From a virus, in IMG/VR virus record IMGVR_UViG_3300042319_000531, positions 1 through 25,229 of that record: a DNA stretch of 25,229 nt; one strand, given 5' to 3'. Below the pieces are notes generated by a model. The model had not been told where the DNA came from. It worked only from the letters and a program-made list of their open reading frames with translations, and made no database searches. A program made the translations under genes and the position numbers. Positions 1-25,229 of the stretch are shown piece after piece. Numbering within the stretch: position 1 is the stretch's first letter; each line of letters starts with the position of its first letter.

Positions 1-829
1 TTGGTATAATGTTACGAACTTTAATTCCGTTCTTTAAAAAGTAATCAGTATGTTTAGTTGAATCTGCAATAGCATCTGAATCTAACATAATAGTTACTTC
101 CTTAACTCCTTTCTCTATAATCTTATTTTTTAATTTACTCAATAAGAACTTACCAAGCAAAGGAATACAATTTCTTTTAATCGAAAATGAATCGAATACA
201 CCCTCACATAAAGTAATAGGTTCGTTCCAATTGATTTGATTATCAAACACAATTACATCTCTATTAACCGGCGGATTCTTATACTTCATTCGTTCTTCTT
301 TGTAATATGAACGAGCTACGAAATAATTCAAGTCACCATTCTCATCGTAGGATGGAACAATAACTCTACCAAAGTATAATCCTTCCGAACAATACCCAAT
401 ATTGTATTTAACGATATCAGCTTGTGTAATACCTCTTTCTTTTAAGTAATTAATTGCTTGATTGTATTCAGGGTTGAATCCTTTTGGCTTGAAGTGTAAT
501 TGTTTGAATTCTGATGGTAATTGTAACTTAGCTACATACTCATCCTTTTCAACTAATGTATAATCTTCATCTCCATAGATATCCTTTAACCTATTAAGGT
601 CTCTCATATCTACATTGAGTTTGCGAAGGAGTGATTGAATACTTCTACCCTTAGAATCACATACCCAGCAGTGCCATCTTTGAGTATCTAAGTTTACTTG
701 AAGTTTCTTCTTATGGTGATTACAAAATGGACAATGATGTGCTTGCTCATTTCCTTTAAGAGATGAACCTACACCCAATGCGGTGTCCAAAATGTTAATG
801 ACCGTTAGTTTGTTCTTCCCAGATAGCAT
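1..829 (-). CDS. DNA primase (T4 gp61/DnaG-type), C-terminus cut by window edge
   Basis: The primase makes RNA primers for lagging-strand phage DNA synthesis, normally together with the replicative helicase. I translated this open frame by hand: it begins MLSGKNKLTV at the ATG whose first base is 829 and stays open to base 1 (276 codons visible). A Cys4 zinc ribbon is present as C33-x2-C36 (HHCPFCNHH) and C54-x2-C57 (WHCWVC), the DNA-template-binding module of phage and bacterial primases. A TOPRIM core follows: the EG motif at residues 209-210 (LCEGVFDSF) and the acidic LDSD motif at 249-252, both metal-binding elements of the catalytic fold. The remaining TOPRIM and C-terminal part lie outside the window. 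The gene follows a Bacteroidota-type promoter and forms the edge of a replication module. A primase-helicase fusion like T7 gp4 cannot be excluded because the C-terminus is missing. Confidence 0.9.
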   Translation of the reverse strand, partial: MLSGKNKLTVINILDTALGVGSSLKGNEQAHHCPFCNHHKKKLQVNLDTQRWHCWVCDSKGRSIQSLLRKLNVDMRDLNRLKDIYGDEDYTLVEKDEYVAKLQLPSEFKQLHFKPKGFNPEYNQAINYLKERGITQADIVKYNIGYCSEGLYFGRVIVPSYDENGDLNYFVARSYYKEERMKYKNPPVNRDVIVFDNQINWNEPITLCEGVFDSFSIKRNCIPLLGKFLLSKLKNKIIEKGVKEVTIMLDSDAIADSTKHTDYFLKNGIKVRNIIP

Positions 830-847
830 TAATTAGATATTATATCA

Positions 848-879
848 CAAATATACGAAAAATTTGGGATATAACCAAA
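848..879 (-). promoter_or_regulatory. Bacteroidota-type housekeeping promoter for the primase
   Basis: On the minus strand TTTG (879-876) is followed by a 20-nt spacer and TATATTTG (855-848). This matches the published Bacteroidota primary-sigma consensus of TTTG at -33 and TAnnTTTG at -7, including the spacing. It begins directly at the stop codon of the upstream 66-aa gene. It leaves a leader of about a dozen bases before the primase ATG at 829. It differs from the ATATTTATANA element used before the structural genes, which suggests that the host polymerase transcribes the primase separately, probably early. Confidence 0.7.
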
Positions 880-1080
880 TTAATGGTTGGAATTCTTTAC
901 ATCGTAAAGGAAATCAGCTAAAAACTGCATTTTTGCTAAAATTGGTGCTTTTGGTTGGTTTGCTTCCAACATTCCTTTAAGGTCTATGATAGATGCGGCT
1001 GCTATTTGAAGTGCATCATCTTTTGCGTTTAAGTAAGCTTCGGAGATTCCGTACTTTTTTGCGATTTCAGGTATTGTCAT
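880..1080 (-). CDS. Hypothetical 66-aa protein
   Basis: I do not recognise this small protein. The first 20 residues (MTIPEIAKKYGIS...) resemble the start of a helix-turn-helix segment (IxEIAKKYGIS), but the rest does not continue as a clear DNA-binding domain. The remainder is predicted helical, with A/L/K-rich stretches. There is no signal peptide, membrane segment or cysteine. The ATG at 1080 lies four bases after the TAA of the upstream GIY-YIG gene, so the two are probably co-transcribed and translationally coupled. The stop at 880-882 abuts the primase promoter. A role in replication or regulation is conceivable from position only. Confidence 0.6.
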   Translation of the reverse strand: MTIPEIAKKYGISEAYLNAKDDALQIAAASIIDLKGMLEANQPKAPILAKMQFLADFLYDVKNSNH

Positions 1081-1084
1081 AACT

Positions 1085-1495
1085 TTAGTTTATAATATCC
1101 CTACGGAAGAATTTTCCCATAAGGTTTTCGTTTATTGCTTGTTCGTTGGCTAGTACATCGTAATGAAACTGCCATTTAATTTCGTAATATGATAAGGATT
1201 TTTTGGAAAAGCAAAACTGGATAATCTCTCTTTCAAAATCACCAGCTCTACCTTCTTTTACTTCGGATTTAATCCATTCGTTTGATGAATAGTATTTCTC
1301 CCAATCGGAAGCACTTCTAACAACTCTCTTTCTAGTCTTGCCTTTAAGGGGCTTCAATCTTCGAACTTGATTTAGGGACTTCTTCCCTATATAAAATCTA
1401 CCAGTTGGTATGTGTATCATTTTATAGACAAACCCAACTGCACCTTCCGGTGTATTTTCCTCCGTAACAATATTTCCATTAAACTTCCAACTCAC
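1085..1495 (-). CDS. SegE-like GIY-YIG nuclease domain protein
   Basis: This is probably a small DNA endonuclease of the GIY-YIG fold, similar to the T4 SegE group of free-standing homing endonucleases. The signature halves are GFVY (21-24) and FYIGKK (34-39), followed by basic residues (R55-R60), the W65-x2-YYSSNEW segment and E105 in YYEIKW, the likely metal ligand. N124 in NENLMGKF matches the Asn often seen near the end. At 136 aa it holds little beyond the catalytic domain, so no separate DNA-binding domain is visible. The start is GTG at 1495. The next ATG (M26) would remove the GFVY motif, and an in-frame TAA sits immediately upstream, so GTG is the only reasonable start. It could be an active homing or exclusion nuclease or a domesticated phage protein. 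Confidence 0.75.
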   Translation of the reverse strand: MSWKFNGNIVTEENTPEGAVGFVYKMIHIPTGRFYIGKKSLNQVRRLKPLKGKTRKRVVRSASDWEKYYSSNEWIKSEVKEGRAGDFEREIIQFCFSKKSLSYYEIKWQFHYDVLANEQAINENLMGKFFRRDIIN

Positions 1496-1687
1496 TTACT
1501 TATTTTTAATAGTGTCTGAATATTTTAATGTATTCAGATTTCCACCTCTTGCTTTTTTAAGCACTTTTTCATCTTTAGATAAATTTTTACCACCATCTGG
1601 GTCGATTGGTGTTTTATCCTTACCCTTTGGGTCTATTTTACCAGTTACTGGTGTTGATTTTTGGTATAATTCTAAAATACTAGCCAT
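1496..1687 (-). CDS. Small Lys-rich protein, probably virion-associated
   Basis: This 63-aa protein begins MASILELYQKS and is rich in Lys, Gly, Pro and Asp, with a flexible centre (GKDKTPIDPDGGKNLSKDEK) and the ending KYSDTIKNK. I know of no defined function. It has no membrane segment or cysteine. It follows a copy of the ATATTTATANA promoter-like element 20 nt upstream of its ATG and sits directly behind the structural genes, which suggests a late, perhaps minor virion or assembly protein. Its TAA stop is followed without any gap by the GTG of the nuclease gene in the same frame. A one-codon readthrough would therefore yield a 200-residue fusion. Confidence 0.6.
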   Translation of the reverse strand: MASILELYQKSTPVTGKIDPKGKDKTPIDPDGGKNLSKDEKVLKKARGGNLNTLKYSDTIKNK

Positions 1688-1707
1688 TTTTGTGTTGTGT
1701 TTACTTG

Positions 1708-1716
1708 TATAAATAT
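1708..1716 (-). promoter_or_regulatory. Late-promoter-like element ATATTTATANA (copy 1)
   Basis: The minus strand reads ATATTTATA followed by CA, 20 nt before the ATG of the 63-aa gene and just after the stop of the 313-aa gene. It is one of six copies that share the 11-mer ATATTTATANA, each in an upstream gap of this window. Confidence 0.6.
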
Positions 1717-1720
1717 AACA

Positions 1721-2662
1721 TTATGTATCAAAACGAACAATAAAGTTTAAAGGATAGTTTGGTTCTGATTTAATTGGTTGTGGTAGTTTAGCTACAGCTA
1801 CCATATTTAATTCATCATCGTATAATCCAATTGTTGTAATATATGGCGCCAAATAAGAACCAGTAGGGTCTAATGAACCGCTGTATTCAAAATCATCAAA
1901 ACTACCAAATCTATTAGGGTCTATTTCTGATATATATGGATGATATGCACCTCTAACTACTTTAGTACCAGCCTCATAGACAGATATTTGCTTCAAAGTA
2001 TTTCCAGTTATATCATTTTTATCAGTAACCATATGTTTAACTACTTGTCCACCATATTCTAAAACTGCCGATGGGTTTTGGGAATAATTAAATTCATTTT
2101 CCAATACAGAAAGAAATAATTCATTTTCATATATTGTTTTAGTAGAACGAAAATTTAACGTAAATTGAGATAACACAGAACCACTAACAACGTTTTTAGT
2201 TAAAACAATTAAGCCCCTATCATAAAATACATTACCAATAATACTACCAGTTATATCAGTTAAATTTGAATTACCATCGTCTGTATATACTTTACTAACC
2301 GTATCATCTTGTAATACAACGGTACTAGCTTTAATACCCTCACCATAATATATTTGAGGAATTGAAAAAACTGCAATATTACCATCTAACACTCTTTCAT
2401 TTGTAGATGCATATGATATACGTTTACCAACTTCGGTTAAAATTGAAGCAGTTGCAGAATTACGATAAAATTGAGATTTTATTGATGCGTATATTACCTT
2501 TTTATTATATCCATGGCTTTTTTCATCATTATCAACATCAACTAATGAGCCTGAATTGGTTACTCCAAAAATTGGATTAATATCATTTTCATCCAAAGTC
2601 CATTCCTTGTAAACCTTAATAGGTCTTGTTATTATATCCGATTTTGGAATTTCTTTCAACAT
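1721..2662 (-). CDS. Virion structural protein, paralogue of the 416-aa protein
   Basis: A 313-aa protein of the beta-rich tail/baseplate type found in T4-like phages. Its second half matches the upstream 416-aa neighbour: FYDRGLIVLTKN against FYADRGIIVLNAK, NEFNYSQNP against NREFNYSNNP, and YITTIGLYDDELNMVAVAKLPQPIK against FITTIGLLNDSNEMIAVAKTSQPIV. The N-terminal half (KVYKEWTL, IPQIYYGEGIKASTVVLQDD) has the look of a separate beta domain with a surface loop. SGS/TGS tracts are frequent, as in the neighbours. It is preceded by an intrinsic terminator and its own ATATTTATANA element, so it may be expressed independently. The likely role is a fibre-baseplate adaptor or other tail surface protein; the exact position in the virion is inferred from context only. 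Confidence 0.7.
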   Translation of the reverse strand: MLKEIPKSDIITRPIKVYKEWTLDENDINPIFGVTNSGSLVDVDNDEKSHGYNKKVIYASIKSQFYRNSATASILTEVGKRISYASTNERVLDGNIAVFSIPQIYYGEGIKASTVVLQDDTVSKVYTDDGNSNLTDITGSIIGNVFYDRGLIVLTKNVVSGSVLSQFTLNFRSTKTIYENELFLSVLENEFNYSQNPSAVLEYGGQVVKHMVTDKNDITGNTLKQISVYEAGTKVVRGAYHPYISEIDPNRFGSFDDFEYSGSLDPTGSYLAPYITTIGLYDDELNMVAVAKLPQPIKSEPNYPLNFIVRFDT

Positions 2663-2677
2663 TTAGTTTTGATTTTA

Positions 2678-2686
2678 TATAAATAT
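2678..2686 (-). promoter_or_regulatory. Late-promoter-like element ATATTTATANA (copy 2)
   Basis: The minus strand reads ATATTTATA followed by TA, 15 nt before the ATG of the 313-aa gene. It lies immediately downstream of the terminator hairpin, forming a terminator-promoter pair. Confidence 0.6.
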
Positions 2687-2693
2687 TCCAGAA

Positions 2694-2725
2694 ATGAAAA
2701 ACCCCCATTAAAGGGGGAATTTCAT
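2694..2725 (-). terminator. Intrinsic terminator after the 416-aa gene
   Basis: In the sense (minus) direction the sequence forms a hairpin with a CCCCC/GGGGG core and loop TTTAAT. An outer ATGAAA/TTTCAT arm extends it across a small A/T internal loop. The 3' G run is followed by TTTTTCATTT, a U-rich tail typical of rho-independent termination. It lies shortly after the TAA of the 416-aa gene (2743) and before the start of the 313-aa gene. Confidence 0.85.
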
Positions 2726-2742
2726 ATTATGCTAATTTTTAA

Positions 2743-3993
2743 TTAGAATGATAATTTAACTTTTATTAATACTTCCTTATCAAAAGATTTAACAATTGGT
2801 TGAGAAGTTTTAGCTACTGCAATCATTTCGTTTGAATCGTTTAATAATCCAATAGTTGTTATAAATGTTTGAGGGTCAGTATTGAATGTTGATTCAACAA
2901 AAGTACCATCAGTATTTACATATGTTGGGTTATTAGAATAGTTAAATTCTCTATTTGTTGCTCTTACAAAGAAATGCTGTGTAGATACATTTTCAGTTCT
3001 TCTAGCTTGGAAATCGGAAATTACTCCATTATATCCAGTTTTGATTGATGATAATAATCTATAATGATTAAATTGTTCAGATGTTTGTATAGCACTACCA
3101 CTCAAACTACCACTTATTACTTTACTTCCATCAGGAGTGTAAATTGTTTGATTAGGTATATCACCAACTTTAGAACCTATTGCTTTTGCGTTAAGAACTA
3201 TAATACCTCTATCTGCGTAGAATAAACCATATCCTTCCCCAGTTGTTGGGTCAGTAGCTTGTTGGAATTCAGCTTCGTTTTCAGTACCTAATTTTAAATC
3301 ACCTACACCTACTTTAAATACGTTACCACTTAATCCGTTAGTATCAGAGAATTTTTTACCACTATTATCAATAAATGTAAAAATACCAAAAGAACCTGAA
3401 AGTGGTATTGACCAGTTTCCAGCATCCATTTTTTCTCTATATCTACCTCTAGCTATATTAATAACATATATTCCGTTTGCATCAGTTGCTATTCCAGAAG
3501 CGTTATCAAATTGGAATTTAGTTGCAGTTGGGTCTAATAACATTGCTCTATATTGAGCGTATGTTGCTTTTGTAGACATCAACGCAGTATCATTATCTTG
3601 CAATGTCATAGAACCACTTCCATTAACGTGTCCATATGCTACTGCAAATTGAACTTCTGCAGATGAATTAAATAATGGATTTACATTGTAAGCGTTTACA
3701 TAATAGTAACCACTTTGTCTTTGAGTTTCAGTAGAAGATGTAAAAAAGCTTGTTAAAGAGCCCGAATCACCACTCCACAGTCCAGTTGTTACTATTTCTA
3801 CTTTTGCATTTACTTTATCAAATTCACCGAATCTTTTATAAACCCCAGTTGATATAGCTCCAGATGTTCCAATTTGTTGGCCTGCTGGTAAAACTGAGTT
3901 TAATAAAGATACCAATTGATTTGAATCCACCGTACCAGTGTTAGCCAATGCTGCTATCTGTGCGGTTATATTTGGGTCATTAATTAGTGCCAT
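2743..3993 (-). CDS. Virion structural protein (EFNYSxNP family)
   Basis: A 416-aa beta-rich tail protein of the kind seen near baseplate genes in marine T4-like phages. The N-terminal ~100 residues contain a helical start (NDPNITAQIAALAN) and then TGLWSGDSGSLTSFFTSS. The middle holds repeated SGS tracts (LSGSFGIF, SGSLSGSAIQTS). The C-terminal ~130 residues contain FYADRGIIVLNAK, NREFNYSNNPTYV and ITTIGLLNDSNEMIAVAK, shared with the 313-aa paralogue. There are no enzymatic motifs or cysteines. The ATG at 3993 follows an AT-only leader of about 19 nt after the 209-aa gene, so the two are likely co-transcribed. A strong terminator follows. Probable role: baseplate periphery or tail-fibre attachment. 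The family is recognised; the exact function is not. Confidence 0.75.
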   Translation of the reverse strand: MALINDPNITAQIAALANTGTVDSNQLVSLLNSVLPAGQQIGTSGAISTGVYKRFGEFDKVNAKVEIVTTGLWSGDSGSLTSFFTSSTETQRQSGYYYVNAYNVNPLFNSSAEVQFAVAYGHVNGSGSMTLQDNDTALMSTKATYAQYRAMLLDPTATKFQFDNASGIATDANGIYVINIARGRYREKMDAGNWSIPLSGSFGIFTFIDNSGKKFSDTNGLSGNVFKVGVGDLKLGTENEAEFQQATDPTTGEGYGLFYADRGIIVLNAKAIGSKVGDIPNQTIYTPDGSKVISGSLSGSAIQTSEQFNHYRLLSSIKTGYNGVISDFQARRTENVSTQHFFVRATNREFNYSNNPTYVNTDGTFVESTFNTDPQTFITTIGLLNDSNEMIAVAKTSQPIVKSFDKEVLIKVKLSF

Positions 3994-4012
3994 TTTTTAT
4001 ATATATTTTTTA

Positions 4013-4642
4013 TTATACTGTTGGTTTGTAAATTACAGTTACCGGTATTGTTTGTGAACCTCCTGTTTCATTACCATAAACAGTCAACGTTGTTGAAATA
4101 TCAATTGTTAAGCTTGGGTTTGGAGTAAATCTAAACATTCTACCACTAACTACTTGTGCAGTTGTTGTAATTTCTTCCCCTAAGAATACAGGAACAGTAC
4201 CAGTACCATTTGCTCCTTGAGTTACAGTTATTGTACCAGCTCTTTGGTCTGCTAATACCATTGTGTATCCAGCATTTACGTTTCCAGCAGGATTAGTTGT
4301 TGGTTCTAATGGAACACCACCTTCTGATTGATTTACACTAATTTGAGGATATCCCAATCTTACAGTTGGGATTTGAGTAGTTCCTTTTGGAAGGGTTACT
4401 AACTTATATCTTAATACTTGAGTCTCATCAGGAGATGCTTCCGTTACAGGAATAGCTCTGATTGCTGAATCGTAATAAGCTGAACCTTTCGGGTGTGCTG
4501 GTTCATAAAGCGTATAGTCAATCTCATCATCACCCAAAGCAAACTTTGTAATGTTTAATGATTGACCGGATGCTAATTTTTGTCTTCCTTTTTTGGTAAG
4601 AATTGCATCTACTGTAATTTCTGTGTTATCTAAATATGCCAT
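4013..4642 (-). CDS. Phage structural protein (DAILTKKGRQKLA family)
   Basis: A 209-aa protein whose first 45 residues carry a motif recurrent in tail and fibre genes of T4-like phages: YLDNTEITVDAILTKKGR followed by LNITKFALGDDEIDYTLY. The rest is beta-rich and poor in charged residues, with many Thr and Val residues, and ends in strands that look like an immunoglobulin-like or fibre-shaft domain (ITVTQGANGTGTVPVFLGEE; IDISTTLTVYGNETGG). It has no cysteine, signal peptide or catalytic motif. It sits between the 1774-aa mosaic and the 416-aa protein, and follows an ATATTTATANA element 24 nt upstream of its ATG. Most likely it is a tail or fibre-associated virion protein; a role in attaching fibres to the wedge is inference. 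Confidence 0.7.
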   Translation of the reverse strand: MAYLDNTEITVDAILTKKGRQKLASGQSLNITKFALGDDEIDYTLYEPAHPKGSAYYDSAIRAIPVTEASPDETQVLRYKLVTLPKGTTQIPTVRLGYPQISVNQSEGGVPLEPTTNPAGNVNAGYTMVLADQRAGTITVTQGANGTGTVPVFLGEEITTTAQVVSGRMFRFTPNPSLTIDISTTLTVYGNETGGSQTIPVTVIYKPTV

Positions 4643-4666
4643 TTGATATGTTTTTTATCTATATTC

Positions 4667-4675
4667 TATAAATAT
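4667..4675 (-). promoter_or_regulatory. Late-promoter-like element ATATTTATANA (copy 3)
   Basis: The minus strand reads ATATTTATA followed by GA, 24 nt before the ATG of the 209-aa gene, in the 53-nt gap after the 1774-aa gene. No terminator hairpin is visible in this gap. Confidence 0.6.
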
Positions 4676-4695
4676 AACTAATTTTTATTTTCCAA

Positions 4696-7600
4696 TTAAT
4701 CTACTTCAAGTATTGGTTCACCACTACCTCTACCAGTCTTAGCCACTCTAAGAATGTTAGGATTGGTTGTAAATGTTTCAACTGGGTCTAAACCATCTGG
4801 CGTTGTTTGAGCCGTTTGTAAAGAACCATTAAAGTATGACCTTCTCATTCCTTCTGATAAATTATTAGTAAATCTATAATGCGTTGGTAAATATCCATTA
4901 ATTGCCGTAACTTCTGTTATATCTCCAGCAACTGCAATACTTCCACTAAAAGGTAGTATTGATACAAGATATTTATCGTAATTTTTTGTAATTGTTTCAT
5001 ATATTACAGGACCAGATATTGTTGTTGGGTAACCACTCACTTGTATTTTTTCTTTTAAAGATTTTGTTTCTTTTACTAAAAATACACTCTTTCTACTTCC
5101 TGTTATTTCGGTATTACCGAATAAACCATCATAATCTCTATAAATCGCATTACCTCTAATTGCATATAAACCATATCCAATATTTGCTAAAGAATTTTTT
5201 TCCATTCCAATTTGTTGAAACTTATTAACATAATCACCAGTTAATGTTGCTCCAGAAGAAACTACTATGTTTATAGAACCAGTTTTAGGAAATGTTGGAT
5301 AATCACTTTCTATGTTATTTGTAAAATCATAATCTATTTGAGAATTATAAGTTTCATTTGCACCTTCTAATGTAGTTATATCATTTGCATCTAAAGTTGT
5401 ATCATAATTATTTAATTCATATGATAACGAAGATACTTCCTCTGCGTTTATGTGTGCATCTTTTGGAATAGAATCTGCATTTAAAAATACATCTTCATTC
5501 GTATCAATTAAAGTTTCAAAATCATTTCTTAATGATTCTGGTCTATCCCATTTTATTTTACTTCTTTCTAAAAAATGTGGTTCAATTAATAATCCTTTAG
5601 ATATATTAGTTCTAGCAGGTGCTAAATCAGAAAGTACTTCAAATAAAGATTTATCAATATATTTTACCAATCTTATATATTCATAAATATCTCTACCATC
5701 TAATCTTTCAAAATAATAATGCCTTAATGTATCTAATTGAGAATATGTAGTTTTATATTCATCCGATGGGTCTCCAATATAATTATCAATATTAAAATCC
5801 CCAAGAACCTTAAGTATATCCATATTTAACTCCTTAATAGGAGAGAAGAATAATCCTAAACGATTTGAATCTATTGGTGCTCTATCGAATGCTTTTTTAG
5901 TAGCTCTTACTTTATGAGATAAATCCCCAACAAGTTCTTGCTCCTCAAATCTAATTTTATTTGAATAATTAAATCCTAAAGATGGGACAGTAGCTGTAAC
6001 AGTTCTATCATATGGCGTATATTGATACGGATATGCTGAAGCTGAATACATATTACTTGCGGATGCGAATGGTTCTCCATAGGATTGATTTATTGAAACG
6101 TTTTTAATAAACGAATCTTTTGTTCTATCTTTTGGATATTCAAAATCTAAACGGAATATTAAATCAGATGTAGATGCTGTTACGGAGTTACCGTTAATTG
6201 CATCAGGAAATAAAGTATGATTTTCAAATTTACTTCTTTGTAATGGAACAGTCCATAAACGGAATTCATCTATATTACCAGAATATCCGTTACCACCTAT
6301 TTGCAAAGTAGAACCAGTTGTCCATTGTCCATCAACCGATGCAATAGACATACTAACCGAAGTTATTATTCTAGTACCATTTGAAGTTGCTAACCAAACC
6401 TCATACCAAGAAGATGAATCAGGACTATTGTGTCTATTAATAGATACATTAGAATAGTGCTCTAATGATATTGGGAAATCCAAACTACCAGTCTTCCAAT
6501 CAGGTCCAAATACATATTCAATAGATGATTCTATATATGGATAATACGTTCCGCTTGTTTCAAAGTAAGTACTAACAGATTGGTCACCTCCAAAGTTAAA
6601 TTCTAATTTACCAAATGAACCAGTTGTTTGTATTAAATCCAAAGTCCACTCACTACCACTAATTAAAGTATAAGATGTATTTGGTATTTTAGCCGGCTTT
6701 ATTCTGAATTCAATACCATTTGGATAATCTTGCGTTAATGAAGAACTATGCCAAGGTATTTTAACATTAGAACTACCATTACCATTTAAACTTCCCGTTA
6801 AAAATATTGCGGCTGTTCTATCATCAAATGTAAATTGTGTACTTCCTCCTTTTGTTGGGTCTTGAGGTCCACCAAATTCCATTATTGTCAACATAGATTG
6901 AGGTACACCATAACAAGCCATTACAGCTTTTAATGCTCTAGCAGTACCTTTATGTTTTAATAGATATGGTAAGTTATTTGCAATTCTTCTCCAAACTTCA
7001 AAATTTGCATCTTGCAAACTTGTAGAAAATTTAGGTCTACCTTCTTTATCACTACCAAACATATATTCCCAAAGGAAATTAGAATTAAATGCTTTTTTAC
7101 TTTTCCATCCCAATGAATCAAGTAAAGAATATATTAATTGATTTGGTATTCCAGTTTCTTGTTTATGCTCTAATTTCTTAGTTCCTTTTAATGCGTTTAT
7201 ATAACACCAAATAACATCAAAATGTTGGCCAATCATATCTAAGAATAATATAAATTCATTATTCTCATAATCATCGGTTATAAATTCAGGCATATTATTT
7301 TTCATAGAATTAACATTATACTTATCGTAATACAATGCGCTTTCTAATGCGTAGTTATACCAAGTAATAACAGTAGAATCCGTAGCTACTTTTAATACTC
7401 TATAATAAAAATCTTTTTCAGTATCATACAAATCCCTCTTAGGATATGCTAATGAATTTTCTGATTTAAATAAAAACTTTTCAAATCCGTCAAATGTTTT
7501 TACTAAATTTGATATTTTTTCTCCAATAGATTTTGCCTCCAACTCAACATATATAGGAGAGTATTGTGGATATTCCCATTGAAGTTCATCTATTGAATCT

Positions 7601-10020
7601 TCTGTTTGTAAAATATACCCATCAATAGTTGAATATTCTTCATGCTGTGGTATTGCTTCTGCTAACAAGTATCCAATAGGAAACGTTTGATTGGTTAAAT
7701 CAAAATATTTTTCTTGATAGCTTTGTAATACCTTTACCTTATAAAAAAAGTTATTTACTCTTTCTGCAGCTGCTCCATAATGTACATAATTAGTCCAAGT
7801 ATAATCAGAACCACTTATATATTGTATATTTAATTTTTCAGTATCTATATTGTTTTGGCTACTTATTTTATTTATAATATCGTTATAAGTAAATGAACCA
7901 CTTGCTACTAAATCAGAAAATGCTTGATATCCAACACCATTATCAGCTTCTATTGAAAAATTAGGTCCTTTTAATGGTGGACAAAATGATTCATCAATAC
8001 CACTAATTGTTACAGTTTCAATTATTGGATTTGCTTGTAATTTTGAAATCCAAATTTCTTGATTTGGTTGGACTGTAGTTTCTAATGGTTCATATAATTT
8101 TAATATTACAGAATCACCATCTTCAGCCCAAGTTGTAATTAATTTATTATCGGCATTTCCAAAATGTGCTAAGTGAGTTAAATATTTAGATGTCTCATCG
8201 GCAAATATACTTAAATCAAATTGAGAAAGAAATCCTTCTGCCAATCTACTAACAGCTACATCTCTTGGAATTGATAAATCACCCTTATCAAATTTTATAT
8301 TTAAAAATTCTTCAACACCAGATATAGATTGTCTACCACTTCTATTAAAAGGAACTAATTTTAATCCTATGTTTATAATATCAACATCTTCAGCAACAGA
8401 ACTTTTGAAAAAATCTAATAGTTTTTGAAAATTTAATGTTTGCTTAGTATATCCATCTTTTTGACATGCTAATCTTAAAAAGTTAGAACTATAATCATTT
8501 AGAGTTGTTGAATTTGGTGAGGTTGCAAATAATCTAACTTCATCTGTATTTACAGTTTCAAATTCAATTGTAAAGTCTACATCAGTTCCAACAAAATCAG
8601 GTCCTCTTAATACAGATGGATATCTTATATTTCTAATATCAGGAGTACCAACGTATATATCATCAACAGAGTTTAATGTAAACTCAAGTGGTGCACCATC
8701 TCCATCTTTACTAGATGGTACTATAATAACTTTATATCTACCAACCGTAGTTAGTACTTTTGCCGGTATTGATAAAATAGAATAGTTTTCAGAATTTGCC
8801 GTATCAAAGTTAAATTCGTTACTATTTACATATATTTTTACTGCAGTTGTTCCTGATGTTTTTTTTATACCAATTGGAAAATCAGCCTTAGTATTTTTAT
8901 TATATGGCTTTGTTAATTCTTCAATTGTAATAAAATCAATTACTGGTATATCTTTTTGTAATATTACAAAATTTTCAGAAGTTATATCAATAATTGTATT
9001 ATCATATGCAGTTATTGTTGTTGATACTGATTCATTTTGTTCAATAGCCTCAACAACTATATCTTCAGTACCATTATTTGCTTTTATATATTTTGCTCTA
9101 TATAATCCAATGTTAGCAGTTTGTATAGTAATATTACTACCAACAGGTATTGTTAGTTTATTTATTCCATTTACCAATGTGATGATATTACCACCACCAC
9201 TTAATATTCCCGCAATACCTTTTCTCAATACTATTACAGAATTTTCAGGCCCAACTAAATTAATAGTTACATCTACGTTTGGCGGTAGTATATCGACTGG
9301 TGTTTCAATTGATTTTTTTACAAAATTATCAAAATTTACACTTAAAGAACTATCTTTTGCATTATAATCAAATTTTTGTAAATTTCCATTTAAATAATAT
9401 TGTACTCTAATTAAAAATATAGGTTCTGTTGAAAATACAGAATAATCTTCTACATTTGGAACATATGGTTGTCCATAATATGTTACACCAGTACCAGAAT
9501 TATAAACATTATTAAATGACATATTATTAAAATCCTGATAACCATATAAACTACTATATGGGTCAACATTAATTTTTATATCAGTAGATAAATTTAATTT
9601 TAGCTGTTGGAAATTTGGATTATTTACAACATCAATAATATATTTTTCATTTGAAGTAAATCCTTCTTTTTGAACTGTTAATTCAATTGGCGTTGCTAAT
9701 GCTTCACTTACATCTACAGTAATACTTGAATCGGTAGTGGAAAATGTATTTTCTCCATTTTTAAAAATAGATGCACCAGATTCTTTTGATTTTATGTAAA
9801 TTACTTTTTTATTATTGTAATTTGATGTTCCCGGAGTTTCAGAAACTACAACAGAACCACCACCACTTACAGAACCACCACCACCACCGCCAATAAATGT
9901 AGAAACACCACCAGAGCCAAAGTATCCTTGCAGCTGATTTTGCTCATTAAGCATATTGCCATCTTGGTATTGTTGTGTACCAAACCCCATATCAAATGCT
10001 TGTTCGTCTACTGCTATCAT
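4696..10020 (-). CDS. Giant mosaic baseplate/tail protein with gp7/tail-protein-I-like and LamG-like regions
   Basis: At 1774 aa this is the largest gene. Order of parts: residues 1-60 carry an acidic start, LQGYFGSG (30-37) and Gly-rich tracts (44-49, 53-55). About 70-145 resembles a PEGA-like beta domain (VIYIKSKESGASIFKNG, LTVQKEGF). Several beta-rich regions follow up to ~800. A helical segment around 850-1060 includes LPYLLKHKGTARALK near residue 1020, the KGT signature of P2 tail protein I and related gp7-like wedge proteins. About 1070-1300 looks like a LamG/concanavalin-type domain (IEFRIKPAKIP, NIDEFRLWTVPL). The remainder mixes helices and strands. It lies downstream of gp6 and the 423-aa protein, as gp7 does in T4. 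The likely role is a wedge component with carbohydrate-binding or fibre-docking extensions. The gp7 assignment is inference from motif and order; a pure fibre protein is the alternative. Confidence 0.7.
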   Translation of the reverse strand: MIAVDEQAFDMGFGTQQYQDGNMLNEQNQLQGYFGSGGVSTFIGGGGGGSVSGGGSVVVSETPGTSNYNNKKVIYIKSKESGASIFKNGENTFSTTDSSITVDVSEALATPIELTVQKEGFTSNEKYIIDVVNNPNFQQLKLNLSTDIKINVDPYSSLYGYQDFNNMSFNNVYNSGTGVTYYGQPYVPNVEDYSVFSTEPIFLIRVQYYLNGNLQKFDYNAKDSSLSVNFDNFVKKSIETPVDILPPNVDVTINLVGPENSVIVLRKGIAGILSGGGNIITLVNGINKLTIPVGSNITIQTANIGLYRAKYIKANNGTEDIVVEAIEQNESVSTTITAYDNTIIDITSENFVILQKDIPVIDFITIEELTKPYNKNTKADFPIGIKKTSGTTAVKIYVNSNEFNFDTANSENYSILSIPAKVLTTVGRYKVIIVPSSKDGDGAPLEFTLNSVDDIYVGTPDIRNIRYPSVLRGPDFVGTDVDFTIEFETVNTDEVRLFATSPNSTTLNDYSSNFLRLACQKDGYTKQTLNFQKLLDFFKSSVAEDVDIINIGLKLVPFNRSGRQSISGVEEFLNIKFDKGDLSIPRDVAVSRLAEGFLSQFDLSIFADETSKYLTHLAHFGNADNKLITTWAEDGDSVILKLYEPLETTVQPNQEIWISKLQANPIIETVTISGIDESFCPPLKGPNFSIEADNGVGYQAFSDLVASGSFTYNDIINKISSQNNIDTEKLNIQYISGSDYTWTNYVHYGAAAERVNNFFYKVKVLQSYQEKYFDLTNQTFPIGYLLAEAIPQHEEYSTIDGYILQTEDSIDELQWEYPQYSPIYVELEAKSIGEKISNLVKTFDGFEKFLFKSENSLAYPKRDLYDTEKDFYYRVLKVATDSTVITWYNYALESALYYDKYNVNSMKNNMPEFITDDYENNEFILFLDMIGQHFDVIWCYINALKGTKKLEHKQETGIPNQLIYSLLDSLGWKSKKAFNSNFLWEYMFGSDKEGRPKFSTSLQDANFEVWRRIANNLPYLLKHKGTARALKAVMACYGVPQSMLTIMEFGGPQDPTKGGSTQFTFDDRTAAIFLTGSLNGNGSSNVKIPWHSSSLTQDYPNGIEFRIKPAKIPNTSYTLISGSEWTLDLIQTTGSFGKLEFNFGGDQSVSTYFETSGTYYPYIESSIEYVFGPDWKTGSLDFPISLEHYSNVSINRHNSPDSSSWYEVWLATSNGTRIITSVSMSIASVDGQWTTGSTLQIGGNGYSGNIDEFRLWTVPLQRSKFENHTLFPDAINGNSVTASTSDLIFRLDFEYPKDRTKDSFIKNVSINQSYGEPFASASNMYSASAYPYQYTPYDRTVTATVPSLGFNYSNKIRFEEQELVGDLSHKVRATKKAFDRAPIDSNRLGLFFSPIKELNMDILKVLGDFNIDNYIGDPSDEYKTTYSQLDTLRHYYFERLDGRDIYEYIRLVKYIDKSLFEVLSDLAPARTNISKGLLIEPHFLERSKIKWDRPESLRNDFETLIDTNEDVFLNADSIPKDAHINAEEVSSLSYELNNYDTTLDANDITTLEGANETYNSQIDYDFTNNIESDYPTFPKTGSINIVVSSGATLTGDYVNKFQQIGMEKNSLANIGYGLYAIRGNAIYRDYDGLFGNTEITGSRKSVFLVKETKSLKEKIQVSGYPTTISGPVIYETITKNYDKYLVSILPFSGSIAVAGDITEVTAINGYLPTHYRFTNNLSEGMRRSYFNGSLQTAQTTPDGLDPVETFTTNPNILRVAKTGRGSGEPILEVD

Positions 10021-10040
10021 TACTTTATAAGTATTTTATA

Positions 10041-11312
10041 TTATTGAAATTCCATTCGTTCTCTACCCATACCACCATCTGCCAAATTTTGTCTATCCAA
10101 TGTATCATATTCTCGGTAGATGCTACCACCTCCACCACCGCCTCCGCCACCATATGATGGTGGTTGCTCTACTGGAGTTTCTATAACTATTGCTGGTTCT
10201 GGTATTACTTTTATTGGTTCTTCAATTGGCGTTACAACAACAGGCTTTCCAATTAATTCATCAGGAGGTATTTGCTTTTTTATTTTTTCTGCAAAGTGAA
10301 TATCACTATCCCTTTGCATAGGTTTTATTTTTGTAATTTCTTTTAATACTGGTTTTGATGTATCTATTATTGTATTACTTTCCAATCTTTGTAATACAAG
10401 TTGAACTTCATCTAAACTTTCATCTACTGTATTATCAGATGTTGTTTGTGTATTTATATTTTGCTGAGGTAGATTTTTTGTTATTGTTTGAATTAATAAA
10501 TTTCTACATCTATCACGAATAGTTTCTTTTGATAATCCAATTTCAGGACGAGTTGTTTTTGCTTTTCCATAGTTTAAATCAGATATATCTGATATTCTAT
10601 TTGTAAATTCATAAAAACAAGCTTCTCTAAATTTATTATAAATTGTAGTTGTTAGTGATTCAAAATCTTTAACTTTAAACTCACCAATCATTTTATTAGT
10701 CCATTTTTCAGAATACTTTGTTTTCATAAAAGTACTTATAATACTTGGATTAATTTTTTCTATAAAATTAAATGCTAAATTAATAGTATCATCCCTAAAC
10801 TCTCCATTCTTTTTAAATAAATCAAATCTCTCACCTAAATTGTTTGAACTAGCATCTAATCCTTTTTTTAAAGGATATAATCTTATTTCAGTTCTTGATG
10901 GAGATATTTCGGATATCCACATCTTATCGTTAATATCACTACTACCTACTCTTTTATTTAATAAAGTAATTTGTGTTTTAAATATACCATTATTATATCC
11001 AGCTTCTCTTATTAATCTTTCAATATCAACAAAATATTCACTTGGAAATTTATTTTTTTCTAATAATGTTCCCTCTGCTATTAAAAAATAATCTTTTATA
11101 GTATCGGATGTTAATGGTACATATCTAACCAATTCGTTATTTCTTTGAGGTAGTTGATTATCATTTACATCGTATAAAACAAATTCAATTGCATCAGATT
11201 CTCCAAATCCAAAAAAAGATTGTAAGTTTCCTTCTTCAAATACTTGTCTATCCTTAGAATCGATTTTGTATCCTCTATTTTGTATTATATCTTTGAATCC
11301 TTTTACTGCCAT
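10041..11312 (-). CDS. Baseplate-associated structural protein with poly-Gly C-terminal tail
   Basis: A 423-aa protein of a type found beside gp6 in T4-like phages. Residues 30-37 (LQSFFGFG) repeat almost exactly the LQGYFGSG at the same residue numbers in the next gene. The region 38-75 (AIEFVLYDVNDNQL, LVRYVPLTSDTIKDYFLI) is a recurrent structural-protein motif. The middle is mixed helix and strand without catalytic motifs. From ~300 the chain becomes Pro/Val/Glu-rich and ends in nine consecutive Gly residues near 388, then a charged tail (REYDTLDRQNLADGGMGRERMEFQ). Its start overlaps the end of the coiled-coil gene by 10 nt. By order it could correspond to a gp8-like wedge protein, but I see no sequence signature that proves it. 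Confidence 0.65.
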   Translation of the reverse strand: MAVKGFKDIIQNRGYKIDSKDRQVFEEGNLQSFFGFGESDAIEFVLYDVNDNQLPQRNNELVRYVPLTSDTIKDYFLIAEGTLLEKNKFPSEYFVDIERLIREAGYNNGIFKTQITLLNKRVGSSDINDKMWISEISPSRTEIRLYPLKKGLDASSNNLGERFDLFKKNGEFRDDTINLAFNFIEKINPSIISTFMKTKYSEKWTNKMIGEFKVKDFESLTTTIYNKFREACFYEFTNRISDISDLNYGKAKTTRPEIGLSKETIRDRCRNLLIQTITKNLPQQNINTQTTSDNTVDESLDEVQLVLQRLESNTIIDTSKPVLKEITKIKPMQRDSDIHFAEKIKKQIPPDELIGKPVVVTPIEEPIKVIPEPAIVIETPVEQPPSYGGGGGGGGGSIYREYDTLDRQNLADGGMGRERMEFQ

Positions 11313-12370
11313 GACAATTTGTTTCTTTTACTCATTTGCTTATCATATACATAGTAACAATATTGTTTTCCTACATTATGAATAAGTTTACCTATCCAAT
11401 TATCTTTTGGTAATATACCTACTTCATAAGCCATATGCTCAGTCCAAGGTTTTACCATCGTATAAATCCACTTAGTATTTTGTGGCTTAGCTCTCATATA
11501 CTTAACTACATTTCTAGCCCACATCATATAACCCAATACCAAACGAGGGTCTTTCTCATACATCATCTCACCATAACGTTCATCAGCGTTCCAAATGTGT
11601 TGAGGTAAGAAACCTTGATTGTATAATTCGTTACAAATAATTTTCTTCTTTTTAGTTTGTGCATCATTTGATTTAATTAATGCAGTTTGTGCCGTAGCAG
11701 TTTGCGCATTTGCATTTGCCAAAGATATGTTCAACTGATTAATTGTATTATTTCTATCTGATATTGTAGTATTAGCTGTTTCCAATTGTTGAATTAATAA
11801 CGCATTCTCTTGCAATAATGATGTATTTCTTGCATTCAATGAAACTCTTTGAATAGATTCCGCAGTTGCTTTTTGTATTGAATTTTGTAAATCAGTAATT
11901 GTAGATTCAACCTTAGTAGTAACAATCTGAGTTTGGTTTTCGGCAACGGCAACAGTTAAGTTTCTAGCATCAAGTTCAACTACTAAACTTTGAGTTATTA
12001 TTTCCAATTCTTTTACTTTACTATTAAGATTAAGTACGGCCGTTGTTAAATCTTCTACTGTGCTTGTCAAATCTGCTATCGATTGTGTAGCTTCATTAAA
12101 AGTAGAAACATAAATTGTTGGGTCGGTTATTGGAGGTAATATATCAATTAATTCTACAATTGTAGTATCTATTGATTTTAATAATTCTTCTTGATTATAC
12201 TTTGGTTTTAAAAGTTGCCCAGATATGATTCCATCATCAACAACAGAACCACTAAATATATGAATACCAAATTGGTTCTTTGTATTAATAGCCAAAGAAC
12301 CACTTGTTAGTAGTTCACTTATTTTTACTTCGTTTTGTAGTCCAGTCTTTACTAATCCAGTCTTTATCAT
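11303..12370 (-). CDS. Coiled-coil tail/fibre protein with conserved C-terminal domain
   Basis: A 355-aa protein in three parts. Residues 1-55 form a short docking or beta segment (KISELLTSGSLAINTKNQFGIHIFSGS), like the attachment parts of fibre proteins. About 85-240 is a long heptad-rich coiled coil full of Gln, Asn, Thr and Leu (DLTSTVEDLTTAVLNLNSKVKELE; TISDRNNTINQLNISLANAN), which probably trimerises. Residues 245-355 form an aromatic, basic domain (KIICNELYNQGFLPQHIWNADERYG, WIYTMVKPWTEHMAYE) that I associate with C-termini of other phage tail proteins. There are two cysteines and no catalytic motif. It starts 2 nt after the DNRLRE gene's stop and overlaps the next gene. Likely a fibrous tail appendage such as a short fibre or whisker; that role is inferred. 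Confidence 0.65.
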   Translation of the reverse strand: MIKTGLVKTGLQNEVKISELLTSGSLAINTKNQFGIHIFSGSVVDDGIISGQLLKPKYNQEELLKSIDTTIVELIDILPPITDPTIYVSTFNEATQSIADLTSTVEDLTTAVLNLNSKVKELEIITQSLVVELDARNLTVAVAENQTQIVTTKVESTITDLQNSIQKATAESIQRVSLNARNTSLLQENALLIQQLETANTTISDRNNTINQLNISLANANAQTATAQTALIKSNDAQTKKKKIICNELYNQGFLPQHIWNADERYGEMMYEKDPRLVLGYMMWARNVVKYMRAKPQNTKWIYTMVKPWTEHMAYEVGILPKDNWIGKLIHNVGKQYCYYVYDKQMSKRNKLSWQ

Positions 12371-12372
12371 TT

Positions 12373-13455
12373 TTATTGTTTTACAATACTAAATGTTATA
12401 TCTTCATCAATATATTGAATATCACCATCCATATCAACTTTGAATTCAATTTTATATACTCTATCTGCTTGCCAATTAGATAAATTCAATTTTATATAAT
12501 TACCATTTGAATCACAACTAATTTTAGAATAATCACTAAAAGGAATTATAATATCATCAGATGCGTAATCTTTTATCTGATAATAAGTTGTTTGTGGTAG
12601 GTATTTTATATTATTATATGCAAATGTATTCGTAAATGTTTTTAAAGGATATAATTCTCTACCAAATATTCTTATAGTAGGTGTAGTACCAACCTTATAT
12701 TCTTTTTTAAAATTATTTACTCCAACTTTAATATCCGTTGCTGTTAATGGAGATAATGACGAAGTTATAAATGATTGGTCATCCCAACCTATTCTAATTT
12801 TTGGTTCGTATATTGTATTTGTTTCTTTACTAAACACCCTTACTATACCATAATCTTGCGTATCGTTCTCAACACTATCAGAGTGTTTTATTATAATACC
12901 ATCATTTGGTATCCCACCATTTATAGAACCACTCATCCAACCTTTTAATATATTCGTAACATCCAGTTGGATATCAGCAGTTTGATAATTGAACGATTGA
13001 TTTGCTACGTTAGCTACCCACCAAGTACCACCAGTACCATCATTTGGATTTGAATCAGTTCCTAAATTTAATCCGTTTTGTAACCACTCTAATTTACTAT
13101 CACCTTCTCTATAATTCCAAGTTACACCAGCAGTTGAAATATTATCAAAACGAGTACCTTTACCCATTTGCCAACTTCCACTAATAGCGTATGCATATAA
13201 AGTATATTCTAATGGAATTTCTTCACTTTCAGTTTCTTTTAATATTAAATCTGCACTTTGCATTTTAATAGTTCCGGAAGTCAATGATGCAGATAAAAAC
13301 CCAACATCAAATTTTAATAATGCTCTCGATACATCCTTCACATTACCATAATAAATTTTACTTATCTCTAAGATTTCATCCAAACCAGTATTTTGATTTG
13401 GCTGCTGTAAATAAACCGATGCATCTTTTGATGCTGTTAAAAAATAGTATGCCAT
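12373..13455 (-). CDS. DNRLRE-type beta-sandwich baseplate/tail protein
   Basis: A 360-aa protein. Residues 1-225 have the features of the DNRLRE fold: SKDASVYLQQPNQNTGLDE at the start, SRALLKFDVGFL, IKMQSADLILKETESEE, YAYAISGSWQMGKGTRFDN, a GVTWNYREG segment, the ILKGWMSGSI helix and the closing YEPKIRIGWDD. This fold usually stabilises extracellular or surface assemblies. Residues ~230-360 form a second beta domain (TIRIFGRELYPLKTF, YYQIKDYASDDIIIPF, NGNYIKLNLSNW), a pairing I recognise from structural proteins next to gp6 in T4-like phages. The ATG shares its A with the gp6 stop codon (TAATG), which indicates translational coupling with gp6. The likely role is a baseplate surface or fibre-attachment protein. 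Whether it binds glycans is unknown. Confidence 0.7.
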   Translation of the reverse strand: MAYYFLTASKDASVYLQQPNQNTGLDEILEISKIYYGNVKDVSRALLKFDVGFLSASLTSGTIKMQSADLILKETESEEIPLEYTLYAYAISGSWQMGKGTRFDNISTAGVTWNYREGDSKLEWLQNGLNLGTDSNPNDGTGGTWWVANVANQSFNYQTADIQLDVTNILKGWMSGSINGGIPNDGIIIKHSDSVENDTQDYGIVRVFSKETNTIYEPKIRIGWDDQSFITSSLSPLTATDIKVGVNNFKKEYKVGTTPTIRIFGRELYPLKTFTNTFAYNNIKYLPQTTYYQIKDYASDDIIIPFSDYSKISCDSNGNYIKLNLSNWQADRVYKIEFKVDMDGDIQYIDEDITFSIVKQ

Positions 13456-15491
13456 TATCTTACTCTACCTTTAATGTCTGAATCTGGAAACTTTATTTCA
13501 AATATAGATGGGTCTAATGATGGATATACAATCTTTCCCTTAGTTGCCGATTCTATATTATATGAATTTGGAGAATATGGAGTTCCACATTTATTTTCTA
13601 CTTTGAAAAATGGTACGGATGCAACTCCTTCTACATTTGCTATTAATAATTCAACTTCACTCAAATTTATTGTTTGATTAAATTGCCAATTATCAATATT
13701 AAAATAATCTTTTAATTCAGAAATACATTTTGCCAATACTTCACTTTTATTATAATTTTGGTATGCAGTTATTTCAAAATCCAATCCGATATTAATAATA
13801 AATCCATCACTAATATTAACACCATCGGTAAGCATTTTAAACTCCCCCATATATGTTTTTATATTTTCTTTAACTGCTTTATTTAAATTAGTTAATCTTC
13901 CGTTTAAGTCATATCCAAGCAAATATAAATTAATTGCAAATGGATTATTTTTTTCAGTTTCATTGGAAGTCTTACCAATTAAAAATTTTGTAATATCAGA
14001 AGATACACTAGCTCTAGTTGGTTCTTCGTTATCAGGCATATTTACAAAACTCATTACTAAATCAGTAAATTCTTGCAAATGATTTGGTGATGCTAATATA
14101 GATGATGGTGAATTATTATCTAAAGTACCATCTGCAACAGCGTATGATTTTGCAACTGCCCCATATTTAGTTGGCATTGATATTGTTCTTATTTGATAAT
14201 CTTTTGCAGTTACTGCTCTATTTTGTGCTCCAAAATTTGCTAATGCATTTTGTCTAATTTCTTCCAAAGATTCACCACCCCTACCACCGGTAGCAGGAAT
14301 TTCATTATCAATAGCTACAGAACGTTGCGTTGCACTCATAAGAGTTAATTCAACGCTATTTAATCTTTGTGTATCTTCTTCAAATTCAATTGCTTCTATT
14401 CTAGTTAATTGCCCAGATGCTATATTTGAATTAACCCCACCACCAACTAAATACTTTACAGTTATAGTTGTTGTTGATGGAGATGTTCCGTATGTTTTTG
14501 TTTTTAAGAAGTTTGTTGGGTCAAATGATTCTTCTAATCTACTAATAGAGTTTGGTAATCCTAATCCTACATTTTTGAGGTTTGGAATTAATTGCTCATC
14601 ACTAGCAGATGAATCACCTGCGCCAAATTGTATAGTAGTTGTACTATCTTCGTTTACCTTAACTACAAATCTTTTTGGAGTTTTAATTGTTTTTAAAATA
14701 TAAGGTACAGTTGATTTAAATTGATATAATTCTTGGTCATTAGCTTCAGTATTTGGTTGGTCAATAAATACCATTTCTTGTGCTAAATACGGAACTTCAT
14801 ACCATTTGTTATTATTAGTATCTCTACAATCGTATATATCAATTACATTTGTATCTTGTAATATTATTTTTTGAAATGGTTCGTATGCACCAAATTCAAA
14901 TGTTTCTTCTTTTAGTTCTGCAGATATTGCTTTTACATACTTTTTAACTAAATAAAATAATGGTTCTCCCGTAACAGCTTCTCTTTGATATACACTTACT
15001 TCTCTACCTTCTGGTTCTGAGAAATCTACAACATCTGCTGTTCTAAATACAATACTATCTTTTGTTGAACGAGATAGCAATCCTTCTTTTATTTTTAAAT
15101 AATATTTTTCATCAGGTCTGTTATCACCACCATTTCCAACAGAAGGAACTAATTGATAAACACTTAATGTTGTTACTGCTGGTGATGTTACTTTTGGTTT
15201 ATATCCTAAATATTGAGATAATGCTATTACACTTTTTATATCTTCTGCATAAGACATCATAGATTCTTTCAATGTATCATCTATATAATATGATAAAGAA
15301 TCTCCAATATAAGATGCCATTTCAATAAACATCATACCAGGAGATGATTCATTAAAATCAGAATATGTTTTAGGAAAATATGTTTTAGAAAATTCAATTA
15401 AGTTATCTCTAAATCCAACAAAGTCCTTGCCAAGATATTTTACATCCTTGCCTTTGTTTTTAAAGTTTTTATTTGTAATAGTTAATCCCAT
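13455..15491 (-). CDS. 6: Baseplate wedge protein gp6 (baseplate J-like)
   Basis: This is the core wedge subunit that forms the baseplate ring with gp7 and gp25 and transmits the contraction trigger. At 678 aa it is close to T4 gp6 in length. Residues 15-120 match the gp6 N-terminus: YLGKDFVGFRDNLIEFSKTYFP, NESSPGMMFIEMASYIGDSLSYYIDD, ALSQYLGYKPK. A typical beta-clip/J-like middle follows (TTTIQFGAGDSS, VKYLVGGGVNSNIASG). Around 400-435 lies the baseplate-J signature GESLEEIRQNALANFGAQNRAVTAKDYQ. The C-terminal third resembles the dimerisation domain. It starts 12 nt after gp25, in the same order as in other contractile injection machines, and its stop overlaps the next start by one base. The assignment is firm on motif and synteny. 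Confidence 0.93.
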   Translation of the reverse strand: MGLTITNKNFKNKGKDVKYLGKDFVGFRDNLIEFSKTYFPKTYSDFNESSPGMMFIEMASYIGDSLSYYIDDTLKESMMSYAEDIKSVIALSQYLGYKPKVTSPAVTTLSVYQLVPSVGNGGDNRPDEKYYLKIKEGLLSRSTKDSIVFRTADVVDFSEPEGREVSVYQREAVTGEPLFYLVKKYVKAISAELKEETFEFGAYEPFQKIILQDTNVIDIYDCRDTNNNKWYEVPYLAQEMVFIDQPNTEANDQELYQFKSTVPYILKTIKTPKRFVVKVNEDSTTTIQFGAGDSSASDEQLIPNLKNVGLGLPNSISRLEESFDPTNFLKTKTYGTSPSTTTITVKYLVGGGVNSNIASGQLTRIEAIEFEEDTQRLNSVELTLMSATQRSVAIDNEIPATGGRGGESLEEIRQNALANFGAQNRAVTAKDYQIRTISMPTKYGAVAKSYAVADGTLDNNSPSSILASPNHLQEFTDLVMSFVNMPDNEEPTRASVSSDITKFLIGKTSNETEKNNPFAINLYLLGYDLNGRLTNLNKAVKENIKTYMGEFKMLTDGVNISDGFIINIGLDFEITAYQNYNKSEVLAKCISELKDYFNIDNWQFNQTINLSEVELLIANVEGVASVPFFKVENKCGTPYSPNSYNIESATKGKIVYPSLDPSIFEIKFPDSDIKGRVR

Positions 15492-15503
15492 TTTTTTTAA
15501 TTA

Positions 15504-15926
15504 TCAAATGTTAAATGATACTGTGTTTAATTCAGGACTATTCCTTACATTAAATGATATCGTAATACCAACTGTATTTCTATCTTTGTTATCGTTTGAT
15601 TGATTTACGTTTATTTGCTGAACAACTATATAAGGTAACCAATTTTCCAATGAATTTGTTATGGTTTCTTCAATTTTTTCAGATAGAGTATCATCATTAA
15701 AATCAAATAACAATTCTTGAAGTCCACTACCAAAATTAGGTTGCATTATTCTTTCACCTTTTTTTGTAAGTAATAGATTCTTTATATTAGATTTAGCTTG
15801 TTCAAAAGTTGTGAAAGACTGATTAAATGCAGTATTACCTATTTGAATAGGTAAAGTTATACCTATTGCATGGTCTTCATACTTCTTAGTGTCTTGAACA
15901 AGCTTCTGCCCTAATACAATTGCCAT
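15504..15926 (-). CDS. 25: Baseplate wedge protein gp25 (lysozyme-like fold)
   Basis: gp25 family proteins clamp gp6 to the sheath-initiating end of the baseplate; despite the family name they are structural. This 140-aa protein has the usual size and motif order: GITLPIQIGNTAFNQSFTTFEQAKSNIKNLLLTKKGERIMQPNFGSGLQELLFD (split here for description at residues ~22-75), then a helix (LSEKIEETITNSLENWLPY) and closing strands (GITISFNV). The family's usual EPRFG-like core appears as QPNFGSGL, a mild variation. The ATG at 15926 shares its A with the stop codon of the 166-aa gene (TAATG). gp6 follows 12 nt downstream, the standard order. Confidence 0.92.
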   Translation of the reverse strand: MAIVLGQKLVQDTKKYEDHAIGITLPIQIGNTAFNQSFTTFEQAKSNIKNLLLTKKGERIMQPNFGSGLQELLFDFNDDTLSEKIEETITNSLENWLPYIVVQQINVNQSNDNKDRNTVGITISFNVRNSPELNTVSFNI

Positions 15927-16426
15927 TATTTCTTTTTAAATCTTTTAACCAATTCCGAATAATCTCTATTCAATGCTTTATCCAATTCAGGCACTCCAGT
16001 GTTTACACCCAATCCAGTAGAAGAAGGTCCTTTTGCTAAATCACCATAACCCATTTTTTCAGCTATTGCAGTTCTACCTACAATTGAACCCATATCACCC
16101 TGTCCAAAATTCATTGTTCTGAAACCACCATCACCAGTTGCAGGTGTCATTGCGGTTTCGTTTAGAATTTGGTTAATCATTGGGTTTTTGCTAAATTGCT
16201 TTGTAGGTACTACCTTTGGTGCTACTGATTCTTCGATAATTTCATCTTCCATCATAGCTTTAGCCATTGATAATCCAGTATTTTTAGGTTGTACTGGTTG
16301 TTTACCTTCACTTAATAATCTTTTTACTTCCTTTTGTACGGATTCTTTGATTAACGCAGGTAATTGCTCCTTCAATTCCTCTTTTATAAGGATTTGTATA
16401 GCTTTTAATAATTTATCTGTGTTCAT
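15926..16426 (-). CDS. Hypothetical baseplate-region protein, 166 aa
   Basis: I do not recognise a named family. Residues 1-42 are strongly helical and amphipathic (LLKAIQILIKEELKEQLPALIKESVQKEVKRLL), a likely coiled coil. Residues 43-120 are low complexity and flexible (QPVQPKNTGLSMAKAMMEDE, then Gly- and Met-containing stretches such as GDGGFRTMNFGQGDMGS). The C-terminus has a short conserved-looking end (GVPELDKALNRDYSELVKRFKKK). There is no membrane segment or cysteine. It is the first gene after the ATATTTATANA element and is coupled by a one-base overlap to gp25, so it is made with the wedge. A scaffold-like or adaptor role in baseplate assembly is conceivable. Confidence 0.65.
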   Translation of the reverse strand: MNTDKLLKAIQILIKEELKEQLPALIKESVQKEVKRLLSEGKQPVQPKNTGLSMAKAMMEDEIIEESVAPKVVPTKQFSKNPMINQILNETAMTPATGDGGFRTMNFGQGDMGSIVGRTAIAEKMGYGDLAKGPSSTGLGVNTGVPELDKALNRDYSELVKRFKKK

Positions 16427-16443
16427 ATATTGTTTGTTATGTT

Positions 16444-16452
16444 TATAAATAT
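16444..16452 (-). promoter_or_regulatory. Late-promoter-like element ATATTTATANA (copy 4)
   Basis: The minus strand reads ATATTTATA followed by AA, 17 nt before the ATG of the 166-aa gene, in the 48-nt gap after the GH19-type gene. It would drive the 166-aa, gp25 and gp6 group. Confidence 0.6.
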
Positions 16453-16474
16453 TTCAATTAAGTATTTTTGATTT

Positions 16475-17620
16475 TTAAGTCCAAAGTGTAGGGTCTCTTT
16501 GTAACTCTGTCCAATATTTTGAAGTTTTTTTCCATCTATCAGCTACAGTATCTCTACTACCATTAACTCTATAACTAACCTCACCACATGCATATAATGT
16601 TACTTGCTTTGAATGTCTAGTAAATTGTCTCATTTTCCAAAACCAACAAGAAGCATCAGATGCACTCATCCTTGCTTCTACCAATTGTGGTTGTGCTACA
16701 TAATCTCGTTTTGGGGTATCTGCTTTACTAAATCCAATATAATTTACCTTACCGGTGATTTGTATCCATCCTCTGCCTTTATATTTTGAACCATCCCCAA
16801 CCGATGTGTTACCCAAATCACTACCAACTTTGGTTGTTGGTCCATAGACTATATCTCCCCATTTATATTCATCTTTCTTTAATACATCTATTTGAGCATC
16901 TGTATATTTTGCAACTCTACTTTTAAATACGGTTCTAATTCTACTTGCACTAGTACCAGCATAGTTTCTTAAATTTTCTGCAGTAATTTGGAATCCACCC
17001 GTTTCATGGTCACATTGTCCTAAAAAGTGAGCTCTATCTTCTGGCGTTTTTCCAACACCCCATTTTCTCATAGCAACTACCAATTCATCTGGTATTTTTA
17101 CTTTTGTTTTATAATTTGGAATTTTTTGTAATTTTACAGGTTGTTCCGATATTCCTTCTTTTTTTAATTCTTCTTTAGCTTGGATTACACTTTCTTCAAC
17201 TACTTCTGTAATTTCTTTTTCAGTTTGCTCTAATAAAGCTGGATTTGGTGGTGGCAAATCTTCGGATACAGCTAATCCAGCTGCCAATGATTGGCTACCA
17301 TTAACTGGGTCTCCTTCTGTACTACCTACTAAAGATTCCTCTGCTGCCAAATATTGAGCTTCAGTTAATGGTGTTTCATTTGGATTTAAATCTTCTCCTA
17401 TAAAAAGGTCATTAGCTGGTGTTGAAGCACCATCTCTACTATTTTTAGCTCCAGCTACCTGATACCCACTCCACATAACAACTCCGGGTGCAGTTGATGG
17501 ACCAGGATATGCTGAAACAGTTGTTATCATTCCCTTTACAGTTAAAAGATGAGTGTTTGCATATCTTATAAACTCATCTACAATTAATCCCGTATTTTTT
17601 GTTGGTTGTACTGCTGACAT
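16475..17620 (-). CDS. GH19-type muramidase/chitinase domain, tail-associated cell-wall hydrolase
   Basis: This protein probably cuts the glycan of peptidoglycan. The catalytic region is residues ~172-360 of 381. It shows the GH19 signature HFLGQCDHETGGF (198-210), with Glu206 after His205 as the general acid, the ENLRNYAG segment, and YKGRGWIQITGKVNY (280-294), the substrate-cleft motif. Residues 1-165 are a non-catalytic, Ala/Pro/Glu-rich region that contains KGMITTVSAYPGPSTAPGVVMW, similar in style to the N-terminus of the next enzyme upstream, and a helical stretch (ALLEQTEKEITEVVEESVIQAKEELKKEG). There is no signal peptide, so it is more likely carried on the tail than secreted. It starts 4 nt after the M15 gene stop. 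An endolysin role at lysis is the alternative. Confidence 0.85.
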   Translation of the reverse strand: MSAVQPTKNTGLIVDEFIRYANTHLLTVKGMITTVSAYPGPSTAPGVVMWSGYQVAGAKNSRDGASTPANDLFIGEDLNPNETPLTEAQYLAAEESLVGSTEGDPVNGSQSLAAGLAVSEDLPPPNPALLEQTEKEITEVVEESVIQAKEELKKEGISEQPVKLQKIPNYKTKVKIPDELVVAMRKWGVGKTPEDRAHFLGQCDHETGGFQITAENLRNYAGTSASRIRTVFKSRVAKYTDAQIDVLKKDEYKWGDIVYGPTTKVGSDLGNTSVGDGSKYKGRGWIQITGKVNYIGFSKADTPKRDYVAQPQLVEARMSASDASCWFWKMRQFTRHSKQVTLYACGEVSYRVNGSRDTVADRWKKTSKYWTELQRDPTLWT

Positions 17621-17624
17621 ATTA

Positions 17625-18932
17625 TTATGATTTCATAATTTGAGCTCTATATTCCGCTGTGAATGTTTTGAATCCGTGATATTCCCAATGCCAAACTTCA
17701 TCCGTCTTTGTTCCATCACATAAGGTAGATGGATTAAACCATCCAAATTTTGGTGCAATTTTTGCAAAGTATTTATATAAATCACTATTAGCTCTAACTT
17801 TTGCATTTGGAGCTGCTTGTATGCTACCGCCAACCGCACGATACAACTCACGTATATCAACAGCAATACCCCACCCGTGATTAGAATGACCAGGAACTGC
17901 TGCTTTACCAGCTTCAAGTTCCTTCCAACATTTTACTTGATTTTCATAACTTCTATACGAACTTGATACGGTAAATGTAACTTTATCTTTTTTAGCCTGT
18001 TCTATAAATTTAGAAAAAAACTTTGCTGCTTCAATGTGTAATTGTATAGACCCATAACTACCAGCACTAATTGTTTGTAGTGCACTACTTGGAATAGAGC
18101 CATTACCTCCATCTTTCTTTTTAGCACCCTTTCTTTGTGGAACATCACTCCTATCTACAAGATATTTGTTAAATCCAGGTGGCATTCCACCAGTACCTAT
18201 ATTAGCTGGTGTTTTTGCACCTTTTAAATCAACTTCTATTTTTTGTTCGGTTTCAATTTCATTTGGCACTCTAAGATTATCATCTTCTATTTTTATATTA
18301 GGCGGAGATTCAACATATATTATTTCTTCTGGGGTTTCTATAATTGTTACTTCTTCTATTTCTAAATTTGGTGTACTTAATGGATAATTTTCAAGTTGAG
18401 CTTTTGATTGTTCAAGTTCTTCACTGGTTAGTGGTTCGACTGCATAGAATTCTTCGGCTTCACCATTATCTAAATTATTTCGTTCCGCATCAGGGTCTAA
18501 TAATTCTTCAGGGTCAATAAATCTTTGACTAGCTGGTGGTAGTGGTGGGGATGCTTGCCAATTGCCAGGGCTCATAACAATATTTGAAGTTACTGATATA
18601 TTTGAAACTGCTCCCGGTGGTAATGTTTTTGGATTTGGAAAATTATTCATTACCGCACCACCCCAATATGCAAGTACACCCTTACCCATTTCACCAACTA
18701 AATCATAAGGTTCGGTTGATGTTAATCCTTTTTGAAGAGCTGCTTTAAAAAGAGCTTCCATTATATCTACATTTCCTTTTTGTAAAGAAACTCCTTCTAT
18801 TGTATCCTTACCACGTTTAATAGCAGCATCATATTCTCTAGCATATGTTTTAGCAACAGTATCTATATCAGGTATAGCGTCTGGGTTATCAGACATTCTT
18901 ACTATATTATCTTTGAATATTTGCCAAGACAT
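17625..18932 (-). CDS. M15/VanY-type D-Ala-D-Ala peptidase domain, tail-associated
   Basis: A zinc peptidase predicted to cut peptide stems of peptidoglycan. The C-terminal ~140 of 435 residues carry all M15B motifs: SSYRSYENQ (324-332), PGHSNHGWGIAVD (347-359) with zinc ligands H352 and D359, and EVWHWEY (412-418) with catalytic E412 and third ligand H415. Residues 35-125 hold a separate region (GNVDIMEALFKAALQKG, VLAYWGGAVMNNFP, SNIVMSPGNW) that resembles structural-adaptor segments of other tail proteins and may fix the enzyme to the baseplate. The linker 130-270 is very acidic and Pro/Ile-rich. There is no signal peptide. It lies between the PG-binding protein and the GH19-type enzyme, with gaps of 8 and 4 nt. 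An endolysin role cannot be excluded. Confidence 0.87.
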   Translation of the reverse strand: MSWQIFKDNIVRMSDNPDAIPDIDTVAKTYAREYDAAIKRGKDTIEGVSLQKGNVDIMEALFKAALQKGLTSTEPYDLVGEMGKGVLAYWGGAVMNNFPNPKTLPPGAVSNISVTSNIVMSPGNWQASPPLPPASQRFIDPEELLDPDAERNNLDNGEAEEFYAVEPLTSEELEQSKAQLENYPLSTPNLEIEEVTIIETPEEIIYVESPPNIKIEDDNLRVPNEIETEQKIEVDLKGAKTPANIGTGGMPPGFNKYLVDRSDVPQRKGAKKKDGGNGSIPSSALQTISAGSYGSIQLHIEAAKFFSKFIEQAKKDKVTFTVSSSYRSYENQVKCWKELEAGKAAVPGHSNHGWGIAVDIRELYRAVGGSIQAAPNAKVRANSDLYKYFAKIAPKFGWFNPSTLCDGTKTDEVWHWEYHGFKTFTAEYRAQIMKS

Positions 18933-18940
18933 ATTTTATA

Positions 18941-20254
18941 TTAATTTATTCTTTTCATATTAACAATATCAGGGTAAGTAGTTTTATTTCTATCTATAAT
19001 CTCTTGCTTAGCACCTACTTCACTTTGTGTTCTAGGAAACGTTGCTCCATCAATCCTAACCCCATCTTTATATACTGTAATTCTTGGTTTTTTATCAATC
19101 ACTCTATATTCATAAGAAAATCCAGCAGGATATTTTATTTCTGTTGTTTTGGATGTTTCTTCCATTGCTTTTCTAGCATTAGACATTGCTGATTTAGATG
19201 CATCAAATTTATCCTTTGCTCCAGTTAATGCTGCTTCGGATGCAGTTGCTAATGCCTGTGCAGCTAATGCTTGTGCTACTGCTTGAGGATTGTTTGCAAT
19301 TGCTACTGCTTGAGAAAGTGGTCCAGCTACCGCACTTGCTAATTGAGTTACAGAACCTTTAGCTTTATTTATAGCATCAGTTGCTTGCTTTTGTGCATTC
19401 TTTGCTGCTAATTTAACCTTTGCTGCTTCTTCTTCTGCTTTTGCTTTGGCTTCCAATGCCTGTTGCTTTATGGAATCTGCTTGAGCTTTTAGTGCGGCCA
19501 ACTTATCTTTTAATTTTTTCTTTTTAACTTTATTTGGTTCTGGTATTTCTTTCTTTTTAAATTTAGGAATCTTTGGTAATTCTATTTTAGGTATTTCAAT
19601 CTTTGGTAATTGTTTTGGTAATGCATCTTGTAAATTCTTTGCCGCATCTTTAATACCAGTAACTGCTGCTTTTGCTTTATCTTTCGTATCGTTAAATGCA
19701 CCAACTGCCGAATCTTTTAAACTACCAAGTCCCGCAGTTACACCAGCACTTAATGCTTGACCACCTGCGGTCAATGTATCAGTAAAAGCACTACCAGGTA
19801 TATCAGGCAGTTTTGCCGGTATTTGTGGTAATTTTACTTCTGGTAACTTATTTAAAGTAGTTGGTACTATTAACGTTGATGGTTTTGCCACTTCTCTTGT
19901 AATAGGAAATGCATCCAATACTCTTTTTGTTTCCACACTACCATTTAATTTATCCCATGTTGCCTTACCAACAACACCATCGGCAGTTAATCCATTTTTT
20001 GATTGAAATGCTTTTACAGCCTCATATGTTTTATTTCCAAATGAACCATCAGCTGTTAAATTTAATTTTATTTGTAGTACTTTTACACTATCATTCTTAT
20101 CTCCCTTTTTCAAAGTTGGATTTGAATTTGTTTTAGCTACTAAATCTGCATTTTCTTTTTTCTTCTTTTCTGCCAATGCTTTAGCTTTAGCTTCTGCTTC
20201 AGCTTGTGCTTTTTGTTGAGCTTGTGCTTTTTCAGCAGCCGTTAATTCTGCCAT
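18941..20254 (-). CDS. PG_binding_1 protein with long Ala/Lys coiled-coil tether
   Basis: A 437-aa protein. Residues 1-40 are an Ala/Gln/Lys-rich helix. Residues 47-104 form a PG_binding_1 domain: LKKGDKNDSVKVLQIKLN, ADGSFGNKTYEAVKAFQ, GLTADGVVGKATWDKLNG, with the duplicated DG-x-[FV]-G signature. Two Pro-rich tracts follow with an LPxI-like period (136-152 and 212-231: KLPEVKLPQIPAKLPDIP; KQLPKIEIPKIELPKIP). About 245-370 is a long Ala/Lys/Gln coiled coil. Residues 375-437 form a small folded end (YEYRVIDKKPRITVYKDGVR). No catalytic residues are visible, so it is likely a peptidoglycan-binding tether. It starts 3 nt after the spike gene. It may hold the two enzymes near the spike, or act as a tail-tip or tape-measure-like element; these roles are inferred. 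Confidence 0.75.
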   Translation of the reverse strand: MAELTAAEKAQAQQKAQAEAEAKAKALAEKKKKENADLVAKTNSNPTLKKGDKNDSVKVLQIKLNLTADGSFGNKTYEAVKAFQSKNGLTADGVVGKATWDKLNGSVETKRVLDAFPITREVAKPSTLIVPTTLNKLPEVKLPQIPAKLPDIPGSAFTDTLTAGGQALSAGVTAGLGSLKDSAVGAFNDTKDKAKAAVTGIKDAAKNLQDALPKQLPKIEIPKIELPKIPKFKKKEIPEPNKVKKKKLKDKLAALKAQADSIKQQALEAKAKAEEEAAKVKLAAKNAQKQATDAINKAKGSVTQLASAVAGPLSQAVAIANNPQAVAQALAAQALATASEAALTGAKDKFDASKSAMSNARKAMEETSKTTEIKYPAGFSYEYRVIDKKPRITVYKDGVRIDGATFPRTQSEVGAKQEIIDRNKTTYPDIVNMKRIN

Positions 20255-20257
20255 AAT

Positions 20258-21493
20258 CTACGATGTTTGATTTAATTTACTTAATACAGTATTCAACTTA
20301 GATTTTATTGATGCAAATTTAGAAAGATTTTCTGGTCCTACTTTAGATGGGCCGGATGGTGTTAAGTAATTTTGATTTGCTATTGCATCAATTAATTCAC
20401 CTAACAAAGCTACCAAAGTTTCACCTTTAACCATAGCTTCTAAATTTTCATTACCTAAAAATATATGTCCCTTTCCAGTTTGAAATGCAACATCTCTATC
20501 ATTAGTCATTACATGTATATTATCTCTTACAGTAACATCAATTCCTAATTTGTTATCAATTGACATTCCACCATCTGAAATAAATCCGTAATTCTTTTTT
20601 GAATAAAATATCATTTCACCACTTTTTGCTGATAGAATTATTCTTCCAGAATTTAAAAGTATTTGGTCACCTATTAATTTAGATGGGTAGTTATCAAAAG
20701 ATTCTGGTTTAGTTGTAAAATTCGATGTACCTTTATCATCAATAACGCCAGGTTGAAATTCTAATTGATATTGGTCTGATGTTAATGCTATAATGCTCCC
20801 ATCTCTATTTATATCTTCTTCCGATGGAAACATTATTACTTTTTTCAAAGAATTAACGCTTTCATTATTTCTAATAATAATTGTTGGTGAAAATACATTT
20901 TTAGGATTATTGTATCCACTAAATCTTATTGATTGTCCAAATCTACTTTCAAGTATAGTATCTCCTTCATATAATTTTAATTTATGAATGCCGGGAGTTC
21001 TTTTAAAATAATTACCCAATCCATCATATTTTTCAGAAGCATTTACATTTGTTTTTGCAATACCAGTTGCTTGGACTTTTGCTATATCTTTGGCACTATC
21101 AGTATCTAATTTTTGAGCTGGGAAATTTGTTGATATAAATTTTTCATCAGCTGTAGAATTTGGAGATGATTCTGCTGTAATTCTTTTGTAAAATGATTGA
21201 CCTGTACCTGAATTAATTATTTCTACAGTTTCATTTCGTAATGGTATTGTTTTAAAGTTTTTATCATATGGATATGCAACTGGTAAGGAATTTTCATCAG
21301 CCATAGCTTGTGATGATAATCTATATAATATAGCACCAACATAAGATGCCTCATTACCAATTGCATCTTGTTTGTTTTTTAAAAATGGGTCTTTTTCATC
21401 TAAAATTACTCTATAAACAGTACCAAAACTACCTCCAGATGAATTTTGTCCTGCTTGAGTTGCCGATGCTGCGGCTGTTTGTGCGCTTTGCAT
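20258..21493 (-). CDS. 5: Central spike protein, gp5-like without lysozyme domain
   Basis: This is the puncturing hub spike of the contractile tail. After an Ala/Gln-rich start, residues ~20-110 fit an OB-fold region (GTVYRVILDEKDPFLKN, AILYRLSSQAMADENSLPVAYPYD). Residues 168-195 (IHKLKLYEGDTILESRFGQSIRFSGY) are the signature I associate with gp5 of marine T4-like phages. Residues ~270-350 show short repeated strands (GDQILLNSGRIILSAKSGEMIFYSKKNYGFI... split over several turns), typical of the triple-stranded beta-helix. T4 gp5 (575 aa) has a lysozyme domain in between; this 411-aa protein has none. It ends in TAG, 3 nt before the PG-binding gene. PAAR/gp5.4 tip and gp27 hub genes are not in the window. 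Confidence 0.82.
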   Translation of the reverse strand: MQSAQTAAASATQAGQNSSGGSFGTVYRVILDEKDPFLKNKQDAIGNEASYVGAILYRLSSQAMADENSLPVAYPYDKNFKTIPLRNETVEIINSGTGQSFYKRITAESSPNSTADEKFISTNFPAQKLDTDSAKDIAKVQATGIAKTNVNASEKYDGLGNYFKRTPGIHKLKLYEGDTILESRFGQSIRFSGYNNPKNVFSPTIIIRNNESVNSLKKVIMFPSEEDINRDGSIIALTSDQYQLEFQPGVIDDKGTSNFTTKPESFDNYPSKLIGDQILLNSGRIILSAKSGEMIFYSKKNYGFISDGGMSIDNKLGIDVTVRDNIHVMTNDRDVAFQTGKGHIFLGNENLEAMVKGETLVALLGELIDAIANQNYLTPSGPSKVGPENLSKFASIKSKLNTVLSKLNQTS

Positions 21494-21494
21494 A

Positions 21495-21887
21495 TTATTT
21501 CATTTTCTTTTTTAGTTCCTCCATTTCAAATTCCAAATCATCTACTCTTTCAACTTCTTCTTTAGTAGTTTCCAATTCTCTAAGTAGTTGTTCTTTTTCA
21601 AATGCCGATAGGAATCCTTCCTGTCCTTCAGTCTTTTTATCAGCTGCCACAATCTTAGTTGCAATAGCCGCTAACTTAACCAAATGGTCATCGTTTCTAA
21701 TTGAACTATCTATTAGTGAATTGATTAATGGTCCTAAGTTACCCATATCGCTTGGACTTCTAACCATATTTTTTAAATCATTGATTAAATCGCTGATTCT
21801 TGCTTTCTTATGTACTTGGTTGTTGTATATATCCTGAAATAATCCATTTAGGGATTTACCGGGAAATAATTCGAAATCGTTTGACAT
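21495..21887 (-). CDS. Hypothetical coiled-coil protein, 130 aa
   Basis: I recognise no family. It is mostly helical: residues 10-60 include LNGLFQDIYNNQVHKKARISDLINDLK, 60-85 a Leu/Ile-rich helix (LINSLIDSSIRNDDHLVKLAAIATKIV), and 98-130 a clear Glu/Lys heptad coiled coil (EQLLRELETTKEEVERVDDLEFEMEELKKKMK). There is no cysteine, membrane segment or enzyme motif. It is the first gene after an ATATTTATANA element and lies one base before the spike gene, so it is likely a late protein used in hub or spike assembly. The length and position recall small baseplate-hub chaperones or hub components such as T4 gp26/gp51, but I see no sequence support for a specific one. Confidence 0.65.
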   Translation of the reverse strand: MSNDFELFPGKSLNGLFQDIYNNQVHKKARISDLINDLKNMVRSPSDMGNLGPLINSLIDSSIRNDDHLVKLAAIATKIVAADKKTEGQEGFLSAFEKEQLLRELETTKEEVERVDDLEFEMEELKKKMK

Positions 21888-21913
21888 ATTAATATATTTA
21901 CATTTTGTATGTA

Positions 21914-21922
21914 TATAAATAT
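21914..21922 (-). promoter_or_regulatory. Late-promoter-like element ATATTTATANA (copy 5)
   Basis: The minus strand reads ATATTTATA followed by TA, 26 nt before the ATG of the 130-aa gene, in the 56-nt gap after the Ntn-hydrolase gene. It would drive the spike and cell-wall enzyme group. Confidence 0.6.
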
Positions 21923-21943
21923 GGTTCTATTAAAATGTTGAAA

Positions 21944-22759
21944 TTAAACTGGGATTACTTCTATTGTAATCTTAGGTTGATATCCCTCAGGCAGTTGTCT
22001 ATTAATACCTTTAAATTCGTTTACTTTGTTCTTAAAGTAAGTTATTTGTAATACCTTATCAGTTAGGTTCATTACAGTTTGAGATGAAGTAGACATCTCC
22101 TTTGTATCTCTTTTCATATTCAATTGAGGCTTAGTTGGAAAGTATTCTTTTCTCATAGCCTGTGCTATTGCTTTCCAATCTTCTACTTTATCAACTGATT
22201 TTTCAGCTGATATCTTTCTCATTTTTGAACTTAGATATTTCTCACCATGTGTGTATCCAGCATCGGTGAACATATGTCCGTGATTTGTTCTAACAACCGG
22301 TGATTCGGAGTTTTGAAGTTTAACATCCGGCTTATGCTTTGATGTAGTTTCAATACTAACCATATGTTTTGGTGATGATACAAATGTATGACCCTTCAAA
22401 GATAATCCACTCTTACCTTTATATTGTAGTGCTGCTCTTACTGCATCCATTAGGGTAGGTTGCTTAATGATGTTTCTCATCTTATCACCATCAGGTCCTG
22501 GCTTTCCAGCTTTCTTTACAAGCTTAGCCTCAGCCTCATCGTGTCCAACTAATAGTGCTGCGTTTACAACACCAATTCCGTTTTCATTTAAACCCTCACT
22601 CCAATCAGTTATTAAATCATGTAGATATGCAACTTCCACACCATCGATGATAGTATGTACAATTTCTAAAGAAGGATTATAAGCTCTATCTCTATTCTTA
22701 GCTAATATAAATTTATCCTTAATTTCTTTAGATACAATGATACACTCTGAAAGTTTCAT
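21944..22759 (-). CDS. Ntn-hydrolase-fold amidase/acyltransferase (linear amide C-N hydrolase-like)
   Basis: A 271-aa protein with the pattern of the cysteine Ntn-hydrolases that include penicillin-V acylase and isopenicillin-N acyltransferase-like enzymes, which hydrolyse or transfer amide-linked acyl groups. Key elements: Cys6 as presumed nucleophile, ILAKNRDRAY (18-27), the strand pair EIVHTIIDGVEVAYLHD, GLNENGIGVVNAAL (56-69), RTNHGHMFTDAGYTHG (147-162) with Asn149 as likely oxyanion residue, and STSSQTVMNL (223-232). These enzymes become active when a cut exposes the nucleophile as the first residue. Here only MKLSE precedes it, and L-S-E resembles a prohead-protease site. The ATG directly follows an in-frame TAA of the 281-aa gene. 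The substrate is unknown; host acyl-homoserine-lactone, lipid or peptide amides are only possibilities. Fold fairly sure, chemistry not. Confidence 0.72.
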   Translation of the reverse strand: MKLSECIIVSKEIKDKFILAKNRDRAYNPSLEIVHTIIDGVEVAYLHDLITDWSEGLNENGIGVVNAALLVGHDEAEAKLVKKAGKPGPDGDKMRNIIKQPTLMDAVRAALQYKGKSGLSLKGHTFVSSPKHMVSIETTSKHKPDVKLQNSESPVVRTNHGHMFTDAGYTHGEKYLSSKMRKISAEKSVDKVEDWKAIAQAMRKEYFPTKPQLNMKRDTKEMSTSSQTVMNLTDKVLQITYFKNKVNEFKGINRQLPEGYQPKITIEVIPV

Positions 22760-23605
22760 TTAATTAATATAGCAGTTTAGTTCGTATTCATTTTGTCCAC
22801 CATATAAACTTCTAGTCTTAGAACCATCTTGGGCTCTTTTATAAGTTCCCATACCATAGACTTGAATATGTAACATTTTCTTTTGAGGTTTACCATTTTT
22901 AGTTAGTTCAATAGAAAATCTATTTGTTTTACCGTCCGATGGTTTTTTGGGGCCCATGCCTATTTTTCTAAATGAATCATCATCATCAATTTCATATCCT
23001 TTTTTCTCTGCATATGCTTTAGCTGCTTGAATTGCCGATGTATATGTGTAATGGTATACTGGGTAATCTGATTTTGCTTCCGTTACTGATTCTTTTACAA
23101 ACTTTCCATCTTTATCAGATACATAATAAGCAATCATATTATATGAACCACCTCTTTCCTTTTCAAGTTTTTCTACTGCTTTTTTAGCATCTTTATATGA
23201 TGAATAAGAATCTTTAAAAACTCCCGTACCTTGTCCTCTACCTTTATTATATCCTACATGATACAATCCTTCGTTTACTGATTCGTTTGTTGATACAAAT
23301 AATCTTACTGAAAGAATTACATCCTTACCAATATTTAAACTTCTTACTTTATGTTTTTCTAAATCGTAAGCCGGATTAAGTACAGTTGCTTTTGCAATTA
23401 CACCATCTTTAATAAAGTGTGGTTGCAATCCAGAATAGTTATCATCTCTAAACATAAAAACATCTTTAGGAGAATCCTTTGATATTTTAATTATCTTTTT
23501 TAAACCTTCTTTACCAACAAAACAACCACCTTCGCATTTAGTTCCACCATAGGTTTTACCTTTTTGCAATTTTACTTCGTTTATTATATCTTTTAACTTT
23601 ATCAT
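22760..23605 (-). CDS. Putative head-targeted multi-domain protein with prohead-protease-like sites
   Basis: A 281-aa protein with no named family. The N-terminus MIKLKDIINE/V resembles the capsid-targeting peptides of T4 internal proteins (MKTYQEFIxE/A). Two further ESVxE sequences occur: ESVNE/G at 108-112 and ESVTE/A at 172-176. They divide the chain into three segments of about 102, 64 and 105 residues. Segment 1 has a Cys-containing GGTKCEGGCFVGKEG and a mixed beta region. Segment 2 (GLYHVGYNKGRGQGTGVF, a Lys-rich helix, NMIAYYVSDKDGKFV) looks like a small alpha/beta domain. Segment 3 ends in GKTNRFSIELTKNGKP, KKMLHIQVYGMGTYK and NEYELNCYIN. It lies one base after the 89-aa gene, which has a similar N-terminus. 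Head packaging and processing are inference; it may equally be an uncleaved cytoplasmic protein. Confidence 0.65.
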   Translation of the reverse strand: MIKLKDIINEVKLQKGKTYGGTKCEGGCFVGKEGLKKIIKISKDSPKDVFMFRDDNYSGLQPHFIKDGVIAKATVLNPAYDLEKHKVRSLNIGKDVILSVRLFVSTNESVNEGLYHVGYNKGRGQGTGVFKDSYSSYKDAKKAVEKLEKERGGSYNMIAYYVSDKDGKFVKESVTEAKSDYPVYHYTYTSAIQAAKAYAEKKGYEIDDDDSFRKIGMGPKKPSDGKTNRFSIELTKNGKPQKKMLHIQVYGMGTYKRAQDGSKTRSLYGGQNEYELNCYIN

Positions 23606-23606
23606 A

Positions 23607-23876
23607 TTAAAATGCTATTGAAATGTAATCACCATCAGCTTCTACCCAACGAATTTTTAAAGATAATAACTTTTTTAAATCATCAGCTTCAAATCTATAA
23701 TTACCATGACCACCTATTGCTTTTATATCAACAATAAATCCGTGTATTCCTTCGTATATAGAATCAACCTTTCCACCAATTATCTTTTCAAAAGCTTGAA
23801 CTTGCTTTTGTTGAGTTGGCTTTAAATCTTTAAACGTTATTTCAGATGCTTCGTTTAGTTGTGATAATTTTATCAT
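23607..23876 (-). CDS. Small protein with head-targeting-like N-terminus
   Basis: An 89-aa protein with no named family. It begins MIKLSQLNE/A, very similar to the next gene's MIKLKDIINE/V, with L-N-E followed by Ala, which fits the (I/L)xE consensus of T4-type prohead proteases. The rest is a compact alpha/beta fold: a helix (LKPTQQKQVQAFEKIIGG), strands (KVDSIYEGIHGFIVDIKAIGGHG), a helix (FEADDLKKLLSL) and strands (KIRWVEADGDYISIAF). There are no cysteines or catalytic motifs. One-base gaps separate it from both neighbours, so the three genes form one tight unit. It could be a small internal head protein or a DNA-binding or regulatory protein; both are speculative. Confidence 0.62.
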   Translation of the reverse strand: MIKLSQLNEASEITFKDLKPTQQKQVQAFEKIIGGKVDSIYEGIHGFIVDIKAIGGHGNYRFEADDLKKLLSLKIRWVEADGDYISIAF

Positions 23877-23877
23877 C

Positions 23878-24528
23878 TTATTTCTTTACTTTAATTTTCC
23901 AATATGTACCAAATCCAATATAAGGTGAGAATGAACCATTAGTTCCATCAACAGTTCTATTATTTACACCAATGTTTAAGTTGTAGATTTTATCTTTTTT
24001 AGTCTTAAGAATTAAACCAGCACCAACTGCAGAAACATAATCTTCTTTATTGAATCCAGCATTCAAACCATAATATAATTGAGTTTTTGCAGGCTCTTTA
24101 ACAATCATAGTTTCTTTGATAGTTCTTTGTTTAACGCTTGCGTTGAAAGTTCTACCTAAGATTTTGTTTTGTGAGATAGTATCAGTTACAGCCACAGTTC
24201 CTAATGAATCAGGCAATACTAATACATCTTTGTATAATACTTTTGAATAGTAATCTTTTAATAATGCAGCTGTATCAATTACCGCTGGAATGATTACTTC
24301 CTTCTCTACAATTGTTTCATGGTAGATATCTTCACCTTTCTTAGTTACTACTTTAGTCTTTACAATATCAACAGTATCGATTTCGTGCTTAATTATTTCA
24401 TATTTTTTACCCTCAATACGGATAGTTCTTCCACCTGGCATTACTCCACCCGGATTAAACCATTGTAAAAGGATGTAAATAACCAATGCTGCTATGGCAA
24501 TGTTTTTGAAATTAACAAATTTTTTCAT
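23878..24528 (-). CDS. Membrane-anchored envelope protein with beta-rich C-terminus
   Basis: A 216-aa protein. Residues 1-8 are basic and ~9-24 form a single hydrophobic helix (IAIAALVIYILLQWF), an uncleaved signal anchor with an N-in topology. After Gly/Pro residues there is a Val/Thr/Lys-rich extended region (~35-145: YEIIKHEIDTVDIVKTKVV, ETIVEKEVIIPAVIDT). Residues ~148-216 read like beta-hairpins of an outer-membrane protein: TQLYYGLNAGFNKEDYVSAVGAGLILKTKKD with aromatic ends, then FSPYIGFGTYWKIKVKK. No lipobox is visible. It follows the outer-membrane-barrel-like gene across a 36-nt gap with an ATATTTATANA element. An envelope-spanning (spanin-like) or host-envelope-modifying role is plausible but unproven. 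Confidence 0.65.
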   Translation of the reverse strand: MKKFVNFKNIAIAALVIYILLQWFNPGGVMPGGRTIRIEGKKYEIIKHEIDTVDIVKTKVVTKKGEDIYHETIVEKEVIIPAVIDTAALLKDYYSKVLYKDVLVLPDSLGTVAVTDTISQNKILGRTFNASVKQRTIKETMIVKEPAKTQLYYGLNAGFNKEDYVSAVGAGLILKTKKDKIYNLNIGVNNRTVDGTNGSFSPYIGFGTYWKIKVKK

Positions 24529-24546
24529 AATATATTATTTTATGTG

Positions 24547-24555
24547 TATAAATAT
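24547..24555 (-). promoter_or_regulatory. Late-promoter-like element ATATTTATANA (copy 6)
   Basis: The minus strand reads ATATTTATA followed by CA, 18 nt before the ATG of the 216-aa gene, in the 36-nt gap after the outer-membrane-barrel-like gene. Confidence 0.6.
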
Positions 24556-24564
24556 TGATTTATT

Positions 24565-25229
24565 CTAAAATATCATTTTTGACCCAATTTGGAAGTTATG
24601 TAGTAAATTAAAGTTAGGTTCAAAGGTCATCGCACCTCTATATGATGTGGATAATGCAAATCTTTTACTTATTTTGTAATCATATCCCAATCCTACAATT
24701 GCACCCGGCGTTCTTGTTACTGAACTATTACCAGTCATTGTATTCCAAGCTATTGGTGATTGCATTAGGAATAATTGAGGGGTTAAAGTAACCTTTCTAC
24801 TATACTGAAATGGTTTCATCCAAAATCCAACTGCGGATGCACTTAGGGATACATCATAACCACCCTCACCCATTCTAGGCATCATTAGAGTAATTACACC
24901 AACATTATAACCGAATGTTCCGTACTTAGGATGTGGTTTGATATAGGTGTACCCATTAAGATTCATTAGAGTTCCTTTAAGGTACGCAAATGTAGTTCCG
25001 TATGAATGTATCGCATTTAATTTACCTTCATCAAAATCCATCTTAGTAACCCCAGCACTTAATGCAAATTGATTTAGGGTACTCCAAATAAGTGCGGTAG
25101 CTGAATATGATTTATCACCCATAAGAGATGATTTAGAAACACCAACACTCATCATTACAGCATATCTACCTTCCATATCTTCCGTACCAGCCAAATCAGA
25201 TGCTAACATCATTGGGTTTGCTACGGATT
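24565..25229 (-). CDS. Outer-membrane beta-barrel-like protein, N-terminus cut by window edge
   Basis: The frame is open to base 25229: the codons before the first visible Met-Met (25212) read SVANP, so the true start and any signal peptide lie outside the window. The visible 220 residues alternate polar and hydrophobic residues in many predicted strands with Gly and aromatic girdles (YAVMMSVGVSKSSLMG, FALSAGVTKMDFDEGK, YNVGVITLMMPRMGEGG, GFWMKPFQYSRKVTLTPQLFLM, FALSTSYRGAMTF). It ends in QIGSKMIF, a terminal Phe as in proteins inserted by the BAM machinery. This suggests an outer-membrane barrel made in the host, perhaps of the PorP/SprF-like style seen in Bacteroidota, though I cannot assign a family. 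Alternatives are a secreted beta protein or an acquired host gene. The function may be receptor masking, nutrient uptake or lysis, all unproven. Confidence 0.68.
   Translation of the reverse strand, partial: SVANPMMLASDLAGTEDMEGRYAVMMSVGVSKSSLMGDKSYSATALIWSTLNQFALSAGVTKMDFDEGKLNAIHSYGTTFAYLKGTLMNLNGYTYIKPHPKYGTFGYNVGVITLMMPRMGEGGYDVSLSASAVGFWMKPFQYSRKVTLTPQLFLMQSPIAWNTMTGNSSVTRTPGAIVGLGYDYKISKRFALSTSYRGAMTFEPNFNLLHNFQIGSKMIF

Follow-up and report, generated by a model that had tools for sequence, protein, structure and literature searches.

The six elements that precede genes in the window (the whole stretch of viral DNA analyzed here, 25,229 nucleotides) are probably late promoters of a T4-superfamily phage, with a core, TATTTA, that is shared with T4-like relatives from Bacteroidota and that a gp55-like sigma factor made by the phage likely reads. 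This reading, a T4-like late promoter made of a single element, is drawn from the position and strand of the sites, their conservation before orthologous genes, the lack of a −33 partner, the elements of two cultured phages (immuto and RM378), and the predicted fold of the gp118 protein. The host of the window phage is presumably a member of the Bacteroidota. No paper on the late promoter of these phages was found among the matches listed in a search of titles and abstract starts in the PMC literature, a scope outside which subscription journals and preprints fall. If correct, the reading identifies the late switch of a group of T4-like phages that are largely uncultured, picks out a likely sigma factor from proteins now labelled "hypothetical", and allows late transcription units to be located straight from metagenomic phage contigs; it would also provide natural tests of a gp55-type recognition shift from TATAAA to TATTTA and of whether late transcription works without a sliding clamp.

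The word ATATTTATANA occurs exactly six times in the window, always on the minus strand, which is the gene strand, at 1706, 2676, 4665, 16442, 21912, and 24545. The original prediction had proposed a count on both strands against shuffled sequence; run on the window, this count gave a chance level of 1.19 copies (SD 1.03), and none of 100 shuffles contained six or more. The distance between the last base of ATATTTATA and the start codon, computed from the site and gene coordinates, is 15, 17, 18, 20, 24, and 26 nt for the genes that start at 2662, 16426, 24528, 1687, 4642, and 21887, respectively, i.e., the six exact sense-strand copies were recovered at the distances that had been predicted. 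All six lie entirely between genes in a window where just 508 of 25,229 bases are non-coding by our own ORF calls, and ATATTTATA has no copy on the plus strand, in agreement with the earlier inspection by eye, which had met no copy inside a gene. What exceeds chance in the window is this longer word, together with its strand and position, rather than the bare 8-mer TATTTATA, which is not enriched (11 copies versus 8.28 expected; 24 of 100 shuffles reached 11) and whose five plus-strand copies are all within genes. Eight upstream gaps measure at least 33 nt; six of them hold the late element and one, before the primase gene, holds a host-type TANNTTTG. The eighth, of 75 nt, exists only because the ATG-only ORF calls missed a GTG start at 1495.

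Each site would act as a single −10-like element, read in the sense orientation as ATATTTATA, 15 to 26 nt ahead of the gene that opens a unit. On the minus strand, ATATTTATACA (24545..24555) precedes the transcription unit at 23878–24528, ATATTTATATA (21912..21922) precedes 21495–21887 and the tail/lysis cluster below it, ATATTTATAAA (16442..16452) precedes 15926–16426 and a baseplate cluster, and ATATTTATAGA (4665..4675) precedes 4013–4642; a second ATATTTATATA (2676..2686) and a second ATATTTATACA (1706..1716) precede 1721–2662 and 1496–1687, respectively. Twenty window proteins were scanned with PHROGs and 10 with Pfam, the latter with no matches. The nameable units behind the late element carry baseplate and lysis genes: that of the 16442 site includes a baseplate wedge-like gene, a late function (13455..15491, minus strand; phrog_219, 2.5e-19), and a gp25-like baseplate wedge gene (15504..15926, minus strand; phrog_261, 1.3e-23), and that of the 21912 site includes an endolysin/chitinase-like gene (16475..17620, minus strand; phrog_181, 1.9e-34). 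Judged from the sequence, the six sites probably act as promoters in vivo and would fire late.

Across the window and 160 related loci, ATATTTATA was found upstream of genes in 120 sense copies (6 of them in the window) versus 2 antisense copies, and 27 copies, in both orientations, lay within the 796,853 coding bases of the same set. Upstream regions in these strand counts were non-coding stretches of at least 15 nt before ATG starts in our own, uncurated ORF calls. An orthologue test was then applied to 15 of the window's ~24 genes, leaving out tblastn matches that start past query residue 6, orthologues with less than 100 nt available on the upstream side, and duplicates among the upstream sequences. 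ATATTTAT was present in 175 of 178 distinct sequences upstream of orthologues of the six downstream genes (8/9 for the 24545 site, 11/11 for 21912, 23/23 for 16442, 48/49 for 4665, 50/51 for 2676, and 35/35 for 1706) versus 1 of 209 upstream of eight other genes, which are mostly packed tightly within the same units. The looser word [ACT]TATTTA[AT] preceded three of the control genes in 7/59, 1/14, and 1/12 sequences.

De novo motif search, carried out on seven sets (LR756508, T4, FCL-2, and phi38:1 were covered by fixed-word counts only), returned ATATTTATA for the window clade in ~200 of 243 upstream regions and for a 136-kb relative in 31 of 43. The top motif in G002, immuto, and a marine set was a TATATTTA-type word, not ATATTTATA, and nothing clear emerged from this search for Mel-JY01. 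The word of the marine set is CTATTTAT, with 104 sense versus 9 antisense copies before plus-strand genes; ATATTTATA reached just 36 versus 18 there. What the relatives share is the core TATTTA, with varying flanks. ATATTTAT was absent from 31 upstream regions of Flavobacterium phage FCL-2 and from 42 of Cellulophaga phage phi38:1 (50 of 72.5 kb), and was rare (3 and 1 copies) in the 50-kb stretches read of Mel-JY01 and LR756508, though both encode gp118 relatives.

The late element is separate from the host-type class. The housekeeping promoter of Bacteroidota has the consensus TTTG at −33 and TANNTTTG at −7. The primase gene (2..829, minus strand; phrog_47, 3.9e-42) would be under such a host sigma-A-type promoter (TTTG, ~20 nt, TANNTTTG), with TTTG (876–879), 20 nt, and TATATTTG (848–855) at 848..879 of the minus strand, and its orthologues have TANNTTTG upstream in 31 of 36 cases and the late element in none. 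The two classes occur in the same phages and share an AT-rich −7 region with TATTT; however, the late element has neither the −33 TTTG nor the final G, and the first T, which is fixed in TANNTTTG, is variable, being A in 46% of 169 late sites. No TTTG-like column pattern at −33 was found across these 169 sites of the window clade, and TTTG 17–27 nt upstream was absent from 157 of them (present in 12), whereas 20 of 28 host-type sites had it. The late element thus does not show the combination of −33 TTTG and −7 TANNTTTG that marks a Bacteroidota sigma-A promoter, and the claim that it has no conserved −33 TTTG and differs from the primase promoter was upheld. The sequence 3′ of the late element is A-rich. 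A sigma-70 consensus scan of 1600–4800 was uninformative (20 matches versus 17.4 expected).

Elements with the same core were found in two cultured phages. In Flavobacterium phage immuto, whose host is Flavobacterium sp. LMO8, [AC]TATTTAT precedes the terminase, portal, sheath, tube, and tape measure genes, and the site of the sheath gene lies at 147.0 kb. The late class stands before 21 genes at 77–160 kb, where the TATATTTAG class stands before none, and the counts at 60.5–77 kb are 2 and 14, a comparison that is descriptive since the segment borders were set after viewing the site listing. Late-gene placement is not absolute: 8 of 32 late-class sites lie at 0–60 kb, and a gene annotated as endolysin (22125) carries the TATATTTAG class instead. 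Rhodothermus phage RM378 (NC_004735) carries TATTTAA before genes on both strands, with 15 sense versus 1 antisense copies before genes that have a same-strand upstream neighbour (the count leaves out overlapping sense/antisense pairs with 1 and 2 sense sites). RM378 resembles the window in a related tail gene (match over 22% of the query at E 6e-7) and the window's relatives in a gp118-family protein, p020, and a TATTTA-core element; its flanks differ, being TATTTAA rather than ATATTTATA, and ATATTTAT occurs upstream of none of its genes. RM378 is the isolate nearest to the "Far-T4" phages (PMC4360716); none of the terms promoter, sigma, gp55, or motif appears in the main text of that paper.

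Other explanations of the element were weighed. It is unlikely, though worth considering, that these late promoters are read not by gp118 but by the host, through sigma-A acting at a degenerate −7 or through an alternative sigma, together with a phage activator. TATATTTA looks like the host −7 TANNTTTG carrying A in place of G, the other immuto class is TATATTTAG, and TTG lies 17–27 nt upstream in 37 of 169 window-clade late sites; however, the scarcity of TTTG, the A that so often replaces the would-be fixed first T, and the occurrence in the relatives of a conserved phage protein whose predicted fold is sigma-like argue against a host factor. An RNA element, i.e., a translation-initiation or RNA-processing signal in late mRNA leaders that are AT-rich like the start regions of Bacteroidota, would account for the nearness to start codons and the A-rich downstream sequence, but it appears quite improbable: its distance from the start codon ranges between 4 and 60 nt across the 169 sites, the mostly tightly packed genes of the same units and the primase lack the element, and at the 2676 site it directly follows a terminator-like hairpin with a T tail (2697..2718, minus strand; pattern match only). 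The failure of the 8-mer to be enriched across the window would fit a word arising by chance in AT-rich intergenic DNA, but such an artefact has next to no probability given the strand bias within the same upstream DNA, the occupancy of orthologous positions, and the zero counts in FCL-2 and phi38:1.

Hardly more credible is the proposal of the original prediction that the recognition sequence of a gp55-type promoter runs here in the opposite orientation to that of T4. TATTTATA is the exact reverse complement of TATAAATA, and TATAAATA had 2 sense and 123 antisense copies upstream in the window and 160 related loci, so that the T4 word is not the sense-strand word here; in a control on 22 regions of the T4 late region, it had 8 sense and 2 antisense copies before plus-strand genes and 2 and 4 before minus-strand genes. 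Aligned in the same direction, however, TATTTATA and TATAAATA agree at six of eight positions (T-13, A-12, T-11, A-8, T-7, and A-6), and because they differ only by two central substitutions (−10 and −9), no inversion is needed. By the established mechanism of sigma factors, one that recognizes the non-template strand could work on its promoter backwards only if transcription were reversed as well. Since gp55 reads the non-template strand, with three adenines in gp55 pockets in the T4 structure, two of which (−12 and −8) are shared here (passages of PMC7892883), a reversed site would reverse transcription. Moreover, in RM378, whose genes lie on both strands, TATTTAA stays in the sense orientation, and it is TATTTA, not the flanks, that the relatives have in common. 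Like the late promoters of T4, whose consensus variants in KVP40, 44RR, S-PM2, and Aeh1 are reviewed in passages of PMC2988020, the element is a single −10-like one with no conserved −35, and it is placed before late genes (virion and lysis genes, but 0 of 36 primases); the core is TATTTA instead of TATAAA. By analogy, TATTTA would occupy −13 to −8. Four of 169 late sites end 4–5 nt before the called ATG and are too near for this register unless the start codons were miscalled. Of the predicted gp55-type late promoter, a promoter-like element before baseplate and lysis genes was supported, and its gp55 part we infer from a fold match and weak sequence similarity.

A phage sigma factor of the family of immuto gp118 and RM378 p020 would take over the host core RNA polymerase and probably reads the late element; its region 2 may capture the non-template A-12 and A-8, by analogy with gp55. 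The proposed search for a gp55-like sigma gave a candidate in the relatives, the gp118 family with its gp55-like predicted fold, but none in the window (best E 0.33). Relatives of gp118 were found in at least 600 viral-contig stretches, and p020 matches gp118 at 3.9e-7; a gp118 match was absent from 12 of 14 large related contigs, which may be fragments, including the 136-kb G001 that has the motif. Sequence similarity to gp55 (phrog_234) was weak: E 0.008 in a search within the immuto record, E 0.5 in a whole-library scan, below two families without an assigned function (E 0.017 and 0.022), and a probability of 10.6% (E 0.0029) by hhalign. Neither phrog_234 in 14 related contigs nor phrog_12791, another late-sigma profile, in 15 records gave a match, and the gp118 alignment profile had no significant match in the PDB (best E 0.16). 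The AF2 model of a gp118 relative had T4 gp55 (7d7c_F) as its top match (Z 10.2, 120 residues, rmsd 3.7), tied to within 1 Z with other sigmas and with a Z below the tool's guide of ~13 for helical proteins; the best 50 structural matches listed were sigma factors or models whose labels name sigma subunits, and Foldseek gave E 0.68. The N-terminal part of gp118 has a predicted sigma region-2 fold, with gp55 the top match within this tie. At the gp55 pocket positions, paired by the weak hhalign alignment, the 46 aligned relatives have Y in 46 (Y97), F in 45 and Y in 1 (F86), I/V (L54), T in 46 (R57), T in 43 and N in 1 (N13), Y/F (H95), and G in 35, Q in 8, S in 2, and T in 1 (T99).

Compared with T4 gp55 (185 aa), the gp118 relatives are longer (230–249 aa in the 46 that were aligned) and have a C-terminal helical part. 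Modelled by itself, this part had no clear counterpart in the PDB (best E 1.9 by Foldseek; top Z 5.8), so that a sigma-4 or gp33 role gains no support. T4 has the gp45 clamp, whereas the phrog_223 profile detected none in 16 records (immuto, RM378, and 14 related contigs) and scored 3e-86 on the T4 control; a divergent clamp is possible. A wider reading, tentative and somewhat more apt to fail than to hold, is that the whole clade (the window's group, Immutovirus, and RM378) has its own TATTTA late class and a one-piece sigma factor, with a gp55-like region 2 and a C-terminal domain of a new type, that works without sliding-clamp activation. RM378 p144 carries a sigma-factor annotation; its match to the gp118 profile is marginal (E 3.6). 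In the 320 nt upstream of the putative sigma gene itself, TANNTTTG is absent in G014 and lies at −304 in G002.

The original prediction placed six exact copies of one element before genes of the window and none inside a gene. Both points were borne out: six ATATTTATANA sites (1706, 2676, 4665, 16442, 21912, and 24545, minus strand) were found, all on the gene strand and all within the window's 508 non-coding bases. Against these 6, the expectation for the two strands together is 1.19, and 0 of 100 shuffles held 6 or more; bare TATTTATA was not enriched in the window. Every credible gene of the window, a virus record of 25,229 bases, lies on the minus strand, and a PHROGs scan of 20 window proteins identified a primase, baseplate wedge and gp25-like proteins, and endolysins, the remainder being mostly without a match. 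Megablast of bases 1-25,000 against the phage collection gave no match; at the protein level, Flavobacterium phage immuto, Microcystis phage Mel-JY01, and the uncultured phage LR756508 are the nearest named records, with Rhodothermus phage RM378 more distantly related.

We then compared the window with 160 related loci (together about 818 kb once redundant parts were masked), which provided 243 upstream regions, 10 of them from the window. ATATTTATA occurred 120 times in these regions in the sense orientation (6 in the window) against 2 in antisense, and 796,853 coding bases held 9 sense and 18 antisense copies. Among distinct upstream sequences, ATATTTAT preceded orthologues of the six genes in 35/35, 50/51, 48/49, 23/23, 11/11, and 8/9 cases and orthologues of eight other genes in 0/47, 1/12, 0/59, 0/30, 0/22, 0/15, 0/14, and 0/10; since orthologous upstream sequences share descent, these counts measure conservation and not independent events. 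A logo of 169 ATATTTAT sites contained no −33 element, as had been proposed, and favoured G at the third base ahead of the word (50%). As a set, 28 TANNTTTG sites in the DNA that supplied these sites show TTTGG 20-24 nt upstream. The primase promoter, assigned beforehand to a different class, indeed belongs to one: its orthologues carry ATATTTAT in 0/36 and TANNTTTG in 31/36 cases.

In the cultured phage immuto, ATATTTAT occurs 31 times on the gene strand and 4 times on the opposite strand. Counted as ATATTTAT together with CTATTTAT, the late class precedes the genes for terminase, Gp20-like capsid assembly (portal), tail sheath, tail tube, hub, tape measure, and a tail spike, as well as the gene immediately upstream of the baseplate genes. 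A second class, consisting of TTG, 17-27 nt, and TATATTTAG, often followed by GTATCAAT, was found in immuto (L161-L164) and marine relatives (L167-L246). TTG stands at this distance upstream of TATATTTAG in 77/77 cases (immuto 16/16, marine 61/61), of CTATTTAT in 0/15 and 10/104, and of ATATTTAT in 5/17 and 7/44, respectively. Fourteen of the 16 immuto second-class sites fall at 60.5-77 kb, mostly ahead of small unnamed genes, and one precedes a gene at 22125 annotated as endolysin. By distinct genes, the late and second classes number 2 and 14 at 60.5-77 kb and 21 and 0 at 77-160 kb (Fisher 2e-8, with segment borders picked after the listing was seen); 8 late-class sites at 0-60 kb mean that the split is not absolute. 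In these phages the second class, a variant of the host type, probably serves as the early promoter; it is read as early because of its host-like shape.

The original prediction proposed looking for a gp55-like sigma in the phage genome. The phrog_234 (gp55 family) profile matched 1 of 15 records, at immuto 78186-78521 (E 0.008), within the unnamed gp118 of 232 aa. Relatives of gp118 occur in at least 600 viral-contig stretches, in 2 of the 14 large contigs from the window's clade, in the related sequence L079, and in Mel-JY01 and LR756508, and RM378 p020 is a relative by profile (E 3.9e-7). The gp118 family is a candidate for such a sigma in relatives; no gp118 match was found in the window, nor a relative in G001, a related 136-kb contig. 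For the L079 protein modelled with AlphaFold2 (mean pLDDT 79.9), the top match was T4 gp55 (7d7c_F; Z 10.2, rmsd 3.7, 120 residues); the remaining matches listed were sigma factors, several tied with gp55 within 1 Z. Foldseek ranked 7d7c_F 17th (probability 0.98, E 0.68), and hhalign of the family with gp55 was weak and colinear (E 0.0029, probability 10.6%). Structure search with the C-terminal half gave no clear match, and a gp45-type clamp profile found no match in 16 related records (T4 control 3e-86). We infer a link between sigma and promoter in which the gp118 family is the probable reader of the late element. In L247, ATATTTAT at 2205 lies inside the last codons of a gp118-like gene (end 2223; following gene 2235), and in L248 it lies at 2652, past the gene after the gp118-like gene (2615) and ahead of an ORF at 2737; late units may begin directly behind the sigma gene.

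In 80 marine contigs, picked for having a gp118 relative, CTATTTAT precedes plus-strand genes 104 times in sense and 9 in antisense; the ratio for ATATTTATA in this set is just 36 sense to 18 antisense. De novo motif search returned ATATTTATA in the window's clade and G001, TATTTAAA in RM378, a TATATTTA-type word as the best motif in G002 (another large related contig), immuto, and the marine set, and no clear motif in Mel-JY01. The RM378 genome carries genes on both strands and TATTTAA at 36 upstream places. The count is 15 sense against 1 antisense for 44 genes with a same-direction upstream neighbour, and 18 against 15 for 34 divergent genes, whose upstream DNA is shared. The core common to the relatives is TATTTA. 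Mel-JY01 and LR756508, which encode gp118 relatives, have 3 and 1 ATATTTAT sites in 22 and 21 upstream regions of the 50-kb stretches covered, numbers too small to weigh either way. Flavobacterium phage FCL-2 and 50 kb of Cellulophaga phage phi38:1 showed no ATATTTAT upstream (0/31 and 0/42 regions) and no gp118 profile match under E 0.01. Small sequence changes in late promoters of T4 relatives are already known (PMC2988020); the PMC papers among the matches listed included none that treats a TATTTA late promoter or the gp118 family, and in PMC4360716, on the Far-T4 phages, none of the terms promoter, sigma, gp55, or motif appears in the main text.

In the T4 structure, gp55 takes non-template A-12, A-9, and A-8 into pockets (PMC7892883). 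Placed at −13 to −6, TATTTATA would retain A-12 and A-8, with −10 and −9 altered. By the weak hhalign pairing, Y97 (−12 pocket) is kept in 46/46 family members, the −9 pocket residues N13 and H95 are replaced in 45/46 and 46/46, and T99 (−8) is kept in 1/46; on this alignment, the −12 and −9 pocket residues would suit the −13 register, but T99 would not. Transcription would start past the called ATG in 4/169 sites, for which the register needs miscalled gene starts. In RM378 (L271-L273), TATTTAA often has its first T precisely 13 nt ahead of the called ATG, and mRNAs of this kind would have no leader under the −13 register.

Mel-JY01 (PP395634.1), labelled as a phage of the cyanobacterium Microcystis, groups with Flavobacterium phages by its tail proteins and gp118, and its host label may be worth re-examining. 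A GTG-started gene at 1085-1495 of the window matches phrog_447 (1.2e-30), whose label of NAD synthetase looks like a misannotation, and two homing-endonuclease profiles. A T-tailed, terminator-like hairpin on the minus strand (2697-2718) stops 10 nt short of the element at 2676-2686.

Follow-up and report, generated by a model that had tools for sequence, protein, structure and literature searches.

Prediction of an Ntn-hydrolase with a masked nucleophile

How might a phage keep an enzyme silent in the cell that makes it and have it ready in the next cell? The question is raised by a gene near one end of a 25,229-base contig, a fragment from a virus record (hereafter the window, numbered from its first letter). 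This gene (21944..22759, minus strand) codes for a protein of 271 aa, MKLSECIIVSKE..., in which Cys6 (22742..22744) follows the pentapeptide MKLSE (22745..22759). An earlier note on this DNA had taken Cys6 for the nucleophile of an Ntn-hydrolase and the L-S-E before it for a prohead protease site. On the sequence evidence, the window is part of the tail and baseplate module of a T4-like myovirus, where it is placed by a gp25-like baseplate wedge gene (15504..15926, minus strand) with matches in T4-like phages. Two lysis-type enzymes, GH19 and VanY, are encoded downstream of the target gene, and a SegE-type GIY-YIG endonuclease gene lies within the structural module (1085-1495; PF19835, 90.9 bits). 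A PADLOC search returned no match.

Searches with the protein itself gave nothing above threshold in Pfam, PF03417 (AAT) included, and in NCBIfam a match to C45_proenzyme (NF040521; E=3e-5, 23.6 bits) under the cut-off of 85. The latter model is matched by 24 of 41 diverse relatives (best 3.1e-11), and the PF03417 cut-off of 23.2 bits is passed by the relatives L385 (39.6), L362 (38.6), L396 (24.6), and L349 (24.3). Since the target lies under the family cut-offs and these relatives above them, its tie to the C45/AAT family runs through the relatives rather than directly. Sequence searches of the PDB likewise returned no real match, and the relationship emerged instead from a fold search with an AlphaFold2 model built from 40 sequences (pLDDT 85, pTM 0.87). 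The top Foldseek matches in the PDB were isopenicillin-N acyltransferase (AT; 2x1c/2x1d), with which the target shares 12-13% identity, and the structural-genomics protein CV2077, followed by bile salt hydrolase and penicillin V acylase.

In AT, catalysis involves Cys103, Asn119, Asp121, Asn246, and Arg268 (PMC13044924). The spacing of these residues recurs in the target, all on the minus strand, as Cys6, Asn22 and Asp24 of an Asn22-Arg23-Asp24 stretch (22688..22696; Cys+16 and Cys+18), Asn159 in an RTNH motif (22283..22285), and Arg181 (22217..22219), which stands 22 residues past Asn159 as Arg268 does past Asn246. These five positions are invariant in 103/103 sequences, and this invariance together with the AT-like spacing argues for Cys6 as the nucleophile. 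In the model, residues 1-4 have pLDDT below 50 and strand 1 spans residues 7-13 with Cys6 just before it, so that the Ntn fold with its nucleophile at the start of strand 1, the hallmark of the superfamily, is present. Far from lying away from the active site, Cys6 occupies the register of AT Cys103. Judged by register and modeled fold, Cys6 is thus the Ntn nucleophile and the product a cysteine Ntn-hydrolase of the C45/AAT type. The chemistry to be expected from the fold is amide hydrolysis or acyl transfer, with which the label of amidase given in the earlier note is compatible.

Conservation of the junction before the cysteine

The start of the protein is fixed by its 5' context (att aat taa ATG aaa ctt tca gag tgt): an in-frame TAA abuts the ATG, so the protein must begin MKLSEC and the predicted propeptide is exactly MKLSE. 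The earlier note had read it in the same way. In T4, gp21 cleaves after L/I-x-E, trimming N-terminal peptides off packaged proteins (PMC9026906; PMC9958956), and a site of this type predicts that the junction be held constant among homologues. We therefore collected relatives by patterns that leave out the N-terminus, taking as start codon the ATG nearest the cysteine, and obtained 100 distinct proteins. A scan of viral contigs with the homologue from Chryseobacterium phage MA9V-1 alone found no relatives, and the diverse ones were reached through an alignment headed by that protein. Two scans of 85,000 genomes found no cellular relatives, using short peptide patterns that divergent ones could escape.

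The N-termini of the 100 relatives are of two kinds without a third: 93 have a propeptide of 4-12 residues ending (I/L)xE↓C (the arrow marks the predicted cut), and seven begin Met-Cys with no alternative start upstream. Among the former are MKLSE, MKLTE, MKLLE, MKLKE, MKITE, MINE, MLNE, MIKE, MAKILQE, MKRILTE, MKKIINE, MNKLIRE, and MPQLFDRIILGE. P1 is Glu in 93/93 with both GAG and GAA in use, P3 is Leu in 75 and Ile in 18 with eight codons, and P2 is any of nine residues (S, N, K, T, L, G, I, Q, R). The only two cultured relatives, from the Chryseobacterium phages MA9V-1 and MA9V-2 (43% identity), carry EFLNE↓C and AFINE↓C; in the MA9V-1 protein, the predicted mature N-terminus CVIAAK... starts at Cys13, with MTSANNNEFLNE on the precursor side.

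One might argue that the triplet reflects chance or the shared ancestry of a short N-terminus that is never cut, the protein being a homologue without activity or simply a cytoplasmic enzyme. In these proteomes, [IL]xE is indeed common, being present in about 6-19% of 12-residue windows, and because of this a plain count of N-terminal [IL]xE is weakly informative, the weight being carried by the conservation test and by the extended tag described below. On a tree of the mature part only, the propeptide changes in length 13 times and at P2 17 times, yet P1 shows no residue change against nine codon changes, and all nine changes at P3 are between Ile and Leu. None of the 250 gap-free triplets of the mature protein has an (I/L)xE-like conservation pattern. 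The catalytic residues are invariant, and without removal of the propeptide an Ntn enzyme would lack a free nucleophile. We consider this explanation highly implausible: in the sequences compared, conservation of the triplet before the cysteine exceeds chance, and the claim that L-S-E is a gp21-type site gains by it.

On the tree, the Met-Cys form requires four changes, of which well-supported branches force at least three. Its repeated gain or loss indicates that the working enzyme starts at this cysteine, and the two classes may be seen as interchangeable N-terminal states with Cys first in both. A Met-Cys N-terminus can be opened by methionine aminopeptidase. Met removal as the way to expose the cysteine suits that class and is impossible for MKLSE↓C. 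Three Met-Cys members (G022, G023, and G028) occur in phages that encode the gp21-type protease Peptidase_S77, which suggests that the enzyme can function without packaging or cleavage; these three proteins may represent its cytoplasmic versions.

Prohead proteases and head genes in the relatives

The earlier note had asked for a gp21-like protease in the same genome. No S77 gene is present in the window, which is explained by the window being a fragment; the protease is found in the relatives. It is encoded on 4 of the first 18 relative contigs, themselves fragments, on 10 of 18 further ones, on two of the deeper set described below, and in both MA9V-1 and MA9V-2. The longer contigs mostly encode it, several contigs lack it, and many that have it also carry a Gp23-type capsid protein. 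In one relative (L241), the Ntn gene adjoins the scaffold and major capsid protein (MCP) genes close to the S77 protease, and in three others (L208, L209, and L236), it is near TerL. In the cultured phages, the Ntn sites FLNE↓C and FINE↓C resemble the sites FINE↓A and FLNE↓S in the MCP of MA9V-1, whose virion proteins are reported by SDS-PAGE only (PMC10537231). The annotated prohead protease gene of that phage (MA9V1_151; L108 26501-30544) codes for 1347 aa, of which only a part near the N-terminus forms the S77 domain.

Targeting-like tags on neighboring genes

The two genes upstream of the target also begin with peptides of this kind, an observation of the earlier note that we confirm. The adjacent gene (22760..23605, minus strand; 281 aa, no confident family match in profile searches) starts with MIKLKDIINE↓V, and the next (23607..23876, minus strand; 89 aa) with MIKLSQLNE↓A, for which homologues in three relatives (G001, G005, and G013) have MIKLTQLNE↓A or MIKLTKLNE↓A. 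Similar MIKLxxLLxE-like tags start many small genes in the relatives' genomes. On three large contigs, N-terminal L..[LI][LI].E tags were observed 8, 9, and 9 times against 0.5, 1.2, and 0.6 expected (~8- to 16-fold), an enrichment that is illustrative because the pattern was picked after viewing the N-termini of these genomes. Several small genes flanking 3777-4589 in another relative (L239) have N-termini like MKLSELRQLIREEVRRVINE↓A, possibly a longer targeting tag.

The capsid targeting sequence of T4 is ~10 residues long, with upstream determinants at IPIII residues 4 and 7, and the N-terminal peptides removed by gp21 measure 7-65 residues (PMC9026906). The tags of the neighboring genes fit such determinants. 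In contrast, propeptides of 4-5 residues such as MINE and MKLSE fall under the shortest T4 example and are too short to hold them. As these lack most of the T4 targeting peptide, targeting may reside elsewhere in the protein.

Polyproteins and the exceptions among deeper relatives

Scanning DNA for a pattern built on the NRDR motif recovered deeper relatives, several of which carry the Ntn domain within a long protein or at its front. A broader pattern scan found VDE↓C, IHE↓C, IEE↓C, IDE↓C, LHE↓C, and LKE↓C before the Ntn domain in larger proteins. Four polyproteins of 1152-1592 aa (L360:4224-9002, L393:6423-11096, L399:571-4542, and L351:4076-7534) combine it with a nucleotidyltransferase and a ligase-like domain, some also with a kinase, and have [ILV]xE at most domain starts; the ligase-like label is tentative, resting on an EKLDGQN motif. 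Thus, L360 (1592 aa) reads zeta-toxin/AAA_33-type kinase, KVDE↓C Ntn, CTP_transf-like nucleotidyltransferase, and ligase-like domain, and L399 reads nucleotidyltransferase, SIHE↓C Ntn, and ligase-like domain. In a further case (L347:1-2271), the order is QVDE↓C, Ntn domain, VVAE↓S, and CCA-adding/poly(A) polymerase domain. Counted as distinct cases over all loci fetched, [ILV]xE stands just before the domain start in 17/19 ligase-like domains (GGAxGHM), 6/6 kinases, and 9/9 nucleotidyltransferases. A separate 958-aa protein (L398:4854-7730) joins a PAP2 phosphatase, the Ntn domain, and a topoisomerase I catalytic core.

These boundaries bear on the view that the propeptide is lost by autoproteolysis, as in isopenicillin-N acyltransferase and the C45 proenzymes, with Glu merely preferred and packaging not required. 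The precedent is a real one, AT cleaving itself at Gly102-Cys103 (PMC2692852), and self-cleavage would also work for Ntn domains deep inside larger proteins. However, it leaves unexplained a strict Ile or Leu at P3 next to a free P2, the Met-Cys form in close relatives, the similar tags on neighboring genes, and the same [ILV]xE boundary at domains without Ntn chemistry. As the chemistry of the kinase, nucleotidyltransferase, and ligase-like domains does not allow them to process themselves, a trans-acting protease is the simplest common cause. We accordingly regard autoproteolysis as unlikely and favor cleavage by the prohead protease.

Exceptions occur at the periphery of the family. One deep member has MEE↓C, and five distant ones have [KR]x[AS]↓C (KDA↓C, KEA↓C, RLA↓C, KQS↓C, and KQA↓C). 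The contigs of these five, one of them 375 kb and any of them possibly incomplete, show no S77, Gp23, or S78, and no HK97-type protease (PF04586) was found in ten contigs tested, these included. The lack of S77 there agrees with the Glu site going together with an S77 protease. A gamma-glutamyl cyclotransferase-like domain (GGACT/ChaC) is fused to the Ntn domain in two of the [KR]x[AS]↓C members and encoded by a neighboring gene in one (L385:789-2213, L362:2884-4293, and L349:831-2299), an association that offers no more than a hint of the substrate.

A proposed capsid-activated enzyme

We propose that the gene product is made as an inactive precursor of a C45/AAT-like cysteine Ntn-amidase, which would enter the prohead. 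There the phage's own S77 protease, once active, would cut after Leu3-Ser4-Glu5 and release MKLSE, freeing Cys6 as the N-terminal nucleophile, so that one cut would serve both as head-protein maturation and as enzyme switch-on. The mature enzyme would then probably travel in the virion head and be ejected with the DNA. We hold this account of a head-packaged, protease-activated precursor to be quite probable as a whole; the fold, the catalytic set, the conserved junction, and a protease gene in relatives come from sequence and model, and the packaging, cleavage, and injection, their timing, and the substrate are inferred.

A variant in which the protein is likewise cut and packaged, but works within the capsid or serves a structural purpose instead of being injected, would sit well with the position of the Ntn gene beside head or tail structural genes in most relatives examined. 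The kinase, nucleotidyltransferase, CCA-adding, and ligase-like domains found with the Ntn domain suggest instead metabolic or repair enzymes useful in a newly infected cell, and we judge a purely capsid-internal or structural role improbable. These companions suggest, at low confidence, early repair or counter-defence. More broadly, we lean slightly toward a role of the prohead protease as general maturase of packaged enzymes (kinase, Ntn-amidase, nucleotidyltransferase, and ligase-like), which would be released in the head before injection, whether each is made as a tagged protein of its own or all within one polyprotein; the Ntn-amidase would then be a zymogen whose activation requires a capsid.

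The known role of prohead proteases is the removal of scaffold and targeting peptides. If the proposal is right, the same cut creates a catalytic residue and ties enzyme activation to capsid maturation, a natural case of an enzyme that is silent in the cell that makes it and reaches the next one in active form. In addition, (I/L)xE before a domain could serve as a simple rule for spotting packaged enzymes in large phages. Among open-licence papers we found none that pairs a prohead protease with an Ntn hydrolase, which is weak evidence of novelty.

Comparison with known systems

The proposed enzyme brings together features of several known systems. With the T4 internal head proteins (IPI-III and Alt, with their gp21-cut targeting sequences), it shares a short N-terminal peptide ending L/I-x-E, an S77 protease in the same phages, and, in several relatives, a location near head genes. 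Those proteins, however, are not Ntn-hydrolases, their cleavage is not described as making a catalytic residue, and the propeptide of the target is shorter. With the C45/AAT acyltransferases such as isopenicillin-N acyltransferase (2x1c/2x1d), it has in common the predicted fold, five catalytic residues and their local spacing, and an N-terminal Cys after propeptide loss, whereas AT cleaves itself at Gly-Cys and the target, a smaller protein, has Glu-Cys in a gp21-type motif. The C59 penicillin V acylases and bile salt hydrolases also share the Ntn fold and N-terminal Cys, but the structural match is weaker and the motif spacing follows AT. Finally, the polyproteins of the deeper relatives recall in their layout the polyvalent proteins of phage P1 and others (DdrB), in which several enzyme domains are packaged and processed in one polypeptide (PMC5512222). 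There an embedded metallopeptidase has been proposed as the processor (PMC5512222), whereas the cuts predicted here fit a separate prohead protease.
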